From Candidatus Desulfarcum epimagneticum (GTDB lineage: Bacteria > Desulfobacterota > Desulfobacteria > Desulfobacterales > CR-1): a stretch of 64,000 nt of DNA. The notes beneath the pieces were generated by a model. The model made no database searches, had not been told where the DNA came from, and was given only the letters and a program-made list of their open reading frames with translations. Positions 1 through 64,000 of the stretch are shown here, piece by piece; within the stretch, counting starts at the first letter, position 1; each line of letters begins with the position of its first letter. The DNA is taken from assembly GCA_900659855.1 (NCBI GenBank), contig CAACVI010000023.1, positions 1 to 64,000 on the forward strand. Direction: 5' to 3'. A program made the translations under genes and the position numbers.

Positions 1-17
1 GAGGTCGGTCCAGCGCC

Positions 18-96
18 GTAGGTTGGGTTAAGCGTAGCAACCCAACACATTTTATTCCTTCTCAATTGTTGGGTTTCGTTCCTCAACCCAACCTAC
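18..96. repeat. Palindromic interspersed repeat
   Basis: The outer arms GTAGGTTGGGTT (18-29) and AACCCAACCTAC (85-96) are perfect complements. Inside them a second pair, AACCCAACA and TGTTGGGTT, can also pair, so the element folds as a nested hairpin. Repeats of this GTAGGTTGGG type occur in many bacterial genomes between genes. No gene is seen in 1-182. Confidence 0.6.
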
Positions 97-182
97 CCGA
101 CTACCCGACTAATTTCTATAAATCTATTTGTGCACTATGCAATTTTCGGTCATACTATTTCCAAATTTTCTCATCCGGCCAT

Positions 183-1526
183 TTAATATTGTCGGCCTGT
201 CCCTATTTTGTTCTTTTCCCGGACCCGGTCTCCGAATTTCCACACATTAATCCTGAACAGCTCCGAATCCCGGTAGGCGTACCGGATATATCCGTACATC
301 AAATGTGAAATGGTCATGTTGGGAATGGCCAGAAGGGAGGTCCCGTGCCGGGTTCCCTTGAATATCAGAAGACCGAAAAAATAAAGAAGGGAGATGAAGT
401 TGGCCGGGGTCAGCAGCTGATCGATGGGAAAGGAGGGATTGACCGGGGCCTGGATTTCCCCTTTTTCCATGATGGATTTAAGAATATCGAAGTTGCCGTT
501 TAACCGCCGGTTGATAAACATCAGGCGCTTGAGTTTTCCATAGTCGATTTTGACGTTGTCGTCGATGAGCCGGCGGGGAATCGCCTGGTTGACAATGGAA
601 AAATGGATAAAATAAAGGACCATGTCTGTGTTGAGCACAGTGGATGAGGCCATGTCGGAAAAAAGATAGCCGTCATACCATTCGCGCATGATTTCAAGGG
701 ATTCATCCACATCAAAAACAAAGAGATTTTTTTCTTTATAATAATTCAGCATGTCCCGCGCCTCTTTTTCAGACAGACCCGCCATTTCATTGAAGGCGGG
801 CTGGACGCTGATATTCATTCCGATGTTGAATCCGCTTGTGACATCATCCATGGTCACAGGCGAGACGCCGGCGATAAAAAGACGGGCAAGGCCGCTTCCC
901 CTCATGCCTGCGGCGCCTTTCAAGACAGCGAAGAAATGCCGGAAAAATCCTTCCCCGCGCGTCAGACTCCGGTAGGCGTCCGACCCGGACGTGGACAGGA
1001 TCGTGTTGGAAAAATGGTCGTATTCGTCGATGAACGCGTATATTTTAAGGCCGTTTTCCTGGGCGTGTATAAAAAGCGTGTGAAGTTTTTCGGATATGGA
1101 GGCCGGAGAGCCCATTTTTTTTAAGAACTCTTCATCAAAAAAGGATCGGTAAACCCGGGTGAAATGGTCCAGGACCCGGGCGCAATACTTCTCAAAGTTT
1201 TCCTCAAGACCTCCGGGGGCCGGGCTGATCATGGAGAAATCAAAACGCAGGATGAGACAGGCGTTTTTTTCAGGCGTGGGATGGCTTCCGATGTATGTGC
1301 CTTTGAAAAACTCGTCGAAACGCTCTTTTAACTGGATGTCGTAATAGCATTCCAGGATGGATATCCAGAGGGATTTCCCGAACCGGCGGGGACGGATGAA
1401 AAACACATATTCATGCTCTTCCAGCAGGGGGATGAAATGGGTCTTGTCCACGAAATATTTATTCTTGACCCGAATTTTTTCAAAGTCGGAGATTCCGTAA
1501 GGAATGCCCTTTGTTTTTCCCGGCAT
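183..1526 (-). CDS. AAA-ATPase-like protein of the DUF1703/PD-(D/E)XK type, C-terminus lost
   Basis: The protein is 447 aa from the ATG at 1526, which has an AGGAGA ribosome site eight bases upstream. The N-terminus reads PYGISDFEKIR and FVDKTHFIPLLEE, followed by RPRRFGKSL, a hallmark of the predicted AAA-ATPase family (PF09820). DEYDHF is the likely Walker B segment. Family members usually run past 500 aa and end in a PD-(D/E)XK nuclease-like domain. This one stops abruptly in NKIGTGRQY, which is translated repeat sequence, so the nuclease part is missing. These genes occur in many copies in Bacteroidetes and Desulfobacterota, often near mobile DNA, and their role is unknown. It is probably a non-functional or altered product. 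Confidence 0.75.
   Translation of the reverse strand: MPGKTKGIPYGISDFEKIRVKNKYFVDKTHFIPLLEEHEYVFFIRPRRFGKSLWISILECYYDIQLKERFDEFFKGTYIGSHPTPEKNACLILRFDFSMISPAPGGLEENFEKYCARVLDHFTRVYRSFFDEEFLKKMGSPASISEKLHTLFIHAQENGLKIYAFIDEYDHFSNTILSTSGSDAYRSLTRGEGFFRHFFAVLKGAAGMRGSGLARLFIAGVSPVTMDDVTSGFNIGMNISVQPAFNEMAGLSEKEARDMLNYYKEKNLFVFDVDESLEIMREWYDGYLFSDMASSTVLNTDMVLYFIHFSIVNQAIPRRLIDDNVKIDYGKLKRLMFINRRLNGNFDILKSIMEKGEIQAPVNPSFPIDQLLTPANFISLLYFFGLLIFKGTRHGTSLLAIPNMTISHLMYGYIRYAYRDSELFRINVWKFGDRVREKNKIGTGRQY
195..211. repeat. Short repeat GCCTGTCCCTATTTTGT, copy A
   Basis: This motif recurs at 1690-1708, 2063-2080, 5811-5827 and 5846-5865, with a more degenerate copy at 5646-5667. Read on the minus strand it encodes K-I-G-T/A-G and forms the last codons of the gene at 183-1526. 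The stop codon lies within or just after the repeat. Confidence 0.65.
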
Positions 1527-1689
1527 GGCCGTCTCCTGTGGCGGATGGGGTGGGGAAGGCTCGACTGACAATGATGGCGCCCATCATACCGCAAAAAGAA
1601 AATGAATGCAAGGGGCTCTACCTGCCGGACGGCGTGTATGCCGTGATGGCCCCGGGCCCGGGAAATAGCGCCGGGGAAGAGTATTTATT

Positions 1690-1708
1690 GGTCTGTCTCT
1701 ATTTTTGT
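1690..1708. repeat. Short repeat, degenerate copy B
   Basis: GGTCTGTCTCTATTTTTGT lies directly downstream of the stop codon of the minus-strand gene at 1711-1983, in the same orientation relative to the gene as the copies that terminate the neighbouring genes. Confidence 0.5.
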
Positions 1709-1710
1709 CA

Positions 1711-1983
1711 TTATGCCAAAACATACCCATACTTCTTAAGCCAGCGAACGATTTTTAATTGTAATTCCAATATAGATGGGGCTCTTAAAGTATGATTTTT
1801 GGGAGGCATGACATCAACAAAAGGTGGTATCCCGTCGAATTTTAGAATTATCTCTATTGGATTTTTCCCAGAATTTTTAATCTTGATATTTGAAATATAT
1901 TCCAAATAGTCATTAGATTTTGGATGATGATATTTTGCCGCCAAAATCCCATTTTCTTCATATAAAACATTTGTTTTTTTCAT
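1711..1983 (-). CDS. Small hypothetical protein
   Basis: This 90-aa AT-rich reading frame on the minus strand starts MKKTNVLYEENG and ends RWLKKYGYVLA. It has no signal peptide, membrane segment or motif that I recognise. The upstream sequence has no convincing ribosome site, so the start is uncertain and it could be a fragment of a longer protein. It sits in the decaying accessory region between an ATPase remnant and an IS-split gene, and a degenerate copy of the local repeat follows its stop codon. The length, sensible amino-acid composition and low GC argue for a real or recently real gene. Confidence 0.4.
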   Translation of the reverse strand: MKKTNVLYEENGILAAKYHHPKSNDYLEYISNIKIKNSGKNPIEIILKFDGIPPFVDVMPPKNHTLRAPSILELQLKIVRWLKKYGYVLA

Positions 1984-2036
1984 GATGTTTCAGAAACCGA
2001 ACCATTTATTCTCAGGCATATGTTTTTTGATAATCA

Positions 2037-2246
2037 CTAAACACAAGTATAGGAGTTTTGTTCGCCTGTCCCTATTTTGTCTTGATTCAACTGACCACTG
2101 ATAAAGGCAACAGCATATGCATCATTGGAGTATTTCTTTTTTAATTCAAAATTTTTTGAAGGAAGTACAGATAGCTGCTGAAGCATACTACGCAATTCAG
2201 TTTTAAGGGCTTGTGTAGAATGCCACATTATATTTAACCAAGCGTA
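2037..2246 (-). pseudogene. C-terminal half of a small membrane protein split by the insertion sequence
   Basis: The frame enters from the left end of the insertion sequence as YAWLNIMWHSTQALKTEL and runs to SGQLNQDKIGTGEQNSYTCV. Joining codon ACC at 5365-5367, on the far side of the element, to codon TAC at 2244-2246 gives an uninterrupted frame (MQT then YAWLNIM). The fragments at 5365-5586 and here are therefore two halves of one gene of roughly 143 codons. The last residues (KIGTG onward) come from repeat copy C, so the original C-terminus is also lost or replaced. Confidence 0.6.
2063..2080. repeat. Short repeat, copy C
   Basis: CGCCTGTCCCTATTTTGT forms the 3' end of the split membrane-protein gene, which reads DKIGTGEQ through it on the minus strand. 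Confidence 0.6.
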
Positions 2247-2297
2247 GGATTTTTTTCAGAATATATTGACGAAAGAATAAAATTATCAGAATAAATG

Positions 2298-2324
2298 AAG
2301 CCTCTCAGTGAGAGGCTTTTTTTT
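2298..2324 (+). terminator. Intrinsic terminator-like hairpin at the head of the insertion sequence
   Basis: AAGCCTCTCA and TGAGAGGCTT are complementary around a single G, and eight T follow. It lies just inside the left end of the element, ahead of its first gene. It may shield the transposition genes from read-through transcription entering from outside. Confidence 0.6.
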
Positions 2325-2327
2325 ATG

Positions 2328-2400
2328 GGAAAAGGGCGGCCAAGTCTTTGGCAGGACAAACCGCCCTTTTCCAAAACCAAGGGCTGAAACTTCCAGCCCT
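2328..2400 (+). promoter_or_regulatory. Structured leader of the insertion sequence genes
   Basis: GGAAAAGGGCGG (2328-2339) pairs perfectly with CCGCCCTTTTCC (2361-2372), with GCCAA/TTGGC nested in the loop. AGGGCTG and CAGCCCT (about 2379-2400) form another hairpin just before the AAGGAGGT ribosome site of the first gene. With the terminator upstream, three hairpins stack in 100 bases. This may control translation or transcription of the element. The role is inferred. Confidence 0.4.
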
Positions 2401-2413
2401 GCAAGGAGGTGTG

Positions 2414-2860
2414 ATGGTAATATTTATTTCCATAAAACTCAAGAAGCTTTTTGAACAAGAGCGCGATTATAAATGGAAAAAGCCGAAGCAATGCCCCCGC
2501 TGCGGCGGATGCAGGCTGTGGGGGCATGGGTATGCGCCCGTTTTGTTTGACGGTTTCAGAAAACCGCTTCTGATTAAGCGCAATCGGTGTCCGGACTGCC
2601 ATTGTGTGATACGTTTCCGGCCAAAGGGGTATTTCGGGCGGATTCAGGCGTCAAAGAATGCCATACGCTCATGCATATCCGGGAAATTAAAATATGCCAA
2701 ATGCCCCGGCTCCATCAGCCGGAGCCGGCGGCGTCACTGGGTCATGGCCCTGACCCGGCGGATCAAGGCGCATTTCGGCGACACGTGGCAAAAAAGCATA
2801 TTAAAGGGATTGAACTATCTTGCGTTCCTGGGTCATATTCCGGTGAGCCGTTCCATTTAA
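2414..2860 (+). CDS. Zinc-ribbon accessory protein of the insertion sequence (DUF6431-like)
   Basis: The ATG at 2414 follows AAGGAGGT at ideal spacing, giving 148 aa. Two Cys pairs form a zinc ribbon: CPRCGGCRLWGHG near residue 27 and NRCPDCHC near residue 60. The rest is basic (SRSRRRHW, RRIKAHFG), consistent with nucleic-acid binding. Proteins like this precede IS481-like transposases in Desulfobacterota and are annotated as DUF6431. They probably bind element ends or assist the transposase, but no biochemical role is established to my knowledge. The gene is 121 bases ahead of the integrase. Confidence 0.65.
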   Translation: MVIFISIKLKKLFEQERDYKWKKPKQCPRCGGCRLWGHGYAPVLFDGFRKPLLIKRNRCPDCHCVIRFRPKGYFGRIQASKNAIRSCISGKLKYAKCPGSISRSRRRHWVMALTRRIKAHFGDTWQKSILKGLNYLAFLGHIPVSRSI

Positions 2861-2981
2861 CGCCCGTCCATTTCCATTTTTCACCCTCCCCACCCAAGAG
2901 TGTCATTTACCGGCTTTTTTTTCTGTCGTAAGAAGGGAAAAGATAAAATGTGCGTCAACCCGGACAAAAAAAGGAGGCGTT

Positions 2982-4262
2982 ATGACCAAAGAGCAGAGAA
3001 TGGATGTGGCGGTTTTTCGTTACGGTGTTATCAGTGATTTTGTAAACGGGCCAAGCCTGTCCCGTCAGGAAAAGCGGAGGCTTTTACAGGGCAAAAGCGA
3101 AAAAAAATGGCGGATACCCTTTTCTGAAAAGACCCGGATCAGCAAAAGCGGCATATTGCGATGGATTCGTCTTTACGAAAAAAGCGGCTGTGATATCCGA
3201 TCATTGTATCCCAAAGTCCGCGCGGACAAGGGAAAAAGCAGGGTCATAGATGATGACACGGCGCTGGGTCTGGCTGAGCTGAGGAAACAGTTTCCCAAAT
3301 CGACTGTGGCCGCTCTGATTGAAAAAATGCGCAAGGGAAAATCGGAGGCTTTCCGGCGCCCGCTTTCCCCGTCCACGGTTTACCGGTTTTTGAATCAGCG
3401 CGGGCTTATGGACATGACCCGGAAAACCCCGGAGGACAGGCGCAAGTTTGAGGCGGAGATGCCCAATGATTTATGGCAGAGCGATGTCATGCACGGACCC
3501 AAAGTTCTTGCCGACGGCAAAAATAAAAAGACTTATCTGATCGCCATCATAGACGATCATTCCAGGCTGATCGTTCACGCGAAATTTTATTTCTCAGAAA
3601 ATCTGGTCAACTATATGGACGCGTTTCAGGACGCGCTTTTGAAGCGCGGCCTGCCCCGAAAACTCTATGTGGACAACGGCGCGGCGTTTCGCAGCGTCCG
3701 TCTGGCTTATACCGCCGCCTCATTAAATATCGCGCTTATTCGCGCCCGGCCGTATAAACCCCAGGGAAAGGGAAAGATCGAGCGGTGGTTTAAAACCGTG
3801 CGGTCGGGTTTTTTGCCTGACTTTCAAGGAGATACGATCAATGATATCAATTCTGCGCTGACCCGCTGGATCGGGACCCAATATCACCCAAAGAAACATG
3901 GGGCCACAGGCCAGAGTCCTTTCGAGCGCTTCACCGCCCATATGGAATGTTTAAGAGCCGCTCCCGCAAATCTGAAAGATCATTTTCGAATCACCGCAAG
4001 ACGCAGGGTGGCCAAAGACCGGACCATCACCTTAAACGGCAGACTGTATGAGGGGCCTGTGGCCCTTATCGGCAAAAATGTGGAGCTTTGCTTTCATCCC
4101 GATGAGCCTGATTCGGTGGAGATTAAATATAAAAGCAGGTCTTTTGGAAACGCGTCGCCGGTCAACCTTGCCGTCAACTGCAGGGTTAAAAGAGCCAAAA
4201 ACACCCATGCCGACATGGAGCCCGCCCCGGGTTCCAGTTATCATGGCGGAAGTCTTTTATAG
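2982..4262 (+). CDS. DDE-type integrase/transposase, IS481/TniA-like
   Basis: This 426-aa protein has an N-terminal helix-turn-helix region (SKSGILRWIRLYEKSG, and a second about 115-150 with SPSTVYRFLNQRGL). The retroviral-integrase-type catalytic core follows, with first Asp in LWQSDVMHGP, second Asp in LYVDNGAAF, and Glu in QGKGKIERWFKTV, the expected D-D-E pattern. The C-terminus has the beta-barrel-like tail (RTITLNGRLYEGP). It should cut and join the element ends. The stop is ten bases before the partner ATPase, so the two are co-translated. It appears intact. Confidence 0.85.
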   Translation: MTKEQRMDVAVFRYGVISDFVNGPSLSRQEKRRLLQGKSEKKWRIPFSEKTRISKSGILRWIRLYEKSGCDIRSLYPKVRADKGKSRVIDDDTALGLAELRKQFPKSTVAALIEKMRKGKSEAFRRPLSPSTVYRFLNQRGLMDMTRKTPEDRRKFEAEMPNDLWQSDVMHGPKVLADGKNKKTYLIAIIDDHSRLIVHAKFYFSENLVNYMDAFQDALLKRGLPRKLYVDNGAAFRSVRLAYTAASLNIALIRARPYKPQGKGKIERWFKTVRSGFLPDFQGDTINDINSALTRWIGTQYHPKKHGATGQSPFERFTAHMECLRAAPANLKDHFRITARRRVAKDRTITLNGRLYEGPVALIGKNVELCFHPDEPDSVEIKYKSRSFGNASPVNLAVNCRVKRAKNTHADMEPAPGSSYHGGSLL

Positions 4263-4271
4263 GGAGGCCGC

Positions 4272-5078
4272 ATGGATAATCACAGGGTTTTTTTCAGTTT
4301 AAAAAAAGAGCCGTTTATCTCGGATTTAAAGCCGAATGAGATGCTTGAAACCCATGAGCTGATATCGGTTCAAAATCGCTTTGACTATGCTGTGGGACTG
4401 GGAGGCATCGGTCTTGTCACCGGCGAGATCGGAAGCGGAAAATCAACGGCTTTGCGTTACAGCGCCGCCATGCTTCACCCTTCCGAATATCGCTGCGTCT
4501 ACGTGGTGGCCTCATCAGGTTCCATCATTGAGCTTTACCGGCAGATCATATCAAAGCTTCAGATATTTTTGTCCACCAACTCCAAAGCCTTGATGACGGA
4601 CATGATTCGTAAAGAGATCAAAAAACAGGTCCTCGGGAAAAAAATAAAGCCGGTTTTGATCATAGACGAAGCGTCATTGCTGAGGCTGGAGGTCTTTGCC
4701 GAACTGCACACCATCACCCAGTTCGAAAAAGACTCCAAACCCTGGCTGCCCGTCATATTGGCGGGGCAGTCCAACCTGATTGACAAATTGATGTATCGGG
4801 GCTCCGGCCCCCTGGCGTCAAGAATTATTGCCCGAAGTCATCTGGAAGGGCTTAACCTGGATATGATGCGAAAATACCTGGCCCACCACCTGGGACTTGC
4901 CGGAGTGGAGACAAATCTTTTTGATGACACCGCCGCAAGGGCCATACACCAGGGCTCCGGGGGTCTTTTGAGAAAGGCCAACCACCTGGCAAGGGGAGCT
5001 CTTATAGCGGCGGCGGCCCAAAAATCAATGACAGTGAAAGCGGATCACGTCAGACTGGCTTCCACTGAAATCTTTTGA
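4272..5078 (+). CDS. ExeA/TniB-like AAA ATPase, transposition partner
   Basis: 268 aa. The Walker A motif is GEIGSGKSTALR (about residues 51-62), Walker B is PVLIIDEASLL, and sensor-type residues follow in LAGQSNL. Such AAA proteins resemble ExeA in sequence but act with Mu/IS481-like integrases, as MuB or TniB do, in target choice and transposase activation. The ATG follows GGGAGG. The gene is complete and ends just before the right non-coding end of the element. Confidence 0.8.
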   Translation: MDNHRVFFSLKKEPFISDLKPNEMLETHELISVQNRFDYAVGLGGIGLVTGEIGSGKSTALRYSAAMLHPSEYRCVYVVASSGSIIELYRQIISKLQIFLSTNSKALMTDMIRKEIKKQVLGKKIKPVLIIDEASLLRLEVFAELHTITQFEKDSKPWLPVILAGQSNLIDKLMYRGSGPLASRIIARSHLEGLNLDMMRKYLAHHLGLAGVETNLFDDTAARAIHQGSGGLLRKANHLARGALIAAAAQKSMTVKADHVRLASTEIF

Positions 5079-5364
5079 TACCGTATTCGGTGAAACGGAG
5101 GAAGGCTCTGCTGGGGAGCAACCTTCCAAGGGATAGCCGAACGCAGACAGCATTGAATGATGCCTGCATAAAGGGGCGCGGCATATATCAGCGCCGCGCC
5201 CCCCATCAGGAAATCATTCAAGCTTTTCTGCCCATGCCTTAAAAAACCCATAAGATAAAAGAGCGAAGCGATTCCGATTAATCATGCCCGCAGATCAATG
5301 CGCAGGCTCATGATTCAGACAATGTGAAAAAATAGACTTTCGGTCAAAATAATCAGAAAAAATC

Positions 5365-5586
5365 GGTTTGCATAATTTGGAAATCAACAGCTTGTACATC
5401 TTGTGCCGCTATTCGTTGGTTGGAAACGTATGTAGTTCCAAACGAAAACAAAAGTGCTATAACTGAAACTATTATTGGGATATTTTTATACCAAGGAATT
5501 TTGGCGCTCATTATGGATATTTGAAGTGAATCAACCTCTTTTTTGAGGAGATGATATTGTTTTCTAAGTTCATTTATATCTTCCAT
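5365..5586 (-). pseudogene. N-terminal half of the split small membrane protein
   Basis: The frame starts MEDINELRKQYHLLKKEV with an AAGGGGGAT ribosome site. A short coiled coil (residues 1-25) is followed by one membrane segment (IPIIVSVIALLFSFGTTYV). Translation runs into the right end of the insertion sequence after IMQT and stops there after three element-encoded residues. The continuation is at 2037-2246. The intact protein would have been a membrane-anchored coiled-coil protein of unknown role. Confidence 0.6.
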
Positions 5587-5645
5587 TTCATTATCCCCCT
5601 TAATTGGTTAACTTCAAACTGTATTGGCATAACGCTAAAATCAGG

Positions 5646-5865
5646 GAGTTTTATTCGCCTGGCCCTGCCGCTCTGCCGCTTTATCCTCATTAATTTTAAT
5701 TGATAACGTCATTATTTATCTCCACCAAGTCAATTATGGTAAGTCAAATAGGGTCGAACCAAGATAACAACCCGTAAATTTTGAGTTGCACATCCAATTA
5801 TAAGTTTTATTCGCCTGTTCCTATTTCCCATTTCATTATTTTATTGGCCTGCCCCTATTTTTGTC
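5646..5865. repeat. Cluster of short repeats, copies D, E and F
   Basis: TTTTATTCGCCTGGCCCTG (near 5650), TTCGCCTGTTCCTATTT (5811-5827) and GGCCTGCCCCTATTTTTGTC (5846-5865) are variants of one motif in the same orientation. The last encodes the final KIGAG of the AIPR gene on the minus strand. Between them, 5587-5840 has no gene. Confidence 0.55.
5727..5801. repeat. Diverged duplicated segment, copy 1
   Basis: This segment (AAGTCAATTATGG, then GTCGAACCAAGATAACAA, CCCGTAAATTTTGAGTT, CATCCAATTAT) aligns with 9178-9238 with about one mismatch in five and one short insertion. The two copies bracket the AIPR gene and its insertion element on either side, in direct orientation. Confidence 0.5.
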
Positions 5866-6657
5866 CTAAATGCTTTGATTATCAAATCTGTTTCACCTTC
5901 TGATTTGTACTGTTTTTTATCAAGTTCAATACCTGAACTTTCAAAAATATTTTGAGCTAATTTAAATATCTTTAAAGATTCTTCTTCATTGAGAAGTTTA
6001 TGCTTAAATTCATCACAGGCTGAATTAAGTTTTTTGCTATTAAACGGTGAAAGATCTTCTCCCATCGCAATAAGACGAACAAGCAGCATTAAATGAAAAC
6101 GAGCTTTTTTAAGTGAAGATTTAAGGTCTCCACTCCTAAAAAATTGTTCAATTCTATAATATGTTAAGGAGCTTAAATAATATGGGGAATATTTATGATC
6201 CTCATTGAATATTTGACCACTAAACCTTTTAACGATAGTTCCATAATAGCCTGAAACAAGATGTGGAGAGTTTAAAAACATTGAAGCAAATGATTTAATT
6301 TGTATAGGTATAGAGATAATTTGCGTTTTTTTGATACCTGTATCAGAATTATATTGTTGAGATCGCCTCTCATAATATAGGGAGAATTGTTTACTTTCTG
6401 CACTATAATATAGCTCTAATTTTTTCTGAAAAATGCTAAGAGCTTCTAATTGTTCTGTTTTAACTTCAGTCTGACTATTAGTAGCAAGTGTAATACTTGT
6501 TTTGATATCTTCATTATCAGTTACAACAATTTTAATGGGAACATTAACATTTTCGACACCTTGAATATTTTGACAATCATGTAATACATGGCTTGTTTGG
6601 CAACCATTCACAACTTGATAATCACGAATTGTAAATCTGTTTCCTGCAGGTGTTATT
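5841..6657 (-). pseudogene. AIPR-type abortive infection protein, C-terminal part (split by IS4 element)
   Basis: The fragment carries NGCQTSHVLHDCQ, the signature that follows the central domain in AIPR (abortive infection phage resistance) proteins, and continues about 255 aa to KAFRTKIGAGQ. The frame upstream of it, reading through the target-duplication copy at 6648-6657, gives TPAGNRFTIRDYQVVNGCQT, which connects directly to ...VVASSI on the other side of the insertion element. AIPR proteins are sensors or effectors of phage defence whose mechanism is incompletely known. The last six residues derive from repeat copy F, so the natural C-terminus may be altered. Confidence 0.8.
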
Positions 6658-8130
6658 CAATGTCATTAACTTAAGCAATGGGTTTGTAGTTTTGGTAAAA
6701 GGCCCTGGGCCTGATTTTATGTTTTCGCGGAAAACTTCTTCCGGGGCGAATGGGTTCGATTGTCTCAACGAAAATATGGTGAATGCCGGATATTAGTTTT
6801 TCGACCGCCTTGGCCGGCTGATTGAACAATAAAACCATGGCGATTTTCATCTTGGAAAGGGCTTGGGTAAAGTTGATCTGATAAGGATGTTTTCGGCCCC
6901 TGGTTTTATTCCTGATCTGTTTTTTGACCGGATGCGCCGTCATAGCAGTGAGATTTTTGGATAAAACCTTTGAATGGAAGTCCTGATAAACAGACAAAAC
7001 GGACTTTCCGGAGAAATTTTGAACCTCGATCCGGCATTTTAAAGCTTTGTAATCTTCTTCGACGGGCCATCGCAAATGGTACAGATCTTTGAATATATGA
7101 ACGGGAAAGGCTTGACCGTCGGTTAAGGATGTGATCAGAATTTCCGTTTCGCCGTTTTTCAGTTCCACCCGGATCAACCTTAATTTCAAAGGCTTGATGT
7201 CCAGGCCCATCTCTTTGCACTGGGAGATTGAGGAGGACGGGGCCTTTAAGCGGATAATCTTTTCCTTTTTGCCGGATTTGGAGAACTTTTGGATTATTTT
7301 CCATTTTTTTGATATTCGGGCGCAGAAATTGGCGTTGAGCGATAATATCAAATTGAAAAGCCAGTAGGCTGGATAGCCGCGATCCAGAAGAATCAGGTCC
7401 TGGGGCAGGAGATTCAGAAAATGATCCGCCGCCAGCTCCCTTTCACCGTTCTCAAGCGGGCTGATAGCGGCGTGGATTGTGGTTTTATTGATGACATCGA
7501 ACATCTGGGAAATTCTGGCCATGGGGCGGGGTTTGCCTTTTGTGGGTTTCAGGACCCCGAAATGATCGGTGATCTCTTTTTCATGGGGAAGGGCCAAGGT
7601 AGAGCCGTCAATGGCCAGCAGGTTAAATCCGCGCCATGTTTCAGGCGACATGTTTTCATAAAAGAAGCGGTTGGAGAGCCGATTGAGTTCTATAAAAGCC
7701 TCGTGTTTAAGTTTTTTTCGGGCCTTGCACAATGCGGCTTTTGAGACCATGCGTTCAAAACCGTCCAGATGAAGCATGGTTTTATAAAAACGATCCAGTT
7801 CATCCTGATAGGATCCTTTGGGCAGGCTTAAGAAATAATGGATCAGTGTGGGGAATGTGAGAAGTCTGTTTCTCTGGAAATCTTTTTCAGAAAATCTGTG
7901 TTTTTGAAGAAAATCATGAGAATGAATGATTTTATTGAGATTTTTGAAAAGGTTGGCACAGATTTTGCAAAGCAATATCCGTGCCGTGGCGACGTGACTT
8001 TTCAACTTTTCTTGACATTTTTTTCTCCTTTTAGCAAAAGAATGGTTTGAAAACTTTAAAACAGAAATATCATAACTGCCTGAAAAATCAATAAAAATAT
8101 TCATTTTAATCGCTTAAGTTAATGACATTG
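6658..8130 (-). mobile_element. IS4-family insertion sequence
   Basis: The element is 1473 bp. Both ends carry the perfect 19-bp inverted repeat CAATGTCATTAACTTAAGC (6658-6676, and in reverse complement 8112-8130). It is flanked by an exact 10-bp target duplication, AGGTGTTATT, at 6648-6657 and 8131-8140. Perfect ends, an intact transposase and an intact duplication all point to a recent, probably still mobile insertion. Confidence 0.95.
6671..8104 (-). CDS. IS4-family DDE transposase
   Basis: This 477-aa transposase fills the element. The catalytic motifs are LLAIDGSTLALPH (first Asp), LILLDRGYPAYW (second Asp) and YHLRWPVEEDYKALK, the Y-R/W-E-K signature with the catalytic Glu. The N-terminus (FPTLIHYFLSLPKGSYQDELDRF region) is typical of the family. 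The gene starts 26 bp inside the right end and stops within the left inverted repeat. No frameshift is visible, so it should be active. Confidence 0.9.
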   Translation of the reverse strand: MNIFIDFSGSYDISVLKFSNHSFAKRRKKCQEKLKSHVATARILLCKICANLFKNLNKIIHSHDFLQKHRFSEKDFQRNRLLTFPTLIHYFLSLPKGSYQDELDRFYKTMLHLDGFERMVSKAALCKARKKLKHEAFIELNRLSNRFFYENMSPETWRGFNLLAIDGSTLALPHEKEITDHFGVLKPTKGKPRPMARISQMFDVINKTTIHAAISPLENGERELAADHFLNLLPQDLILLDRGYPAYWLFNLILSLNANFCARISKKWKIIQKFSKSGKKEKIIRLKAPSSSISQCKEMGLDIKPLKLRLIRVELKNGETEILITSLTDGQAFPVHIFKDLYHLRWPVEEDYKALKCRIEVQNFSGKSVLSVYQDFHSKVLSKNLTAMTAHPVKKQIRNKTRGRKHPYQINFTQALSKMKIAMVLLFNQPAKAVEKLISGIHHIFVETIEPIRPGRSFPRKHKIRPRAFYQNYKPIA

Positions 8131-9036
8131 AGGTGTTATTGACGAAGCAACAACAGTCACTCCATTGTTAAGAACGCAAAATAAATCAAACTTCGATTCC
8201 TGTAGTGTCTTTTTTATCTTTTTATTTACAGGGTTATTTCCTTGAAAGTCTCTAACATTGTCATCAAAAATATTATGAATGGTTTTATTCTCATCTTGAA
8301 TCAATTTTAGATATTCATTAAACGGAATAACACCTAAATATGCTTCAGAGACACCTTCAATATCAGGCAAGGTGATTCTATTTTGAAAAGTTAACGTTGA
8401 TGAAAGTTTATTTTTTGTTTCATGATATAGCCGCTGTATTTCAGAAGCACCTAAAGCTTGAATCAAAACATTTTCAAAAATACCTATATTTTCAATTTCT
8501 TGTGCCCCTGAATTTAAAATTGCCTTTAAATTTTGATCTTCAACCCATTTTCCTGTACATACATAATAGAGTTTGCAGATCGGTCTACGGTTAACCATGT
8601 ATGAAGACATTGAGATTAATGCTTCCCATATTTCTTTCATCTTTCGTATTTTCTCATTTTGAACAAGTTGTGGTTCATCACTAAGGAAATCCTTAACCCC
8701 ATGAATAAAACTACCAATCCTTGAGCCATCAAATTTCGATGAGGTTTTTGTTTGTATAAATGTAATATCAGCATCTAAATGTGATGTTGTTTCTACAACA
8801 TCACGAAGTTCATCTTCGTCTGTTATCATTCGTCCATTTACAATAATTGCCATTCCATCAATTGCTGAATCACCACCCGATCCTGTATGGACATCACCCA
8901 AATCAAAGCTTCCCCGAAATAGTTTTGAAGTTACAGAAAAGTTAGAGAAATGCTCAAATTGTTTTGATTCATCTAGTGCTTCAATTTCGTATTGAGATGA
9001 GAATGTATCTAAAAGTGATTTTGTAATTTTATCCAT
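8131..9036 (-). pseudogene. AIPR-type abortive infection protein, N-terminal part
   Basis: The frame begins MDKITKSLLDTFSSQYEIE and runs about 298 aa to VLNNGVTVVASSI, then enters the IS4 element. The segments GGDSAIDGMAIIVNG and FIQTKTSSKFD resemble the nuclease-like N-terminal region of AIPR proteins, where a D...QxK arrangement is expected. Rejoined with 5841-6657 the protein is about 570 aa, close to the family size. The low GC content, unlike the GC-rich genes after 10 kb, suggests the locus was acquired horizontally. No partner defence gene is left beside it. Confidence 0.8.
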
Positions 9037-9480
9037 TTGAGAATCCTAAACTTTTTTATGTTTTTAAAGCGTAATCGCGGTGCTGACCCGCGAGCACGTC
9101 GGATGGGAGAAGGCCGAAGGCCTGGTCCCATCCGACGTGCGCAGTCAGGCCCAGTTCCTTGTTCCGGCGCGTAGAGAGGTCAACTATGGTCGGAGCAAGA
9201 TAAAAACCTGTAAATTCTGAGTTTCATATCCAATCATGGGTGTTTTCAGGGGCAATATCGTATTTTTCAGAGCCAAAAAGAGGATTATAGGATTCCGATT
9301 CCTCACGGATTTGAAAAATGTCTCCCGTTTCAGGCGTTTGAACAATCGTTTTTAAAAATTCCCGCCGGGGCGTTTATCCCAATGCGGCTGACGTCTTATT
9401 TTATTGACAAATCTGACATTATTTTACTATCAAATCACATAGTCTCCCCATCATTGTTAATCAAAAAGCAGGAGCCTTCA
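9037..9480. other. Intergenic region with long hairpin and a coding-like remnant
   Basis: A 15-bp perfect stem, GCACGTCGGATGGGA (9094-9108) with TCCCATCCGACGTGC (9126-9140), encloses AGGCC/GGCCT in its loop. Copy 2 of the diverged repeat lies at 9178-9238. On the minus strand, 9225-9373 reads as protein-like sequence (RREFLKTIVQTPETGD, then ESYNPLFGSEKYD) with no start codon, probably the tail of a lost gene. No intact gene is seen. Confidence 0.5.
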
Positions 9481-9711
9481 ATGAGAGCGATGACCGTAAA
9501 AAATGTTCCCGACGATCTTTATCTGGCAATTGCGAGTCTTGCGAAAAGAAACAATCGCAGCATGCGGCGCCAGGTATTTGAGATTCTGGATAGAGCCCGC
9601 ATTCTTTCGCATGAATCCCCGACGCAAAGAGCCGGCGGTATCTGAACTCGTTTGTCCGGGCGCAACATTGGCAATACTGTCGAAGAAATCCGGAAAGACA
9701 GGAACCGATAG
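9481..9711 (+). pseudogene. FitA/Arc-like antitoxin with an in-frame stop
   Basis: From ATG 9481, after an AGGAG site, the protein reads MRAMTVKNVPDDLYLAIASL and RSMRRQVFEIL, a ribbon-helix-helix antitoxin of the FitA/Arc type. A TGA at 9643-9645 stops it at 54 aa. The same frame then continues as RNIGNTVEEIRKDRNR, the kind of C-terminal tail such antitoxins have. The TGA therefore looks like a nonsense mutation. No bacterial SECIS-like hairpin follows, so selenocysteine is unlikely. The expected VapC/PIN toxin is absent downstream, which fits decay of the whole system. Confidence 0.65.
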
Positions 9712-9781
9712 ATTTTCCACTTTTATGCGCCGGAAAAGCCCACTGGAATGATTTGTTGGTTTCGGTTTAGAAATCGGATAT

Positions 9782-9994
9782 TTATCTGCCTCCCCTTACA
9801 ATATCAACTATTTCAGAGGCAGACATACCCACGTCTACTCCTTTTATGTCCAGGGGAGAGCGATGGCTTATTTCGGACTTTAAAACATAATTTCGACCGT
9901 CTCTTCGTTTTATTAGAACCTCACCGTCAATGGAAGCCTGTTCGAGAACTGCGGCGAGTTTTTGCCTCGCTTCAGAAAAAGTATATACTTGCAT
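9782..9994 (-). CDS. Phd/YefM-type antitoxin, orphan
   Basis: 70 aa. MQVYTFSEARQKLAAVLEQA is the typical N-terminal DNA-binding fold of Phd/YefM antitoxins, which repress their own operon and neutralise a partner toxin. A GGAGG site precedes the ATG at 9994. The toxin would be expected directly downstream at lower coordinates, but only the antitoxin relic of the other strand is there. It is probably a solitary remnant or acts on a toxin elsewhere. Confidence 0.75.
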   Translation of the reverse strand: MQVYTFSEARQKLAAVLEQASIDGEVLIKRRDGRNYVLKSEISHRSPLDIKGVDVGMSASEIVDIVRGGR

Positions 9995-10073
9995 TTTAAA
10001 CCTCCACTGTCTTTATTCCCTCCAATTTAGACCTTTCCGACAAATATTTATCTAAGGGAAGGGAGGCTCGCGC

Positions 10074-11300
10074 CTATTCCAAAACCAAAATATCAGCCAC
10101 GACTTCCCAAAGGTATTTCACCTGGAGATTGTCCATGCCATGCTCTTTTTTGACGCTGTTGAGCTGGCCGTGGCAGCTGTGGCAGGGGACCACGATCATA
10201 TCGGCCCCGGCGGCTTTGATCTGGTCTATCTTTTTCCGGCCGTAATGAATCCGCTCCCGGTCGTGGCCGGTCACCAGGGTTCCCCCTCCGCCGCCGCAGC
10301 AGAACTGATGCTCCCGGCAGGGGTGGAGGTCGGTCCAGTTCTCAAAGCACTGGTCCATGATCCATCGGGGCTCTTCGTAATAGCCGTGTCCGAAACGTTT
10401 TTCGGATTTCCGGCCGTAGTTGCACGGGTCGTGGTAGGCGGCCCGGACATCAAGCTTTGTTTTGTCCAGCTTGATCCGGCCGTCTTTGATATATTCCATC
10501 AAAAGATCGAACACCGTGTAGGTTCCGAATTTTTCCAGGGCTTCGGGGCGCCATTTTTCAAGACCCGACCGGGTCGCGAGGTAGGCGTGCCCTCATTCGG
10601 GCCACAGCAGATTTCTGGCCCCCAGCCGCTCCATATTGTCGGCCACCCGGCCCGCCATGATTTCCATGGACTCGTCGTCGCCGGTGAAAAGGCCCCAGTT
10701 GGTTCCTTCCCAGTTCACGGCCGGGACGGTCCAGTCCTCCCCGGCCGCGTGGAAGATTTTCCACCAGGGCTTGAGGTCTTCGGTGTGGGTGTTGACCAGC
10801 TTGTTGTGGATAGTGGTCAGAAGGTTGGCGTTTTGTTTGTCGATGGGAATGGAAAGGGACTCAAACCCTTTTTCGTCGGCGATTTCCTCCCCCACATCCT
10901 CAAGTATGAACTCAAAATCCGGCTGCGGAAGGCTGAGGTTGTTTCCCGTTTTCAAAGCCGCCTCAAGACCTTTTCCCAGCACGCCGGGAATGGCGTCTTT
11001 TTCCCGCAGGCCCCGGATATTTCGGACGATGTCTGAAATCCGGACCTCCGCGGGGCATCCGTGGGCGCACCGGTCGCACATGGTGCACATCCAGGGCCAT
11101 TCCGACTCCACAAGGGCGTCTTTTTGGCCAAAGGAGGCCATTCGGACGATTTTTCGGGGATCGAAGCCATGCAGGCCGGACAACGGGCATGAGCTGGAGC
11201 ACAGCCCGCATGACACACATTGGTTTTGAAAAAAGGCGGCGGGGTCAAAGGCGTCCCGGTCCAGGGAATCGACGCTTCGGGGCGCCGGGTGGTCAGTCAT
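10074..11300 (-). CDS. HdrD/DsrK-like iron-sulfur subunit, predicted selenoprotein
   Basis: Read through the in-frame TGA at 10593-10595 this is 408 aa. The N-terminus has two [4Fe-4S] motifs (C28, C31, C34, C38 and C72, C75, C78, C82), as in HdrC. The C-terminal half has a CCG domain as in HdrB (C293, C334-C335, C373, C376). The TGA is codon 236 in LLWPE-U-GHAYLATR, where I expect Cys (PECGH) in this family from memory. A hairpin with a GGTC loop follows the TGA. The frame is exact on both sides and reading is protein-like throughout. It should move electrons between the HdrA-like subunits and a disulfide or quinone-type partner. It is the last gene of the dapA-hdr operon and overlaps the preceding gene by 8 bases. 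Confidence 0.8.
10562..10595 (-). promoter_or_regulatory. Candidate bacterial SECIS element
   Basis: On the minus strand, the stop-like TGA (10593-10595) is followed after about 18 bases by GACCCGGTCGGGTC, a stem with a GG-containing apical loop about 23 bases from the TGA. Known bacterial SECIS hairpins place a loop guanine 16-37 bases after the UGA. The element lies inside the coding sequence, as expected in bacteria. Confidence 0.55.
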
Positions 11301-12912
11301 GGGGTTTTTCTCCCGTTTTGAGGCCGGACAAAGGCCCCATTTTTGAAAGCGTTTTTTGAAAATCTTCGATGATATGGCGGCAGACCCCGCCCATGTTTGA
11401 GGCCAGAGACTCCGTCCGGATCCGTTTGGGGTCCACGCCGATTTGTTCTAAAAATCCGGCGGCGCGCGCCGCTTTTTCCCGGGCGTCGGAATCCCCCCGG
11501 CCTGAATGGCAGTTCCCCTTGTGGCAGGTGAGGATCAGCGCCCCGTCCGCGCCGTTTTGAAAGGCGGAGTAGAGGCCCTCGGCGGATATGGCGGCCGCGC
11601 ACGGAACCTTTTTCACAGACAGCCCGGGCGGAAAAGACCCGTCCGGGGCGGACTCCAGGGCCGGGACGGCGGAGCGCTCGCAGCAAAACGCCGCGATGGC
11701 CGGCGCGCCGTCTAAATCAAAATCGTTTGGGTCAAAGCCGTTTAAGGAGATGGCCTTCCCGGGGCAGAGCGCGGCGCAGGCGCCGCATCCGGCGCACGCC
11801 TCTTTGATGATCACGGGCCGGGGGGCGATGGCCACGGCCCCGTGGGGGCACGAGCGCAGGCAGGTCAGGCAGAACACGCAGGCGCCGGGATCGATTTCGG
11901 CGAAAGGGGAGGGCCGCGCCGGACATTCGTCCACGGCCCCGGCTCGCAGAAGCGCCGCGGCCGTGTCCCGGGCATGGCCAGCCGGGCTTTGGATTTTTCT
12001 GGACGCCCCCACGGCGAATATCCCCTTCCGGTTGGTCAAAACCGTCAAACGGTGAACGTTGTCGGCCTGGATAAAACCGTTCGCGTCCGTTTCAAGGCCC
12101 ATGATCCGGGAAAGGGTTTTCAGGTTTTCAGACGGCCCCGCCGCCTCGTCCAGGACCGTGATGTCGGGCGACATCTCAAAGGGCTCTTTGGAGATTTCAT
12201 CCACCCAGCTCAGGCGCGTCCGGCCCGTCTCATCCTGGCCGATGTCCGGGCCGCGGTTCGTGAAGCTGAAAAACAGGGCGCCTTTCCGCCGGGCTTCCCG
12301 GCACAGCGCCTCGGCGTTTTTCCCGGAGACTTTGAGATGGTCATAAAAAAGGCATGCCCGGATGTTTTTTTCGCGCTGAAGCGTCAGGCACAGGGAGATC
12401 ATCTCGGAAAAAATCGCGGGGTGGCATTCATGGGCCAGGCCGGCCAGAAACGCCACGGTTTGGGCCCCTTCAAAAAGCCCTGGATTTTCTTTGGCCCGGG
12501 ACAGGGAAAGGGTCCGGGAATTTTCGGCCAGGCCGTGGGCGTCAAAAAGGGCGCGGCGCTGCTCGTCCTCGGCGATGATGACGGATTCGGCGCGAAAAGC
12601 GGTCTTTTCCCGTCCGGAGTCGATCAGGACGTCAAAATTCCCCGGGGTCCCGGAACCGCCTTCTTTGGATGATCCCCCTTCGGGTAAAACAGATAAAACA
12701 GGGGAGCACGAGACCAGGCGGCCGGCGATTTGGGAGACGGCTTCGGGGGCCTCTTTCGCGGCCGGGGCGTCGGGGGAGGACAGGATCACGGGGGGCATAT
12801 TATGTTTGGCCAGCGCCGCCGCCGTTTCCGCCGCGCATGGGCCGTCTCCGATGACCAGCGCCCGGATCCGGGAATCATAATTCCGGAAATTTTCAGGACT
12901 GTTTTTTTTCAT
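11293..12912 (-). CDS. HdrA/QmoB-like subunit with ferredoxin and MvhD-type domains
   Basis: 539 aa. The N-terminal 340 residues resemble the FAD fold of HdrA/QmoB but with a weak dinucleotide motif (ALVIGDGPCAAETAAAL). Two [4Fe-4S] motifs follow (CVFCLTCLRSCP and CAGCGACAALCP). The C-terminus is MvhD/FlpD-like, with FCCERSA, a VPCAAAI segment and DGALILTCHKGNCH. This order matches QmoB. It likely forms an electron-bifurcating or confurcating module with the genes on both sides, overlapping the upstream gene by 20 bases and the downstream gene by 8. Confidence 0.8.
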   Translation of the reverse strand: MKKNSPENFRNYDSRIRALVIGDGPCAAETAAALAKHNMPPVILSSPDAPAAKEAPEAVSQIAGRLVSCSPVLSVLPEGGSSKEGGSGTPGNFDVLIDSGREKTAFRAESVIIAEDEQRRALFDAHGLAENSRTLSLSRAKENPGLFEGAQTVAFLAGLAHECHPAIFSEMISLCLTLQREKNIRACLFYDHLKVSGKNAEALCREARRKGALFFSFTNRGPDIGQDETGRTRLSWVDEISKEPFEMSPDITVLDEAAGPSENLKTLSRIMGLETDANGFIQADNVHRLTVLTNRKGIFAVGASRKIQSPAGHARDTAAALLRAGAVDECPARPSPFAEIDPGACVFCLTCLRSCPHGAVAIAPRPVIIKEACAGCGACAALCPGKAISLNGFDPNDFDLDGAPAIAAFCCERSAVPALESAPDGSFPPGLSVKKVPCAAAISAEGLYSAFQNGADGALILTCHKGNCHSGRGDSDAREKAARAAGFLEQIGVDPKRIRTESLASNMGGVCRHIIEDFQKTLSKMGPLSGLKTGEKPHD

Positions 12913-13996
12913 TGGAATGTTCCGGTTTGTTTTTTTTAGGCGTTTTTTTCATGTATGTTAATGCCTGAAACGCCGCCAAGGCCCCGTCCGCCGAGGACTC
13001 CTCGATGGTCATGGGCCCGGAGACCGTTCCGGCGCAAAAAACGCCCCGGCCGGCCATTTCGTCCCGAAGGGCGTCCGGGAGAAAGCCGGCGTCTTGTTCC
13101 GGCGTGTCCGGGGGAATGAGGCCGTTTAAAAAGGCCGGGGCCCGGGGGGTCATTCCCGCGGACAGGACCAGCAGGTTCGTGGTTTTCTCAAGGGATTTTT
13201 CCGTCTTTTTGTCAAACCAGGACAGGGACAGATTCTTTTCTTCGATTTCAAACACATCGCCGGGAATGGCGCGGATCATTTCAATGTCGTTTCTGATTTT
13301 TTCAAAACGCGTCTCAAAGTCCCGCCCGAAATGCTGGACATCGATGTAAAAAAACGAGATTTCCGTCTCAGGCGACCGATACCGGGTCAAAGCGGCCATT
13401 CGGAGGGCCGAGCCGCAGCAGATCCGGGAGCACCACAAATGCCCCAGGCGCGAGTCCCGGCTTCCCACGCACTGGATAAAGGCCATGCGCGCCGGGGGTT
13501 TTCCGTCCGACGGCCGCAGGGGAAGGCCCTCCGCCCGGATCATTTCCTCAAGCGCCAGGCCGGTGATCACGTTTTCAAATTTTTTGTATCCGTAGGGCTT
13601 TTTTTCCGGGTCAAAGGGCGAAAAGCCCGACGCCGCGATGACGGCGTCGGCGGATATTTCAAGGGTTTCAGGCGCCGCGTCCCCGGGCGAGCGCTCGATC
13701 CGGGCCGTGAATCGCCCAGCGTCCGATTTTTTTTGAATTTCCTTGATCCGGGCGTTTGTGATGATCTCAATCCGGGGGTCTTTTTGGGCCCTTTTCAGGA
13801 TGTCTTCGGCCGCGCACGCGCCGCATTTCACGCATTCTTCGGCGGCCTTGCAGGCCAGCCGGACCCCATGCCCGCCCGGGGAGGGGGCTTTTTCGATCAG
13901 CGTGGAGCCGATGTGTTGTCCGGCCAGCTCAACGGCGGCGGACAGGCCGGCGGGCCCGGCGCCGACGATCAGGACCTGTTTGTCTTTATCCGGCAT
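12893..13996 (-). CDS. HdrA/QmoA-like flavoprotein subunit
   Basis: 367 aa. The FAD-binding GAGPAGLSAAVEL lies at residues 12-24. Cys 49, 55, 58 and 61 form a cluster motif near the N-terminus. The HdrA signature QCVGSRDSRLGHLWCSRICC follows mid-protein. The C-terminal flavin motif GVFCAGTVSGP is present. There is no separate ferredoxin domain, as in QmoA. With the two downstream subunits this resembles QmoAB plus HdrBC, which in some sulfate reducers carries electrons between quinones or ferredoxin and the sulfate-reduction enzymes. No aprAB is in the window, so the partner is unknown. Confidence 0.8.
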   Translation of the reverse strand: MPDKDKQVLIVGAGPAGLSAAVELAGQHIGSTLIEKAPSPGGHGVRLACKAAEECVKCGACAAEDILKRAQKDPRIEIITNARIKEIQKKSDAGRFTARIERSPGDAAPETLEISADAVIAASGFSPFDPEKKPYGYKKFENVITGLALEEMIRAEGLPLRPSDGKPPARMAFIQCVGSRDSRLGHLWCSRICCGSALRMAALTRYRSPETEISFFYIDVQHFGRDFETRFEKIRNDIEMIRAIPGDVFEIEEKNLSLSWFDKKTEKSLEKTTNLLVLSAGMTPRAPAFLNGLIPPDTPEQDAGFLPDALRDEMAGRGVFCAGTVSGPMTIEESSADGALAAFQALTYMKKTPKKNKPEHSNEKKQS

Positions 13997-14019
13997 GTTT
14001 TTTTCCCGCAGGGGTTAAA

Positions 14020-15060
14020 TTAGTATTCGTCGTAGCAAAGCCCCTCTAGAACCGACAAATCCTCCAGGCGGGCGTCGATGTCCACGCCGAAAAATTCCGA
14101 GACCGGCATGATGATCTCCGGATTTTTCGCCTGAACGGTTTTAAGCGCCCCGATCACGGTCTCCAGGCCCTTTCGGGTCATTTTGCCCAGGGGCTGTCTG
14201 CACGGGCCGCAGGGCATTCCCAGGATCCGCATGGCGGTTTTAAAGGCCAGCGGGTTCCGGGCCCGGCACTCCACCTCGCCGAAGGGGGTCTTTTCCCGGG
14301 TTTTCACCGTGACGATGCTGAAAAGGGGGGACAGGGCCTCGTTGAGCGAGCGGGCCTTTTCCGTCTCCCCGGCGTTGAGCAGGCGAACCATTTCGGCGCA
14401 GGCGGCCGGGGCGATGTTGGAGGTCACGGAGATGGCCCCGCCCGCTTTGATCTCAGGATCGGCCATCATCTCGAAGGTCATGGGATCGTCGCCGGACATG
14501 ATCACAAAATCCGGGCCGCAAAGGGACCGGGTTTTTTTCATGTTTTCAGGGTCGCACGTGGCCTCCTTCACCGAGTTGAGGTTTTCAAAGGCGTCATTGA
14601 GCATGGCCAGGTCTTCGGGGAAGAGCTGGGCCCCGGTCCGGCCCGGTATCACGTAGGGAATCACCCACACATCCGGAAGGGCCCGGGCGATGGGGGATAT
14701 GTATTCCCGTCGGATCTCAAGGGAGCTGGGGCCGTTGTAATACGGGTCCACCATCAGAATGCCGTCGGCGCCTGTTTTGGCCGCGTGCTCTGAGGCCGCC
14801 ATCGCCTCTTTGTAGTTGTTGCTGCCGGTCCCGGCCAGGCGCAGGCATTTGCCTTTGGCCTCCGCGATGATGGTCTCCATCACGGCGTGGTGTTCGTCCC
14901 ACGTCAGCACAGGGCTCTCTCCTGTGGTCCCCACGGCCAGTATCCCGTCAATTCCCTGGGATGTCTGGAAATCGACCAGTTTTTGAATGCCTCGGCGATC
15001 GACTTCGTCTCCGGAATCCGAAAACGGGGTGATCAGGGCGGTGTAACATCCTGGTTTCAT
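14020..15060 (-). CDS. dapA: 4-hydroxy-tetrahydrodipicolinate synthase-like (DapA family)
   Basis: The start at 15060 (MKPGCYTALITPF, GGAGG upstream) is preferred over an upstream codon, giving 346 aa. GTTGESPVLTWDEH matches the TTGE substrate loop, VIPYVIPGRTG carries the conserved Tyr region, and LNSVKEATCDP contains the Schiff-base Lys. It would condense pyruvate with aspartate semialdehyde in lysine synthesis. The protein is about 50 aa longer than usual at the C-terminus (SEFFGVDIDARLEDLSVLEG). It may be another lyase of the family, since it leads an operon with Hdr-like subunits 23 bases downstream rather than lysine genes. Confidence 0.75.
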   Translation of the reverse strand: MKPGCYTALITPFSDSGDEVDRRGIQKLVDFQTSQGIDGILAVGTTGESPVLTWDEHHAVMETIIAEAKGKCLRLAGTGSNNYKEAMAASEHAAKTGADGILMVDPYYNGPSSLEIRREYISPIARALPDVWVIPYVIPGRTGAQLFPEDLAMLNDAFENLNSVKEATCDPENMKKTRSLCGPDFVIMSGDDPMTFEMMADPEIKAGGAISVTSNIAPAACAEMVRLLNAGETEKARSLNEALSPLFSIVTVKTREKTPFGEVECRARNPLAFKTAMRILGMPCGPCRQPLGKMTRKGLETVIGALKTVQAKNPEIIMPVSEFFGVDIDARLEDLSVLEGLCYDEY

Positions 15061-15233
15061 AAATGCCTCCCCGGCGGCGCTCTCTTTAAGGACTGCGAGC
15101 TTAAATGGTTTATATATGTCTCTAAAAATCATAAGAAATAAATAAGTTGGACCCGGATGTCAAGAAAAAACGAATGGGCCGCCGCGCCGCGCCCCCCTTT
15201 ATTTCCCTTGACTTTAAGGCCCTTGCGTATTAT

Positions 15234-15404
15234 TTTATCAGGCTTTGATGGCGTCGTAAAAAATCCGATCTACGGCGTTGCGGCGCTTATTTTTATTCGA
15301 GGCATACTACATGTATTGCCTCGAATAAAAATAAGCGCCACGCCTTGTATATCGAATTTTTAACTTAGCCATCCCAAGCGTTTTTACGAGTTTATCAGGC
15401 TTTG
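15234..15404. mobile_element. MITE-like palindromic element
   Basis: A 14-bp direct repeat TTTATCAGGCTTTG (15234-15247 and 15391-15404) brackets about 143 bp. Inside, GCGCTTATTTTTATTCGAGG pairs with its complement across a short loop, interrupted by a single unpaired base. The ends share TCGTAAAAA in inverted orientation. No coding capacity is present. This has the form of a non-autonomous mobile element with target duplication or a large REP-like structure between two operons. Confidence 0.5.
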
Positions 15405-15452
15405 TATCTGAAAATTTTGTCAAAACACCCTAACATATTTAAAGGACACGCA

Positions 15453-16085
15453 ATGGAAAAAGCGAAAAACGCTGAGGAATATATTGAGATTCAGCGCCAG
15501 GCCATCGCCATGAATCCCGACTGCGGAAACTCCCATTACAATCTTGCGGTGGGGCTTTTGGGAATGAAAAAATACGACGAGGCGGAAAAAGAGTTGCTGG
15601 AAGCCGTGGAATGCAGCCCCACCCTGGCCGAGGCCTACGTTCAGCTGGGGGGCATCTGCCTGCGCCGGGGGGACCTGGACGGCTGCCTGGCCTACAACCA
15701 GAGAGCCGTTCGCTCAAGGGCCGCCTTTGCCGAAGGGCATGGCAACATCGGATTCGTTTATCTGCAAAAGGGCGAGGTGGACAAGGCCATCGTCTCCCTT
15801 AAAAAGGCCATCTCCTACAACAAAAATTTTGTCCAGGCCTACGCGACCCTGGCCAACGCCTATTTGATGAAGGGACTGGTGGACGAAAGCATAGAGGCCG
15901 GGAAAAAAGTCCTGGACATCGCCCCGGATTTCGCGGTGGCCCACAACAACCTGGCCATCGCCTATCTGGAAAACGACTGCGTTGACCAGGCCGCTGAAAG
16001 CTGTGAACGGGCCCGGGAGCTGGGCTATGAGGTGGCCCCGGAGCTTGTGGCGGAAATTGAAAAGCGCAGGCGAAATGACGGATAA
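15453..16085 (+). CDS. TPR-repeat protein
   Basis: 210 aa from the ATG at 15453. At least five tetratricopeptide repeats are visible, for example NSHYNLAVGLLGMKKYDEAE, VQAYATLANAYLMKGLVDES and AVAHNNLAIAYLENDCVDQA. No signal peptide or membrane segment is present, so it is a cytoplasmic scaffold or adaptor. The downstream gene overlaps its last 11 bases, so the two are translationally coupled. It resembles general TPR proteins of Desulfobacterota more than MamA and is separated from the magnetosome operon by one gene. Confidence 0.8.
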   Translation: MEKAKNAEEYIEIQRQAIAMNPDCGNSHYNLAVGLLGMKKYDEAEKELLEAVECSPTLAEAYVQLGGICLRRGDLDGCLAYNQRAVRSRAAFAEGHGNIGFVYLQKGEVDKAIVSLKKAISYNKNFVQAYATLANAYLMKGLVDESIEAGKKVLDIAPDFAVAHNNLAIAYLENDCVDQAAESCERARELGYEVAPELVAEIEKRRRNDG

Positions 16086-17247
16086 ATCCGGCCCGGCCTT
16101 TTCTTTTTTTCTTTCGGAAAAAAACATGGAGGTGGACGAGGCCTCTGAAATCTGGGGGGCCTTTCTTCCCGAAGACCGCCGGATGAGCCCGGGCCGACGG
16201 CGCCGCGTCGCCTATGGCGATTATTTTTCAGCCGCCCGGGACTGTGTCGAGGCCCGTCTTGACCGGGTCCTTGCGCCTGCGATTTCCAGGAAAATCGGCG
16301 TTTCGACCCGGACGGCGGACATTGAGAGCGTGGCTGTTTTTTTAAAAAAGCACGGCGCCTTTTACCATCCCGCCAGAATCGAGGCCCGGGCCCGGGGCCG
16401 TGTCTGCGCCTTTGTGTGGAACGCGGCTTTTTCAGACGCCGGAAAGGCGCGGGTCAAAGAAGAGGTCCGGGCGCTCCGGGCGCTCAACGCCGGTCCTTTC
16501 CCGGGTTTTTTGCCCGAGGTTTTCGATGTCGGGGAAATCCCCGCCGGCGCCGGCGGCCGGCTTTCGTTTTTTTTAGGGGAGTGGTTCGAGGGCCACAGCG
16601 AGCTTCATCTTTCCCGCCGCAGGGACGACTCCGCGGGCCTGAAGGTGTGGAGCGAGACCGGTCCCCGCTTTTTTCTTTCCCCGAAGCTGGAATGGGAATT
16701 CTACGAGCGCTCGGCGTTTATCCTCACCTGCTTTTACAATCCGGAGACATTTGAGCAGGTGTTTCCCTGGCATCACGCCGCCGGGGATTTTATCGTCAAA
16801 CCCATGGACGGCGGGCTGGACGTCCGGCTTGTCACGGCCCGGGGGCGCGGGGCGCTGTTCGGCAGCGAAGAGCCCGACCCGGAGGCCGTTTTCCAGGGAC
16901 TGGCCTTTTTCTGGATTAATCTGTCCATCCGGACGCGTCTGGACCGGATGGACGGAACCGGCGAGACGGCGTGGGCCGGCGACAGGGCCGCGCCGGCCGC
17001 CTGGTCCGGTTTTTTAAAGGCGCTGAATGAGAAAGAGCGCCGGGGAGACATGCCCCCTTCCGCCGCCGGTTTCCGGGATTATTTTTCCTCCCTTTCCCGC
17101 TCCGATATTCTCGATATGGCCATGGCCGTTTTGGGCTCATACAACCCCCGGGCGCCGGATATTCCCATCATCGAAAAAAACATGGAGGCGCACGCCCGTT
17201 TAATGGCCGATCTCATGGGCCCGGACCCCGCCCCCCGGGGGTTTTAA
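16075..17247 (+). CDS. Conserved-looking protein of unknown function
   Basis: 390 aa from the ATG at 16075, which overlaps the stop of the TPR gene. It is GC-rich and Arg-rich, with segments such as FLKKHGAFYHPARIEARA, FLPEVFDVGEI and FYERSAFILTCFYNPE. No membrane segment, signal peptide, metal motif or nucleotide motif is seen. I do not recognise the family. Its coupling with the TPR gene suggests the two proteins act together. Confidence 0.65.
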   Translation: MTDKSGPAFSFFLSEKNMEVDEASEIWGAFLPEDRRMSPGRRRRVAYGDYFSAARDCVEARLDRVLAPAISRKIGVSTRTADIESVAVFLKKHGAFYHPARIEARARGRVCAFVWNAAFSDAGKARVKEEVRALRALNAGPFPGFLPEVFDVGEIPAGAGGRLSFFLGEWFEGHSELHLSRRRDDSAGLKVWSETGPRFFLSPKLEWEFYERSAFILTCFYNPETFEQVFPWHHAAGDFIVKPMDGGLDVRLVTARGRGALFGSEEPDPEAVFQGLAFFWINLSIRTRLDRMDGTGETAWAGDRAAPAAWSGFLKALNEKERRGDMPPSAAGFRDYFSSLSRSDILDMAMAVLGSYNPRAPDIPIIEKNMEAHARLMADLMGPDPAPRGF

Positions 17248-17388
17248 ACGCCGCGCCGGCCGGTCCGTTTATCCGCTTATTCTCCTGCTGAAACAATCAT
17301 GCCTTTTTGTGTCAGACCTTATGTCACGGGCGCTTCATTTAATTAATAAGTTTAAGAGAGTATATTTTTTGAGTATTGTTTTTTTATA

Positions 17389-17418
17389 TTGACAATATGC
17401 GCGGGGGGGGGGTATATA
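17389..17418 (+). promoter_or_regulatory. Predicted promoter of the magnetosome operon with a G10 spacer tract
   Basis: TTGACA (17389-17394) is followed after 18 bases by TATATA (17413-17418). The spacer contains ten consecutive G (17403-17412). The first gene of the operon starts 35 bases further on. A homopolymer at this place can change spacer length by slippage and so switch promoter strength. The rest of 17248-17388 shows no gene. Confidence 0.6.
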
Positions 17419-17453
17419 AAAAAAAATGGAAATTAAAATCGGGAGATGAAACC

Positions 17454-17774
17454 ATGGCCCAAAAAGCGATGATTAAGGACAACAAAGCGTTGTGCCGTCA
17501 CTGCGACACAAGAATGACGCTGTTGACAATGAATAAATTTTACGGCAAATGGCCCTGGGCGCTTCTCGGGCTGGGACTGCTGGCCTTTTTCTTCATTCAC
17601 TTTGGAGGCCCCATCATCGGGCTGCCCATGATCCTTCTGGGCGTTTATCTTGTCACGGCAAAGCACACCATCAGCATGTGTCCGGAATGCGGTTACTATT
17701 TTAAGGTATTAACCGCGAAAAGAAAAAAAACGGTAATATCGGTTAAGGAACCCCAAACAAACAACAGGAATTGA
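17454..17774 (+). CDS. Small membrane protein with zinc-ribbon-like Cys pairs, first gene of the magnetosome operon
   Basis: 106 aa starting MAQKAMIKDN after a GGGAG site. CRHCD (residues 15-19) and MCPECGYYF (about 78-86) flank a hydrophobic stretch of two membrane segments (WALLGLGLLAFFFIHF and IIGLPMILLGVYLV). The two Cys pairs could bring together one zinc or iron site at the membrane face. I do not know a named magnetosome protein like it. The stop lies one base before the actin gene, so it is in the operon. Confidence 0.65.
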   Translation: MAQKAMIKDNKALCRHCDTRMTLLTMNKFYGKWPWALLGLGLLAFFFIHFGGPIIGLPMILLGVYLVTAKHTISMCPECGYYFKVLTAKRKKTVISVKEPQTNNRN

Positions 17775-17775
17775 C

Positions 17776-18861
17776 ATGGATATTAAACCGTCTAAACAGG
17801 AATTGGCATGGATATCAGAACAACTGAAAACGATAAGAACCATGTTGTCAAATGATAAGAACCATATTATCGGGATTAATTTGGGCACATCATGGACCGT
17901 CGCAATGACCCGCAAAATGAAAGGCAGGTTCCGGTCCGTTGTCGGTTATCCAAAGGATATTTTGGCTAAAAGCGTGATAAAGGAAGATTATTTAATCGGG
18001 GAAAAGGCGTTGGAAAACGGGGGGGCGCTTTCATTGGTCTATCCGTTTAAACGAGGGGTGATTGACGCGGACGATTCCAAAAATTTTCACGCCGCCTCAG
18101 AAATTTTTTCTTATGCGGTGAGCGGCACCAATCCGGGACCGGACGCCCGGATTTGCTGCGTCATCGGCATGCCGCCCAATGCGCTGTCTGAAGACAAGGA
18201 CCGGGTTTTGGAAATCGCCAGGGAATCCTGCCATCACGCGGCTGTTGTTTCCCATCCTTTTTTGGTGGCGCTTGGAATGGACAGGCTGATCGATTCCATC
18301 ATCGTGGATATCGGCGCCGGGACCACGGATATCTGCGGGTTAAAAGGGGCGCTTCCCGGTCCTCAAGATGAAATCACCCTGTTAACGGCCGGGGAATCCA
18401 TTGACGCCGCCTTGGCGACGGCGATCAGGGACCGGTATCCGGGGGTCTCGCTGACCAAAAAATTAATCTGCGAAATCAAAGAAAAACACGCGTTTGTGGG
18501 GACGGCGCCCAAACCTGTCCTGGTGGAGTTGAGAAAAAGAGGAATTCCTGAAAAATATGACATCACATCTGAAATCAAATTGGCCTGTGAAAGTATTTTT
18601 CCCGATATTATAGACGGCATTGTGTCTGTTTTATCCACCTTTGACCTTGAAAAGCAGGACACGGTTCTTCAAAATATTTATCTTGCGGGCGGCGGGTCCG
18701 GGATCGCGGGAATCGAGACGTTTATTGAAAAAGGATTGGAAGATTACGGCGATGTAAGCGTCCATCGGATTAAAGATTCTGATTTTTGCGGATGCGAGGG
18801 GGCTTTGAAAATTTCCGATTCGGCATTTCTTGATGGAATGAAACTGGAATCGTTAAAATAA
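17776..18861 (+). CDS. mamK: MamK-like actin, copy 1
   Basis: 361 aa. The actin-fold motifs are phosphate-1 GINLGTSWTVA (about residues 34-44), phosphate-2 VDIGAGTTDI and adenosine LAGGGSGIAG. It matches MamK/MreB-type bacterial actins, which polymerise in the cytoplasm and align magnetosomes into chains. The N-terminus has about 30 extra residues before the fold. An AGGAAT site precedes the ATG. The next gene is a paralogue. In Desulfobacterota a second actin (Mad28) accompanies MamK, and which of these two corresponds to which cannot be decided by reading alone. Confidence 0.85.
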   Translation: MDIKPSKQELAWISEQLKTIRTMLSNDKNHIIGINLGTSWTVAMTRKMKGRFRSVVGYPKDILAKSVIKEDYLIGEKALENGGALSLVYPFKRGVIDADDSKNFHAASEIFSYAVSGTNPGPDARICCVIGMPPNALSEDKDRVLEIARESCHHAAVVSHPFLVALGMDRLIDSIIVDIGAGTTDICGLKGALPGPQDEITLLTAGESIDAALATAIRDRYPGVSLTKKLICEIKEKHAFVGTAPKPVLVELRKRGIPEKYDITSEIKLACESIFPDIIDGIVSVLSTFDLEKQDTVLQNIYLAGGGSGIAGIETFIEKGLEDYGDVSVHRIKDSDFCGCEGALKISDSAFLDGMKLESLK

Positions 18862-18878
18862 AATAACAGGAGAAAAAA

Positions 18879-19961
18879 ATGAACGCAGATGAAAAAAAAC
18901 AGACGGGCAACCCGCAAAGCGACAACAGGCAAACCGGCGCTGGCGAGGCGTTTTTGGGGATAGACCTGGGAACATCGCGAACGGCTGTCGTATCAAGCGC
19001 CGGGGCCAGATTCATGTTCAGAACGCTGGTCGGCTTTCCCAAAGACATTATCGCCATGCGCCATGTTCAAAGCGAATATCTCATTGGCGAGGAGGCGCTT
19101 GAAAAAAAGACATCCCTGAATATGAGCAAGCCGCTTGAAAACGGCGTGATCAGAGAAGACCCGACAAAAGAGGACCTGAACGCCGTCAGGTTTATTCTTG
19201 AAAAAACCATCCGGGATTCAAAAACGGGGCCCAGGGTTAAGAAGCATGCCGTGATCGGCGTGCCCTCCGAGGTTTCCATAAAAAACATTGATATCCTGTT
19301 TGATATCTGCCGGGAGTTGTTTGACACGGCCCTGGTGGTTTCAGAGCCTTTTCTTGTGGCTTATTCCGAAAACCGGATTGTGGACGCCATTGTGGTGGAT
19401 ATCGGCGCGGGAACCACAGATATCTGTATTCTGCAAGGCGCCCTCCCCACAGCCAAAAGCCAGATCACATCAATGAAAGCCGGGGATTATATCGACAAAT
19501 CCCTGAAAGCCAGAATCCTGTCCAAACACCCCAATGTTCAAGCGACCCTGAACCAGGTCAGGCTCTTTAAGGAAAAACACGCCTTTGTGGGGAAAAGCTC
19601 CGGGCCCTGCAAAGTAAAAGTCAGGGAAAGAGGCAAACCGATTGAAATAGACATCGCTGAGGAGATCAAGGCGGAATGCGAGGATCTGGTTCCGGATATC
19701 GTGGAGCATATCGAGATGTTTATCAGGAAATTTGATCCTGAAAGACAGGAAGAAGTTTTAAAAAATATTTACCTTGCCGGCGGCGGCTCGCAGATCAAGG
19801 GATTGGACGCCATGGTTGAGGAGAAACTTCAAAGTTATGGCGACGTCAAGGCAACCTGCGTGAAAGATCCCGATTTTGCCGGCTGCCAGGGCGCGCTTAA
19901 AATCACCAGGGAAATTCCCTTAAAGGACTGGGAGAAAATCGGACCGGTATGTCAGAAATAA
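18879..19961 (+). CDS. MamK-like actin, copy 2
   Basis: 360 aa, 17 bases after copy 1 and clearly a paralogue: GIDLGTSRTAVV, VVDIGAGTTDICIL, KEKHAFVG and LAGGGSQIKG line up with the same blocks of copy 1. The two differ mainly in the N-terminal tail, which here is polar (ADEKKQTGNPQSDN). Good AGGAG site. Two filaments with separate dynamics, or a co-polymer, are both possible. This may be the Mad28-type actin. The last 35 bases are partly repeated just before the next gene. Confidence 0.85.
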   Translation: MNADEKKQTGNPQSDNRQTGAGEAFLGIDLGTSRTAVVSSAGARFMFRTLVGFPKDIIAMRHVQSEYLIGEEALEKKTSLNMSKPLENGVIREDPTKEDLNAVRFILEKTIRDSKTGPRVKKHAVIGVPSEVSIKNIDILFDICRELFDTALVVSEPFLVAYSENRIVDAIVVDIGAGTTDICILQGALPTAKSQITSMKAGDYIDKSLKARILSKHPNVQATLNQVRLFKEKHAFVGKSSGPCKVKVRERGKPIEIDIAEEIKAECEDLVPDIVEHIEMFIRKFDPERQEEVLKNIYLAGGGSQIKGLDAMVEEKLQSYGDVKATCVKDPDFAGCQGALKITREIPLKDWEKIGPVCQK

Positions 19962-20005
19962 ACTAACTTTATTTACTTAAAGGATCGGGAACAAATCGGA
20001 CCGGT

Positions 20006-21145
20006 ATGGCGGAATTATCACAAATAAAAGACAAACCTTATTTTTCCGGTGAAGATGTCATGGCGGACGACGCCGAGGCATATTCAGACGCGCCGGCGCG
20101 CCGGGTCCCCATTGACGCGGGAAGGTTGACCACAAACCTGATTCTGACGGTGGCGATATTTGTCGGATTGCCCGTTTTGTGGTTTTATTTTTCCACTTCT
20201 CCTGAAAATTTAAAGCGGCTTACTTTCTTAACCCTGCCGTTTTTCAACCTGGTCTATATTTTTCTCTTAAGCGCGGTCACATTAATTGTCAGTTCTTTTT
20301 TCCTGGTCCCTTTAAAACCGTTTTTAACCGGCCCGCTTTTTTTGCTGTCCCTTTTCTGCTCCTTTCCCCTCATCATCGGTCTTCAGCATCGTCTTGATTT
20401 TTCCCAGGTCGTGGCGGGCATAGAGTTTTTTAAAGACTGGCCTTTTTTCCTCCGCCCGGCCTGGATACTGTCTCATTTTCTGTTCCCCGCAGGGATCATT
20501 ATGTTTGTCTTTTTGTATGCCAGGGCGTTGTTTTCAAAAAAAAACGCTTACGTTTACCTGTTTTCCATTATCCTGGTGTCCGGCGCCGCCTTTTTGTCCA
20601 TGTCCTCCATTGTCCGGGCGGGGCAACCCAATCTGATCGCTTTGTTTCAGCCCGAAACCGCGCCGGCCCCGGGTAACATCCAGACGCCCCGGGATTTGGA
20701 TTTGGCCGACAATTTGGCCGGACATCCAGACGGGCTCTCAACATCGCGGACGGCGGCGCCCATGGCAATGGTTTCCGATGCCAGGGACAGCGCCCCCATG
20801 GATTTGAGCGGGGCGCTCCAACAGGAATCCCCGCCCCCTGGAATGATGGGGAATCTGGAAAATAAACTCAAAAGCCTGATCGGTTTGATTGATCAGAAAA
20901 TCTCTCAAATGGAAAATCAGGCCGGAAAGGAAAAGACCCGGCAGACCAAAGCCATCGCGGCGATGGAAACCCAGATTAAGATTGTCTCATCCCGCATGGA
21001 ATATATTTCCGCCAGGCTGGACGCCATGGAAACAAAATGGATGGAGTCCCGGGATCTTAATCTTAAAAACTCTCAAGTTCCGGAAATTGCGGGGGAAAAA
21101 CAAGCGCCCCGTGGCAAAGGAGGAAAAAATGAAAAAAAACATTAG
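20006..21145 (+). CDS. Multi-pass membrane protein with C-terminal coiled coil, magnetosome cluster
   Basis: 379 aa. About six membrane segments lie between residues 43 and 205. A Pro/Ala-rich linker follows (about 215-275), and then a coiled coil (NLENKLKSLIGLIDQKISQ, TQIKIVSSRMEYISARLDA) and a basic tail. Such a layout suits a magnetosome-membrane anchor that binds a cytoplasmic partner, plausibly the actins encoded just upstream. I cannot assign a mam or mad name. The start region repeats the end of the previous gene (AAATCGGACCGGTATG twice), and a ribosome site at normal distance is not obvious. Confidence 0.65.
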   Translation: MAELSQIKDKPYFSGEDVMADDAEAYSDAPARRVPIDAGRLTTNLILTVAIFVGLPVLWFYFSTSPENLKRLTFLTLPFFNLVYIFLLSAVTLIVSSFFLVPLKPFLTGPLFLLSLFCSFPLIIGLQHRLDFSQVVAGIEFFKDWPFFLRPAWILSHFLFPAGIIMFVFLYARALFSKKNAYVYLFSIILVSGAAFLSMSSIVRAGQPNLIALFQPETAPAPGNIQTPRDLDLADNLAGHPDGLSTSRTAAPMAMVSDARDSAPMDLSGALQQESPPPGMMGNLENKLKSLIGLIDQKISQMENQAGKEKTRQTKAIAAMETQIKIVSSRMEYISARLDAMETKWMESRDLNLKNSQVPEIAGEKQAPRGKGGKNEKKH

Positions 21146-21515
21146 GTATAACTTGGAGCACATGGGAGATTCTTTCGCGGGCCTGATTCAGGCTGTCATC
21201 ACTTCCGCGAGGGACAGCGCGGCCAATGTCGTGGACGCGATGGAAGTCTGGCAGATCAAAGGCAAGAAAAAGAAAAAAGTGATGGACATCGGGCGACATT
21301 CGGTTCGGTTGCGGCAGGACCGTCCGGACATGTTTGACGATGAAGAAATTCAGGTGGTGTTCAGGGAGTACGATGAGCTTCAGGACGCCATTGATCAATT
21401 CGTTGAAAAACGGGAAGAACGGGCTCAAAGAGCCCGGGAGCGGTGCGAAAGAGCCCGCTATGGAGCTTCCGGGGATGAGGCGGACGCGGACAACATGGAG
21501 CCGGCCATGACTTGA
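21129..21515 (+). CDS. Charged cytoplasmic protein, magnetosome cluster
   Basis: 128 aa. The ATG at 21129 lies inside the end of the previous gene and has an excellent AAAGGAGG site. The protein is highly charged, with a basic patch (KGKKKKKVMD), then an acidic helix (DEEIQVVFREYDELQDAID) and an Arg/Glu-rich coiled-coil tail. There is no membrane segment. I do not recognise the family. Translational coupling with the multi-pass protein suggests a complex. Confidence 0.6.
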   Translation: MKKNIRYNLEHMGDSFAGLIQAVITSARDSAANVVDAMEVWQIKGKKKKKVMDIGRHSVRLRQDRPDMFDDEEIQVVFREYDELQDAIDQFVEKREERAQRARERCERARYGASGDEADADNMEPAMT

Positions 21516-21537
21516 TTCAACTTGAAAGGAAAATATC

Positions 21538-21705
21538 ATGAAAACATTGGGTTTGTTATTCACAGGCGTTTTTTTGGGCGCGGTGGCTTATGAAGTGGCG
21601 CAAAGAAGCTACCCTGGAAAAGTGGAGGAGATCAGAGATAAAATAGCGGAAATGGTGGATAAGTACAAGACCACAGGAACCGGGAATGAAGAGGCAAGAG
21701 AGTAA
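21538..21705 (+). CDS. Small single-span membrane protein
   Basis: 55 aa: MKTLGLLFTGVFLGAVAYEV forms a membrane segment, and a short amphipathic, charged helix follows (GKVEEIRDKIAEMVDKYK). A GAAAGGA site precedes the ATG. The downstream gene starts inside it (21686). The position between magnetosome genes suggests a small structural protein of the magnetosome membrane. Confidence 0.6.
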   Translation: MKTLGLLFTGVFLGAVAYEVAQRSYPGKVEEIRDKIAEMVDKYKTTGTGNEEARE

Positions 21706-22618
21706 TTTGCTGAAAAAACTTTATCGCGAGCCGGAATTTTATGAGGATTTTTTAAAAAAGTTCGGGGCAATCTCCCTGGTCCCGGACCCTGTCAGGACTG
21801 TGGCCTCCAGATTCGGCTCGGCGGCGTCAGAAACAGCGGGGACAGCCGCGGAGGCGGCCGCCACAGTTTTGGCGGTTTCGGGGTATGCCGGCGGCAAAGC
21901 CCTCGGCGATCTGTTTTCATGGGCGAAAGCGGAGCCCAGGCTGAGCCGGGATATCCTGATAAAAGCCCTGTTTGTTTCTCCCGCGTCGATCGCGGCGTTG
22001 CGCCTGGAAGTAAAAGCCCTGGCAAAGGATGTGGCGCGGCGCGCTCCAAATGAATCCGCTCTGACCCAGGCGTCCATGGTCGTTGCGAGACTCATTAAAA
22101 AGAGCATGATAAAAGCCGGGACTTTGGGGGGACTGGTGTCTGTTCCCGGGACCATTCCGGGAGTGGGCACGGTTGGAACCATCGGCCTGATGTTTTCCTC
22201 TGATTTTTTTTATCAGATCCGGACCCAGTTCTTATTGTGTCATGGCATCGCCATGGCCTACCAGGTTGAGTTGGAGGAAGAAAGGCTCCAGGCGGTTTTT
22301 TTGTCCCTCATGGGCGTTTCCTCCCAGGGCCGGGACGACCCTCAAGCAGCCGCCAGGGCGCTCAGGAAGGTCATTGATCAAACAGCGGACGTCTATCTGA
22401 CAATGGGGCTGAACAAGGCTTTTCGAGCATTTACCAGTAAAATCACGGTGAAAACAGCCCGACGTTTTTTCAGGATCCTTCCGTTGCTGGGCATCCCCTT
22501 CGGGGTCCTGGCCAATGTTGAATCCACTTCCAGTTTTGGAGAAAAAGCGGAGATGTATTTTAAAAGTGTGAGCATGAATGGTCAGGGGCCCTCAAAAAAG
22601 CATATCCAGGGGCCGTAA
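21686..22618 (+). CDS. EcsC-like protein, magnetosome cluster
   Basis: 310 aa. The middle (KSMIKAGTLGGLVSVPGTIP then GVGTVGTIGLMFSSDFFYQI) is typical of EcsC-family proteins: a Gly-rich amphipathic or hydrophobic segment, followed by a helical region with FLLCHGIAMAY and AARALRKVIDQ. EcsC proteins associate with membranes and their biochemical role is poorly known. The gene overlaps the 55-aa gene by 20 bases. It is the last gene before a dinucleotide-repeat tract that separates it from the next part of the operon. Confidence 0.65.
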   Translation: MKRQESNLLKKLYREPEFYEDFLKKFGAISLVPDPVRTVASRFGSAASETAGTAAEAAATVLAVSGYAGGKALGDLFSWAKAEPRLSRDILIKALFVSPASIAALRLEVKALAKDVARRAPNESALTQASMVVARLIKKSMIKAGTLGGLVSVPGTIPGVGTVGTIGLMFSSDFFYQIRTQFLLCHGIAMAYQVELEEERLQAVFLSLMGVSSQGRDDPQAAARALRKVIDQTADVYLTMGLNKAFRAFTSKITVKTARRFFRILPLLGIPFGVLANVESTSSFGEKAEMYFKSVSMNGQGPSKKHIQGP

Positions 22619-22651
22619 AGCCGGGAAAAAAAGAGCAAACATTTGAATACG

Positions 22652-22702
<51 letters not shown>

Positions 22703-22743
22703 TACGATAGCGGCGATTTGGCTGACAGCGGAGGTCCTTTTTG

Positions 22744-23421
22744 ATGATGACAGGGTCGTCAACAATGAATGAAAAACATGATGAAATTTTAGAAGCCATC
22801 TGGACATCCAATGAAAACAAAAAATTCACACTCGCGGATATTAAAAACAAATGCGAGGTTGAATTTTCCCAGGCGGATATTGATCAACTGGAAAAAGAGG
22901 GACTGATTGTCACCAGCGCCGATAAAATTTTGTTTTCATCCAAAGGCGAACAAAAGGCCAGACATATCATGCGGCGGCACAGGCTTGCGGAATCCCTGAC
23001 CTCCAGCATTTTAAAACTGAAAAACGCGGAGATGGAGAAAGTGGCGTGCAAGGTGGAGCATTATCTGCAGCCGGAAGTCGAGGAAGCCATTTGCACATTG
23101 CTGGGCCATCCTGAATTTTGCCCGGACGGCAAATCCATTCCCAGGGGAAAATGTTGCCGAAAAGGCCTGAGAGAGGTCAATAACGCCGTGGTCAGCCTGA
23201 CGGACCTTGAGCCCGGGGAAACAGGAAAAATCACGTATGTCAAACCGGGGAGCCACTCGAATTTGCACCAGTTGATTTCATTTGGCTTAAATCCCGGGAC
23301 CCTGGTGACCTTGCACCGGAAAAGCCCTGTCTTTTGCATTAAATTTGAAAACACAGAGCTTGCCATTGATGAAAATATCGCGAATAATATTTTTGTGTGG
23401 AAAATATCAAACAGCGCCTGA
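22744..23421 (+). CDS. DtxR/MntR-like protein with FeoA-type domain
   Basis: 225 aa from the ATG at 22744 (GGAGGT eight bases upstream; TTG at 22741 is an alternative). The N-terminal winged helix (FTLADIKNKCEVEFSQADID) and dimerisation region (MRRHRLAESLTSSIL, EVEEAICTLLGHPEFCPDG) follow the iron-dependent repressor plan. The C-terminal 70 residues (LTDLEPGETGKITYVKPG, FGLNPGTLVTL) form the SH3-like FeoA domain. An unusual CPDGKSIPRGKCC carries extra Cys. It could sense ferrous iron and control the cluster, or assist the FeoB-like transporter. It sits right after the dinucleotide tract. Confidence 0.75.
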   Translation: MMTGSSTMNEKHDEILEAIWTSNENKKFTLADIKNKCEVEFSQADIDQLEKEGLIVTSADKILFSSKGEQKARHIMRRHRLAESLTSSILKLKNAEMEKVACKVEHYLQPEVEEAICTLLGHPEFCPDGKSIPRGKCCRKGLREVNNAVVSLTDLEPGETGKITYVKPGSHSNLHQLISFGLNPGTLVTLHRKSPVFCIKFENTELAIDENIANNIFVWKISNSA

Positions 23422-23464
23422 AAATGATCAAATGATCAATTAAATAAAATGAGGATGGGATAAA

Positions 23465-23647
23465 ATGATATCAATTGTTTCAGGACTTTTTTTTATCGCG
23501 CTCGGGATCTGGGGCATTTTTGATGAATATTACTATGTGGCTGATTTTCTTAGAGGATTCGGCCCGGTGGCGCTGATGTTATGCGGCCTGGTGGCGGCGC
23601 TGGCTGGATTTATGCCGATTAAACCGGAGGAAGAAACGGATGTCTGA
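23465..23647 (+). CDS. mamI: MamI, small magnetosome membrane protein
   Basis: 60 aa with two membrane segments: GLFFIALGIWGIFDEYYYVA and FLRGFGPVALMLCGLVAALA. The spacing and the motifs G-x-W-G and FLRG..P match MamI, which is needed for magnetosome membrane formation or crystal initiation in known magnetotactic bacteria. A GAGGA site precedes the ATG. MamA overlaps its last 8 bases. A tandem-duplicated homologue lies 1.5 kb downstream. Confidence 0.75.
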   Translation: MISIVSGLFFIALGIWGIFDEYYYVADFLRGFGPVALMLCGLVAALAGFMPIKPEEETDV

Positions 23648-24416
23648 AAAAAAAGCAAAAGTAAAAGCAAAAGAAAAAGAGAAATCAAAAGACAAGAAAC
23701 AGACCGCTGAGGCGCGGAAAACCCAAAAACAAAAATTAAACGGAAAGAAAAAGGCGGACCAGACCCATGTTGAAAGCCCGGACCTTTCAACCGTTTTTTA
23801 TCTTCACGCCGCGTTGATGGTGGGCAAAAGAATTGTCAACGGCGTTCTGGATTTTTACAATGGCATATTCGGCATCGCGCCGACGGACAAAGCCAAAATT
23901 TATGAAAGCGTAAGCGCCCATTATTTCAGAAAAGGACTTCACCTTAAGGCCATCAATTCTTTAAGGGAATGGGCGCGTCTTGAGCCGGAAAACACCCGGG
24001 CTTTGTTTCAATTGGCCAGCGCCATGACCAAATCCGGGAAAATAAAGCCGGCCATTAATGTTTATTCTAAAATCCTTAAACTGGACCCCGGCAACATTGA
24101 CGCCCTGTATGCCAAAACCCGCCTTTTCTTTAAACGAAAAGAGTTTGACAAGGCCATGGAAAATGTGGACGAGCTTCAGAGGCGGGCGCCTGAGAACCCG
24201 GAGGCGCTATATTTGATCGCCATGACCTGCAGCCGTTGCGACAAGATAGATGAGGCCATTGAGGCGTTAAAAAAGGCCATTGAAATTAACGAGGACGAAA
24301 TCAAGTATCATCAAAATCTTGGTTTCTTATATGAGCGTGTTGGCAAAAACGATGAGGCGGCCAAATGTTTTTCCAGGGTGATGGAACTTGAAGATGAGGA
24401 ATATGAGGACGAATAG
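23640..24416 (+). CDS. mamA: MamA, TPR magnetosome protein
   Basis: 258 aa. A very basic, Lys-rich N-terminus (residues 1-45) and a hydrophobic segment near 52-75 precede about four to five TPR repeats, such as KIYESVSAHYFRKGLHLKAI, ALFQLASAMTKSGKIKPAIN and ALYLIAMTCSRCDKIDEAIE. MamA coats magnetosomes and recruits other proteins through its TPR surface. The acidic end (ELEDEEYEDE) is notable. The gene overlaps mamI. The basic tail, longer than in Magnetospirillum MamA, may bind membranes or acidic partners. Confidence 0.75.
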   Translation: MSEKKAKVKAKEKEKSKDKKQTAEARKTQKQKLNGKKKADQTHVESPDLSTVFYLHAALMVGKRIVNGVLDFYNGIFGIAPTDKAKIYESVSAHYFRKGLHLKAINSLREWARLEPENTRALFQLASAMTKSGKIKPAINVYSKILKLDPGNIDALYAKTRLFFKRKEFDKAMENVDELQRRAPENPEALYLIAMTCSRCDKIDEAIEALKKAIEINEDEIKYHQNLGFLYERVGKNDEAAKCFSRVMELEDEEYEDE

Positions 24417-24420
24417 CCCC

Positions 24421-25137
24421 ATGACGCCGTTTGTCAAAGCGGCGCTTTTTTTGTTGTCGGGCTGTGTCTTGATCGCCGTTGCGGCCGGCGCGCTGGCGGC
24501 CAACAGCGCCCTGTATCCCTACTTTGGATTTCCATCCCAGGGCGCGCCCTCCCTGAACCTGGCGGCGGCGAATGTGTATTATGACAACGCCGTCAAAAGC
24601 ATTATTGAAAAAAATTGCGCCCGGTGTCATTCAGGGCCGGTCCGCAATTTGATGGACTATGACAGTTTAAGGGCCTATGCGGATAATGGAATATTAAAAG
24701 CCATGATCTCGCCCGGCGGCCCCATGAGCCGGTTTGCCGGAAATGACGCCGGGGTTGTTTTATCCTGGATTGACGGCGGCGCGCCGGAAAAACCCCCGGC
24801 GCCGACGCCGGCGGCCTTTTGGGATTTCGGCTTCCGCCCCGGACCCGGCGCCGGGCGAAACATTCCCTGCGGGCCCCAGGGCCGGAAGCCCTTTGTCACG
24901 AAACTGCCCTTAAATAAAATCACTTACGACAACACCATCAAGTTCGTTGTGGCCAGGGACTGTTTGGAGTGTCATTCCGGGAAGTTCAGAAATTTGACCA
25001 ACTACAGCGCCTTGAAATTTTACGTGGACAACGGTTTGCTGCAAACCCTTGTGAGCCCCGGGGGAGAGATGCACAGGTTCGCAGGCCCGGACACACGCTT
25101 TTTTATCGCATGGATGAATAATGGGGCGCCAAAATAG
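24421..25137 (+). CDS. Exported dihaem c-type cytochrome, magnetosome cluster
   Basis: 238 aa from the ATG at 24421 (nearby in-frame ATGs at 24394 and 24403 are alternatives). The N-terminal segment FVKAALFLLSGCVLIAVAAG is a signal or anchor. Two similar domains each hold one haem motif, CARCHSG and CLECHSG, and the same tail pattern (YDSLRAYADNGILKAMISPG versus YSALKFYVDNGLLQTLVSPG). The protein is thus an internal duplication. It probably transfers electrons in the periplasm-like magnetosome lumen, alongside the magnetochrome proteins downstream. Confidence 0.75.
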   Translation: MTPFVKAALFLLSGCVLIAVAAGALAANSALYPYFGFPSQGAPSLNLAAANVYYDNAVKSIIEKNCARCHSGPVRNLMDYDSLRAYADNGILKAMISPGGPMSRFAGNDAGVVLSWIDGGAPEKPPAPTPAAFWDFGFRPGPGAGRNIPCGPQGRKPFVTKLPLNKITYDNTIKFVVARDCLECHSGKFRNLTNYSALKFYVDNGLLQTLVSPGGEMHRFAGPDTRFFIAWMNNGAPK

Positions 25138-25149
25138 AGGGAAACAATT

Positions 25150-25512
25150 ATGGAAAACAATGGAAAAAGGCCCAGGCATATTATCGGCGGGGTTGTCGTA
25201 TTCGCGGCGGGTTTATTCCTCGGATTAAACAATATGCTTTATGTGGTTGAGTTTATCAAGGGCGCGCTTCAGCCTGTTTTCATCATTATGGGTCTGACCG
25301 CGGCGGCCGCGATTTTTCTTAACAAAGAGAACTCCCTGAGATGGCTGAACGCAGTGATCGCCCTTGTGTTTTTGCCGTTGGGCGTTTACGGCGTGTATGA
25401 TGAATATTATGCCACCATGGATTTTATCAATGGTTTCCTGCCGATTTTACTGGTCGTCGTCGGCCTTGTGGCCCTGGCCCACGGCATCAAACAGATCGGG
25501 AAGGAAAGTTAA
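25150..25512 (+). CDS. Tandem-duplicated MamI-like protein
   Basis: 120 aa. Two MamI units follow one another: residues 11-57 (GGVVVFAAGLFLGLNNMLYV, EFIKGALQPVFIIMGL) and residues 67-115 (IALVFLPLGVYGVYDEYYAT, FINGFLPILLVVVGLVAL). The second unit is very close to the single MamI at 23465. Four membrane segments are predicted. Its role is presumably like MamI at the magnetosome membrane. A GAGGGA site precedes the ATG. Confidence 0.7.
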   Translation: MENNGKRPRHIIGGVVVFAAGLFLGLNNMLYVVEFIKGALQPVFIIMGLTAAAAIFLNKENSLRWLNAVIALVFLPLGVYGVYDEYYATMDFINGFLPILLVVVGLVALAHGIKQIGKES

Positions 25513-25524
25513 AGAGGAAGAGAC

Positions 25525-26316
25525 ATGGGCATAACCGGCCAGTCCACGATTTCAAGCATCATCAACCGGGCTTATGGGAAAAAGTACAGGCTTAACCCCA
25601 ATGAATTCATCGCCCCGTCCGGACTTTCCCCATACGGGATAGGTTTAAGGTCCATTGGCGCCTTAAATCCGTTCAGGAGGCTCAAAACGCTTCACAAGGG
25701 TTATCTCATATTGGTCTCGGCGCTGGTTCTTATGTTTCTCAAAGCGGCCATTTCAGTCTATTATTTTAACATGCTTGTCAACACGCAGCAGAACATGCTC
25801 GCGGCCCATGGCAATGTGCAGGCGCTGGTGCAGCGAAGAAACGATATCGCCACCAATCTTTCCAAAGCGGTTCTGGATTATTCAAAACATGAGCGGGGCG
25901 TGTTCACCGCCGTGGTTTCTTTGAGAAAATTTTTCACTGAAAGCGGCGCCGGCGCCGCCGACACCTTAAAACAGCTCCAAAATTATTATAAAACGGCCGC
26001 CGGGGGCGCGGCCCCCCAAACCGGGATCACTGGAAACCCGGATATTCTGTCCGCGTTGTCAAAACTTGTGGCGGTGGCCGAGCAGTACCCGGATTTAAAA
26101 TTATCCGCCAACTTTGAAACCTTGATGGCGGCCCTGGTCCAGGTGGAGCAGGACCTGGCGAAACAACGGATAAAATTCAATCAGGAGGCGAACATATACA
26201 CGACCCTCATAACAAAAGTTCCGGGCAATCTTTTCGCCTGGGTGTTCGGCTTTAAAATCGTGGACTATTTTGAGGCGGATGACCAGGCCAAAGCATTCAG
26301 GGTGATAGGATATTAA
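25525..26316 (+). CDS. mamQ: MamQ, LemA-family magnetosome protein
   Basis: 263 aa. A membrane segment (YLILVSALVLMFLKAAISVYYF, about 55-76) is followed by the LemA helical bundle: FNMLVNTQQNMLAAHGNVQA, RRNDIATNLSKAV and LKLSANFETLMAALVQVEQD, and a C-terminal Phe-rich tail. MamQ is essential for magnetosome membrane formation in known species. The N-terminus has about 50 extra residues. A good GAGGAAG site precedes the ATG. Confidence 0.85.
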   Translation: MGITGQSTISSIINRAYGKKYRLNPNEFIAPSGLSPYGIGLRSIGALNPFRRLKTLHKGYLILVSALVLMFLKAAISVYYFNMLVNTQQNMLAAHGNVQALVQRRNDIATNLSKAVLDYSKHERGVFTAVVSLRKFFTESGAGAADTLKQLQNYYKTAAGGAAPQTGITGNPDILSALSKLVAVAEQYPDLKLSANFETLMAALVQVEQDLAKQRIKFNQEANIYTTLITKVPGNLFAWVFGFKIVDYFEADDQAKAFRVIGY

Positions 26317-26319
26317 GCA

Positions 26320-26820
26320 TTGAAGGATAGAGGACTCATAGACCAGATTTCCCTGTTCGGGGAAAAAGGGTGGAAGAAAAAAATTATTTTTTTGGCCTTT
26401 TTTTTCTGGCTGGGAACCGTGTACGCTCTTTATTCGGACTACAATATGGCCACAGGAAGCGGGAACCTTTCCATGGTCCTGTTCCTCCTTGCCAACACCT
26501 ATTTCCCGGCCAAGCGAATACGGCTTCGATATAAAGCCAGGCATACCCAGGGATTTTTTAACAGATTCCTGGTGTTTCATATATGGCTGAACACATCGGC
26601 TTTCGGCGTGGCCTGTTATCATTGCTATGTGTCGCTGTGGAGCAATCTCTGGCTGATGCTGGCGCTGGCGCTCATGGGCTGGCTGACCATCGGCGGCTTT
26701 TTAATGTGGATCCGCTTTAAACCGTCCAAGATGAAAAAGGGGATATACCTGCTGCACACCCAGCAAGTGGTTTTTTTTATTATGATTTATGCCATGTTAA
26801 AAGGGCATTATGTGATTTGA
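26320..26820 (+). CDS. Four- to five-span membrane protein with conserved-looking His, magnetosome cluster
   Basis: 166 aa, with TTG (26320) as the only credible start. Membrane segments contain or border histidines: FHIWLN, CYHCYVS, LLHTQQ and GHYVI. This resembles a small b-type haem or quinol-interacting membrane protein, but the ligands are inferred only. It lies between mamQ and a CDF transporter and may feed electrons to the haem proteins of the cluster. I do not recognise a named family. Confidence 0.55.
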   Translation: MKDRGLIDQISLFGEKGWKKKIIFLAFFFWLGTVYALYSDYNMATGSGNLSMVLFLLANTYFPAKRIRLRYKARHTQGFFNRFLVFHIWLNTSAFGVACYHCYVSLWSNLWLMLALALMGWLTIGGFLMWIRFKPSKMKKGIYLLHTQQVVFFIMIYAMLKGHYVI

Positions 26821-26836
26821 AAGGAAAAATCAAACC

Positions 26837-27013
26837 ATGCACCTGATCAAACTGATTGGGATTCTCATCGGCGTCGTGATTATTTTAGGGAGCATCAAGC
26901 TGTATAAAGAGGCTGAAAAAATTGAATTGCAGATTCAACGGGAAGAAGAAAACAAAAAAAAGTCTGACGGGCAAAACTCCGAAGACCCAGACAGTGAAGA
27001 GATGGATTTGTGA
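26837..27013 (+). CDS. Small single-span membrane protein
   Basis: 58 aa: MHLIKLIGILIGVVIILGSI forms one membrane segment. A strongly charged cytoplasmic tail follows, first basic/acidic mixed and then acidic (GQNSEDPDSEEMDL). An AAAGGA site precedes the ATG. Its stop overlaps the start of the next transporter gene, so both are coupled. Short anchors with charged tails are common in magnetosome clusters. Function unknown. Confidence 0.6.
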   Translation: MHLIKLIGILIGVVIILGSIKLYKEAEKIELQIQREEENKKKSDGQNSEDPDSEEMDL

Positions 27014-27942
27014 AACATAACGCCTGCAAAAAATGCATTGATTCGGTTGGAAACGTCAATGTCATCGGCAATGTGCTGATGATCGCCTTAAAGGGATACC
27101 TGGGGGTTGTCGGCGGATCCAAGGGGCTGATCGCCGACGCGATTCATTCCTGCGCGGACCTGCTGGCCACCATTGTCATGATCATCGGGCTTAAGATTTC
27201 AAACCGGGAAACAAGTCGTGAATATCCGTATGGATACGGCAAGGCCGAGCATGTGGTGGCCATTGTCATCTATATCTTCCTGTTTGTCATCGCCGGTTAC
27301 ATTATTTACGAAGGGGTTCTGGCCATTATCGAAGGCAGGGAGATTGTCCCCTGCGCCATCGCCGCGTGGGGGGCGGTCCTGTCCATTTTTATCAACGAGC
27401 TGATGTTTCGGCTCACGCACTGCGCCGGAACCCAGGCGAACAGCCCGGCCATCGTCGCCAAAGCATGGGAAACCCGGACCGATGTGTATTCATCCATCGC
27501 GGTGGTCATAGGCATTATCGGGGCCAGACTCGGATTTCATTTCATGGATCCTTTGGCCGCGGTGGTGGTGGGGCTGCTGATTTTCAGAACCTGTGTTGAA
27601 ATGACCCGGGAAGCCGTCCTTTCCCTGATGGACAGGATCCCCGAAGGTTTCAGCGTCGACGAGCTTCAAAAACGGATCGCCGCCAGGATTCAGGATATCG
27701 TGGTGGACATCGTGGATGTCAAGGTCAGAGACCTGGGGCCGGATCTTGAATATATTGTGAAAGCCATGGTTCCGGACTGCATCAGCATCGCCGAAGCTGA
27801 GAAGGTGAAAGATGAAATTCGAAGAGATGTGTCCGAGCTTGAGGAAAGAAAAACAGTTGTTGTGGTCCAGCTTCTGGCGTTTAACAATGATAAAAAACAG
27901 AATCAGACAGTCATAAAGAGGGAAGCCGATGAAACAGCCTGA
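27010..27942 (+). CDS. mamB: MamB/MamM-type cation diffusion facilitator, first copy
   Basis: 310 aa from a GTG at 27010. The N-terminal CKKC and the segment YPYGYGKAEHV are typical of MamB and MamM. The TM2 metal site DAIHSCAD is complete. In TM5 the pattern ETRTDVYSS keeps the Asp, but the usual His is replaced by Glu. NSPAIVAKAW matches the MamB block NSPAIIANAW that I recall. The C-terminal cytoplasmic domain (about 210-300) is present. It would move ferrous iron into the magnetosome. The MamB versus MamM assignment is uncertain. Confidence 0.75.
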   Translation: MKHNACKKCIDSVGNVNVIGNVLMIALKGYLGVVGGSKGLIADAIHSCADLLATIVMIIGLKISNRETSREYPYGYGKAEHVVAIVIYIFLFVIAGYIIYEGVLAIIEGREIVPCAIAAWGAVLSIFINELMFRLTHCAGTQANSPAIVAKAWETRTDVYSSIAVVIGIIGARLGFHFMDPLAAVVVGLLIFRTCVEMTREAVLSLMDRIPEGFSVDELQKRIAARIQDIVVDIVDVKVRDLGPDLEYIVKAMVPDCISIAEAEKVKDEIRRDVSELEERKTVVVVQLLAFNNDKKQNQTVIKREADETA

Positions 27943-29440
27943 ATTTGAATTTTGCATGGGCCACTTTAAAATAGCGATCGCTGTTTTAGCCGTTTTTATA
28001 GTGATCGTCTTGTATTGGGCCATGTCCACCTGCAAGATGGACCGGGTCAACCAGGAACAGGTTCTCACCCTCGCCGCGGCCGGGGCGCCCGCGGGCGGAA
28101 ATATCACCATGAAGGCCAAAATGACCCACAAGTACTGGGGCAATTGCAATATGTGCCATGTGACCGTTGATGTTCCCAAAAAACCCGTGTCCCAGGTGTT
28201 TCAAGGGCCTCCCATCTCGGTGAGCGCCAAAATGACCCACAAGTACTGGGGCAATTGCAATATGTGCCACCAGGTCTCAGGGGGTCTTAAACAGCGGTTT
28301 GCCCCGGCGCCGGCCGCGAAGGTTGCCGCGCTGGCGGCGGGCGCGCCTCCCCCCATCATGGCCAACGCCAAGCCCACGCATCCCGACTGGGGAACCTGCT
28401 CCAATTGCCACCAGATTTTAAAACCCGGCCAAAGGCGGGGCAGAGCCGCCGCGCTGGCGGCCTTCGCCAAATTTTCCGCCCGCTCCGTCGGGTTGGATCT
28501 TAAAAACGTCAATTCCGCTTTAATGGGAAAATGGGGGCTTTCAGATGAGGAGGGCGTCCTCGTGCTGACGGTTCATCCCGGCTCCATCGCCCAAAAGGCG
28601 GGATTTAAAAAGGGGGATGAAATCGTTCGGTTGAATGACGCCAGAATTGACACCATCCATGATTTTGATATCCAGCTTGCCTTGTCGAAACCCGATGACG
28701 TGGTGAAAGCGGCCATATACAGGGGGAGGAGAAGCAAAAATATTTTTATGGACTTAAAACCGCAAGGCAATCTTGCCGCAGCCACGAGCGCCCCCATGAC
28801 CCAGAACCGGATCGAGACCCTGGCGGAGCGATTCAATGTGCCCAAGACCCAGGCGGCTGTGGAACAGGCCCTGCGGCGGGCGCGGCCCGCGGCGGCGAAC
28901 GTTCCCATGACCCACAACCGGATCGAGACCCTGGCGGAGCGGTTCAATGTGCCCAAAACCCAGGCGGCTGTGGAGCGGGCCCTGCGACAGGCGCGGCCCG
29001 CGGCCCTGGCCAATTCCGGAAAGGTGATTGTGGCGGCCCTGGGGCCGGGCCTGTACAGTCAGACCTCGCTTAATTTTGAGAACAGCCCGTATTTCATTCT
29101 CTACGACCCGGTGACCCAGCAATATAAATCCCTGGTCAATCCAAATTACAACGACACCCGGGGCAATTCCAGACAGACCAGTCATTTGATGGTTGACCTG
29201 GGGGCCTCCAATGTCATCGCGGGCAGTTTCACATCCCGGAGCGCGGACACCCTGAGAATGCTTCGCCTGAATCTGTATTCCGGCGTGACAGGCGTGGTGA
29301 AAGACGTGTTAAATATGTACAAAAACGGACAGATACAGCAGACAAATATTCATGCGACCACAAGAGCCGGTTTTTTGCCGACTTTGCCGACTCCGCCGAC
29401 TCCGCCGGCGCCGGCCGGCGCCCGCGGCGCTATATTTTAA
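27929..29440 (+). CDS. Triple-magnetochrome, PDZ and NifX-like fusion protein
   Basis: 503 aa. One membrane anchor (about 13-32) is followed by three magnetochrome c-haem motifs: C73-C76-H77, C110-C113-H114 and C157-C160-H161. The first two lie in the identical context THKYWGNCNMCH. A PDZ domain spans about 185-278. Then a 37-residue tandem repeat (RIETLAERFNVPKTQAAVE, twice, about 289-362) precedes a NifX/NifB-type iron-cluster domain (KVIVAALGPGLYSQTS, then NLYSGVTGVVKDVL). MamP has magnetochrome and PDZ parts, but I know of no NifX part. It likely oxidises or handles iron at the growing crystal. Confidence 0.75.
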   Translation: MKQPEFEFCMGHFKIAIAVLAVFIVIVLYWAMSTCKMDRVNQEQVLTLAAAGAPAGGNITMKAKMTHKYWGNCNMCHVTVDVPKKPVSQVFQGPPISVSAKMTHKYWGNCNMCHQVSGGLKQRFAPAPAAKVAALAAGAPPPIMANAKPTHPDWGTCSNCHQILKPGQRRGRAAALAAFAKFSARSVGLDLKNVNSALMGKWGLSDEEGVLVLTVHPGSIAQKAGFKKGDEIVRLNDARIDTIHDFDIQLALSKPDDVVKAAIYRGRRSKNIFMDLKPQGNLAAATSAPMTQNRIETLAERFNVPKTQAAVEQALRRARPAAANVPMTHNRIETLAERFNVPKTQAAVERALRQARPAALANSGKVIVAALGPGLYSQTSLNFENSPYFILYDPVTQQYKSLVNPNYNDTRGNSRQTSHLMVDLGASNVIAGSFTSRSADTLRMLRLNLYSGVTGVVKDVLNMYKNGQIQQTNIHATTRAGFLPTLPTPPTPPAPAGARGAIF

Positions 29441-29455
29441 TGTAAGGGGCTTAAA

Positions 29456-31306
29456 ATGAAGAAAATCCCACATTTTGAAGTTTTTCTTGCGCCGGTGACC
29501 GTGCTGGCGTTCGCCGGTCTGTTGTCCCTGATGTATGGCTGGGTCGGCACCATGAACAGCCTGGGCCAGGAAACAAGAGAAACGCCGGAGGCGCCTGAGA
29601 CAAGAATTGTCGCCATGAACACCCAGGCGAATCCCATACCGGAAAGCATCGCCATCAACACGGGCATTGGAAATGGCCAGATGCGGCTCCTTGATGTCAA
29701 CGCTCCGGCCGTCCCAATGGGCGTGGGCGGCGCCGCCGGCCAGATGCGTTTTGTCGCCAATCAGCCCGCCCCTCGCCCGGAAGGGCTTTCAATCAACACG
29801 GGAATCGGAAACACGCGGATGTCGCTGAGGGACGTGAACACCGCTTTTCCCTCGGGAATCGGCGGGGCCCAGGGCCAGATTTTTTTGGCGGACACGCCGC
29901 CCTTTTCTTCGGGCGTCGGGGGAACCCGGGGTCAGATTCAATTCATCAACAACGCGGCGACAGCCCCCAGACCCTATCTCGGCCTTGAAGTCAGCGCCAT
30001 CAATGGCGCCATGGCCAGACAGATGGGGCTTCCCACAGGCGTCGGGGTTTACGTGAAGAGCGCCATACCCGGCTCCCCGGCCCGGAAGGCCGGATTTTCA
30101 AAAGGAGACATACTGATCAAGTGCGACTTGAAAAATGTGGGGTCCCTGGATCAGTTGAGCAAAATTATTTCCCTGCGCAAGCCCGGCGATGTCATCAAGT
30201 GCGTGGTCCTGACCCATAACGGAAGAAAAAAATCCTTTCACGCAAAATTGGCGGACGGCCCCACAGGGTTCAGACAGGTCGCGGCGGCCCGGGTCAATCA
30301 GAAGCTGTGGATTGGAATGGAAGTCCAGAATATTGACGCGGTGATGAGGCGCCAGATGAGCCTGCCGAAAAAAGGCGGCGTGATTGTCAGTTATCTTAAC
30401 GCCCATTCCCCGGCCGGCAGAGCCGGAATAAAAGTCGGGGATGTGGTTCGAAGGGTGAACGGCGTTCATATCAAGGAAGCGGAGCAGTTTAAAGCCACTG
30501 TGGCAAAGGCCCTGACAGGCAAGCCCCTGGAGCTGGTTCTTCTCCGGGGGGGGAAAACCGCCCGGGTCCGTCTCAACCCGGGACCCAGGCCCGCGGTCAC
30601 GCAAACCATACCCAAAGTGCCCGCGGCGGAAATGGTCGTGGAAGGCAGCTGGATCGGCATGGATGTGTCTGAGCTGAAACCGGGGGAAACAGCGGAATTC
30701 GGACTCCCGGCCGGCTCCCGGGGCATTGTGGTCAACGATGTGGAAAGCCCGCCCGCGACCACGGTGGGGTTCCAGACCGGGGATTTAATCACGGCGGTCA
30801 ATTCCACTCCCACCCCGACCATGAAGACATTTGTTTTGGCCACCAAAGGCCAGAGCGGGGCGGTGGTGGATATTCTAAGGGGCAACCGGCACATGTATAT
30901 CACGGTTCCGCCGCCCGGGTTCACCCAGCAGGGGACGCCGGTTAAACAGGGCCAGAATAATCCGCTGAAACAGGTGGCGGCCGTCATGCCCGGCCCCCAT
31001 GTCGTGGGGGTCTTGTCCGATCAAAATTCCCTTCGCGGGAACGTGAGCGATGAAAGCCGGGCCCGGTATTTGATTTTATTTGATCCCCAAAACAACAGAC
31101 ACACCAGCGTGAAGGTGGTCCCGGGAGAGCAAATCCGGGAAGTTTTATCCCGCCATCGCGCCACAACGCTGATTGTGGCCGGCATCGGGAACAGGGCGAA
31201 AAATTCCCTGACCGGGCACAGGTTAAAGGTGTACAGCGGGGTTTTAGGCAACGTGGTGGAAGCGTTTCAACTTTATCAGGCAGGCCGCCTTGTGGCGGCG
31301 AGGTAG
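29456..31306 (+). CDS. Triple-PDZ protein with C-terminal NifX-like domain, magnetosome cluster
   Basis: 616 aa. A membrane anchor (about 8-30) is followed by Gly-rich repeats of the type INTGIGN...L.DVN and GVGG..GQ (50-165). Three PDZ domains lie near 172-265, 283-375 and 395-475 (for example GSPARKAGFSKGDILIK and SPAGRAGIKVGDVVRRVNG). The C-terminus (about 500-610) is NifX-like (HRLKVYSGVLGNVVEAFQL). There are no haem motifs and no protease domain. It is therefore like the PDZ part of MamE separated from the catalytic part, fused to the same iron-cluster-type domain as its neighbour. It probably organises MamE-type proteases. Confidence 0.7.
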   Translation: MKKIPHFEVFLAPVTVLAFAGLLSLMYGWVGTMNSLGQETRETPEAPETRIVAMNTQANPIPESIAINTGIGNGQMRLLDVNAPAVPMGVGGAAGQMRFVANQPAPRPEGLSINTGIGNTRMSLRDVNTAFPSGIGGAQGQIFLADTPPFSSGVGGTRGQIQFINNAATAPRPYLGLEVSAINGAMARQMGLPTGVGVYVKSAIPGSPARKAGFSKGDILIKCDLKNVGSLDQLSKIISLRKPGDVIKCVVLTHNGRKKSFHAKLADGPTGFRQVAAARVNQKLWIGMEVQNIDAVMRRQMSLPKKGGVIVSYLNAHSPAGRAGIKVGDVVRRVNGVHIKEAEQFKATVAKALTGKPLELVLLRGGKTARVRLNPGPRPAVTQTIPKVPAAEMVVEGSWIGMDVSELKPGETAEFGLPAGSRGIVVNDVESPPATTVGFQTGDLITAVNSTPTPTMKTFVLATKGQSGAVVDILRGNRHMYITVPPPGFTQQGTPVKQGQNNPLKQVAAVMPGPHVVGVLSDQNSLRGNVSDESRARYLILFDPQNNRHTSVKVVPGEQIREVLSRHRATTLIVAGIGNRAKNSLTGHRLKVYSGVLGNVVEAFQLYQAGRLVAAR

Positions 31307-31319
31307 ACAGGATTTTTCA

Positions 31320-33152
31320 ATGCTGAGACACCTTTGCGCTTTAGTCCTTTTCATGCTTTCGGCGTCCCATGCCTGGCCGGCCCAGACAAGGGCCAATGAT
31401 CCGTTGCCCGGCTTGCAGGAAGACATCAACTCCGCCGTGGCGATTGTCAGGCCTTCGGTGGCGGGCATTGTGGCGCGGAAAAAAAGCGGCGCCGACGGGC
31501 CTGGCGGCGCTTTGCTGTGGTTTGACAGCATTGGCTCCGGAGTGATTTTGGATGAGCAGGGGCATATTTTAACCAATTACCATGTGGTGGACAACGCGCG
31601 AAAAATAGATGTGACTCTTTGGCGCTCGCCCCCCCACACTTATACGGCGACGATCATAAAAAAGGATCCCTCAATGGACTTAGCGCTGCTGAAAATACAA
31701 AGCGCCGACCGCCTTATCCCGGCTCGCTTCGGAGATTCTTCGAAGACCCGCATAGGCGATCTGGTCCTGTCTGTGGGCTCTCCATTCGGCTTTGATCACA
31801 CGGTGTCCATGGGGGCGGTCAGCGCCGCCAAAAGAGATCTGTTTATAAACGGCAAAACATATGCGGGCATGATTCAGACAGACGCCGTGATCAATGAGGG
31901 AAACAGCGGGGGGCCCCTGGTGGACATCCATGGCCGGGTTGTGGGAATCAACACGGCCATTTATTCCCCGGGCGCCGCCTATATCGGCATTGGATTCGCC
32001 ATTCCCATTAATCAGGCCAAACATTTTTTCACACCGTTCACCGGGGCCGTCCCCGCGGCTGTAAAATTTCCCGCCATCAATCCTTTGCATAAATTCCCCA
32101 TTGACATGAACAAAGGCAGGCCCAATGATTTTAACCACACCACTTTCAGGGACTGCGCGCAATGCCATATCATCCAGGTCAAAAGCCCCATGATTGTCGG
32201 GCATAAACGCCCCCATCCTTTTGTCGGCGCCTGCGACAAATGCCATATCGTGGAGCGGACCCATGCCACGGGAGCGCCCGTCACGGTGGCGGCCAGGGGC
32301 CCGGGAACCCTTGACTTGTCATACCACTCCGATTCCTGGTCTTTTTTCAAGCATATCCTGTTAAAGGCGCTGCCGCTGTTTTTCGTGTCCTCCATTATTT
32401 TTTCCCTCCTGGGACTGGGAGGAGGCTTTTTTTATGTGCCCATCCTCATCATGTGTCATCTGGATTTTCACACGGCCAGCACAACCAGCCTTTTGATGAT
32501 CACAACAGGCTCGCTGTCCGCGCTGTATGTCTTTAAAAAATCCGGGATGGTGGATCTCAAACTGGTCTCCGCGCTGGGGACGCCGGCCATGATCGGCTCT
32601 TTCGCGGGGGGCATTCTTTCAGACGCCTTTAATGTTTACACGCTGTATATCCTTTTTTCAATCACCCTGTTTGCCGCTTCATACATGATGGCGCAGGACA
32701 AAAAAATTCTGGAGGGCCGGTATTATCGGCTGGAGGCGAGTCCCCTGGTCATGCATCGGAGATTCAACGGGCACGAGTATTCCATTGATTTGGTTCTGGC
32801 GGGTTTCCTGGTGCTGTCTGTGGGGTTCTTAGGCGGATTGCTGGGCATCGCCGGGGGGTGGTTTCTGGTTCCCATGCTGGTTTTGCTGTTCTCCCTGCCC
32901 ATGAGAATCGCGGTGGCGACCTCTTCATTCATTGTGCCGCTGAACGGGCTCGCCGGTTTTGCGGGGCATGGATTTGTCGGGCACATCGACTGGCAGCTGG
33001 CGTTGCCCCTGTGCGCCCTGGCGGCCATTGGGGCCCAGATCGGGGCCCGGATTTCAATCAAAACCGAAACCAATGTGCTGCGGGTCATTTTCGCGTTTAT
33101 CCTGAGCCTTGTGGCGGTCTGGATGCTGACCAAGAACGTGTTTGTTTTTTAA
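31320..33152 (+). CDS. mamEO: MamE/MamO fusion: trypsin-like protease, two magnetochromes, TauE-like membrane domain
   Basis: 610 aa from the ATG at 31320 (signal MLRHLCALVLFMLSASHAW). The HtrA-type protease has an intact triad: H88 in NYHVV, D120 in SMDLALL and S196 in GNSGGP. Two magnetochrome haem motifs follow (C279-C282-H283 and C305-C308-H309). The last 270 residues are an eight-span TauE/SafE-type transporter domain (LLGLGGGFFYVPIL, GLLGIAGGWFLVPM) as in MamO. This architecture joins MamE catalysis with MamO transport. It should process magnetosome proteins and control crystal maturation. Confidence 0.85.
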   Translation: MLRHLCALVLFMLSASHAWPAQTRANDPLPGLQEDINSAVAIVRPSVAGIVARKKSGADGPGGALLWFDSIGSGVILDEQGHILTNYHVVDNARKIDVTLWRSPPHTYTATIIKKDPSMDLALLKIQSADRLIPARFGDSSKTRIGDLVLSVGSPFGFDHTVSMGAVSAAKRDLFINGKTYAGMIQTDAVINEGNSGGPLVDIHGRVVGINTAIYSPGAAYIGIGFAIPINQAKHFFTPFTGAVPAAVKFPAINPLHKFPIDMNKGRPNDFNHTTFRDCAQCHIIQVKSPMIVGHKRPHPFVGACDKCHIVERTHATGAPVTVAARGPGTLDLSYHSDSWSFFKHILLKALPLFFVSSIIFSLLGLGGGFFYVPILIMCHLDFHTASTTSLLMITTGSLSALYVFKKSGMVDLKLVSALGTPAMIGSFAGGILSDAFNVYTLYILFSITLFAASYMMAQDKKILEGRYYRLEASPLVMHRRFNGHEYSIDLVLAGFLVLSVGFLGGLLGIAGGWFLVPMLVLLFSLPMRIAVATSSFIVPLNGLAGFAGHGFVGHIDWQLALPLCALAAIGAQIGARISIKTETNVLRVIFAFILSLVAVWMLTKNVFVF

Positions 33153-33189
33153 CCGGATAAAAAAAACAAGAAAAAATATTGAAAAGCCA

Positions 33190-34080
33190 ATGAAATTCAA
33201 AGCCAAAACAATCACCAAAGATCAATGGACAGGGTTTATCGTGGTCATTGTCCTTTTTTCCGGCATACTGCTTTACGCCAATATCAAGGGGGCGTCGCCG
33301 CAGCAGGGCCAGGTCCCTCTTCCTGTGTATCCGCCAGGCCCCGCGGCCCCGGCCGGGGTTTTCTCTCCGCCGGTCCAGGCGCCCGCTCCCGCGTCGGCGC
33401 TTTCGCCGGCCGCGACAGCCAAAGCGGTGCAGGAGGCGATCAATGAAGCGGTGGCGGGGGTTCGGCCCTCTATTGTCGCCGTTACCGTTCCCGCCGCCAA
33501 AGTGGCCGGGACGGCCGATCCGTCAGGCTTGACATTTGTGCGGCCCAACCGGACAGGCCCCAACGTCACAGGGTCCGGCGTGATCATAGATCCGGCGGGG
33601 TATATCCTGACGACCTTTCAAACCGTTGGAAAGGCGGAGAAGGTGAAAGTCAAGCTTTACGGCGTCCTTCAAAGCGAATATATGGCTGAAGTGGTCGCCG
33701 TTGACAGCAAAACGGACCTGGCGCTTTTGAAAATTGAAACACCGGGGGTGTACCCGGCGGCCATGATCGGCAATTCGGATTCCATTGAAATCGGGGATAT
33801 CGTATTTGCCATCGGCGCCCCCTATGGATTTTCAAGATCGGTTTCCATGGGGATTGTCAGCGCCAACCGGCGGAAAATTTCCATCAAGGACCGCTGGTAT
33901 CCGGACCTGATTCAGACAGACGCCGCCATCAACAGGGGCGATGACGGGGGGGCGCTGATCAACATCCGGGGAGAGGTGATCGGCGTCAATATGGCCTATT
34001 TTATACCGGGAAACCACTTTACCGGCATCGGGTTCGCCCTGCCCATCAATGACGCGGCAAACTTATTGGGGAGGATGTAA
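33190..34080 (+). CDS. mamO: MamO-like catalytically dead trypsin-like protein
   Basis: 296 aa from the ATG at 33190, with one membrane anchor (about 14-30), a Pro/Ala-rich linker and an HtrA-type fold. The catalytic His is replaced by Gln (Q144 in TTFQTV) and the catalytic Ser by Asp (D252 in RGDDGGAL), while the Asp (D176) is kept. It cannot be a serine protease. In known magnetotactic bacteria MamO is a pseudoprotease that binds metal and helps start crystals. The fold is paralogous to the preceding gene (IQTDA..N.G..GG). There is no TauE domain. The ribosome site is weak. Confidence 0.8.
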   Translation: MKFKAKTITKDQWTGFIVVIVLFSGILLYANIKGASPQQGQVPLPVYPPGPAAPAGVFSPPVQAPAPASALSPAATAKAVQEAINEAVAGVRPSIVAVTVPAAKVAGTADPSGLTFVRPNRTGPNVTGSGVIIDPAGYILTTFQTVGKAEKVKVKLYGVLQSEYMAEVVAVDSKTDLALLKIETPGVYPAAMIGNSDSIEIGDIVFAIGAPYGFSRSVSMGIVSANRRKISIKDRWYPDLIQTDAAINRGDDGGALINIRGEVIGVNMAYFIPGNHFTGIGFALPINDAANLLGRM

Positions 34081-34081
34081 A

Positions 34082-34186
34082 GTGAGACTGCGAATACTGC
34101 TCATTATTGTTTTTGTCTGCATGATGGGACTGGGCCTTTTCAGAGGGGAATTGATCGAAACATGGCAAAACGGCGGCACATTATGA
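34082..34186 (+). CDS. Short membrane peptide
   Basis: 34 aa from a GTG one base after the stop of the previous gene, with GGGAGG upstream. RLRILLIIVFVCMMGLGLF forms a membrane segment with a short polar tail. It is tightly placed in the operon, and size and spacing suit the other small magnetosome membrane proteins of the cluster. It could also be chance. Between its end and 34260 only a dubious 26-codon frame occurs. Confidence 0.4.
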   Translation: MRLRILLIIVFVCMMGLGLFRGELIETWQNGGTL

Positions 34187-34259
34187 ACGTATTGCATCGG
34201 GTTAGGCTGACCCGCCGCGTCAATACACAAAGAATGGATTTATCACCGGGAGAAAAGAC

Positions 34260-34706
34260 ATGACCAATGAGTTTATTGACAAAGCCTCATCAAAAAACGG
34301 GTTGCTTTTCGTGGGAACCATCGTCCTGACCATTGTGGTGGTCTCAGGGCTGTATGGATGGATTTACGGGTTCAATTATCTCGGGCAAAGCGTTCAGGGC
34401 GCCGGCAACGTGCTGGTGGCGGCCTTTAACGGACCGTCCGGGACTTTGCCCCAGCCGCAATATATCTACCCGAACGCTCAGCCCCAGGCCCAGGCTCAGC
34501 CCCAGGCTCAGCCCCAGCCCCAGGCCGGACAGTATGTCTGCCCTCAGCATGGCGCGGTGGGGATGCCCATGTACGGCCAGGGAGGGACGCCCCAATGCCC
34601 GGTTTGCGGGCAGGTGATGCGTTTTGTGAGCGCCGGGAATCCGTCAATGGCCGCGGCATGGAACACAGGCATGGGCGGGGGGGGGAATCGTTTTGGCGGC
34701 GGCTGA
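34260..34706 (+). CDS. Membrane-anchored heavy-metal-binding-like protein with Pro/Gln repeat
   Basis: 148 aa. One membrane segment (LLFVGTIVLTIVVVSGLYGW) is followed by a PQAQ repeat (about 70-90). A compact metal-type motif, YVCPQHGAVGMPM then CPVCGQVM, resembles the heavy-metal-binding domain with YTCPMHP...CP.CG. The C-terminus is Gly-rich and contains a run of nine G in the DNA. The ATG follows GGGAGAAAA. A related motif is found in the protein at 35773, so the pair may bind iron or copper on the magnetosome membrane. Confidence 0.7.
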   Translation: MTNEFIDKASSKNGLLFVGTIVLTIVVVSGLYGWIYGFNYLGQSVQGAGNVLVAAFNGPSGTLPQPQYIYPNAQPQAQAQPQAQPQPQAGQYVCPQHGAVGMPMYGQGGTPQCPVCGQVMRFVSAGNPSMAAAWNTGMGGGGNRFGGG

Positions 34707-34847
34707 GCCACCGCCAATCCCGCCGCGGTCGCGGCATGGAACACGGGTATGGGCGCAGGAGGGAATCATTTCGGCGGCGGCTGAGCCACCGCCAACCCCG
34801 CCGCGGTCGCGGCATGGAACAACCAGAGGAACACAGGCGGAGGCTGA
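34629..34847 (+). repeat. 78-bp tandem repeat covering and following the 3' end of the gene
   Basis: The last 26 codons of the previous gene, ending in TGA (34704-34706), are repeated after the stop (34707-34784, again ending in TGA) and partly a third time (34785-34847, again TGA). The reading frame is kept across the units: ATANPAAVAAWNTGMGAG and ATANPAAVAAWNNQRNTG follow in frame behind each TGA. Confidence 0.85.
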
Positions 34848-34896
34848 CTGCCTCCACGTTAAATCAGGTTTGATTTAAACTTTAAACATTGGAGCG

Positions 34897-35769
34897 ATGG
34901 ACAACCGAATGGCATTCACTTCTTTCCGCAGGGTATGTCAGACGGCGGGCACAGCCCTCAGCAACGGGTATTTGTCCGTTTTTCTGACGCATAAGCTGAA
35001 CAACTCTATGACAAAAGGGTTTTGCGTGCCGATCCTGAATTGTTATTCATGCCCGCTGGCGCTATTTTCCTGTCCAATCGGAACGATTCAGCATTTTGCG
35101 GCCTTTCACGTCTTCCCTTTTTATCCTCTTGCCCTTCTGGGCCTGGTCGGCATCTTAGTGGGAAGAATGAGCTGCGGATGGATTTGTCCGTTTGGTCTGG
35201 TTCAGGATTTATTGTACAAAGTGAAACTGCCGAAATTTGATTTTAACCCGAACCTTGGATATATCAAGTACCTGGTCCTGCTGGTGTTCGTATTTGCCCT
35301 GCCTTATCAGACAGGCGAATTGTGGTTTTCAAAATTATGTCCCTCGGGAACGCTTTTTGCGTCCATCCCGTGGTTTGTATGGAATCCCATTGACCCCGGA
35401 ACCGGACAACCCACCCTGCCGGGCGGCCCGGGCGTCATTTTTTATGTGGATCTCATTTTGCTTGCGATCTTTCTGGCATGGTTTATGGTGACCAAAAGAC
35501 CGTTTTGCAGAATTTTTTGCCCCCTTGGGGCTATTTTCTCTTTGTTTAATAAAATCAGTTTTATACAATTAAAGGTGGATCACGCGTGCGACGGGTGCGA
35601 GCGCTGCGAAAGCCTTTGTCCGGTTGGAATCAATGTGCATAAAACGCCCAACAGCCCGGACTGCATTCGGTGCCTTGAATGCGTCGCCTGCGAACACGTA
35701 AGCGTCACCACCGCGGCCCCTTTTCCAAAGGACTCTTTTGCCAAAAACATCGCCAGGGATTTGGAGTAA
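34897..35769 (+). CDS. NapH/Mad6-like membrane ferredoxin
   Basis: 290 aa. Four to five membrane segments carry paired Cys-rich loops of NapH type (CYSCPLALFSCPIG, CGWICPFG, CRIFCPLG). Two [4Fe-4S] motifs follow at the C-terminus (CDGCERCESLCP and CIRCLECVACEH). NapH-like proteins pass electrons from the quinone pool to periplasmic partners. Magnetotactic Desulfobacterota carry similar genes (Mad6), and here it probably feeds the magnetochrome proteins. GGAG lies only two bases before this ATG, and the ATG at 34909 is an alternative start. Confidence 0.8.
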   Translation: MDNRMAFTSFRRVCQTAGTALSNGYLSVFLTHKLNNSMTKGFCVPILNCYSCPLALFSCPIGTIQHFAAFHVFPFYPLALLGLVGILVGRMSCGWICPFGLVQDLLYKVKLPKFDFNPNLGYIKYLVLLVFVFALPYQTGELWFSKLCPSGTLFASIPWFVWNPIDPGTGQPTLPGGPGVIFYVDLILLAIFLAWFMVTKRPFCRIFCPLGAIFSLFNKISFIQLKVDHACDGCERCESLCPVGINVHKTPNSPDCIRCLECVACEHVSVTTAAPFPKDSFAKNIARDLE

Positions 35770-35772
35770 AGC

Positions 35773-36171
35773 ATGATGGCAAGTAAAAAAACAAAACCGT
35801 CAGAAAGGTTGGAAACCACGGAACTTCGGATTGAAAAGTCCGCCAGTTTTTTGAAGTCTGACTGGCCGATGATCATTTGCGTGGCGATGGTGGTCTGCAT
35901 CATTGTTTATTCGGTGTTAAATCATGCGAGACACAAGCCCGACACGCCCCAGGCCATGTTCGCCAACGCCATAAAACAGGTTCAGGGCCTGCCGGAATGG
36001 AAACCCGGCCTTGGAGCGCAACCCCTGTTATCCAAACCGGCCGCGTTTGCGCGATCCCCCTGGCAGACCTTGTACACCTGCCCGACACATGGGCCGCAAA
36101 CGCCTGTTTTTGATTCCAATGCGGCGCCTTATTGCCCTATTTGCAACCAAAATATGATGGTGAGTCAATGA
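35773..36171 (+). CDS. Membrane-anchored protein with heavy-metal-binding-like C-terminus
   Basis: 132 aa. One membrane segment (WPMIICVAMVVCIIVYSVL, about 33-51) precedes a linker and the C-terminal motif LYTCPTHGPQTPVF then YCPICNQNMM. The Cys-Pro-x-His and Cys-Pro-x-Cys pattern matches that of the protein at 34260, so they are distant paralogues. A GGAG site precedes the ATG, three bases after the ferredoxin gene. It likely binds a metal ion at the magnetosome lumen face. Confidence 0.65.
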   Translation: MMASKKTKPSERLETTELRIEKSASFLKSDWPMIICVAMVVCIIVYSVLNHARHKPDTPQAMFANAIKQVQGLPEWKPGLGAQPLLSKPAAFARSPWQTLYTCPTHGPQTPVFDSNAAPYCPICNQNMMVSQ

Positions 36172-36440
36172 AAATTATATTTACAATTATTATCACGAGT
36201 ATCGTCGTTTTATTCGCCTTGCAGAATTTTGATCACGTGACCGTATATTTTTTCACGTCCAAACCGGTGAGTATCCGTCTGTTTTTCATCATTATCTTTT
36301 CGGGTGTCATCGGCTGGCTGACGCGGTATATCGTCGCGATTCAACGCGAGGAAGAATTCAAGAAAAGATTCAAAATGCTTCTGACTGAGTATAAGAGGCT
36401 GAAAGCGGGTTTGCCTGATGACAATGATGATGACTTTTAA
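36168..36440 (+). CDS. LapA-like (DUF1049) small membrane protein
   Basis: 90 aa from the ATG at 36168, overlapping the previous stop. Two membrane segments (MKIIFTIIITSIVVLFALQN and SIRLFFIIIFSGVIGWLTRY) with VTVYFFTSKPVSI between them are typical of LapA/YciS-type proteins. A charged cytoplasmic helix and a tail of Asp follow (LPDDNDDDF). LapA-like proteins act as membrane adaptors elsewhere in bacteria. The role in magnetosome formation is unknown. Confidence 0.65.
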   Translation: MKIIFTIIITSIVVLFALQNFDHVTVYFFTSKPVSIRLFFIIIFSGVIGWLTRYIVAIQREEEFKKRFKMLLTEYKRLKAGLPDDNDDDF

Positions 36441-36451
36441 GCGGGTGTTTT

Positions 36452-37360
36452 ATGGAAATTGAAAAATGTCGGAATTGCCGTGGAAGAGTCGCCTGGGTCG
36501 GGATACTGGTGAACCTTCTTCTGGTCGTGACCAAGCTCGTGGTGGGGATCACAAGCGGCAGCAAGGCTTGCCTGGCCGACGCGCTGCATTCCACCTCTAA
36601 TATTATAACCGCTTCCGCCATCTGGGTCACCCAAAGGTTGACGAAAAAGAAAGCCGATCTTTCGTTTAACCATGGATATGGAAAAGCGGAGTTCCTGGCC
36701 GCGGGATTTGTCAGTTTTTTTATTTTGGCCGCCGCCATTCTGCTCATCAGCATTTCCATTAAACACCTGCTCCATGAGCCGGCGTCTCCGCCGAAATTGA
36801 CCGCGGTCCTCATCGCCATTATCTCCATTGTGACCAATGAGATGCTGTTTCGATACATGAGATGCGTGGGCTCCAAGTTTAAAAGCCAGACCATCCTTGC
36901 CAACGCATGGGCGAATCGGGCGGACAGTTTTTCTTCCATGGCCGTGATTGTCGGCGTGATCGGCTCCAGGCTCGGCATCCCCCACCTGGATCCGATTTGC
37001 GCGATGATTGTCGTGATCGTCATTGTCAAGATCAGCGCGAACATCCTGATGGATTCCATCAAAAGCCTGATGGATGTGTCGGTGAATGATGTTTATGGAG
37101 ATGAAATAGAAGAAGTCAGCAAAAAAGTGGGGGGCGTGCTGGATGTTTCCGAACTCAAGACCCGGCAGATCGGCTCCCATATCTGGGCGGAGATCAATAT
37201 TCATATTGAGCCCCTGTCCAAATTAAAAGACGGCCAGGCCATCGCCGATCGGGTCAAACAAAGGCTTTTAGATAAAATTCCGGATTTAGAGAATATTTTA
37301 ATTCATGTGCTGCCCAATGGTAGACAAAGGAAAATGGTTTCAGGGGAGGCCACAGTATGA
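36452..37360 (+). CDS. mamM: MamB/MamM-type cation diffusion facilitator, second copy
   Basis: 302 aa. The N-terminal CRNC, GYGKAEF and IVTNEMLFRYMRCVG match MamB/MamM proteins. The metal sites are degenerate: TM2 reads DALHSTSN (the second Asp is Asn) and TM5 reads ANRADSFSS (no His). IWAEINIHIEP in the C-terminal domain recalls the MamM C-terminus. In Magnetospirillum one of the pair transports iron and the other stabilises it. The site changes suggest this copy may be the structural partner. The mamM label is tentative and mamB is equally possible. Confidence 0.7.
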   Translation: MEIEKCRNCRGRVAWVGILVNLLLVVTKLVVGITSGSKACLADALHSTSNIITASAIWVTQRLTKKKADLSFNHGYGKAEFLAAGFVSFFILAAAILLISISIKHLLHEPASPPKLTAVLIAIISIVTNEMLFRYMRCVGSKFKSQTILANAWANRADSFSSMAVIVGVIGSRLGIPHLDPICAMIVVIVIVKISANILMDSIKSLMDVSVNDVYGDEIEEVSKKVGGVLDVSELKTRQIGSHIWAEINIHIEPLSKLKDGQAIADRVKQRLLDKIPDLENILIHVLPNGRQRKMVSGEATV

Positions 37361-37815
37361 AAAAAACCCATAACGAACACACCCTGGCGGCGGCTGAACT
37401 GGGGACCCAATGCGCCATCTGCCCGTTGAGGGGACTTTTCCCGGAGGTTTGCAAGCTTCACCGCGCGCAGATGATGAAAAAAAACGCCAGGGGCGCCCCT
37501 TTCGTAAAAAACGAATGGGTCTGCTGGGGGGCCAAAATCGTCACAGGAGCGGGAGTCGGCCTGGCCGGAGCCGTGGCGGGCATGGCTGTTGTGCCGGCGC
37601 TTGGGGTGAAAGCCCTGCTGGGGCATATGATCGCTTACCAGATCGCCGGCGCCGCTTCCGCCACAGGCGCCGGAGTGAATGTGGTGACGCATGCGAAAAA
37701 GAGGACGTGCGAAACAGACAGCGGAAAGCCACATCGCAGGATCGGCTTAAAAAGACAGTATACCCGATTGCCCTATACACTTTCCGAAAAAGGGAGAAAA
37801 AATAATGCCAGCTAA
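37357..37815 (+). CDS. Gly/Ala-rich membrane protein with Cys motif, magnetosome cluster
   Basis: 152 aa, overlapping the transporter stop by 4 bases. The N-terminus holds CAICPLRGLFPEVC, which could bind a cluster or zinc. A Gly/Ala-rich hydrophobic hairpin follows (VTGAGVGLAGAVAGMAVVPA, IAGAASATGAGVNVV), and then a basic tail. Gly/Ala hairpins of this style are found in MamC, MamD and Mad proteins that contact the magnetosome membrane or crystal. I cannot name it. Confidence 0.6.
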   Translation: MKKTHNEHTLAAAELGTQCAICPLRGLFPEVCKLHRAQMMKKNARGAPFVKNEWVCWGAKIVTGAGVGLAGAVAGMAVVPALGVKALLGHMIAYQIAGAASATGAGVNVVTHAKKRTCETDSGKPHRRIGLKRQYTRLPYTLSEKGRKNNAS

Positions 37816-38164
37816 AGTGAGTTCTTATCAAAAGACAAAGGCCGCTATCAGAAAGAAGAAAGCCCAGGAGTACATGATGGGAAAGGACCTTTTTGATGAT
37901 GATATCGAACAACTTTCTTCAAAACGGAATTTTGGCATAGTCGATGTGGCAAAGGTCGGCACCGGGGTCGTGATCGGGGGGGGGCTTGGCATTCTTTCCG
38001 GCGTGGCCGCCATCGCCATTTCCGCCAGCGCCGCGGAAATTATAATCGGGGGGGTTGTCACCAAGATCGCCGGCGTGGTCGGGGGAGCCGCCGGTCTGGG
38101 GTGGGGGCTTCATTCCGTTGAGAAGAACAATCGTGGAACCAGCGCGAAAAGGGGGGGGAAATGA
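37805..38164 (+). CDS. Gly-rich membrane protein, magnetosome cluster
   Basis: 119 aa, overlapping the previous gene. A charged N-terminal half (KAAIRKKKAQEYMMGKDLFD) is followed by a Gly/Ala/Ile-rich hydrophobic hairpin (GVVIGGGLGILSGVAAIAIS and IGGVVTKIAGVVGGAAGL). It is similar in style to the preceding gene and may be a divergent paralogue. Its DNA holds three homopolymer G tracts of nine, seven and eight bases, the last at the end of the gene, so it is a likely slippage hot spot. Confidence 0.6.
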   Translation: MPAKVSSYQKTKAAIRKKKAQEYMMGKDLFDDDIEQLSSKRNFGIVDVAKVGTGVVIGGGLGILSGVAAIAISASAAEIIIGGVVTKIAGVVGGAAGLGWGLHSVEKNNRGTSAKRGGK

Positions 38165-38178
38165 CGCAAGGAGGAAAT

Positions 38179-39753
38179 ATGGTTCTAAAAGGCATCGCTT
38201 CCGGTCTCAATGGCTGCGGGAAACTGCTTGTTTCCAGCTATGACTTAAGCGTCGGGGGATCCAAGGCCGTCTATGACACATTGAAAAACACATCCTGCGC
38301 CACGGTCAAACTGTTCAAAAAAGCGAATAAAACGGCGGAAAAGATTCAAGAAGAACAAGAGATCAGACGGATCCTCAAACAAGACCTGGAAGTCTATAGA
38401 AAGAAAACCGGGAAGATGGAGAGACGCCATGAAAAAGATTTTTCCCGGGTCATTGAAGAAATTGACAGCGCGATAAAAGAATGCGTGAAAAACATGGATT
38501 CCGAAGGATTTGAAGCTCTTGAGCCGGCAGTCCTGGATTTATTGGACCATGAGGTCGAGATTAAAATTCTTGCGGCCACTTACCTGGGCGAAACCAAACA
38601 GGCGCAGCTGGCGCCGATATTAATCGCCGCGTTGGGATTCAACATGCCCGGCTTAACCGATGCCATTATCAAGTCGATATACAGCATTGATAAAAAGAAA
38701 ATCGAGTCCCTGCTCAGCGATTTGCTGAAAAATCCCCATGCCCGGATCCGGTTGACCGCCATGAGCCATTTGGACCACATGCTGACCTGGAAGAAGGCGG
38801 TGAGATATCAGTTGGAACGGCTTGAGGACAAACATCCGGAGGTCCGGCTGCTGGCCGTTAAACTTCTCGACCTGAAAAATGTCCAGGGAATTAAATCTTA
38901 CCTTGAGCCGCTTCTTCAAGATGAATACGAAAACGTCCGAAAGGCGGTTGTCAAAACCCTGGCGAATGTCAATAATGCCGAAGTCCTTCCCATGCTTGTG
39001 GCATTGTTAAATGATAAAGTTGTTGATATTCGGAAAACAGCGTTAAAGGCCATTGAGTCCATTGTCGGAGAAGAAATTAAATTTGATATTTTCCTGACCG
39101 GTAAAAAACGCGCCAGGGCCGTTGAAGCCCTCAAGCTTCATCTCTTCACCGCCCCTGGGCCGGAGGAGGTTGAGACAGCGGAGGAGGAGGTCGAGCCGGA
39201 GCCGGAGCCTGTGGAGGAAGAGCCCCAAGCCGCGGAGCCGGAAGTCGAGCCCGAGCCGGATCCCGTGAAAGAAGAGCCCCCGGTCGCGGAGGCCGATCCG
39301 GAGCCCGAAACTGTGGAAGCAAAGGAGGAGGCCGAGCCCGAGACTGTGGCGGAAGAGCCCCAGGCCGCGGAGGAGGAAGTCGAGCCGGAGCCGGAGCCCG
39401 TGGCGGAAGAGCCCCCAATCGCGGAGCCCGAAACTGTGGAAGCAAAGGAGGAGCCCGCGCCGGAGGTTGAGACAGCGGATGAGGAAGTCGAGCCCGAGCC
39501 CGTGGCGGAAGAGCCCCAGGCCGCGGAGGCGGACGTTGAGCCGGAGCCGGAAAAAGTTGAGGAATTGGCGGAAGAAAAATCGAAATCGGACCCGGACCAG
39601 ACCGGATATGCCGGCATCGAGTTTACGGAAAAGAATTTGAGCGCGATGCTCAAGCCCCAATTGATCACGCTTTGCAAAGAGCTTGGAATCGACATTTCGT
39701 TCACAATGAAAAAGGCCTTGATTATCAAGGAAATTTTATCCCGTATGTCCTGA
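38179..39753 (+). CDS. HEAT-repeat protein with acidic Glu/Pro/Ala repeats, MamJ-like in style
   Basis: 524 aa from the ATG at 38179 behind AAGGAGG (ATG 38161 is the alternative). Residues 1-100 are helical and basic. About 110-320 contain HEAT-like repeats (NPHARIRLTAMSHLD, HPEVRLLAVKLLD, YENVRKAVVKTLA). About 325-480 is an acidic repeat region of the EVEPEPEPVAEEP type. The final 40 residues resemble a SAP or Rho-N fold (LKPQLITLCKELGIDISF). MamJ, which ties magnetosomes to MamK filaments, also has an acidic repeat domain. No direct homology is claimed. Confidence 0.65.
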   Translation: MVLKGIASGLNGCGKLLVSSYDLSVGGSKAVYDTLKNTSCATVKLFKKANKTAEKIQEEQEIRRILKQDLEVYRKKTGKMERRHEKDFSRVIEEIDSAIKECVKNMDSEGFEALEPAVLDLLDHEVEIKILAATYLGETKQAQLAPILIAALGFNMPGLTDAIIKSIYSIDKKKIESLLSDLLKNPHARIRLTAMSHLDHMLTWKKAVRYQLERLEDKHPEVRLLAVKLLDLKNVQGIKSYLEPLLQDEYENVRKAVVKTLANVNNAEVLPMLVALLNDKVVDIRKTALKAIESIVGEEIKFDIFLTGKKRARAVEALKLHLFTAPGPEEVETAEEEVEPEPEPVEEEPQAAEPEVEPEPDPVKEEPPVAEADPEPETVEAKEEAEPETVAEEPQAAEEEVEPEPEPVAEEPPIAEPETVEAKEEPAPEVETADEEVEPEPVAEEPQAAEADVEPEPEKVEELAEEKSKSDPDQTGYAGIEFTEKNLSAMLKPQLITLCKELGIDISFTMKKALIIKEILSRMS

Positions 39754-39765
39754 TGGTCGTAAATT

Positions 39766-40179
39766 GTGTCCTACGAAATAAGCGATGATTGCATCGGTTG
39801 CGGCTTGTGCGCCAAAAATTGTCCGTCAAACGTGATCACCGGAGAAATCAAAGATTGTTTTGAAATTGATCCGATCATGTGCGAAGAGTGCGGTTTGTGT
39901 TTTGAGATATGCCCCAAAGGGGCCATCCTTGATCCCCGGGGCAATCGCCGCGAGACCCCGGCGAAAAAAATCGGAAAACTTCCAAAGGCCGCCATTGATG
40001 AAAAGCTTTGCGCCGGATGCCAGACCTGTCTTGTTAACTGTCCCCGGGAAGCCATCTCTTTCGTTGACCAGGGGATGTTAAAGCCGGGTTTTTGCCGGGT
40101 GGACGCCGATCTTTGCGTAAGTTGCGGAACCTGCGTCAAATACTGCATCACGTCCGCCGCGGCCATGGGGAAAGAATGA
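39766..40179 (+). CDS. Ferredoxin with four iron-sulfur motifs, magnetosome cluster
   Basis: 137 aa from a GTG at 39766. Four [4Fe-4S] motifs are visible: CIGCGLCAKNCP, CEECGLCFEICP, CAGCQTCLVNCP and CVSCGTCVKYC. It is a soluble polyferredoxin that probably passes electrons to the NapH-like membrane protein of the cluster. The gene overlaps the FeoB-like gene by 4 bases (ATGA), so the two are coupled. The last motif ends CITSAAAMGKE and lacks the usual Pro. Confidence 0.8.
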   Translation: MSYEISDDCIGCGLCAKNCPSNVITGEIKDCFEIDPIMCEECGLCFEICPKGAILDPRGNRRETPAKKIGKLPKAAIDEKLCAGCQTCLVNCPREAISFVDQGMLKPGFCRVDADLCVSCGTCVKYCITSAAAMGKE

Positions 40180-42119
40180 AAACCGATTTTGTGATTGTCG
40201 GGAATATGAATGTGGGGAAGTCAACGCTTTTCGGGCGTTTGACACAAAACAACGGCGGCGGTGTCAATATCCCCGGCACCACGCTTTCCGTTAAGCGCGG
40301 GAAAATAAAAGGGACGGATACCACCCTGTATGACACGCCCGGCATTCATTCCATTTTCTCCGCCAACGAAGATGAAAGGGCCTCCAGGGACATCCTTCTT
40401 CTGCCTGATGTCAGAGACAGGCTTCATGGCCTGGCGCTGGTCGCGGACGCGAAAAATTTAAAAAGATCCATCGCCATCGCGCTTCAATACGCCGAATATG
40501 GCCTGCCCATGGTCTTGAATGTCAACATGACCGATGAGTCCGCCTCCCGGGGCATTGATATCGACTATGCCGGGCTGTCCGGGATATTGGGCGCGCAAGT
40601 GTTTGAAACCATCGCCAATGAGGGCATCGGGGTTGAAAAACTCAAATCAGGGCTGAAAAAAGCCTCCCCCCTGGGCGTGCGGACCGGTTATCCTGATGAC
40701 ATTGAGGAATTCATTCTGCTGGTCGAGAAACTGATCACAACCCCGACACATATCTCAAAGCGCGCCATCGCGCTCTTACTGCTCACCCGGGACCGGGGCG
40801 TGGAATCCTATATCACAGGGATCAGCGGTGAGTCACAGTTAAGACAGTTAAAACAGCTCGCAAAAGAATACCGCGACCAGGCGCTATACTCCATCGATAT
40901 CGCTCTTGAGAATTTTTATTTCAAAGAAGCTGAAAAAATTGTAAACCAGGTTCAGACCACGGCCCCTCCGTCGAAAAACCCATTTATTCAGAACCTGGGG
41001 GACTGGTCCACCCGGTTTTCCACCGGAATACCCATCGCCCTGATGGTGGTGGTGGCCATGTATTATTTTGTGGGGTCATTCGCCGCCACATTCCTGGTGG
41101 ACAGCATCAACACGCATTTGTTTGAAAATATGCTGATCCCGGCGCTTGGGAAAATGGTGGATATCATCCCCATCCGGTTTCTAAGGGACATGATCATGGA
41201 TCCTGACTTCGGCGTTCTGCCCACCGGCGTTTTCCTGGCCCTGGGGCTGGTCCTGCCGGTGATTTTTTGTTTTTATATCGCCTTTGGCATTTTGGAGGAT
41301 TCCGGATACCTGCCCAGGATTTCAATCCTGCTGGATAAAATATTCAAAAAAATCGGGTTGAACGGGAAAGGGGTGATCCCTTTGGTCATGGGATTTTCCT
41401 GCATCACCATGTCTCTTTTAACCACACGGATGCTCAACAGCGAGAAGGAAAGAAATATCGCTTCGTTTCTGGTGTTTTTATGCATGCCCTGCGCCCCTTT
41501 GCTGGCGGTGATGCTCGTTATTCTGGACAAAATGCCGCTTCACGCCACCATCGCCGTATTTGGGACGATTTTTCTCCAGATACTGATCGCGGGCTATTTT
41601 GCCGATAAGATCCTGCCGGGCGCGCGGTCGTCCATGATCATGGAAATTCCCGCCATGCGGGCGCCCAGGCTGATGCCTGTCATCCAAATGGCGTCAAAAA
41701 AATCATATCATTTTATGAAGGAGGCGATTCCTGTTTTTGTTTTTGCCGCCATCGCGGTTTTTCTCTTCCAGAGAATGGGCGGCCTGGAAGTCCTTGAGAA
41801 CAGCCTGGGGCCGGCGATTGATAAGATTTTGGGCTTGCCGGAGAAGAGTATCCAGGTGTTTATCAAGACAATGATCCGAAGAGAAAGCGGCGCCGCTGAA
41901 CTCCAGCATCTTCGGGACTCGTACACCAACCTGCAGATGGTGGTCAATCTGGTGGTCATGACCCTCATCGCGCCATGCGTCAACGCCATTATTGTATTGT
42001 TCAAGGAACGCGGCATGCGCGCCGGGTCAGCCATCCTGATCACAGTCTCGCTGTACGCGGTCGTCATCGGCAGCGCCGTGAATTACGTCTGCCGCCTGTT
42101 GAACATCACCTTCGCCTGA
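40176..42119 (+). CDS. FeoB-like ferrous iron transporter, magnetosome cluster
   Basis: 647 aa. The N-terminal G-domain has VGNMNVGKSTL, DTPGIHS and NMTD in the FeoB order. The membrane part has FeoB Gate-like blocks (GILEDSGYLPRISILLDK, GVIPLVMGFSCITMSL, LVFLCMPCAPLLAVML). The first is a textbook FeoB motif. It should carry Fe(II) across the cytoplasmic or magnetosome membrane. Magnetotactic Desulfobacterota encode Mad-type FeoB paralogues in such clusters. It is the last gene of the plus-strand operon. Confidence 0.85.
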   Translation: MKTDFVIVGNMNVGKSTLFGRLTQNNGGGVNIPGTTLSVKRGKIKGTDTTLYDTPGIHSIFSANEDERASRDILLLPDVRDRLHGLALVADAKNLKRSIAIALQYAEYGLPMVLNVNMTDESASRGIDIDYAGLSGILGAQVFETIANEGIGVEKLKSGLKKASPLGVRTGYPDDIEEFILLVEKLITTPTHISKRAIALLLLTRDRGVESYITGISGESQLRQLKQLAKEYRDQALYSIDIALENFYFKEAEKIVNQVQTTAPPSKNPFIQNLGDWSTRFSTGIPIALMVVVAMYYFVGSFAATFLVDSINTHLFENMLIPALGKMVDIIPIRFLRDMIMDPDFGVLPTGVFLALGLVLPVIFCFYIAFGILEDSGYLPRISILLDKIFKKIGLNGKGVIPLVMGFSCITMSLLTTRMLNSEKERNIASFLVFLCMPCAPLLAVMLVILDKMPLHATIAVFGTIFLQILIAGYFADKILPGARSSMIMEIPAMRAPRLMPVIQMASKKSYHFMKEAIPVFVFAAIAVFLFQRMGGLEVLENSLGPAIDKILGLPEKSIQVFIKTMIRRESGAAELQHLRDSYTNLQMVVNLVVMTLIAPCVNAIIVLFKERGMRAGSAILITVSLYAVVIGSAVNYVCRLLNITFA

Positions 42120-42129
42120 AATATTTCCG

Positions 42130-43401
42130 TCACGGGGCGCCCGGAGCGTTTTCCACCGAGCGGGTGGGGACCGTCAGGAGGGGAAGCCGGCCCATGCGGT
42201 GGCGTCGTATGATCTCTTCGGCCGAAAGCCCCTCTTCGACGCCATATACATTCACCAGACTGTCTTTCAGCATATGAAAGGATATTTCGCCGATGCTGAA
42301 TGCAAACAGAAAGTCTATTTTATGCCGGACAATCATCCTGGCCGTCTTCACCCCTGCGTGCCGGGGCTCGTTAACATATTGATTGGGGTGGAATTCTTCA
42401 ATCTCCTGGTGATCGCCGCTTAGTCTCAGCACAAGAAAATAAGGCGCCCGGGCGAAATGGCTGTGAACGACCGAGGCCAGGCCGTCCATATTCCGGACGG
42501 GGATCGCCGCCCTGACAGTCTTTGTTCGGACCGGCTCCATATGGATAAAGACGGATTCGATATGCTCGTAATTTTTCGCGATGAAGCGCTCCACTTTATG
42601 GGAAAGCTCATGGGCCTTGTATAACGAGAGAGACGGCCGGGTGGCTATCACGCAGTCGATTATTTTAAACGGGCCCGACTTGCGGATTTTCACGTTGCCG
42701 ACCCCCTTGACCCCGTAGATTTGATTGACTTTTTTCTCAATTTCAGCCTGAAGACCGGGATCCAGGTTGGCGTCCATCAAAATTAAAAGAGATGTCCAGA
42801 TATTCTCAATCCCGAGTTTGAAAAGGAGCGCCGAGATGAGAATAATGACGGCGCCTTCCACATAGGGAATTCTTAAATAGGCCAGCAGTATGCCCGCCAG
42901 GACGGCCAGCGAGGTGAAAATATCCAGAAAGGCTTCCCGGGAATTGGCGACCAGGGATTGGGATCCAATGGCTTTTCCCACTTTCAGCTCCGCCCTGGAC
43001 ACAAAAAAAACAACGATGGAGGAAACCACGCTTGCGGCGACGGGCAAAATCGGAAAAGAGCCCGGGGGGACAAGAAAGAAAAGCTTCCGCCAGCCTTCCC
43101 GGAATATCTCAATGCCGGCCACTATTATGAGAGCGCCGACTATCAGGCAGGCCAATGTTTCCGCGCGGTATAACCCGTAGGGGAATTTCGCGGTCTTGCC
43201 CCTCGCGGCTATCCACAGGCCAAACCCGGAGGCGGCATGAGCCAGAAGGTCGGCGCCGCTGTGAAACGCGTCAGCCAATAAAATCGGCGAGCCAAAGAAA
43301 TAGCCGACCGCGCCTTTCATCACAGCCAGGACTAAATTCGCGAACGACGCGATAAAAGCGACCCGGCGGCCATGTCTCAAGTTTTTGATTTTTTTGTCCA
43401 T
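42130..43401 (-). CDS. CDF transporter with C-terminal NifX-like domain
   Basis: 423 aa. The CDF membrane part has an intact TM2 site (DAFHSGAD), PYGLYRAET in place of the HPYGH loop, and a TM5 segment NSREAFLD with Asp kept but His absent. A cytoplasmic CDF domain (about 205-290) is followed by a NifX/NifB-type domain of about 110 residues (VRAAIPVRNMDGLASVV, HSHFARAPYFLVL). This fusion is seen in CDF proteins of various anaerobes. It runs towards the magnetosome operon, with 10 bases between the stops. The ribosome site is AAGGGA. Confidence 0.75.
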   Translation of the reverse strand: MDKKIKNLRHGRRVAFIASFANLVLAVMKGAVGYFFGSPILLADAFHSGADLLAHAASGFGLWIAARGKTAKFPYGLYRAETLACLIVGALIIVAGIEIFREGWRKLFFLVPPGSFPILPVAASVVSSIVVFFVSRAELKVGKAIGSQSLVANSREAFLDIFTSLAVLAGILLAYLRIPYVEGAVIILISALLFKLGIENIWTSLLILMDANLDPGLQAEIEKKVNQIYGVKGVGNVKIRKSGPFKIIDCVIATRPSLSLYKAHELSHKVERFIAKNYEHIESVFIHMEPVRTKTVRAAIPVRNMDGLASVVHSHFARAPYFLVLRLSGDHQEIEEFHPNQYVNEPRHAGVKTARMIVRHKIDFLFAFSIGEISFHMLKDSLVNVYGVEEGLSAEEIIRRHRMGRLPLLTVPTRSVENAPGAP

Positions 43402-43430
43402 TCAACGAATCCCTTTGATATTATTAATAA

Positions 43431-43556
43431 TCATCGTCGGTTTTTCTTTTTTTGGGTGGGGCTCCCCACCCCGTCAATAAGCGCGGAAAGGAATTCTTTC
43501 TCATAAGCCCTGGGGTTGACATAGGCCATAAAACCTTTCCTGGCGCGGCCTTCCAC
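43431..43556 (-). CDS. Short coding-like frame upstream of the CDF gene
   Basis: A 41-codon frame from a GTG reads EGRARKGFMAYVNPRAYEKE then FLSALIDGVGSP and a basic tail. The amino-acid pattern looks like the C-terminus of a real protein, but no upstream part exists in frame. It may be a short peptide gene or the remnant of a larger gene. No ribosome site at proper distance is seen. Confidence 0.3.
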   Translation of the reverse strand: MEGRARKGFMAYVNPRAYEKEFLSALIDGVGSPTQKKKNRR

Positions 43557-43629
43557 TAGCTTGACATGGGGCGCCTCCCGTTTTTAAATTTGATTGTGTG
43601 TGGTATGGCCTTGATTTGTTATATTCGGA

Positions 43630-43965
43630 TCATCGCCGATAGCCGCCGCCCCGGCCTCCGCCTTGTCCAGCCCCTCCCCCGCCGGCCCGGCCAGCGCCTC
43701 CCAGGGCATTGGCGACCTGATCAATGACGAGACCCGCTATGTTTTTCGACGGTTTATCAGCGCCTCGGCTTTTTCCAACGGATTTCCCGATCCCTTCTTT
43801 TGCTATTTCCCCGGCTATGCCGCCAAGGGTTTTTATTATTTCTTTATTCATTTCCTGATCCACAGCGTCCGATCCCAATGAAATCAAAAGAAACCGTTTG
43901 GCGCAGTCGAAGCGGGGAGAAATTCGAGTGTTAAAAACCGGAATGGCGATTTTCACAGGGCGCAC
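43630..43965 (-). CDS. Truncated NifX-like protein with Gly-rich tail
   Basis: 111 aa from a GTG behind AAGGGA. The first 31 residues (PVKIAIPVFNTRISPRFDCA) are the beginning of a NifX/NifB-type dinitrogenase-cofactor domain. The remainder departs from the family: KIIKTLGGIAGEIAKEGIGK-like amphipathic sequence, then a Gly-rich tail. It could be a chimera or a short regulatory protein. It is a separate instance of the NifX-like theme in this locus. The ORF lies next to the NifX-CDF gene on the same strand. Confidence 0.5.
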   Translation of the reverse strand: MRPVKIAIPVFNTRISPRFDCAKRFLLISLGSDAVDQEMNKEIIKTLGGIAGEIAKEGIGKSVGKSRGADKPSKNIAGLVIDQVANALGGAGRAGGGGAGQGGGRGGGYRR

Positions 43966-44208
43966 AATAATTCCCTTTTTGCAGATACTGTGTTTTTCAA
44001 ATGAACTTTTTCATGGTTGACTGCTGTATTTATATTGCAATAAAGGCGCCACAAAGGCTCCATGCCTTAATTTTTTTTATAAAACTATGATTTCAAGTAG
44101 TTGCAATACTGAAAGATATTTGACACACCCGGGAAAAAGGGTGCGAAACTGAAATGTGGAGGGCGCGCGGATTGCGTTTATGCAATGCTGAAAAGGGGAT
44201 TGGGATGA
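43966..44208. other. Intergenic region after the magnetosome locus
   Basis: This 243-base stretch is AT-rich near 44030-44130 and holds no convincing gene. It separates the NifX-like gene from the decayed regulator. No clear promoter or terminator stands out. Confidence 0.4.
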
Positions 44209-44448
44209 CTATCGTCCGTTTATGAGCGGAAAAGTGATTCCGTATTTTTTCATTTTCCGCCAAAGAGTCGTTTTGTTGATGCCAAGGCGCGCCGCCGTCT
44301 TGATCCGGTTTCCGTCTCATTTGTCCAGGGCGTCCAGGATGGCGTCCGCCTCGGCCCTGGAAAGCGGAGCGCCCGCCTGATTTGGCGGCCCGGGGCCGGC
44401 TGTCTGAATATCCCCTGGTGGCGTTAAACCTGTCAATAAAATGCTCAA
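44209..44448 (-). pseudogene. C-terminal remnant of a sigma54-dependent regulator
   Basis: On the minus strand DGNRIKTAARLGINKTTLWR then KMKKYGITFPLINGR is the Fis-type DNA-binding helix-turn-helix that ends NtrC-family regulators. Just before it SRAEADAILDALDK runs into a TGA (44317-44319). Further upstream EHFIDRFNATRG, typical of the end of the AAA+ domain, lies in a different frame. The region therefore has a stop and a frameshift. The AAA+ core is missing. Confidence 0.65.
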
Positions 44449-44547
44449 TGTCAGCGGCGGCGTAGAAATGTATGAAAAATAGCGGTTTGAAAATGCAGGT
44501 TAAAAATAATCGCCGGGATTGGGCGTTTTAATCCCGGCGATCACGTC

Positions 44548-45273
44548 TCAGGTTTCGATTTTATCTTTCATTCTAAAGCTTTGTCCTTCAATCAGTATGG
44601 TTTCGGCATGATGCAGAAGGCGGTCGAGTATGGCCGAGGCCAGGGTGGAGTCATTGTTGAATATTTCCGACCAGTCTTTGAAGGCTTTGTTGGTGGTGAT
44701 GATGGTGGAGCTTGTCTCATATCGTTCGCTGATAATCTGAAAGAGCAGCTTGGCCCCGGCATGGTCCACGGGCAGATAGCCCAGCTCATCCAGGATCAGA
44801 AGTTTGGGTTTGCAATATTTTTTCAGCTCCTCTTTCAGGCGGCCGGTATTTTTTGCCGCTGACAGATTGTTGATGACGCTGATGGCTGTGGCAAACAGAA
44901 CCGAATGGGATTTCAGGCAGGCGGCGTATCCCAGGGCCGCCGCCAGGTGGGTTTTGCCCAGGCCCACGCCTCCCAGAAAGATCACATTGGCCTTTTGTTC
45001 AATGAACTTGAGGTGAAACAGACTTTGGACATGGGCCTTGTTGATTTTTTTGGGCCAGGTCCATTTAAACTGCTCCAGGGTTTTGATCTGGGGGAAGCGG
45101 GCCATGCGTATGCGCCGCTGTGTGGATCGGTCGCGTTTCAGATTGGCTTCGCCTGTCACAAGCTCTTCAAGATAGTGTGTGTGGCTCCATTTCTCATTCT
45201 CAGCGTGTCTGGCCAGGGGCTCATAATTTTGACGCATGAAAGCCAGTTTCAGGTATTTGAGTTTCTCGTCCAT
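44548..45273 (-). CDS. istB: IstB-type transposition ATPase
   Basis: 241 aa. Walker A is FLGGVGLGKTHLAAALG, Walker B is KLLILDELGYLPVDHAGAKL, and the ISERYETSSTIITTNKAF block follows, all diagnostic of IstB. It acts with IstA in IS21 transposition, choosing the target and remodelling the transposase. It starts 5 bases after istA ends. Complete. Confidence 0.9.
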   Translation of the reverse strand: MDEKLKYLKLAFMRQNYEPLARHAENEKWSHTHYLEELVTGEANLKRDRSTQRRIRMARFPQIKTLEQFKWTWPKKINKAHVQSLFHLKFIEQKANVIFLGGVGLGKTHLAAALGYAACLKSHSVLFATAISVINNLSAAKNTGRLKEELKKYCKPKLLILDELGYLPVDHAGAKLLFQIISERYETSSTIITTNKAFKDWSEIFNNDSTLASAILDRLLHHAETILIEGQSFRMKDKIET

Positions 45274-45278
45274 GGTTT

Positions 45279-46736
45279 TTATCCTTTGTCGTAAAGGGTC
45301 ATATCAGGCTCCTGGACAGACAGGTCCAGCAGGTCTTTTTTATGGGTCAGGCGCAGGGCGCCGGGCTCGGGCAGTTTTCTTGTTTTTTGTTCCAGTATAT
45401 TGGCGATGTATTCCGAGGAGAAGGCATGGAAGGCAAAGGCATCCTCAATGGCTTCGGCCACCGGCTCCCAGCCGTATATTTCGCTCAAACCCACTATTTT
45501 CGTAATGTGGTGAAGGGGGTTCATGCGGCGCTGCCGGAGCTTTTGATAATAGGACTCTGATTTGGGGGAGAGCATGAGAAATCGGGCGAATATCTTTTGG
45601 TTTTTGGCCCGTTTTCTTTGGGCGATGAGTTCTTTGGGATGATCCGGATCCTCAAAGTCTTTGTGGCGGTCATAAGAGCGCGGATGCCGGGCGATGAGTT
45701 TGTTTTCATGATAAAGGCAAAGGCGGTCGGGGTATGCCTTTAAATCAAGGAGTTCCCCGGCATATTCGGCGGGAACGGAATATCGGTTGGAATCAAAGCT
45801 GACCCGGAACTGTCGGCCGGCCCTTATTTTGGATATGACGGCGATGTCATAATCATGGGGGGAGACAGGAGTCAGGCATTTGCGTTCCTGTTCAAACATA
45901 TCTGCGGGTCTTTTTTTGGTCTCGCCATGTATGCGAACGTTGGCGATGGCGTCCAGCCAGTTTTGAATGGCCGGTTTTATGATTTTAAAATGCGGGATTT
46001 CCAGGCCTGCCAGGAAGTTTTTTTTGACATACCCCACGCCGCTTTCCACCCGGCCTTTTTCGTTGCCTTTTCCCACGCCGCACGGCGCGATGACAAAGCC
46101 GTAATGGTTTGCGAAATCAAGGTATTTGGGGTTAAAAACCGGATCATGGCCCACAGCCCTTTTCAAAACCGCCGACTTTAAATTGTCCACCATGATTTTT
46201 TTCGGAACGCCGCCAAAAAAGTCAAAGGCGTTTTGATGACAGCGCAAAAAATGCTCCATGGTCTGCGAGACGGTGAACTCCACATACATCATGCGGCTGT
46301 GACATAATACCATGACGAAAAAGCTCAGCCGCCGTCTGGTCTCCCCCACATCCACAGAGCCGTATGATCCCCAGTCCACCTGGGCGCATTCCCCCGGGGC
46401 AAAGGAAAGGGTCAGAAAGGGCTTTGTTTTGCGGGGCCTTATTTTGGCCGCATACTCCTTGACGATGCTGTAGCCGCCTGTGAAGCCTTCTTCCTGAATG
46501 CGCTGGCATATCTGCATGGCGCTGTAAGAATGAATCTCCATCAGTGAGGCGATATAATCTTTGAACGGGTCCAGCTTGCTTTTTCTTTTGGACCGGCGTC
46601 TGGGCCGGTATTGTTCGCATTCAAGCCATTTTTTTACCGTCCGGACGTCCAGCCCCGTTCGATCTGCTGTCTGGGAGGGTTTAAGTCCCTGTTTGTTATC
46701 CTGTCTGATTTTGCAAAAAAGTTCATAGCTGATCAT
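45279..46736 (-). CDS. istA: IstA-type transposase
   Basis: 485 aa. The N-terminal helix-turn-helix (GLKPSQTADRTGLDVRTVKK) precedes the integrase core: first Asp in CAQVDWGSYG, second Asp in KIMVDNLKSAV and Glu in GNEKGRVESGVGYVKK. The C-terminal tail is the usual IS21 form (FSSEYIANILEQKTR). It overlaps the accessory gene upstream by 4 bases. Intact. Confidence 0.9.
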   Translation of the reverse strand: MISYELFCKIRQDNKQGLKPSQTADRTGLDVRTVKKWLECEQYRPRRRSKRKSKLDPFKDYIASLMEIHSYSAMQICQRIQEEGFTGGYSIVKEYAAKIRPRKTKPFLTLSFAPGECAQVDWGSYGSVDVGETRRRLSFFVMVLCHSRMMYVEFTVSQTMEHFLRCHQNAFDFFGGVPKKIMVDNLKSAVLKRAVGHDPVFNPKYLDFANHYGFVIAPCGVGKGNEKGRVESGVGYVKKNFLAGLEIPHFKIIKPAIQNWLDAIANVRIHGETKKRPADMFEQERKCLTPVSPHDYDIAVISKIRAGRQFRVSFDSNRYSVPAEYAGELLDLKAYPDRLCLYHENKLIARHPRSYDRHKDFEDPDHPKELIAQRKRAKNQKIFARFLMLSPKSESYYQKLRQRRMNPLHHITKIVGLSEIYGWEPVAEAIEDAFAFHAFSSEYIANILEQKTRKLPEPGALRLTHKKDLLDLSVQEPDMTLYDKG

Positions 46737-47113
46737 GACACGCCTCCCGCCTGTTTGAAAATGTCTTCCAAAGAGACCGGACGCTCCGGGCGCCGTCTCG
46801 GCGTTTTAACCCGGTCAAGGCCCAATACCTGGTAAAGCGGGCGCTGATACGCGATGAGGTCCGCCCGGATCAGGGCCTCCCTGGCCTCATCCAATGCCCG
46901 GCGATCCATGGAAAGACGCCCCATGACGGAACGGTCTGAATAATAGCTCAGCCCTTTGGCGTCGCTTACAGTGACCAGGAAAAGATACAGCGCCAGAGCC
47001 CCGTGCCCGCAGCGGTCAATATAGCGCTCACGAACCAGGCGATGGTCCACCCAGCTGAACTGTCCCGGCGTCCGGCGAACGCGGTTGGGGCAAATAAGAT
47101 GTTTTGAGATCAT
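46733..47113 (-). CDS. IS21 accessory helix-turn-helix protein
   Basis: 126 aa with an excellent AAAGGAGG site before the ATG. The region HGALALYLFLVTVSDAKGLS and RSVMGRLSMDRRALDEAREA LIRADLI looks like a winged helix, as in replication or regulatory proteins. Such genes accompany IS21 elements in Desulfobacterota. It overlaps the zinc-ribbon gene by 86 bases and istA by 4, so all four genes form one operon. Role inferred from context only. Confidence 0.6.
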   Translation of the reverse strand: MISKHLICPNRVRRTPGQFSWVDHRLVRERYIDRCGHGALALYLFLVTVSDAKGLSYYSDRSVMGRLSMDRRALDEAREALIRADLIAYQRPLYQVLGLDRVKTPRRRPERPVSLEDIFKQAGGVS

Positions 47114-47585
47114 TTCCGCCTCCTTTTGAATGGTTGATAATATCCTGACCCAATTGTCGCATACGCCGGATGCTTTCGGCTATGTCATCTTGTAACGTGA
47201 TTCCGGTAAAACCGGCGATTAAACCAATCAAAACAGGTCCTTGTGACTTTAAGACATCTTGTAGCGCAACATCGACATATCTATTTGATATTTCATGGTT
47301 TTCCTGATTTAAGGAATCTTGTAACGCAGATTTGCCGCTGGGCGGTTTTTTTCTTTTCCAGTACCCGGGATTTTTCTTCCGCCATTCCTGAACGCGCCTG
47401 ACATGCTCCGGTCCCCGAAAATAATGCCGGTTTTCCGGTTTTTCCAGCCATCGTTTTTGGCTTTTGGCCTTGCTCGCTTTTCGGCATTCAGGCCTGGGGC
47501 AATATTTCTGACGCTTTAGATTTCGGGGGTCGGACGAAAATAACCTTTTGCAATGACGGCATTTTTTCTTTTTGGTCTGTGCCAT
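47028..47585 (-). CDS. IS21 accessory zinc-ribbon protein
   Basis: 185 aa starting MAQTKKKKCRHCKRLF, with a GGAGG site. CRHC and CPRPEC form a zinc ribbon in a basic N-terminal half (KSQKRWLEKPENRHYFRGPE). The C-terminal half contains IAGFTGITLQDDIAESIRRM. Proteins of this sort lead some IS21 elements. It is the first gene of the element and presumably helps bind element ends or controls expression. Confidence 0.6.
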   Translation of the reverse strand: MAQTKKKKCRHCKRLFSSDPRNLKRQKYCPRPECRKASKAKSQKRWLEKPENRHYFRGPEHVRRVQEWRKKNPGYWKRKKPPSGKSALQDSLNQENHEISNRYVDVALQDVLKSQGPVLIGLIAGFTGITLQDDIAESIRRMRQLGQDIINHSKGGGNDLKTSYLPQPRSPDAGTVQLGGPSPGS

Positions 47586-47783
47586 TGGGATTGGGCCTCC
47601 TGAAAGATATGGCACAATATAATGGCATATTTGTGGAATAATGTGGCAAGAAGAAAGGAAGAAAACACAGAAGAAAAGGGAAGAAGATTTTTTAAAATAA
47701 TTGGGTTGAAGAAAATAAAAAAACGGTCTAAGCTGACATTTTCAAACCGCTATTTTTCAGACATTTTCAGGCCGCCGCTGACA

Positions 47784-47998
47784 CTCAATAAGAAGGGGGA
47801 TGTCTTCCCTTCTCTCGACACGCCTGTCATTCTTTCCGCGGCTTTGTTGAAATAGGCGATATTGCAGTTTGGGTCAGTGGTGAAAACCCCATCCGAAATT
47901 GAGTTAAGTATGGCCTCGAATTGTTTGTAATTTTGATTGTCAATCATCTCAACATCTCTTTCAGGCAGTCGCGCGGGAACTCTCACAGCGGTTATCAT
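47784..47998 (-). pseudogene. PAS-domain remnant of the split regulator
   Basis: From ATG 47998 (GGGGGAG upstream) the frame reads NQNYKQFEAILNSISDGVFT and FNKAAERMTGVSREG, a PAS sensor domain, then runs into the IS21 element. With the Fis-type remnant at 44209-44448 it is the start of a PAS/sigma54 regulator whose AAA+ part is gone. Even after removing the element the gene would be defective. It was divergent from dsrA. Confidence 0.65.
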
Positions 47999-48212
47999 GC
48001 CGGCTCCCCCGGTTGTTTTTTTGTAATATATCGGAATTAATCGCATTTTGCAACATATTTAGTTCTGCAGAAAGAGCGCCGGGTTTCACTGGCCCAACCC
48101 AACCGCCGGCGCGCCCAGGGCAAACGCATGTAAAAAGATTGATGTCGCGATTTTTTAAAAGCGACTGGATTGGAAACGATTTTTTAAAACAATTTAAAGA
48201 CATTTTATTTTA

Positions 48213-48241
48213 TTGACAAGGGATCATATTGATTCTATAAG
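48213..48241 (+). promoter_or_regulatory. Strong sigma70-type promoter of the dsr operon
   Basis: TTGACA (48213-48218) and TATAAG (48236-48241) are spaced by 17 bases. The dsrA start is 166 bases downstream, so the transcript has a leader, with an apparent AGGAGGTGA at 48301-48310 and the true site GGAGG before dsrA. The interval 47999-48212 is AT-rich with no gene. Confidence 0.7.
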
Positions 48242-48406
48242 ATGATATTAAATTTTTTTCAAAAAAAATGCGACAAACCCAAACGGAGAGCCAGATTGAG
48301 AGGAGGTGACTTTATTTAGCGGCGCTATCGCAATGCACAGATAAAACAGACAATTTTTGCTTTCTTTAATGGTGAATAAATTTTAAACATAGATGGAGGT
48401 ATCATA

Positions 48407-49720
48407 ATGGCAAAACATGAAACTCCGATGTTGGATCAGCTTGAATCAGGGCCTTGGCCGAGTTTTGTGTCCGACATTAAGAGGGAAGCTGATTCACGGA
48501 CGAAAAATGAGAGAAATATCGATTACCAGGTGCCGCAGGATGTGTGCGAGGACATACTGGGCGTGCTGGAGCTTTCCTTTAAGCACGGAAGAACCCACTG
48601 GAAACACGGCGGAATCGTCGGCGTTTTCGGCTATGGCGGCGGCGTCATCGGCCGGTACTGCGACCAGCCTGAAATGTTTCCCGGGGTGGCCCACTTTCAC
48701 ACCGTCCGCGTCAACCAGCCCGCCGGCAAGTTTTACACCACGGAATATCTGAAACAGCTCTGCGATCTCTGGGATTTCCGGGGAAGCGGCATCACCAATA
48801 TGCACGGCTCCACAGGCGACATCGTCCTCCTGGGAACCACCACTCCCCAGCTGGAGGAAATTTTCCATGAGCTGACTCACAACATGAACCAGGACCTGGG
48901 CGGCTCGGGATCCAACCTCAGAACCCCCTCGGACTGCGTGGGAGAAGCCAGGTGCGAGTATGCCTGCTATGATACCCAGGCCATCTGCCATGAGCTGACC
49001 AACGAGTACCAGGACGAGCTTCACCGGCCCGCCTTCCCGTACAAGTTCAAGTTCAAATTTGACGGATGCCCCAACTGCTGCGTGGCCTCCATCGCCCGGG
49101 CGGATATGTCTTTTATCGGAACATGGAGAGACAACATCCGCATCGACCAGGAAGCCGTGAAAGCTTATGTGGGCGGCGAAATCGCTCCCAACGGCGGGGC
49201 CCACGCGGGCCGCGACTGGGGCGCCTTCGACATCCACAAAGAGGTCATCGACCTTTGCCCCACCAGCTGCATGTGGATGGAAGGCGATACCCTGAAGATA
49301 GACGACAAGGAATGCACGCGCTGCATGCACTGCATCAACGTCATGCCCCGCGCTTTGAGGATCGGCGAGGACCGCGGATGCTCCATTCTCGTGGGCGCAA
49401 AGGCCCCCATCCTTGACGGAGCCCAGATGGGATCCCTGCTTGTTCCTTTTGTCAAGGTGGAAGAGCCCTATGACGAGATCAAAGAAGTCATCGAAAGCCT
49501 CTGGGACTGGTGGATGGAAGAAGGCAAGAACCGGGAGAGAATCGGAGAGCTGATCAAACGCCAGGGCTTCCAGAAAATGCTTCAGGTCACGGGAATCAAA
49601 CCGGCGCCGCAGCATGTGCTGGCTCCCCGGACCAACCCGTACATCTTCTGGAAGGAAGACGAAGTTGACGGCGGGTGGGAGCGCGATATCAACGAATTCA
49701 GAAAACATCATCAGAGATAG
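48407..49720 (+). CDS. dsrA: Dissimilatory sulfite reductase, alpha subunit
   Basis: 437 aa, the usual length. The sirohaem/[4Fe-4S] cluster Cys appear in CVGEARCEYAC and CPNCCVASIARAD. The inserted ferredoxin domain follows (CPTSCMW, ECTRCMHCINVMP). With DsrB it forms the cytoplasmic enzyme that reduces sulfite to a DsrC trisulfide in sulfate respiration. GGAGG precedes the ATG. It is full length, with no frameshift. Its presence fixes the lifestyle as sulfate or sulfite respiration. Confidence 0.97.
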   Translation: MAKHETPMLDQLESGPWPSFVSDIKREADSRTKNERNIDYQVPQDVCEDILGVLELSFKHGRTHWKHGGIVGVFGYGGGVIGRYCDQPEMFPGVAHFHTVRVNQPAGKFYTTEYLKQLCDLWDFRGSGITNMHGSTGDIVLLGTTTPQLEEIFHELTHNMNQDLGGSGSNLRTPSDCVGEARCEYACYDTQAICHELTNEYQDELHRPAFPYKFKFKFDGCPNCCVASIARADMSFIGTWRDNIRIDQEAVKAYVGGEIAPNGGAHAGRDWGAFDIHKEVIDLCPTSCMWMEGDTLKIDDKECTRCMHCINVMPRALRIGEDRGCSILVGAKAPILDGAQMGSLLVPFVKVEEPYDEIKEVIESLWDWWMEEGKNRERIGELIKRQGFQKMLQVTGIKPAPQHVLAPRTNPYIFWKEDEVDGGWERDINEFRKHHQR

Positions 49721-49732
49721 GGGGTGTCGACC

Positions 49733-50881
49733 ATGGCATTTATTTCTTCAGGATATAATCCGGACAAACCGATGGAAAACAGGATCACCGACATCGGTCC
49801 TAGAAAGTATGATGAGTTTTATCCGGAAGTTATCAAAAATAACAAAGGCAAATGGAAGTACCATGACATACTGGAGCCCGGCGTTCTGGTTCATGTGTCT
49901 GAAACCGGCGACAAAGTCTTCACCGTCCGGGTCGGCGGCGCCCGTCTGATGAGCGTGTCCCACATTCGGGAGCTTTGTGAAATCGCCGACAAACACTGCG
50001 ACGGCTACCTGCGTTTCACCACCCGGAACAACATTGAGTTCATGGTGGACAGCCAGGACAAGGTCAAACCCCTCAAAGACGATTTGGCCGGCCGGAAGTT
50101 TGACGGGGGAAGCTTCAAGTTCCCCATCGGCGGAACCGGCGCCGGCGTCACCAACATCGTCCACACCCAGGGATGGATTCACTGCCACACCCCGGCCACG
50201 GACGCCTCCGGCCCCGTGAAGGCCACCATGGACGTTTTGTTTGACGATTTCCAGGACATGCGGCTCCCGGCTCAGCTTCGGGTGTCTCTGGCCTGCTGCC
50301 TCAACATGTGCGGCGCGGTTCACTGCTCCGATATCGCCATCCTGGGCTATCACAGAAAGCCCCCGATCCTGGATCATGAGTACCTGGACAAAATGTGCGA
50401 GATTCCTCTGGCCATCGCCGCCTGTCCCACCGCGGCCATCAAGCCGTCCAAGGTGGAGCTGCCCAGCGGAGACACCGTCAAGAGTGTGGCGGTCAAAAAC
50501 GAACGGTGCATGTTCTGCGGAAACTGCTACACCATGTGCCCCTCCATGCCCCTGTCCGACGACGTGGGCGACGGAATCGTTTTGATGGTGGGCGGCAAAG
50601 TGTCCAACCGGATCAGCATGCCCAAGTTCTCCAAGGTCGTGGTGGCTTTTATTCCCAACGAGCCCCCGCGCTGGCCGAAAACCACGGACGCCATTAAAAA
50701 GATCGTGGAAGTGTACTCGCAAAACGCCAACAAGTACGAGCGTGTGGGCGAGTGGGCCGAGCGGATCGGATGGGAAAGGTTCTTCGACCTTTGCGAGCTG
50801 GACTTCACCCATCACCTGATCGACGATTTCCGCGATCCGGCGTACTACACCTGGCGTCAATCGACCCAGTTTAAGTTCTAG
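49733..50881 (+). CDS. dsrB: Dissimilatory sulfite reductase, beta subunit
   Basis: 382 aa from the ATG at 49733, 12 bases after dsr[17 protein letters not shown] supplies the sirohaem-cluster Cys, and the ferredoxin part is [16 protein letters not shown]. It pairs with DsrA in an alpha2-beta2 enzyme that binds DsrC. All elements look intact. Confidence 0.97.
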
Positions 50882-50899
50882 ATTTAAACCAACCCATAT

Positions 50900-50926
50900 T
50901 CGCCGGGGGCTCTTTTGCCCCGGCGA
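50900..50926 (+). terminator. GC-rich hairpin between dsrB and dsrD
   Basis: TCGCCGGGG (50900-50908) pairs with CCCCGGCGA (50918-50926) over a 9-base loop. There is no T tract, so it is more likely an RNA-stabilising or attenuating structure than a full terminator. It fits higher dsrAB than dsrD/dsrN expression. Confidence 0.5.
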
Positions 50927-50951
50927 TGAAGAAAAGAGGCGAAAAAAAGAA

Positions 50952-51194
50952 ATGGATACAGAAGCCGCGAAACAAAAGATTGTGGACGCGTTGAAAAAGA
51001 AAGCCAAATTAAAATCCAAGTTTTACCTGAAAGATTTTTACAGCATGATCCCGGATGAAAAACCCAGGGCTGTGAAGAATCTGGTCAATGCCATGGTGAA
51101 GGAAGAGATTCTCGAGTACTGGTCCAGCGGAAGCACCACCATGATCGGCCTGAAAGGAACGGGCAAACAGGCCCACGCCGAAGACGAAGATTAA
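50952..51194 (+). CDS. dsrD: DsrD
   Basis: 80 aa: KIVDALKKKAKLKSKFYLKD and VNAMVKEEILEYWSSGSTTM form the winged-helix fold of DsrD, a small protein that follows dsrAB in sulfate reducers and has been reported to activate DsrAB. It is diagnostic of the reductive direction, since sulfur oxidisers lack it. Confidence 0.95.
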   Translation: MDTEAAKQKIVDALKKKAKLKSKFYLKDFYSMIPDEKPRAVKNLVNAMVKEEILEYWSSGSTTMIGLKGTGKQAHAEDED

Positions 51195-51210
51195 AAGCGC
51201 ATCGGCTGAT

Positions 51211-52689
51211 ATGGACAATGATGACATGCGGCCGGGCGCTGAAACGCCCACGGGAGTTGTGATATCCGCCCTCGGAGGAGGATCGGGGAAGACCATCCTG
51301 GCCGCAGGCATCATCGCCGCTTTGACCCAAAAGGGGAAAACCATATCCCCTTTTAAAAAAGGTCCGGACTACATTGACGCCGGCTGGCTCTCTCTCGCGG
51401 CTGGCCGTCCCTGCCGAAATCTGGACACCTTTCTTACCTCCGTTCCCCATGCGCTGGATTCGTTTCGCCGGCATTCATCCGGCTGCGACGCGTCCATCAT
51501 CGAAGGGAACCGGGGACTTTACGACTCCATCCACATCGACGGTCGCGGCAGCACGGCGGATATGGCCAAAATGCTGGGTCTTCCCGTGGTTCTTTGCCTG
51601 AACTGCGCCAAAGTGACCCGGACCATGGCCGCCATTGTGATGGGCTGCCTTCACTTTGACCCCGACGTGAGAATCGCCGGGGTGACGCTGAACCGTGTGG
51701 CGGGAAAACGCCATGAAAATAACATTCGGCGAAACATTGAGGCATACACCGGGGTCCCGGTGATCGGGGCCATTCCAAAACTTTCCAACCAGCATTTTCC
51801 CGAGCGCCACATGGGCCTTGTGCCCACCCATGAGCATGCCTGGGCAAAGGATTCCCTGGCCGCCATCGCCCGGGCGGTCCGGAAGCATGTGGATCTGGAC
51901 GCCGTCGCGCGCGTGGCCGGATTTGATCCGGGAAAAAAAGACGACCCTTTGCCGTACCGCGCGGACATTTCTCCTTTTGCGTCGCCGGCGCTTTCCGGTC
52001 TTTTTCCGCCGCCGACCGCGAACGCGGGCCGGAGCCGGGCTTTGCGAAAGACGCGGATCGGCGTGGCGGTGGACTCCGCCTTTCAGTTTTACTATCCCGA
52101 AAACATTGAGGCCCTTCGGGAAGCCGGGGCCGAGACGGTTTGGGTCAGCCCGCTTCAGGACCGGAGCCTTGGGGATATTGACGGGCTTTACCTGGGAGGG
52201 GGCTTTCCCGAAACCCACGCGAAGCGTCTTTCCGACAACGTCTCGTTTCGGGACTCCGTCAAAAAGAGGGCCGAAGAGGGCCTTCCCATATACGCCGAAT
52301 GCGGGGGGCTGATGTACCTGGGCCGGGAAATTGAGATGTCCGGCCGCTTCTATCCCATGGCGGATGTCCTGCCTGCGGTGTACGGTTTTTCAAAAAAGCC
52401 CCGGGGGCATGGCTACGCTGTTTTCCAGGTCGAGCGTGAAAACCCCTACTTCAAGGTGGGGGACCGGATCCGGGGCCATGAGTTTCATTATTCCTTTGTT
52501 TTGAAATGGGAGGGCGACGCCGACCTTCTGGCGTTTTCCATGGAGCGGGGCGTGGGATTTTACGAAGGAAAAGACGGGGTGGCGTTTAAAAATGTCCTGG
52601 CCACCTACGTCCACATCCATGCCCTGGGAACCCCGGAGTGGGCCCGCGCTTTTGTGGAAAAGGCCCGGGAATTCCAGAAAGGTTCATGA
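51211..52689 (+). CDS. dsrN: Cobyrinic acid a,c-diamide synthase-like, DsrN
   Basis: 492 aa. The N-terminal ATPase part has SALGGGSGKTILAAG and FKKGPDYIDAGW. The C-terminal glutamine-amidotransferase part has YAECGGLMYLG with the nucleophilic Cys. CbiA/CobB proteins amidate cobyrinate. The copy linked to dsrAB is thought to amidate the sirohaem of DsrAB. The gene is 16 bases after dsrD and overlaps the next gene by 4 bases. Confidence 0.9.
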   Translation: MDNDDMRPGAETPTGVVISALGGGSGKTILAAGIIAALTQKGKTISPFKKGPDYIDAGWLSLAAGRPCRNLDTFLTSVPHALDSFRRHSSGCDASIIEGNRGLYDSIHIDGRGSTADMAKMLGLPVVLCLNCAKVTRTMAAIVMGCLHFDPDVRIAGVTLNRVAGKRHENNIRRNIEAYTGVPVIGAIPKLSNQHFPERHMGLVPTHEHAWAKDSLAAIARAVRKHVDLDAVARVAGFDPGKKDDPLPYRADISPFASPALSGLFPPPTANAGRSRALRKTRIGVAVDSAFQFYYPENIEALREAGAETVWVSPLQDRSLGDIDGLYLGGGFPETHAKRLSDNVSFRDSVKKRAEEGLPIYAECGGLMYLGREIEMSGRFYPMADVLPAVYGFSKKPRGHGYAVFQVERENPYFKVGDRIRGHEFHYSFVLKWEGDADLLAFSMERGVGFYEGKDGVAFKNVLATYVHIHALGTPEWARAFVEKAREFQKGS

Positions 52690-53531
52690 CCCGCCTTTTG
52701 ATGTCCGAAACCCCATCCATTAAAAATGACATCCTGAAAATCGTGTCCGGGAATCCCATCTCCCCGAAAGACCTGATCAGGCGCCTGTCCGCCCTTTATC
52801 CCGGGCAAAAAACGGCGATCCAATCCGCCATCCGGGCCCTGGTCCGGGACGGACGAATCGCTTACGGCCACAGGCACGGCCGTTCGACGCTTGAGACTTC
52901 CCTGGCCTCACCGGTCCGTCTCTCCAGTCATGTGGTGGTCAAACCCCCGGCTCTTTCCTTTGAGGCCGGGCCCGGGGATGTGGTGGCGAATCTGGCCCCC
53001 GGCTCCTCCTTCGGCGCCGGCGACCATCCCACCACACGCCTTGCCGTGATGGGGCTGGATCATGTCATGGGCCATGGGGCCGCCAAAGCCCGGGCGCCCC
53101 GGGAGTCCATGCTGGACGTGGGAACCGGCTCCGGGATTCTGGCCATTGTCGCCGCGGGCTTTGGGTTCAAAAAGGCCCTGGGAATCGACATGGACCCTGT
53201 GGCCCGTTTTGAAGCCCGGGAAAATGCCCGGCTCAACGGTTATGAAAACAAAATCGCCATCCGCGACGACGACATGGAAGAACTGGACGGCGCTTTTTTT
53301 CTGATCGCCGCCAACCTGCGCTTTCCCACCATCAAACGATTGAGCGGCGCGTTTTTTCGGGCGCTCAAAGAAGGTGGATTTATCGTTTTTTCAGGAATCT
53401 ATGAACACGAATCCCCCGCCGTCCCGGGTATGTGGGACCCAGACGCCATGCGCCTTTTATGGCAAAAATCCGAGGCGGGCTGGAGCGCTTTGGCGTTTCA
53501 GAAAACAAAAACCGCGCCAGAAGAACATTAA
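52686..53531 (+). CDS. PrmA-like methyltransferase with N-terminal winged helix
   Basis: 281 aa from the ATG at 52686 (ATGA overlap). The N-terminal 75 residues look like a winged helix (NDILKIVSGNPISPKDLIRR, IRALVRDGRIAYG). The C-terminal part is a SAM methyltransferase of the ribosomal protein L11 methylase type: FGAGDHPTTRL, LDVGTGSGILAIVAAGFG. Its substrate is unknown. Coupling to dsrN suggests a function in the dsr system or chance co-transcription. Confidence 0.75.
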   Translation: MTRLLMSETPSIKNDILKIVSGNPISPKDLIRRLSALYPGQKTAIQSAIRALVRDGRIAYGHRHGRSTLETSLASPVRLSSHVVVKPPALSFEAGPGDVVANLAPGSSFGAGDHPTTRLAVMGLDHVMGHGAAKARAPRESMLDVGTGSGILAIVAAGFGFKKALGIDMDPVARFEARENARLNGYENKIAIRDDDMEELDGAFFLIAANLRFPTIKRLSGAFFRALKEGGFIVFSGIYEHESPAVPGMWDPDAMRLLWQKSEAGWSALAFQKTKTAPEEH

Positions 53532-53611
53532 GAGGAGAGGAAAATAATCGAACATATCGTCATTTCGGCGGGGCCGCCGAGGGAAAAGGGGAAGGGTAAC
53601 GCCGGCGCGGG

Positions 53612-53959
53612 TTAATTTGAAAAGAAATCGGAAATTTTTTTCTTGAAAAGGCGGATATCCTCGCCGCTCAACCGGCCAAACTGCTTGGCAATGATGTTTT
53701 GGTCGATTGTCGCGAATTTCATTCGAATGAGCGAAGGTTTGGGCAGTTTGGCCTTTTTCCATTCCCGGATTCGAAAATCGCCCAACCTGGGTTTGACATT
53801 CATTTTGCTTGTAATGAACGCGATAACCACATCAGGCCCCGAATTATATTCGTCCGGCGAAATAATCAAGGCGGGTCGTTTTTTTGACGCGGACAGATCC
53901 GTGAAAGGAAATGGGACAAGGACAATGTCCCATTTTTTATAATGTGTCGTAGATTTCAT
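53612..53959 (-). CDS. MazF/PemK-type toxin
   Basis: 115 aa. WDIVLVPFPFTDLSASKKRP then ALIISP is the start of the MazF/PemK RNase fold. These toxins cleave mRNA when the antitoxin is degraded. It overlaps the antitoxin gene by 23 bases, as typical of such pairs. Complete. Confidence 0.85.
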   Translation of the reverse strand: MKSTTHYKKWDIVLVPFPFTDLSASKKRPALIISPDEYNSGPDVVIAFITSKMNVKPRLGDFRIREWKKAKLPKPSLIRMKFATIDQNIIAKQFGRLSGEDIRLFKKKISDFFSN

Positions 53960-54179
53960 CCTCTCCGTTGTCCCACTCCGAGAATGAGGATTCGGAAATT
54001 TTCATTATTCCTTTCAGATTTTCACTTTCCGAAAAATCAATCAGCGCGTCTTTTTTTTCATCAATATACTTTTCGATCAAGTCCGCGATGATTCCATCCA
54101 TCGATTTGCCTTCGGCCGATGAGATGATCTTTAAAGCCTTTCTCTTTTTGTCGTCGATGCGAACGCTCATCACATTCAT
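53937..54179 (-). CDS. Antitoxin of the MazF-type pair
   Basis: 80 aa from the ATG at 54179 (GGAG eight bases upstream). VMSVRIDDKKRKALKIISSA is a ribbon-helix-helix-type DNA-binding region and the C-terminal half is acidic (DNGEDEIYDTL), as expected for the toxin-binding tail. It likely represses its own operon. Confidence 0.75.
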   Translation of the reverse strand: MNVMSVRIDDKKRKALKIISSAEGKSMDGIIADLIEKYIDEKKDALIDFSESENLKGIMKISESSFSEWDNGEDEIYDTL

Positions 54180-54317
54180 GCCCATATCTCCTTTTTGACA
54201 TTTTTTTGTCAAAATATAACAGCCGCATTGAAAAGTCAATGTGGAAAAATTGTCGGTGAAAACAAATATATTGACAACGAATATTTTTTGCTGTATAAGT
54301 TACTTTTTACCGGGATT

Positions 54318-54393
54318 GCGGGCATAGCTCAGTTGGTAGAGTACAAGCTTCCCAAGCTTGGTGTCGCGAGTTCGAATCTCGTTGCCCGCTCCA
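54318..54393 (+). tRNA. tRNA-Gly (anticodon CCC)
   Basis: The acceptor GCGGGCA pairs with TGCCCGC, a discriminator T follows, and CCA is encoded. AGCTCAGTTGGTAGAG is the D arm, the anticodon stem-loop is CAAGC-TTCCCAA-GCTTG with CCC at 34-36, and GTTCGAATC is the T loop. 76 bases, no intron. Confidence 0.95.
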
Positions 54394-54563
54394 TTTTATG
54401 TCCGCTTTTTTTTGGAATGGAAAAAGCCCCCTTTGAGCGCTGTTTAGATGGGTGATGGAACCGGGACGGAAACTTCCATGATTACGATGGGGATTCGCAT
54501 GAGAGTCATCGCGCGGAGTTGACTCACGCTATACGATAGAGACATTTCTGGATGTGAAAAGGA

Positions 54564-54593
54564 AGCGGGCAAAAGCCCGCTTTTTCTTTTTTT
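54564..54593 (+). terminator. Intrinsic terminator before rimP
   Basis: AGCGGGC and GCCCGCT form a 7-bp stem over AAAA, followed by a T-rich run. It probably ends the tRNA-Gly transcript. The 165 bases between tRNA and this hairpin hold no ORF but can pair locally (GAGTCA/TGACTC near 54500-54525) and may form a small RNA. Confidence 0.8.
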
Positions 54594-54638
54594 GAAAAGG
54601 AAAGCCGTTTAAAAAAACGCCGGACAGGACAACGGGTT

Positions 54639-55178
54639 TTGACAAATAAAAGACGCAGGCAAAAGATACGCGGGAAAAAGACCGGGCCCCGGAAATCGGG
54701 TCTTCGGAACCACCAGGAGATTTCCCGCCGGGCGGCCGGCATCGCCGAGCCCCTGTGTCTGGCCGAAGGGATGGAGTTGGTCCTGACGGAATGCGCCGGC
54801 GGTCCCGGGGGGCCGGTCATCCGGGTTTTCGTGGACAAGCCCGATGGGGTGAGCATTGAGGATTGCGCCCGGATCAGCCGGCAGTTGCATGATCTTTTCG
54901 ATGTGGAAATGGAGGGCGTCATGGAGCGCTTCGGCCTGGAAGTTTCCTCGCCCGGGGCCCACCGCCCCCTGGCAAAGGCGGCTGATTTTGAAAGATTCAA
55001 AGGCAGGAAGGCCGCCGTCCGGGTCAGAGGCGACGGCGGAGAAAAAAGAAAAGGCCCCCGAAACAAAACGATTAAAGGAATCATTATCGGCGCGCCCGGG
55101 AATCGGGTTGAAATGGATGTTGACGGCGTTCCTGTGGCCATCGCGCTGGACGATATCGTCAAAGCGAGACTGGACTGA
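54639..55178 (+). CDS. rimP: Ribosome maturation factor RimP
   Basis: 179 aa from a TTG at 54639. There is no upstream ATG in frame, and the conserved part starts near residue 32. GIAEPLCLAEGMELVLTECA, IRVFVDKPDGVSIEDCARIS and YEVSSPG-like VSSPGAHRPL fit RimP, needed for 30S subunit maturation. The N-terminal 30 residues are very basic and longer than usual. It begins the nusA-infB operon. Confidence 0.8.
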   Translation: MTNKRRRQKIRGKKTGPRKSGLRNHQEISRRAAGIAEPLCLAEGMELVLTECAGGPGGPVIRVFVDKPDGVSIEDCARISRQLHDLFDVEMEGVMERFGLEVSSPGAHRPLAKAADFERFKGRKAAVRVRGDGGEKRKGPRNKTIKGIIIGAPGNRVEMDVDGVPVAIALDDIVKARLD

Positions 55179-55246
55179 ATGAGAAGCGGGCATTGAAAAA
55201 AAGACGCTCCGATATTTTAGATGTTTCATATTGATGGAGAAAACAG

Positions 55247-56557
55247 ATGTTGATAACTGATATCAAACGCATTGTCGACCAGGTCAGCCGCGACAAGGGG
55301 ATCGACAGCGGGATTCTTATAAAAGCCCTTGAAGAGGCGCTGTGCTCCGCCGCGAAAAAGAAATTCGGGAACAATATCGATATTGAGGCGCATTACAACG
55401 AAAAAAGCGGGGAGATAGAGGTGTTCCAGTTCAAAGAGGTGGTGGAGGAGGTCTCGGACGAGGTCTGCGAAATCGCCCTTGACGAGGGCCGGGAGCTGGA
55501 TCCGGGATGCGAGATGGGCGACAGCATCGGCACTAAAATGGACGCCTCCACATTCGGGCGCATCGCGGCCCAGTCCGCCAAGCAGGTGATCATCCAGAAG
55601 ATGAAGGGCGCTGAAAGGGATGTGGTCTATTCCAATTTTATTCATCGAAAAGGCGAGATCATCAACGGCATTGTCCAGCGTGTGGACCGGGGGGATGTGA
55701 TCGTCAACCTCGGGGGGGCCGAAGGGGCCCTGCCCATTAAAGAGAAGATTCCCCGGGAGAGCTATCGCCGGGGGGACCGCATGCGCGCGTTGATCGTTGA
55801 TGTGCTGTATGAAACCCGGGGGCCCCAGATCATTTTATCCAGGACCCATCCGGATTTTCTGACGGCGCTGTTTAAAACAGAGGTTCCGGAAATCAGCGAA
55901 GGCATCGTTAAAATCATGGGCGCGGCCCGGGAGCCGGGGGTTCGGGCGAAATTCGCCGTGGATTCCATAGAGGCGGATATTGATCCGGTGGGCGCGTGTG
56001 TGGGCGCCAAGGGAATCCGGGTGGGCGCTGTGGTCAAGGAGCTTCGGGACGAAAAGATTGATGTCATCCACTGGCATTTTGACCCGGTCCAGTTTGTGTG
56101 CAACGCCCTGGCCCCGGCTGAGATATCCCGGGTGATCATGGACGAGGAAAACAGAAACATGGAGGTGATTGTCCCCGATGAATTTCTTTCCATCGCCATC
56201 GGAAAGCGGGGTCAGAATGTGAGGCTGGCTTCAAAACTCACCGGATGGAGCCTGGATGTGAGCAGCGAAGCGCAGTACAATTCCGCCATGAGTGAGGGCT
56301 ATGATTCCCTGATTTCCCTCCCCGGCGTGGGCCAGGGCATCGCCGATTCCCTGTATGAAAAAGGGGTTTATTCCATCGACAAGATCGTCGATTCGACCAT
56401 TGAGGAGTTGAGCGAGGTCAAGGGAATTGGAAAGGACAAAGCGGTTTCGCTCATCGAGGCCGCCAAAGAGGCGGTTTCAAGACGCGACCAGGAAATCCGT
56501 GAAACATTAAATGAAGATTCAGATGGGGGAGGAGATGGCAAAGATCAGGATATATGA
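55247..56557 (+). CDS. nusA: Transcription termination/antitermination factor NusA
   Basis: 436 aa with the N-terminal RNA-polymerase-binding domain, an S1 domain (about 130-200: [20 protein letters not shown]), two KH domains ([38 protein letters not shown]) and a helix-hairpin-helix tail ([16 protein letters not shown]). It binds RNA polymerase during elongation and termination. The gene overlaps infB. Confidence 0.95.
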
Positions 56558-59500
56558 GCTTGCCAGGGTTTTTAACATGACGAACAGGGAGTTGCTGGGA
56601 AAACTCAAGGACATGGGCGTTGAAGATGTCAAGAGTCATATGAGTTCCCTTGATGATGAAGTCGTCCAGAAGCTCAAGGCGTCTTTTTTCAGCTCCGAAC
56701 CCGTCGGCGAAGTCGAGGAGGTCCGGGTAAAGCCCACAGTGATCAGGAGACGCAGAAAAAGTTCTCCCCGGGAGCCTGTTCAAGAACAGATCCCGGCGGA
56801 TGAAAAACCGCCCGAGGAAGACCCCGGCGCAGATCGTGACGAAACCGCCCCGGCGAAAGAGCCTGTCATTGAATCTCCGACTCCCCCTTCTGATATCGAC
56901 GAAAAGCCGGAGAGGCCCTCTGAGCCTGAATCTCTGACGCCGGTTCAGGAGCCGGAGCCGCCGGCCCCGGAGCCCGAGTCTGAGCCCGAGCCTGAGCCGG
57001 CCCGGGATCAGGACCTGGAAAAGGCGGCGGATGAAACAAAGGCCCCGGATCAGGACCCGGTCGCCCAAAAGGAAGAGGAAACGCCCCCGGAGCCGGAAGA
57101 GGACGAGGACAAGGGGCCGCCGATTCAGGAGCAGACTGAAAAAGCCCGAAAGGACGCCGAAAAAGAGCCTGAAAAAGAGCCTGAAAAAGAGCCTGGGAAA
57201 AAGCCTGAGACAGAGCCTGAGACAGAGCCGGGAAAAGAGGCGGAAACAGAGACCGGGAAAGAGGCGGAGGCGGAAAAAGAGGCGGAGACCGGCGTTGAAA
57301 AGGCGGTCCCGCCCGAGCCGGAAAAGGCGGTGGAAAAGAAAGAGAAAAAAGGAAAGAAAAAGACCGCCGCAGGAAAAGAGGAGGGGAAAAAACCCGCTTC
57401 TCCGGCCGCCGGGAAAAAAACCAGGAAAAAGAGAAAAAAAGGGGACGCGCCGGCCAAGATTATCAAGCTTCCCACCGCCGCTGAAATCGAAATCGCCGCG
57501 AAAAGGCGCGCCAGAGGGGACGCCGGGGTTTCAAGAAGGCCGGGCGCCAAAGGCGCGAAACCCAAAGGCCCGGAAAAGGCCGGCGGGAAGGCCGCGGCTC
57601 CCGGTGGAGGATTTGACCGGGATGCTGTAAAAAAGAAAGGCCGAAAGAAAACCGGGAAAGCCGAAGACGATAAGAAATTTTTCAAAAAGAAAATTTCCTT
57701 TAAGAAAAAATCCGTGTTTGAAGATCCGGGCCGCTTCTCCGGAAGGCGAAGGGGGAAAAAATTTCGCGGCAGGGGAAGGGCGATGAAGGGCGAGAAGACG
57801 GAGATCACCACGCCCAAGGCCATCAAGCGCCGGTTGAAAATTGATGAAACCATCGTGCTTTCCGATCTCGCCAAGAGAATGGGCGTCAAGGCCGGCGCCA
57901 TGATCAGCGCGCTGATGAAAATGGGGGTGATGATCACCATGAATCAGTCCCTGGATTTCGACACGGCGGTCATTGTGGCCGCCGAGTTCGGTTATGGGCT
58001 GGAAAAGGCCTCTTTTACGGAAGAGACCCTTTTTAATTTTGAGCAGGACGATCCGGGCACGCGGCTCCCCCGGGTGCCGGTGGTGACCATCATGGGCCAT
58101 GTGGACCACGGAAAAACCTCCCTTCTGGATGTGATTCGGAAATCCCGAATCGCGGAGACGGAAACCGGGGGCATCACCCAGCATATCGGGGCCTACCACA
58201 TTTCCACCCCAAATGGCGACATTGTCTTTCTGGACACCCCGGGCCATGAGGCGTTCACCGCCATGAGGGCCAGGGGAGCCATGATCACCGACCTGGTGAT
58301 CCTGGTGGTGGCCGCGGATGACGGCGTCATGCCCCAGACCGTTGAGGCCATCAATCACGCCAAAGACGCCGGGGTTCCCATCATTGTGGCGGTCAATAAA
58401 ATCGACAAGCCGGAGGCGGATCCGGATCGGGCGCTGCGCGAGCTGTCCGAAGCCGGTCTGGTTCCCGAGGAATGGGGCGGGGACACAGTTTTCATCAAAG
58501 TGTCGGCCAAGGAAAAAATCGGGATTGAAGAGCTTTTGGAAATGATCGTTCTCCAGGCCGAACTGATTGAGATCAGCGCCAATCCCGAGAAAAAGGCGGT
58601 GGGCCGCGTGATTGAGGCCAAGATTGACTCCGGGCGGGGTCCTTTGGCCACGGCGCTCATTCAGGACGGAACGCTCAAAACCGGGGACCCGGTGGTCTGC
58701 GGCACCCACTACGGCAAAGTGCGGGCCATGCTCAACGACCGGGGCGTCCAGATCGAATCGGCGGGGCCGTCCATGCCGGTGGAGATACTGGGGCTTTCCG
58801 GGGTGCCCAACGCAGGGGATGATTTCGCGGCTGTGGAGAGTGAAAAAGACGCCAAACAGATCAGCATGCATCGGGAGATGAAGCAGCGCTCCAGCGAGCT
58901 GGGAAAAATGGGCCGGGTCAGCCTTGACAAACTGTTCGACAGGATGGAGTCCGGGGAGGTCAAAGAGCTGAACCTCATCGTGAAAGCCGACGTCCAGGGC
59001 TCCATTGAGGCCATCCAGGATTCTTTGGAGAAGGTGTCCGGGGAAAATGAAGAGGTGGATATTCGCGTGGTGCATTCCGCCACCGGGACCATCACGGAAT
59101 CGGATATCTCCCTGGCGGCGGTTTCCAAAGCCATCATCATCGGCTTTAATGTGAGGCCCGGCGCCAAGGTCTCGGCCATGGCGGCTGAAGAGAATGTGGA
59201 CATCCGGTACTACAACATCATCTACAATCTGATCAAGGAAATCAAAAGCGCCATTCTGGGCATGATGGACTCGGTTTTTGAAGACCGAATACTCGGACGG
59301 GCCCAGGTGCGGGATGTGTTCCATGTCCCCAAGGTGGGGTCTGTGGCGGGATGTTATGTGACCGAGGGAAAAGTCCAGCGCGGCTCCCTGGTCCGCCTGG
59401 TGAGGGACGGGGTCGTGTTTTACGAAGGCAGGATATCCTCCCTCAAGCGTTTTAAAGAAGACGCCAAAGAAGTCCAGAGCGGGTACGAATGCGGGCTGGG

Positions 59501-59582
59501 CATTGAGAATTACAATGACATCAAAGTAAACGACGATCTGGAGTTTTATTACGTCGACGAGATTAAACCGGAGTTGAAATAG
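56535..59582 (+). CDS. infB: Translation initiation factor IF-2
   Basis: 1015 aa from ATG 56535 ([22 protein letters not shown] upstream). IF2N at the N-terminus is followed by a very long Glu/Pro- and Lys-rich linker (about 60-420), then a second IF2N-like region and the GTPase (GHVDHGKTS near 520, [12 protein letters not shown]), then domains II-IV. It brings fMet-tRNA to the ribosome. The long, charged linker with runs of [13 protein letters not shown] type exceeds the usual. Confidence 0.97.
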
Positions 59583-59589
59583 GGAAGAA

Positions 59590-59880
59590 ATGGTGGTGGG
59601 AACAGGTCGGATCACGCTCCGGCTGCATGGCTGCCGGTCGCTGAAAGAGAAAAGAAAAACGGTGAAATCTCTTATCGCCGGTTTGCGCAACCGTTTTAAC
59701 GCGTCCGTGGCCGAAGTGGGGGCCAACGACCTGCTCCAGAGGGCCGAGATCGGTTTTTCCATGGTGGGAAATGACTCCAGAAAAGTCAACGCCGGAATTG
59801 ATCATGCCTTTGATTTTGCGGAAAGAACCGCCCTGGCGGAAATCACGGACATGAATATGGAGATGATTCATCTGTCATGA
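59590..59880 (+). CDS. DUF503 family protein (YlxP-like)
   Basis: 96 aa. ITLRLHGCRSLKEKRKTVKS and LIAGLRNRFNASVAEVGAND match DUF503, a small protein found between infB and rbfA in many bacteria. It may take part in ribosome or RNA metabolism, but its role is unknown. Stop overlaps rbfA by 4 bases. Confidence 0.85.
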   Translation: MVVGTGRITLRLHGCRSLKEKRKTVKSLIAGLRNRFNASVAEVGANDLLQRAEIGFSMVGNDSRKVNAGIDHAFDFAERTALAEITDMNMEMIHLS

Positions 59881-60227
59881 CTTTTACACGGGCGGACAGG
59901 GTGAGCGGCCTGATCCGAAAAAACCTGTCCGATATGATTCAAAAAGAGATCGGCGACCCGCGCCTGGAATCGGCTGTCATCACCAAGGTGAAGATGTCCG
60001 CCGATTTAAGGCTGGCGACCGTTTATTTCTCCATATCCGGGTCCAAAAAGGCCCAAAAAGAGGCGGTCGGGGCTTTTGGCTCGGCCCGGGGATTTATCAA
60101 AAAGAAACTGGCGCGGCGTCTGGGCCTTCGCTACATGCCGGACATTCGTTTTTTTTACGACGAATCGTTTGATTACGCGGCCCGCATCGAAAATCTCCTG
60201 GATTCCATCAAAGATCAAAATGAATGA
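59877..60227 (+). CDS. rbfA: Ribosome-binding factor A
   Basis: 116 aa. RADRVSGLIRKNLSDMIQKE, ITKVKMSADLRLATVYFSIS and YMPDIRFFYDESFDYAARIE give the RbfA KH-like fold, needed for 16S rRNA maturation and cold adaptation. It overlaps the next gene by 8 bases. Complete. Confidence 0.92.
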   Translation: MTFTRADRVSGLIRKNLSDMIQKEIGDPRLESAVITKVKMSADLRLATVYFSISGSKKAQKEAVGAFGSARGFIKKKLARRLGLRYMPDIRFFYDESFDYAARIENLLDSIKDQNE

Positions 60228-61176
60228 AATTATCCGGGCGCTCAAAACAAGCGGGCATGTGCTTCTGGTTTCCCACGTCAATCCAGATGGAGACGCCCTG
60301 GGATCCATGATCGCCCTGGGCGTTTCCTTAGAGAGCCTGGGGGTTGAGACGACGCTGTTTAATGAAAGCAAGATTCCGGACCATTACCGCTTCCTGCTCG
60401 GAAACCGGCGCGTCGCGCGCGAGCCGGGAGATTTTCGAAAGTACGGCGCGGCGGCGGCCCTGGACTGCGGAGACCTGGGCCGGACAGGGCGATGGGCCCG
60501 GGAAATCGGCCGAATCCCCGTTCTCATCAACATCGACCACCACGCCACCAATGACCGTTTTGGGGATTATTCCCTGGTGGACCCGGGGGCGTGCGCCACA
60601 GCGGAGCTGGTGTTTCGTCTCTTAAAAGAAATGGGGGCGCCCATCAGCCGTCTGGCGGCCGAGGCCATTTATACGGGAATCGTCACCGACACCGGGTCCT
60701 TCCGCTTCTCAAACACCAACCGGGCCGCCTTTGACATTTGCGGTGAAATGACCGAGTTGGGGGCCGATCCCTTTAAAGTCGGGAAGTGGATATACCGGAC
60801 GTATTCATTGGCCAGAATCAGACTGCTGAGGCGCGCCCTGGACTCCATTGAGATTTTTTTGGATGGAAAGGTTTCCCTGATGATCCTCACCCGGGGCATG
60901 ATCGAAAAAGCCGGCGCCGGGCCCGGGGACATGGACGGCCTCATTGACTATGCCAGGGGAATCCAGGGGGTCAAGACGGCGGTTTTGATCAAAGAGATGG
61001 AGGACGGCGTCCGTCGCCATGTGAGCATGCGCTCCGACGGAGAGGTGGACGTGGCGGCCCTGGCCTCCCGGTTCGGCGGAGGCGGGCATCCCCAGGCCGC
61101 CGCCTTTGACATGGACAGGGACACGGCCCATGTGAAATCCCGGGTCCTGGACCTGTTTGGACACATGCGGGGTTGA
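60220..61176 (+). CDS. DHH-family phosphoesterase (NrnA-like)
   Basis: 318 aa from ATG 60220. The DHH motifs are SHVNPDGDALGS (first), ALDCGD (second), NIDHHATND (third) and TGIVTDTGSFRFSNT (fourth). The DHHA1 tail has ASRFGGGGHPQAAAF. NrnA-type enzymes degrade nano-RNA and pAp. The place between rbfA and truB is typical. Confidence 0.9.
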   Translation: MNEIIRALKTSGHVLLVSHVNPDGDALGSMIALGVSLESLGVETTLFNESKIPDHYRFLLGNRRVAREPGDFRKYGAAAALDCGDLGRTGRWAREIGRIPVLINIDHHATNDRFGDYSLVDPGACATAELVFRLLKEMGAPISRLAAEAIYTGIVTDTGSFRFSNTNRAAFDICGEMTELGADPFKVGKWIYRTYSLARIRLLRRALDSIEIFLDGKVSLMILTRGMIEKAGAGPGDMDGLIDYARGIQGVKTAVLIKEMEDGVRRHVSMRSDGEVDVAALASRFGGGGHPQAAAFDMDRDTAHVKSRVLDLFGHMRG

Positions 61177-61181
61177 CGCGT

Positions 61182-62090
61182 ATGCCTGGGAGAGGGAAAA
61201 GCGGCGTTTTGGCGCTTGACAAGCCCGAGAATTTTTCTTCGGCAAAGGCGCTGGCCGCGGTGAAGCGTCTGCTCGGGGTTTCCAAGGCCGGCCATGCCGG
61301 AACACTGGACCCCATGGCCACAGGGGTTCTGGTCTGCTGCCTCAACCGCGCCACCCGGCTTTCCCGATTTTTTATGCATGGACCCAAAACCTATGAGGCC
61401 GAATTGTGCCTGGGGGCCGAGACCGACACCCAGGACCGCATGGGCGAGGTCGTTTCCACCGGCGAGGTCCCGGACATATCCAGGGAGGGGATCGCGTCTG
61501 TGTTTCAACGTTTTGAAGGCTGGATGAATCAGCTTCCGCCGGTTTACTCGGCGCTCAAGCACAAGGGGGTTCCCCTTTACCGGCTGGCCCGGAAGGGCTC
61601 CCCGGTTCAAAAACCCCCGAGGCGCGTGCATATCCGATCCATCGACATTTTAACGGTGGACATGCCGGTGGTTTCTTTTCGCGTGTCATGCTCCGCCGGA
61701 ACCTATATTCGGACCCTTTGCGCCGATGTGGGAAAGGCCCTGGGATGCGGCGGGCATTTAAAAGAGCTGAGACGGACCCGAAGCGGCGGCTTTTCTCTGG
61801 ATGAGGCGGCGACCCTCCCCGAGCTGGAGGCGCTGGCGGCCTCGGGAGAGGCCGGGAACCGGGTCATCGGCATGGCGGACGCCCTTCGGGATATGCCATG
61901 CCGCCGGGCGGGCCGGGGCCTGGTGAAAAAAATAAGAAACGGCGTGTCCTTGTCCGACGCTGATTTCCCCGGGGATTCGGCGCCCCCGGCCGCCGGTTTT
62001 TTGAAAATAGTGGATGGGGAAAACAATCTGGTGGCTGTGACGGAAAAAATATCCGCGTCCGCTTCGCACGCCTATTGTTGCGTGTTTTGA
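61182..62090 (+). CDS. truB: tRNA pseudouridine-55 synthase
   Basis: 302 aa from ATG 61182. VLALDKPENFSSAKALAAVK and KAGHAGTLDPMATGVLVCCL, with the catalytic Asp in GTLDP, and YEAELCLGAETDTQD fit TruB. It modifies U55 of the T loop of tRNAs. A TTG at 61173, overlapping the upstream stop, is a possible start. Confidence 0.93.
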   Translation: MPGRGKSGVLALDKPENFSSAKALAAVKRLLGVSKAGHAGTLDPMATGVLVCCLNRATRLSRFFMHGPKTYEAELCLGAETDTQDRMGEVVSTGEVPDISREGIASVFQRFEGWMNQLPPVYSALKHKGVPLYRLARKGSPVQKPPRRVHIRSIDILTVDMPVVSFRVSCSAGTYIRTLCADVGKALGCGGHLKELRRTRSGGFSLDEAATLPELEALAASGEAGNRVIGMADALRDMPCRRAGRGLVKKIRNGVSLSDADFPGDSAPPAAGFLKIVDGENNLVAVTEKISASASHAYCCVF

Positions 62091-62223
62091 TTTTTTTTGG
62101 GCGCGGATGAAATTAATGGTTGTTTGTCCCCGCGTTTCAGGATATGATTAAAGACGCTGGACAAAAAAATAAAAGGATTTTTATCTTTCGTTTTTATACA
62201 TATAACAGGAGGTAATAAAGAAA

Positions 62224-62493
62224 GTGGTTTTCGCGACCGAGGATAAACAAAGACTGATCGAGAAATTTAAGCTGCATGAAAAGGACACGGGCTCTCCTGA
62301 GGTTCAGATCGCCCTTTTATCCCACAGGATTTCATACCTGACCGAGCATTTGAAGACTCACAAAAAGGACCATCACTCCAGAAGGGGGCTTTTGATGCTC
62401 GTGGGGAGACGCCGAAGACTTTTGAATTATGTGAAAAACAACGATGTTCAGCGATACCGGTCCATCATCGGCTCCCTTGGCCTGAGAAGATAG
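62224..62493 (+). CDS. rpsO: 30S ribosomal protein S15
   Basis: 89 aa from a GTG (AGGAGG upstream). [20 protein letters not shown] and [20 protein letters not shown] are the S15 signature. S15 binds 16S rRNA early in assembly and often controls its own translation. The 130-base leader holds no gene. Confidence 0.96.
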
Positions 62494-62655
62494 CGTTTCG
62501 CCGGGGGTTTTAAAAAAGATTTATAAAAAATATGGCCGGCGCGCGCCGCCGCATGGAAACGTTTGCGGTCGGCCTTTCAGCGCGTTTGTGTTTCGCCGGG
62601 GAGATTTTCATATCATCGCCCCGAGTCTGGACAGGCCGGGAGAAAAACAAACAGT

Positions 62656-64000
62656 ATGGAAAAAATATTAGAAGCGGAAGTCGGGAAAAAAACCATCAGC
62701 ATTCGGGCCGGGAAAATGGCCAAACAGGCCTCCGGGTCCGTTGTCGTCCAGTGCGGAGAGACGGTGGTTCTGGTCACGGCCGTCTCTTCCCATTCCGAGA
62801 GGGACATAGATTTCCTGCCCCTGTCCGTGGAGTACCAGGAAAAGATATACGCGGCCGGACGCATACCCGGAAATTATTTCAGGCGGGAAATCGGTCGGCC
62901 CAGCGAAAAGGAAACCCTCACCGCAAGGCTCATTGACCGCCCCATCCGGCCCCTTTTCCCCAAGAAATACCGGAATGAAACCCAGGTGATCGCCACCGTG
63001 CTTTCCATGGAGCCGGAAAATGACCCGGATGTGCTGGCCATGGTCGGCGCCTCGGCGGCCCTTGAGATATCCGACATTCCCTTCGCCGGACCCATCGCCG
63101 CTGTTCGCGTGGGCCGAAAAGACGGCGAGTTCATCATCAACCCGGCCATCGGGGACTGGCCGCTGTGCGACATCAATATCATTGTGGCGGGATCGAAAAC
63201 CGGCGTGGTCATGGTGGAAGGGGGCTCCAATGAAGTCAGCGAAGCGGACATGCTCAACGCGATTTTTTTCGGTCATGAAGCCATCCAGCCCCTCATTGAT
63301 ATGCAAACGGAGCTAAAAGAGACCCTGGGCAAACCCAAGCGGGAGTATGTTCCCCCGGAGAAAGACGAAGAGCTGGCGAAGATGGTGGAGGAAAAATTTC
63401 TTTCCCGGTTTTCCGAAGCCATATCCATCCCGGGAAAAATTGAGCGCAGCCAGGCCCTGAGGGCGTTGAAAAAGAGCGCGCTCGAAGAGTTGGGCGAGGA
63501 TTTTTCCCAGAGAAAAGACGAGATTTCCGAAATATTTTCCGATATCCAGAAAAAGCTTCTCAGGGACATGATTCTAAAGGAGAGCCGCAGGATCGACAAC
63601 CGGGGGCTGGATGAAATCAGGCCCATTTCATGCGAGGTGGGCGTTTTGCCCCGGCCCCACGGAAGCGCGCTTTTCACCCGGGGGGAAACCCAGGCGCTTG
63701 GGGTGCTGACCCTGGGCTCGGGGCCTGACGAGCAGCGTGTGGAGACCCTGACCGGGGAAGAGACCCGCCAGTTCATGCTGCATTACAACTTTCCGCCCTT
63801 TTCAGTGGGGGAAGTCAAGCGAGTGGGGGGGCCCAGCCGGAGAGACATCGGGCACGGGGGACTGTCCACCCGGGCCGTTGAAAAGGTCCTGCCGCCCAAG
63901 GATGAATTCGATTACACCATCCGCATTGTGTCCGAGGTTCTGGAGTCCAACGGCTCTTCCTCCATGGCCACCGTTTGCGCCGCCAGCCTGTCCCTCATGG
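62656..64000 (+). CDS. pnp: Polyribonucleotide nucleotidyltransferase, partial
   Basis: The first 448 codons are in the window and the gene runs off the end. The first RNase PH domain ([51 protein letters not shown]), the helical linker and the start of the second RNase PH domain ([36 protein letters not shown]) are seen. It degrades RNA 3' to 5' in the degradosome. The 162-base gap after rpsO holds no gene. Confidence 0.95.

Follow-up and report, generated by a model that had tools for sequence, protein, structure and literature searches.

The window, as we call the whole stretch of 64,000 nucleotides that was analysed, carries an hdrD-like gene that almost certainly encodes a selenoprotein; the sequence evidence that its UGA-236 is read as selenocysteine (Sec) is strong. 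The gene is the last one of an operon encoding a QmoA-like protein, a QmoB-like protein and HdrD(Sec), in that order. According to the explanation which we favor, and to which we assign a probability of roughly 60%, it encodes the terminal subunit of a QmoAB-like complex in which Sec and an iron-sulfur cluster act on a disulfide. Sec coding, cofactor ligands and operon organization can be read from the sequence; the disulfide chemistry of Sec combined with a noncubane cluster is our inference, with the odds slightly in its favor. Coordinates of the features are collected in Table 1.

Table 1. Features of the window and of related loci. Positions refer to the window unless a locus or contig is named.
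Feature	Position	Strand	Evidence
hdrD-like gene with Sec236, 408 aa	10074..11300	-	translation, domain search, alignment, model
In-frame TGA (UGA), Sec codon 236	10593..10595	-	44 TGA, 16 TGC, 0 other at the aligned site
Predicted bacterial SECIS hairpin, core GACCC-GGUC-GGGUC	stem 10562..10575, loop 10570-10567 starting GG	-	folding, shuffling, compensatory pairs
QmoB-like flavoprotein, C-terminal HdrA half (dicluster ferredoxin) fused to FlpD/MvhD domain	11293..12912	-	profile matches
QmoA-like / HdrA-type FAD subunit	12893..13996	-	profile matches
DapA-type gene (dihydrodipicolinate synthase family), just upstream of the module	14020..15132	-	profile match
PocR genes	L052 4763-5299; L050 2456-2971; L053 7769-8305; six others		partner search
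selD with in-frame TGA (L072)	G000 contig C12 51993-52922		profile match
MamK-like actins, two	17776-18861, 18879-19961		magnetosome island
LemA/MamQ-like	25525-26316		magnetosome island
Magnetochrome-PDZ protein	27929-29440		magnetosome island
Trypsin-like MamE/MamO-like with TauE	31290-33152, 33142-34080		magnetosome island
FeoB	40092-42119		magnetosome island

The selenocysteine codon

The frame runs from ATG to TAG over 408 codons and is interrupted only once, by an in-frame TGA at codon 236. This bears out the proposal of the initial annotation that two apparently separate ORFs form one interrupted frame. The default ORF list divides it into pieces of 235 aa (10593-11300) and 146 aa (10074-10514), the latter with a GTG start at 10514 as given by the ORF finder; this is the pair of truncated genes that conventional annotation had been predicted to report. 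The peptide around the TGA is LLWPE-U-GHAYLAT. A PECGH motif had been expected at this site, and the DsrK/HmcF-type paralogues from the same genome do have Cys at the Sec position (TECGHAY and GECGHAF).

Homologues were taken from 57 other genomes of the same order, from 395 genomes drawn from the phylum and from named public contigs. The codon aligned with codon 236 is TGA in 44 of the 60 homologues and TGC (Cys) in the remaining 16. Thus Sec replaces Cys, as was supposed: all non-Sec homologues have Cys at exactly that site. Each homologue of at least 49% identity, among the matches listed, contains exactly one in-frame TGA, which stands at the identical codon throughout the phylum. The same TGA is found on the complete isolate chromosome of Desulfosarcina alkanivorans PL12 (L050), which excludes faulty assembly of a single draft genome as the explanation. 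In the family tree the window gene falls within an all-Sec clade of 25, and the supported branches force at least four changes between Sec and Cys.

SECIS hairpin and selenocysteine machinery

A hairpin with a G-containing loop had been noticed about 23 bases downstream of the TGA; it is confirmed here, with its GGUC loop beginning 22 nt after the UGA. The family was examined for a hairpin whose first two loop bases include a G, within a fixed stretch 17–38 nt from the U of UGA, and the null model was obtained by shuffling synonymous codons within each gene's own usage. Such a G-loop hairpin is present in 35 of 35 Sec genes (8.1 expected; mean energy z -2.84). Among the 11 Cys homologues 2 have it where shuffling predicts 2.9, so that there is no enrichment (mean z +0.29). 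Taken by itself, the window's own hairpin reaches only weak significance (z -2.0, p 0.05); it is the family that supports a SECIS element. Five family members (L047, L048, L049, L056 and L062) favor another fold when the hairpin search is left unconstrained. Stem positions change in a compensatory manner (A-U/C-G, C-G/U-A, G-C/A-U). Within the stem-loop of the UGHAY-type genes Thr is encoded by ACC in 26 of 26 and Arg by CGG or AGG only, also in 26 of 26. At Rfam gathering thresholds a tRNA was the sole match in the window.

All four components of the Sec machinery, whose search had been suggested as a check, are present in the genome of the window (3.26 Mb, 99.7% complete): tRNA-Sec (selC, 76.1 bits), SelA (573 bits), SelB (373 bits) and SelD (368 bits). 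With these genes found, and with Cys in all non-Sec homologues, neither of the observations named beforehand as counting against Sec (a genome devoid of Sec machinery; homologues with no conserved Cys) was made. TGA also serves as an ordinary stop in this genome, because the neighboring qmoA-like and qmoB-like genes both terminate in it. The selD gene has its own in-frame TGA, so that selenophosphate synthetase is probably a selenoprotein as well.

Organization of the operon

The QmoB-like gene, which has no in-frame TGA, overlaps the start of the hdrD-like gene by 8 nt and is itself overlapped by the QmoA-like gene by 20 nt. The three genes are adjacent in about 18 loci, and the trio occurs in 13 of the 57 other genomes of the same order. 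Another QmoA/QmoB-like set is located beside aprA on contig C1 of the same genome, and the QmoA encoded there is 31% identical to the QmoA-like protein of the window. In QmoABC the third subunit is the membrane protein QmoC and the genes lie near apr; the third gene of the window is of HdrCB type. AprA and DsrC are encoded in the host genome, hence the host is probably a sulfate reducer.

The DapA-type gene has no counterpart at other module loci and for this reason probably lies outside the module. Over 19 orthologous loci the only conserved partner beyond the three module genes is a gene for a PocR sensory-domain protein that stands alone and might regulate the module or sense a ligand; it is found beside the module in 9 of them, and the window locus is without it. 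Shared ORF clusters on other frames at the module loci were discarded as shadow frames of conserved genes. No gene for a substrate enzyme is encoded beside the module. At one locus (L052 109-4802) the region upstream of the module contains ketoacyl synthase-like, alpha/beta hydrolase, AMP ligase and epimerase genes, a four-gene set which on reading by eye resembles the OleABCD olefin cluster.

The same genome has a second Sec HdrD (L077, on contig C50). Its operon (L077 5596-15702) comprises two Sec HdrA genes, MvhD, MTHFR and a partner gene for the MTHFR C-terminal domain, and can be described as a selenium-rich MetVF-Hdr cluster. The TGA of both HdrA genes is within NDC[TA]M-U-[VI]ISPKLVEVG (CxxU).

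Domain structure and cluster-binding sites

In the HdrD-like protein Pfam recognizes a dicluster ferredoxin domain together with a single CCG domain. Its two cubane [4Fe-4S] motifs are formed by Cys28, 31, 34, 38 and by Cys72, 75, 78, 82, and the C-terminal CCG domain contains all five cysteines of the noncubane cluster site (Cys293, Cys334, Cys335, Cys373 and Cys376). This is the arrangement of HdrD; the HdrD/DsrK-like identity assigned initially is therefore upheld, the protein being a HdrCB/HdrD-DsrK-HmcF-type subunit. In the N-terminal CCG domain Sec236 is the sole conserved ligand-type residue. Residues 156–235 include no Cys, and a second noncubane site of HdrB type was thus not found. 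The eight cubane and five noncubane cysteines are invariant in an alignment of 32 sequences, and so is residue 236, which is either Sec or Cys; at least 90% of the sequences in the alignment keep His238.

The best NCBIfam matches are all below the cut-off: HmcF (183.6 bits, cut-off 750), TmcB (163.7, cut-off 735) and DsrK (140.6, cut-off 400). GlpC sensu stricto (TIGR03379) gives 33.5 bits at a cut-off of 279.9, so GlpC is a loose name for this protein.

Among known structures EtfD comes closest to the AlphaFold model of the protein (pLDDT 90, pTM 0.89), with Z 26.7 across 366 residues, and residues 158–408 of the model superimpose on HdrB with Z 20–21. The profile alignment places Sec236 on Cys581 of EtfD and Cys78 of HdrB, and His238 on His583 of EtfD, with moderate posterior probability; U-G-H is thereby aligned with C581-P-H583. 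The displaceable bridging cysteines of HdrB are Cys81 and Cys234 (PMC13083937), and for that reason Sec236 is probably located, as far as the alignment tells, at the Cys581/Cys78 position and not at that of the bridging Cys81. It had been suggested that the Sec is next to the catalytic cluster. This holds by homology, Sec236 being the only ligand-type residue of the domain opposite the noncubane one, but not as a measured distance.

Comparison with known systems

Sec members of this family have been catalogued before, whereas the literature has little on the QmoA-like/QmoB-like/HdrD(Sec) operon type or its substrate, and no description of the module was found in open-licence papers. Proteins with a UGH motif are listed as 'Fe-S oxidoreductase (GlpC)' with 5 cases in PMC1794560; the motif is also given in PMC13188914 ('Fe-S oxidoreductase/GlpC, UGH'), with reference to a 2004 paper on the prokaryotic selenoproteome. 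By its motif, LLWPE-U-GHAY, the window protein is a probable member of this family, whose reference is WP_174406253.1 / PTHR43551. The catalogued proteins and that of the window alike have Sec in U-G-H of a Fe-S oxidoreductase of Deltaproteobacteria, Cys homologues and a position near hdrA/frhD-type genes. The published operons, however, have the order glpC-hdrA-frhD-frhG-frhA with a hydrogenase, while the window has a split QmoA-like/QmoB-like pair and no hydrogenase.

PMC2702500 reports a Sec HdrD (HdrD4) in Desulfobacterium autotrophicum HRM2. As described there, it likewise combines HdrC and HdrB domains in one soluble Sec protein of a sulfate reducer. The HdrD-like subunits of membrane complexes (DsrK, HmcF and TmcB) share the domain order and the Cys pattern, but they contain Cys in place of Sec and work with membrane subunits, whereas the window protein is encoded with QmoAB-like flavoproteins. 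In QmoABC and QmoAB-HdrBC the QmoA-like and QmoB-like subunits are also followed by a HdrC-containing one; the window differs by the absence of the QmoC membrane domain, by the fused HdrCB with Sec and by the 31% identity of QmoA mentioned above. Mycobacterial EtfD (9ojn) and methanogen HdrB (5odc) have both CCG domain folds and the five-Cys C-terminal noncubane site, as does the window protein, but they retain the first-cluster ligands in the N-terminal CCG domain, where the window protein has only Sec.

Proposed function and alternatives

It is proposed that SelB and tRNA-Sec would read UGA-236 as Sec, guided by the downstream hairpin. Gene order and overlaps suggest that HdrD(Sec) would be the terminal subunit of a soluble complex with the QmoA-like and QmoB-like proteins. 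The flavin and FlpD subunits would then supply electrons, which the two cubane clusters of HdrD would conduct to its single noncubane [4Fe-4S] cluster. In methanogen HdrB the disulfide is cleaved between two noncubane clusters; compared with it, the first cluster site of HdrD(Sec) would be empty, with one selenolate left. Sec236 and the noncubane cluster may cooperate in binding and breaking, or in making, a disulfide-type bond of a thiol carrier in the sulfate reducer, and the candidate substrates are the DsrC trisulfide or a small disulfide. A more general statement, to which we give not quite an even chance, is that the soluble complex is conserved in Desulfobacterota sulfate reducers, is separate from QmoABC and from hydrogenase-linked Hdr, and has one Sec in place of the first noncubane cluster of HdrB, the selenolate and the noncubane [4Fe-4S] cluster making up a two-part disulfide-cleaving site.

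Two alternatives concern the codon itself. If the TGA were a true stop, the gene would be a pseudogene or would give two half-proteins translated separately, which agrees with the output of the ORF finder and the GTG start of its second piece; but 44 genes, one of them on a complete isolate chromosome, share the position of this TGA, the protein is conserved on both sides of it, the SECIS is conserved and all other homologues have Cys. This reading is contradicted by conservation and was rejected as highly improbable. Still more improbable is a genome-wide reassignment of TGA to another amino acid such as Trp. A frame open through the TGA would by itself fit it, but the TGA stops within the same operon, the Cys (never Trp) of the homologues and the presence of tRNA-Sec together with selA, selB and selD led us to reject it too.

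The other alternative accepts the selenoprotein but denies that it is a disulfide reductase: His238 would cap the noncubane cluster, the protein would only relay electrons (say, into the QmoAB-like part from a donor of ETF-like or flavin type, or in the opposite direction), and Sec236 would tune the redox potential or protect from oxidation. We consider such a His-ligated, purely electron-transferring role a serious rival, though with a chance clearly below even. It is favored by the rank of EtfD as the best structural match, by the alignment of U-G-H with C581-P-H583 and by the conservation of His238. In EtfD the remaining coordination site of the noncubane cluster is taken by His583, and the cluster is said to be non-catalytic as a result (PMC13083937); if His238 acts in the same way here, the cluster would transfer electrons only. 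On the other hand, FadF and DgcB, EtfD homologues without the first cluster, reportedly have none of its cysteines. In the present family exactly one of these positions is retained in all 60 sequences, as Cys or Sec, and this points to a chemical role. DsrK-type subunits, which we take to act on DsrC, moreover contain the same CGH motif.

The natural Sec/Cys pairs beside the noncubane cluster, at an otherwise invariant site, offer a ready test of the catalytic use of this residue in DsrK/HdrD-type subunits. With the module there may be one more cytosolic path for electrons, in addition to QmoABC, DsrMKJOP and the MetVF-linked Hdr. Since standard ORF calling splits the genes of the hdrD(Sec) family, counts of QmoAB-HdrD(Sec) modules in sulfate reducers are probably too low.

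Other features of the window

A magnetosome-type gene island occupies positions 15402-43401 of the window and makes the host probably a magnetotactic sulfate reducer. Besides the genes of Table 1 it contains TPR proteins and several cation-efflux MamB/MamM-like genes. In the region 5841-9036 a DDE transposase (6671-8104) is inserted in an AIPR (abortive-infection-type) gene, whose halves (8119-9036 and 5841-6611) match separate parts of the AIPR profile. An integrase-core/Mu-C transposase with an adjoining AAA_22 ATPase (2982-5078) resembles a TniA/TniB transposition pair, and a further Mu-C transposase is found at 45279-46736.

What the first reader, a model, noticed from the sequence alone, without database searches (positions are those of the whole stretch)
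17389..43401. Complete-looking magnetosome gene cluster in a sulfate reducer, 5 kb from dsrAB
About 26 genes run on one strand and encode two MamK-like actins, MamA, MamI, MamQ, MamB/M-type transporters, magnetochrome proteins, MamEO, MamO, a NapH-like protein and a FeoB-like transporter. Magnetosome clusters are known from Desulfobacterota. What stands out here is the domain make-up (NifX fusions, a tandem MamI, separated PDZ proteins) and the closeness to the dsr operon, with only IS21 and a dead regulator between. Whether the mineral is magnetite or greigite cannot be read from this.
Basis: partly seen in the sequence, partly recalled or inferred. Interest (0 to 1): 0.85.

Follow-up and report, generated by a model that had tools for sequence, protein, structure and literature searches.

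The report
Magnetite-type magnetosome cluster, horizontally shared
A sulfate-reducing bacterium carries an intact set of genes for building magnetic organelles; most of its oddities are normal for its group, but the whole set looks swapped with a distant class of bacteria, and its filament-forming genes are unusual: two actin copies, one probably inactive, with the usual helper genes missing.

Summary
In detail: 27 same-strand ORFs (17451-42119) form an intact mam-mad magnetosome gene cluster 5 kb from dsrAB in a 99.7% complete Desulfobacterales genome. The mineral type can be read: gene order and identity (MamB 55%, Mad2 67%) match the magnetite cluster of Desulfamplus BW-1, not its greigite cluster (MamB 35%, no mad1/mad2/mad6/mamL). 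NifX fusions, split MamE/PDZ proteins and the double MamI are standard for Desulfobacterota; 'MamO' is a MamE-type pseudoprotease; the dsr neighbourhood is unique to this genome and probably incidental. What is unusual: (1) the nearest cluster is in G389, a genome of another class. The concatenated MGC tree and 18 of 20 gene trees join the two, while RpoB rejects that pairing (AU 3e-9). Cross-class transfer is the best reading. (2) Both clusters use a tandem MamK pair outside the usual Desulfobacterota MamK clade. One copy lost the catalytic Glu143 (His here, Ala in G389). (3) The Mad25-position coiled coil is not found in either genome, nor Mad28 in the window's genome, although 15 of 17 other magnetotactic genomes have Mad28. 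Function of the actin pair is inferred only. Verdict: new variant of a known kind.

The parts
17451..17774 (+). g01, small membrane protein with zinc-ribbon-like Cys motifs; in relatives it sits between g24 and the ferredoxin
   Evidence: 37-52% in relatives
17776..18861 (+). g02, MamK-family actin without the catalytic Glu (SHPF in place of SEPF; GINLG in place of GIDLG)
   Evidence: NF040964 359 bits, below the 400 cut-off; residue aligned to E143 of AMB-1 MamK
18879..19961 (+). g03, MamK-family actin with intact ATPase motifs
   Evidence: NF040964 406 bits; PDB 5ljw E=1e-98; motif table
20006..21145 (+). g04, multi-TM protein with a C-terminal part that looks coiled-coil by eye; relatives near several MGCs
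   Evidence: no Pfam family
21144..21515 (+). g05, small helical protein, homologous to the gene after mamK in other clusters
   Evidence: 44% G389, 24-27% others
21686..22618 (+). g06, EcsC-like protein
   Evidence: PF12787 1.3e-6, just under cut-off; homologues next to mamK in G389, G084, G287
22768..23421 (+). g07, DtxR-type iron-dependent regulator with FeoA domain
   Evidence: PF02742 1e-22, PF04023 2e-13; follows FeoB in relatives
23640..24416 (+). mamA (TPR)
   Evidence: NF040959 192 bits, just under the 200 cut-off; MamA structure 4xi0 115 bits
24394..25137 (+). mad1 by position and content (two CXXCH)
   Evidence: (43-58% in relatives); absent from the G389 cluster
25150..25512 (+). 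mamI, double (two MamI hairpins)
   Evidence: NF040963 72 bits, two stretches; same layout in relatives
25525..26316 (+). mamQ (LemA)
   Evidence: PF04011 8e-31, NF040966 119 bits
26320..26820 (+). mad2 by position; strongly conserved membrane protein
   Evidence: 58-72% in all relatives
27010..27942 (+). mamB (CDF)
   Evidence: NF033616 best NCBIfam hit, 237 bits; 49-64% in magnetite-type clusters, 35-38% in greigite-type
27929..29440 (+). fmpB / mamP-like: 3 magnetochrome motifs + PDZ + NifX
   Evidence: PF18509, PF13180, PF02579; CXXCH x3
29456..31306 (+). fmpA / mamE-Cter: 3 PDZ + C-terminal NifX-like domain
   Evidence: PF13180 6e-29; PF02579 1.6e-5, 25.5 bits under the 26.3 cut-off
31320..33152 (+). 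mamEO: trypsin domain with intact triad + 2 CXXCH + TauE
   Evidence: PF13365, PF01925; HVVD/DLALL/GNSGG
33190..34080 (+). mamE-Nter pseudoprotease (triad His to Gln, Ser to Asp)
   Evidence: PF13365; MamE 165 bits vs MamO 80; triad table
34260..34706 (+). g18, small membrane protein, CPxHG...CPxC motif
   Evidence: no Pfam family; homologues in relatives
34897..35769 (+). mad6 (NapH-like)
   Evidence: TIGR02163 family, 50-57% in relatives; absent from the G389 cluster
35773..36171 (+). g20, paralogue of g18 with CPTHG...CPIC motif
36168..36440 (+). mamL-like (LapA-like, small)
   Evidence: PF06305 weak; 41-58% in relatives
36452..37360 (+). mamM (CDF)
   Evidence: PF01545 + PF16916; NF033616/NF033615 250/247 bits
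37357..37815 (+). g23, Gly-rich hairpin protein
   Evidence: 26-41% in relatives
37805..38164 (+). g24, Gly-rich hairpin protein
   Evidence: 44-68% in relatives
38161..39753 (+). HEAT-repeat protein, mad23-like, with Glu/Pro/Ala repeats at 39155-39564
   Evidence: PF13646; matches HEAT gene of the mad23-26 cluster in G155/G131/G084; repeats
39766..40179 (+). mad9 (four 4Fe-4S motifs)
   Evidence: PF00037 1e-22; 48-57% in relatives
40173..42119 (+). mad17-like FeoB
   Evidence: PF02421, PF07670; 29-33% to relatives' FeoB
42130..43401 (-). flanking CDF transporter with C-terminal NifX domain; not magnetosome-specific
   Evidence: PF01545 + PF02579; in 8 of 242 genomes of the order
44449..47783 (-). 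complete IS21 element between the cluster and dsr
   Evidence: PF01695, rve/Mu C-terminal; 47-nt inverted repeats
48407..50881 (+). dsrA, dsrB
   Evidence: TIGR02064 628 bits, TIGR02066 499 bits

Best explanation
An intact, probably functional magnetite-type mam-mad magnetosome gene cluster of the Desulfobacterota kind. MamQ/I/L shape the magnetosome membrane; MamB/M and the FeoB-like protein bring in iron under a DtxR-FeoA regulator; magnetochrome and Fe-S proteins (Mad1, FmpB, MamEO, Mad6, Mad9) set the redox state; the MamEO protease and its inactive partner control maturation; actins and HEAT/TPR proteins place the organelles. These roles are inferred from known homologues. Shown here by sequence: magnetite-type orthology; common descent of this cluster with that of G389, a genome of another class, against the RpoB species tree, best explained by an old transfer of the whole cluster between classes; and a chain module with a tandem MamK pair, one copy without the catalytic Glu, without a detectable Mad25-position coiled coil or Mad28. 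Inferred: the intact MamK drives filament dynamics and the altered MamK acts as a stable or regulatory partner, in place of the Mad25/Mad28 network.
For: Domains and families. Same gene order in Desulfamplus BW-1 and many MAGs. Magnetite against greigite: BW-1 magnetite cluster MamB 55, MamA 39, MamQ 41, Mad2 67%; its greigite cluster MamB 35, MamA 24, MamQ 34%, no mad1/mad2/mad6/mamL match. Transfer: concatenated 11-protein tree joins window and G389 with 100/100, also under a site-mixture model; 18 of 20 single-gene trees have that split; RpoB identity 59% to G389 against 70-71% to G084/G131; RpoB rejects window+G389 (AU 3e-9); MGC data reject the species-tree grouping (AU 1e-7 and 8e-5); G389's class does not contain the Desulfobacterales magnetotactic genomes; G389's MGC contig has its own genome's tetranucleotide signature (0.97 against 0.83), the window cluster has its own genome's (0.95 against 0.84). 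Actins: E143 replaced by H in the window and A in G389, E kept in every other magnetosome MamK compared; all-MGC-actin monophyly rejected (AU 2e-5). Mad28 not found in G000, found in 15 of 17 others; Mad25-position coiled coil not found in G000 and G389, found in 10 of the other 11. Mutation of E143 or D161 abolishes ATPase activity and filament dynamics in actins; static filaments seen for MamK E143A (PMC5059902).
Against: No phenotype, expression or crystals are known for this organism. The mad1 and mad6 genes are missing from the G389 cluster, so the two are not identical; loss in G389 or regain here cannot be told apart. The altered actins and AMB-1 MamK sit on long branches, so their exact placement is unsure. 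Not finding Mad28 or Mad25 rests on homology search of one draft of 52 contigs. Several NCBIfam scores lie under curated cut-offs, so those assignments rest on orthology and synteny. Direction and date of the transfer are unresolved.
Confidence: 0.82

Rival explanations
1. The cluster was inherited vertically within Desulfobacterales and only appears to join G389 because of fast evolution or long-branch attraction.
For: End branches are fairly long (0.47 and 0.43), and the backbone of the MGC tree outside the pair is weak.
Against: The pair holds at 100 under a site-mixture model, in 18 of 20 gene trees, and is supported by shared rare features (tandem actins with one altered copy, no Mad25-position gene found). 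Overall MGC identity is highest to G389, 55% over 3054 columns.
Confidence: 0.1
2. Two magnetite-type clusters existed in the common ancestor (ancient paralogy) and were lost differentially, so that only the window's lineage and G389 kept this type; no transfer.
For: Cannot be excluded by topology alone; magnetite and greigite clusters do coexist in BW-1, G331 and G039.
Against: No genome examined carries both magnetite subtypes; it would need many independent losses.
Confidence: 0.1
3. The cluster is greigite-type or of mixed mineral type.
For: Sulfate reducer; some relatives of the order carry an additional greigite cluster.
Against: Low identity to three greigite clusters; mad1, mad2, mad6 and mamL have no match there; magnetochrome in FmpB and MamEO; pseudoprotease as in the other magnetite clusters and unlike the greigite ones; all magnetochrome matches of the own genome lie in this window.
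Confidence: 0.05
4. The altered actin g02 is not specialised: it is simply decaying, or it still hydrolyses ATP with other residues.
For: No selection analysis was done; g02 and its G389 counterpart are among the longest branches of the actin trees; AMB-1 also has a second MamK (MamK-like) that polymerises (PMC2818848).
Against: Full-length ORF kept in two classes, with the same catalytic residue lost by different substitutions; the other nucleotide-binding motifs are largely kept.
Confidence: 0.4

Closest known systems
Magnetite-type MGC of Desulfamplus magnetovallimortis BW-1 (NZ_LT828540) and of Desulfovibrio magneticus RS-1
   Same: Core order mamA-mad1-mamI-mamQ-mad2-mamB-fmpB-fmpA-mamEO-mamE-mad6-mamL-mamM-mad9 (tested against BW-1); NifX and TauE fusions (RS-1, PMC4287615)
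   Different: Actin/HEAT/regulator block partly moved upstream of mamA; two divergent MamKs in tandem; no Mad28 or Mad25-position coiled coil found; FeoB only about 30% identical to relatives' FeoB
MGC of 'Deltaproteobacteria bacterium MAG_22204_dsfv_001' (DUZU01000029, G389)
   Same: Closest overall; tandem actins with one altered copy, HEAT, EcsC and g04-g05 block; MamB 64%, Mad2 72%, MamEO 57%
   Different: Other class; lacks mad1 and mad6 in the cluster; keeps Mad28 elsewhere; block order differs (actin block follows g24)
MamK and MamK-like of Magnetospirillum magneticum AMB-1
   Same: Two MamK-family actins; window actins align end to end with 5ljw (298 and 333 bits)
   Different: In AMB-1 the second copy is outside the island (PMC2818848); here both are adjacent, 45% identical, and one lacks E143
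MamE/MamO active protease and pseudoprotease pairs (PMC4794232)
   Same: Intact-triad MamEO next to a MamE-type pseudoprotease
   Different: MamE-derived, as already described for Deltaproteobacteria; not MamO

Membership tests
Magnetosome gene cluster (core mamA, B, E, I, K, M, P, Q; PMC9840458) | All eight core genes present in one region | tested here: met
   P represented by the FmpB/MamP-like protein
Desulfobacterota magnetite-type MGC | mad1, mad2, mad6, mad9 and mamL in the mamAB-like operon, with conserved order | tested here: met
   orthologues and order in BW-1 and relatives; names by position and description in PMC9145555 and PMC9840458
Desulfobacterota magnetite-type MGC | Higher identity to magnetite than to greigite clusters of the same genome (BW-1) | tested here: met
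   MamB 55 vs 35, MamA 39 vs 24, MamQ 41 vs 34%
Desulfobacterota magnetite-type MGC | Second actin Mad28 (common, not core) | tested here: not met
   no hit in G000 at E<=1e-5; 15 of 17 other genomes hit
Desulfobacterota magnetite-type MGC | mad23-26 chain module (common, not core) | tested here: inconclusive
   HEAT/Mad23-like present; Mad25-position protein not found; Mad24 and Mad26 searched only in the window
Magnetite producer | Magnetite crystals in the cell | not testable with these tools
   needs TEM/EDX
Greigite-type MGC | Orthology to greigite mam genes | tested here: not met
   19-43% to three greigite clusters, lower than to magnetite clusters
MamK | NF040964 curated cut-off 400 bits (tested on g03) | tested here: met
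   g03 scores 406 bits
MamK | NF040964 curated cut-off 400 bits (tested on g02) | tested here: not met
   g02 scores 359 bits; it is still nearer to MamK than to any other actin family in that library
MamK | Catalytic Glu143 and phosphate-1 Asp (tested on g02) | tested here: not met
   g02 has His and Asn there; g03 keeps both
Mad28 | Ser in phosphate-2 motif (PMC10653835); PF25216-type protein | tested here: not met
   both window actins have DIGAG and are MamK family; PF25216 Mad28s found in BW-1, G131, G084
MamO | Member of the alphaproteobacterial MamO clade | tested here: not met
   both trypsin proteins score higher as MamE than MamO

The most novel reading that the evidence does not exclude
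A transferable magnetosome cluster subtype in which chain organisation is run by an active/inactive MamK pair, recruited from outside the Desulfobacterota MamK lineage, instead of the Mad25/Mad28 coiled-coil and actin network.
Probability: 0.35. Interest if true: 0.75.

Novelty: new variant of a known kind. Interest (0 to 1): 0.55.

Why it matters
MGC spread between major lineages is held to be mainly vertical (PMC7602337). Here a whole cluster disagrees with the species tree across classes, with statistical support. The cluster is also a natural test of which chain-organising parts are dispensable: it seems to do without Mad28 and the Mad25-position protein and has a second MamK predicted to be catalytically impaired, mirroring the active/inactive protease pairing already known in magnetosomes.

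Tried and rejected
Read the two actins as MamK + Mad28: rejected, both are MamK family. Read the cluster as greigite-type: rejected. Functional link to dsr: no support, dsrA is on another contig than the MGC in the other genomes. CDF-NifX as a new magnetosome gene: found also in four genomes of the order without a listed magnetochrome match, so not specific. Suspected that G389's MGC contig was misbinned: its signature fits its bin. Thought the MamK hits in G389's class were all magnetotactic: nearly all that were fetched lie in ordinary chromosomal contexts. Abreu 2014 on MamK-like not held. No direct repeats or tRNA mark island borders. Structure prediction was not run: it would not decide the open questions.
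Full report
Check of the observation. The window is the first 64 kb of a 366,650-base contig of a 3.26 Mb genome, 99.7% complete. ORFs and domains confirm the cluster: 27 same-strand ORFs between 17451 and 42119, tightly packed, none broken. The CDF-NifX gene at 42130-43401 is on the other strand. dsrA and dsrB follow at 48407, separated by a NifX-like remnant and a complete IS21 with 47-nt inverted repeats.

Known kind. A magnetochrome search of 389 genomes of the order found 16 with a match, 13 over the curated cut-off. Fetched neighbourhoods, and a named-genome scan with a Mad2 alignment, show the same order mamA-mad1-mamI-mamQ-mad2-mamB-fmpB-fmpA-mamEO-mamE-mad6-mamL-mamM in many of them, including cultured Desulfamplus magnetovallimortis BW-1. 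The second trypsin protein has lost His and Ser of the triad in every magnetite-type cluster where it was aligned (the G394 hit there is its MamEO), but not in three greigite clusters; pairing of active and inactive MamE copies in Deltaproteobacteria is already described (PMC4794232).

Mineral. BW-1 carries both types side by side. Its magnetite cluster is 38-67% identical to the window's core proteins and syntenic; its greigite cluster reaches 24-43%, in another order, without matches to mad1, mad2, mad6 or mamL. The window is therefore magnetite-type by orthology; crystals were not seen.

History. The closest cluster is on DUZU01000029 (G389). It has the same block including tandem actins, g04, g05, EcsC and HEAT genes, in a different block order: the window has [ZnR-actins-g04-g05-EcsC]-DtxR-[mamA...g24]-[HEAT-Fd-FeoB], G389 has [mamA...g24]-[ZnR-actins-g04-g05-EcsC]-[HEAT-Fd-FeoB]-DtxR. 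The concatenated tree joins the two with full support, as do 18 of 20 gene trees. RpoB places the window inside the Desulfobacterales set (96/95) and rejects the pair; the MGC data reject the species grouping. G389's class of 258 genomes does not list the Desulfobacterales magnetotactic genomes although their MamKs would pass the threshold. Both clusters carry the signature of their own genome, so misbinning is unlikely and the event is not recent. Ancient paralogy with differential loss remains possible but costly.

Chain module. Both window actins are MamK family. g03 keeps the ATPase motifs; g02 has His in place of Glu143 (AMB-1 numbering) and Asn in place of the phosphate-1 Asp; the G389 counterpart has Ala at 143. 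All other magnetosome MamKs compared keep the Glu. E143 or D161 mutation abolishes ATPase and dynamics in actins (PMC5059902). The four actins lie outside the Desulfobacterota MamK clade (AU 2e-5); their closest kin are unresolved between AMB-1 MamK and a family of chromosomal MamK-like actins in G389's class, found mostly without magnetosome genes nearby and sometimes in tandem. Mad28, recognised as PF25216 proteins with the published Ser signature, was not found in G000 but was in 15 of 17 others. The Mad25-position coiled coil was not found in G000 and G389. Names of mad genes here rest on position and description, since no annotated reference MGC was available to the tools.

Mechanism. Organelle building and magnetite formation are inferred from homologues with tested functions. 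The proposal that an active/inactive MamK pair replaces the Mad25/Mad28 network is inference, about 35% likely. The dsr neighbourhood seems incidental.

Novelty. New variant of a known kind: the biomineralisation core is ordinary; the cross-class history and the chain module are not.

Noticed in passing
window 42130-43965: CDF transporter with C-terminal NifX next to a broken NifX-like gene. The full gene occurs in 8 of 242 genomes of the order; 4 of the 8 (G000, G039, G131, G192) carry a magnetosome cluster.
   Followed up: partly
window 22671-22704: A (TA)n tract just upstream of the DtxR-FeoA regulator gene; a possible length-variable switch.
   Followed up: no
window 2982-8104: IS481-like and IS4 transposase genes, with a low-GC stretch (about 38%) upstream of the cluster.
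   Followed up: no
L265, L267, L268, L270, L272, L274, L279: Chromosomal MamK-like actins in G389's class, without magnetosome genes nearby, some next to hemL/atp/rimO-like genes and beside a membrane coiled-coil gene; in G636, G580 and G582 as actin-coiled coil-actin triplets, the second copy altered in G580 and G582.
   Followed up: partly
L225/L239 (G287:C361): Two Mad28 copies about 1 kb apart in one genome.
   Followed up: no
L039/L202 (G131:C13, from about 57200): The mamEO-like gene of G131 lies about 14 kb away from its main cluster, near CDF-NifX.
   Followed up: no
window 39155-39564: Glu/Pro/Ala-rich repeats in the HEAT protein; likely length-variable.
   Followed up: no

Follow-up and report, generated by a model that had tools for sequence, protein, structure and literature searches.

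The question raised by this locus is whether a run of ten G lying between the −35 and −10 hexamers of a putative promoter could act as a switch of magnetosome formation. A first-pass annotation had suggested this by analogy with the porA promoter of Neisseria meningitidis, and had proposed that a tract longer or shorter by one or two G would alter transcription of the whole magnetosome cluster and could give on/off magnetosome formation in a population. The locus lies in a 64-kb stretch of DNA, referred to here as the window, from the draft genome (3.26 Mb in 52 contigs) of Candidatus Desulfarcum epimagneticum, which the excerpted text of PMC13103400 describes as an ectosymbiotic, magnetotactic member of the Desulfobacterales. 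In our samples of the order and of relatives, the genus and family of this organism are represented by its own genome alone. We note that a flagellin gene was not found in this genome, which is 99.7% complete, and that this is unusual for a free-swimming magnetotactic bacterium.

The site and the gap in which it lies

Direct reading of the forward strand confirmed the annotated layout ahead of the magnetosome cluster, with TTGACA at 17389–17394 and TATATA at 17413–17418 separated by an 18-bp spacer (17395–17412) made up of ATATGCGC followed by ten G (17403–17412); the exact number of G is insecure, the sequence being a draft. The site lies in a 206-bp intergenic gap (17248–17453, 40% GC) which runs from a conserved upstream gene to the first cluster gene and forms the left junction of the inserted cluster. 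A T-tract (17379–17385), which is also present in the dsr promoters of relatives, is located directly upstream of the −35 hexamer, and the −10 hexamer is overlapped by TATAAA (17415–17420), for which the spacer would be 20 bp. TATATA is followed by an A-rich stretch, a GGGAG ribosome-binding site (17441–17445) and the ATG at 17454. The same strand of the gap also holds a second promoter-like site, TTTAAT-17-TATATT (17338–17366), in which poly-G is not involved.

A perfect palindrome, ATATTGACAATAT, spans the −35 hexamer (17386–17398, no strand assigned); no other copy free of mismatches occurs in the window, and the palindrome is a possible operator. The core of the site is also flanked by an 11-bp AT-only inverted repeat (T7ATAT/ATATA7) in the DNA strand (z −2.76). 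A structured RNA or hairpin was considered and rejected, as Rfam gave no convincing match and the RNA fold was no better than that of shuffles (z −0.38). We also rejected a coding extension, in which an ATG at 17397 in frame with the first gene via GGG GGG GGG GTA would make the tract a site of translational slippage, because this ATG is without a ribosome-binding site, whereas the ATG at 17454 has a good one, and because the open frames of homologs are without a matching extension (by eye).

The magnetosome cluster and the dsr locus

The magnetosome gene cluster behind the site is 24.7 kb long, with every gene on the forward strand, and ends at 42119. Its first gene (17454–17774) encodes a 106-aa membrane protein for which the zinc-ribbon matches are weak, and its homologs sit within the magnetosome clusters of eight relatives. 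The remainder of the cluster (17776–42119) includes MamK-family actins (17776 and 18879), MamA (23640), MamI (25150), MamQ (25525), CDF transporters (27010 and 36452), MamE/MamO-like proteases and PDZ proteins (27929–34080) and FeoB (40092), and MamB was likewise recognised among the products. The mam genes are found in a single array in which the second MamK exceeds the curated cut-off, while MamA, MamI, MamQ, MamB and MamE/O are best-family matches with scores under their cut-offs. Also encoded in the cluster (22741–23421) is a metal-dependent repressor of the DtxR type to which a FeoA domain is fused, and this DtxR-FeoA protein may regulate the cluster.

In the eight relatives, the homolog of the first gene directly follows an apparent counterpart (by eye) of the open reading frame (ORF) at 37805–38164, so that the two look like direct neighbours; in the window 20 kb separates them, which indicates that the cluster has been rearranged. 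It should be noted that a G8 run (38151–38158) is located a few bases ahead of the stop of this ORF and just before the start of the gene at 38161, and slippage in this run could alter the overlap of the two.

Gene order indicates that the magnetosome cluster is inserted between the upstream gene and dsrAB. Of 76 genomes of the order, 62 have a homolog of the upstream gene (16117–17247), that of the window counted, and dsrA lies downstream of the homolog in 23 of the 30 loci examined (29 relatives plus the genome G200). In G200 the order, without a magnetosome cluster, is dapA, a TPR gene, the upstream-gene homolog, dsrA and dsrB; in the window, dapA, the TPR gene and the upstream gene are to the left of the magnetosome cluster, and dsrA and dsrB (48407–50881, forward strand), which come next after the upstream gene in most of the relatives examined, are to the right. 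On this comparison, the sulfite-reductase locus has received a horizontal insertion, which lies within the region 16117–48407. An IS21 pair (44548–46736) together with the magnetosome cluster parts the conserved gene from dsrAB, and a long inverted repeat, formed by GGCGCTTATTTTTATTCGAGGCA and its near complement, is found in the interval between dapA and the TPR gene (15252–15345).

Comparison with the dsrAB promoters of relatives

The site at 17389 was not listed by a simple sigma-70 scan of the window because TATATA is without the conserved T6. Using a generic sigma-70 matrix (that of E. coli) it scored 8.80 compared with 9.44 for 17338–17366, and 101 of 500 shuffled gap sequences scored at least 8.80. 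The slightly higher generic score of the latter would fit a transcription start elsewhere, either at 17338–17366 or through read-through from the upstream gene, which is on the same strand and 206 bp away, and the poly-G would then be part of an untranslated leader and leave initiation unaffected. However, generic scans were dropped as the wrong yardstick once a locus-specific profile from relatives existed, and this profile puts the 17389 site far above all others in the window except for the dsrA promoter; we regard a start elsewhere as quite improbable.

The profile was built on the interval between the upstream gene and dsrA in relatives, which holds a strongly conserved promoter (TTTTTATTGACAA...TATAt). 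The consensus of 22 such sites is cTTTTTTATTGACAAgaa..aa.ATTaATTtTATAt, with TATA exactly 17 bp past TTGACA in 21 of the 22, and the same spacing is found in the window's own dsrA promoter, a canonical TTGACA-17-TATAAG (48213–48241, forward strand) which served as a comparison site. A two-block profile was trained on these 22 promoters, none of which is from the genome of the window, and was run over both strands of the whole window with spacers of 16–19 bp (the TTGACA of L188, the second of L196 and the first of L166 were removed by hand as their context was not dsr-like; L183 was left out because the locus ends too early, and L169, L172, L174, L178, L182 and L194 because TTGACA was absent within 450 nt).

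With this profile the 17389 site ranked first in the window at 26.3 bits, followed by the dsrA promoter at 22.8 and the next site at 17.0, and none of 2000 shuffles of the gap reached this score (maximum 22.1). Across 380 kb of the same genome, one site scored at least 17 and none at least 22, and in 334 kb of magnetosome loci from relatives no site reached 20. A search for TATTGACAA-N15-17-TATA returned six occurrences in the genome compared with none for the reversed control. Two of these are the 17389 site and the dsrA promoter, and the other four precede, by eye, two tRNA genes, an electron-transfer flavoprotein (ETF) subunit gene, where the spacer is 18 bp, and an ATPase gene. On the profile comparison and the insertion behind the upstream gene, the core at 17389–17418 is very probably a real promoter and, as the annotation had it, very probably the one that leads the magnetosome cluster.

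The site shares with the dsrAB promoters of the 22 Desulfobacterota relatives the T-tract, ATTGACAA, the TATAT core and a place after the same upstream gene, and by these features of sequence and position it has a dsr-type core at the dsr place. It differs from them in that it would drive a magnetosome cluster and in that its hexamers are, as assembled, 18 rather than 17 bp apart. Furthermore, the dsrAB promoters keep ATTaATTt in the spacer, whereas the window's site has GCGC plus G10, and as this motif is replaced by GCGCGGGGGGGGGG we refer to a dsr-type core and not to a full dsr promoter. When the whole 37-base profile was used, the 17389 site was absent from the top eight of the window, and outside the core the gap did not align with the sequence upstream of dsrA. 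A junction copy of the dsrA upstream region was rejected, as blastn found nothing convincing for the gap in the rest of the window, and the TATTGACAATAT common to the gap and G200 (+103 after the upstream gene) was too weak for use (E 0.15).

With the spacer motif missing, descent from a dsr promoter is not proven. Nonetheless, finding a core of the relatives' dsrAB type at the same place makes it probable that a promoter of dsr type, captured or copied, drives the cluster, with dsrAB retaining its own copy, and we infer that the core was captured from a dsr promoter. The T-tract, ATTGACAA and TATATA would represent this core, and the AT-rich conserved part of the spacer would have been replaced by GCGC plus the G run.

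The G tract and its likely effect on expression

Eleven distinct runs of at least ten G are found in the genome compared with a Markov expectation of 1.2–1.9 per 444 kb of sampled sequence, or about 9–14 per genome, which suggests that the genome neither gathers nor avoids such runs. In the non-coding sample, the Markov expectation is 0.07–0.13 G10 per 114 kb, which scales to approximately 2e-4 for the 206-bp gap, and a G10 here is unlikely by chance, with the qualification that the gap was chosen post hoc. The arrangement TTGA-N4-18-G6-N0-8-TATA has a single occurrence in the genome, at this site, where the −35 and −10 hexamers enclose a homopolymeric G run. With the number of runs at chance level, the genome shows no excess of simple-sequence loci. 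G runs longer than seven were absent from the 260 bases before the first-gene homolog in the eight relatives and from the 700 bases before mamK in 19 loci of relatives, and poly-G was absent from the 22 dsr promoter sites. This absence at equivalent places indicates that the combination of promoter and tract belongs to the lineage of the window.

Across the order, TTGACA-N0-10-G8-N0-4-TAT was found at seven sites in seven of 291 genomes, the window's site included, compared with one site for the reversed control. One of the other six (L162, G200:C195), which is probably non-coding, has a G8 run, a 16-bp spacer and a TPR gene downstream, and another (L160, G018:C20), also probably non-coding, has a G9 run immediately ahead of a small ORF. 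A shared poly-G promoter regulon across the order was rejected, as three of the sites (L161, L163 and L165) are inside ORFs and a fourth (L164) is at an ORF start.

The length of the tract as assembled is unreliable. We used codon usage to detect changes of reading frame at runs, setting aside ambiguous cases (80 of 324 controls and 13 of 21 G9 runs), and found a change at 4 of 244 random control positions within ORFs. At coding G/C runs the counts were 1/44 for a length of seven, 2/31 for eight, 1/3 for nine and 3/4 for at least ten, and at A/T runs of at least nine they were 0/18. Coding G/C runs of 9–11 break conserved genes exactly at the run in a GDP_Man_Dehyd-family gene, dctM, aspS and mutS, and in the first three the Pfam family resumes past the break in another frame. 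The split aspS (G000:C45:226915-228670; L015, L131, L133) is broken at a C10 run, with positions 1–530 followed by 524–585 in the next frame, and is the sole full-length match in the genome; as aspS is needed by the cell, some run lengths in the assembly must be wrong. The mutS gene (G000:C1:263524-266101; L080, L134, L135, L137) is split at a G9 run into 2–233 and 231–840. This reflects either an error of the draft or a genuine mutator state, and if the split is real, slippage would be frequent. Homopolymer lengths that break essential genes in this way call for caution when switches are read from draft genomes.

The direction of the shifts corresponds to one base surplus (or two missing) in five of the seven cases and to the opposite in two, and as five of seven runs are apparently one base too long, the tract may really be G9 with a spacer of 17 bp. 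This would favour an ordinary spacer of fixed true length, probably G9, with the tenth G a sequencing or assembly error. However, two coding runs of ten (L009 and L010) stay open or in frame, which indicates that not every run is wrong, and the promoter-like site before the ETF gene also has an 18-bp spacer; we find a spacer of fixed length, with the tenth G an error, rather unlikely.

Simple arithmetic gives spacers of 17 bp for G9 and 18 bp for G10. The strict 17 bp of the relatives' dsr promoters suggests that spacing matters, and on this rule (21 of 22 sites) gaining or losing one or two G should affect promoter strength, in line with the altered transcription that the annotation had proposed. 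The extension of this to the whole cluster is not established, as the cluster contains gaps of 120–280 bp, some with moderate generic-matrix sites which could be internal starts. In the excerpted text of PMC8547445, knockout of PmamH in Magnetospirillum gryphiswaldense silenced only mamH, with a minor effect, and internal promoters serve the remainder. Given such internal promoters and the gaps seen here, switching of the whole cluster by one or two G is not a safe claim, and slippage would probably tune expression instead. PmamH resembles the window's site in leading a long magnetosome operon (mamAB), but belongs to another phylum and is described in that text with a minor knockout effect and no mention of poly-G.

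The analogy drawn with porA is correct for architecture, as in both cases poly-G lies within the spacer and its run length sets the distance between the −35 and −10 hexamers. The two differ in that length variation and an effect on expression have been shown for porA, and in that porA drives a surface antigen whereas the window's site precedes an organelle cluster in a genome without an excess of such runs. The tprL promoter of Treponema pallidum also contains poly-G, the length of which affects reporter expression.

A phase-variable promoter, in which G slippage shifts the spacer over about 16–20 bp and switches magnetosome expression in a subpopulation, would be in keeping with some of this evidence. 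A run of ten G is within the length range that slips elsewhere, the strict dsr spacing implies sensitivity, and the assembly has mutS broken in two at a G9 tract. A shorter spacer abolishes transcription in porA, which shares the architecture (excerpted text of PMC7864442). Weighing against this are the single promoter of this kind in the genome, the chance frequency of poly-G runs, the lack of conservation of the run in relatives, and a leading promoter in M. gryphiswaldense that most of the operon, in the text available, does not need. Loci of this type are numerous in phase-variable species. The title of PMC5084427 refers to 115 N. meningitidis genes, which provides a comparison for the number of phase-variable loci. 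On/off magnetosome formation is thus speculation, with the poly-G missing in relatives, no genomic excess, a lone promoter and an unreliable length, and on present evidence we consider a switch unlikely, and less likely than passive tuning or a one-base assembly uncertainty. It would be very improbable that a captured sulfite-reductase-type promoter, a slippery G tract and a mutS gene off at G9 combine to give fast drift and stochastic magnetosomes in a non-flagellated, possibly host-attached population.

The explanation we favour, and hold to be probable, starts from what is directly observed (the sequence and position of the site, its match to the profile of dsr promoters, and the lack of the tract in relatives) and has the site as the leading sigma-70-type promoter of a cluster inserted in the dsr neighbourhood, with a G run that can slip passively and would then tune expression, and with no evolved switch. 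RNA polymerase would use this promoter with a true length of about nine or ten G, the resulting spacers of 17 or 18 bp both being near the optimum, and the chief effect of passive slippage would be to move expression of the first genes up or down.

Among open PubMed Central papers, four mention both magnetosomes and phase variation, but judged by title and abstract none treats the two together, and none of the papers listed for magnetosomes with homopolymers, slipped-strand or contingency loci dealt with this subject. If the tract varies, it would be the first case, within those papers, in which phase variation through a promoter spacer affects a bacterial organelle. Even without variation, the locus would illustrate how a magnetosome cluster that has moved horizontally could gain expression in a new host, through insertion behind a promoter resembling that of the host's main respiration genes.
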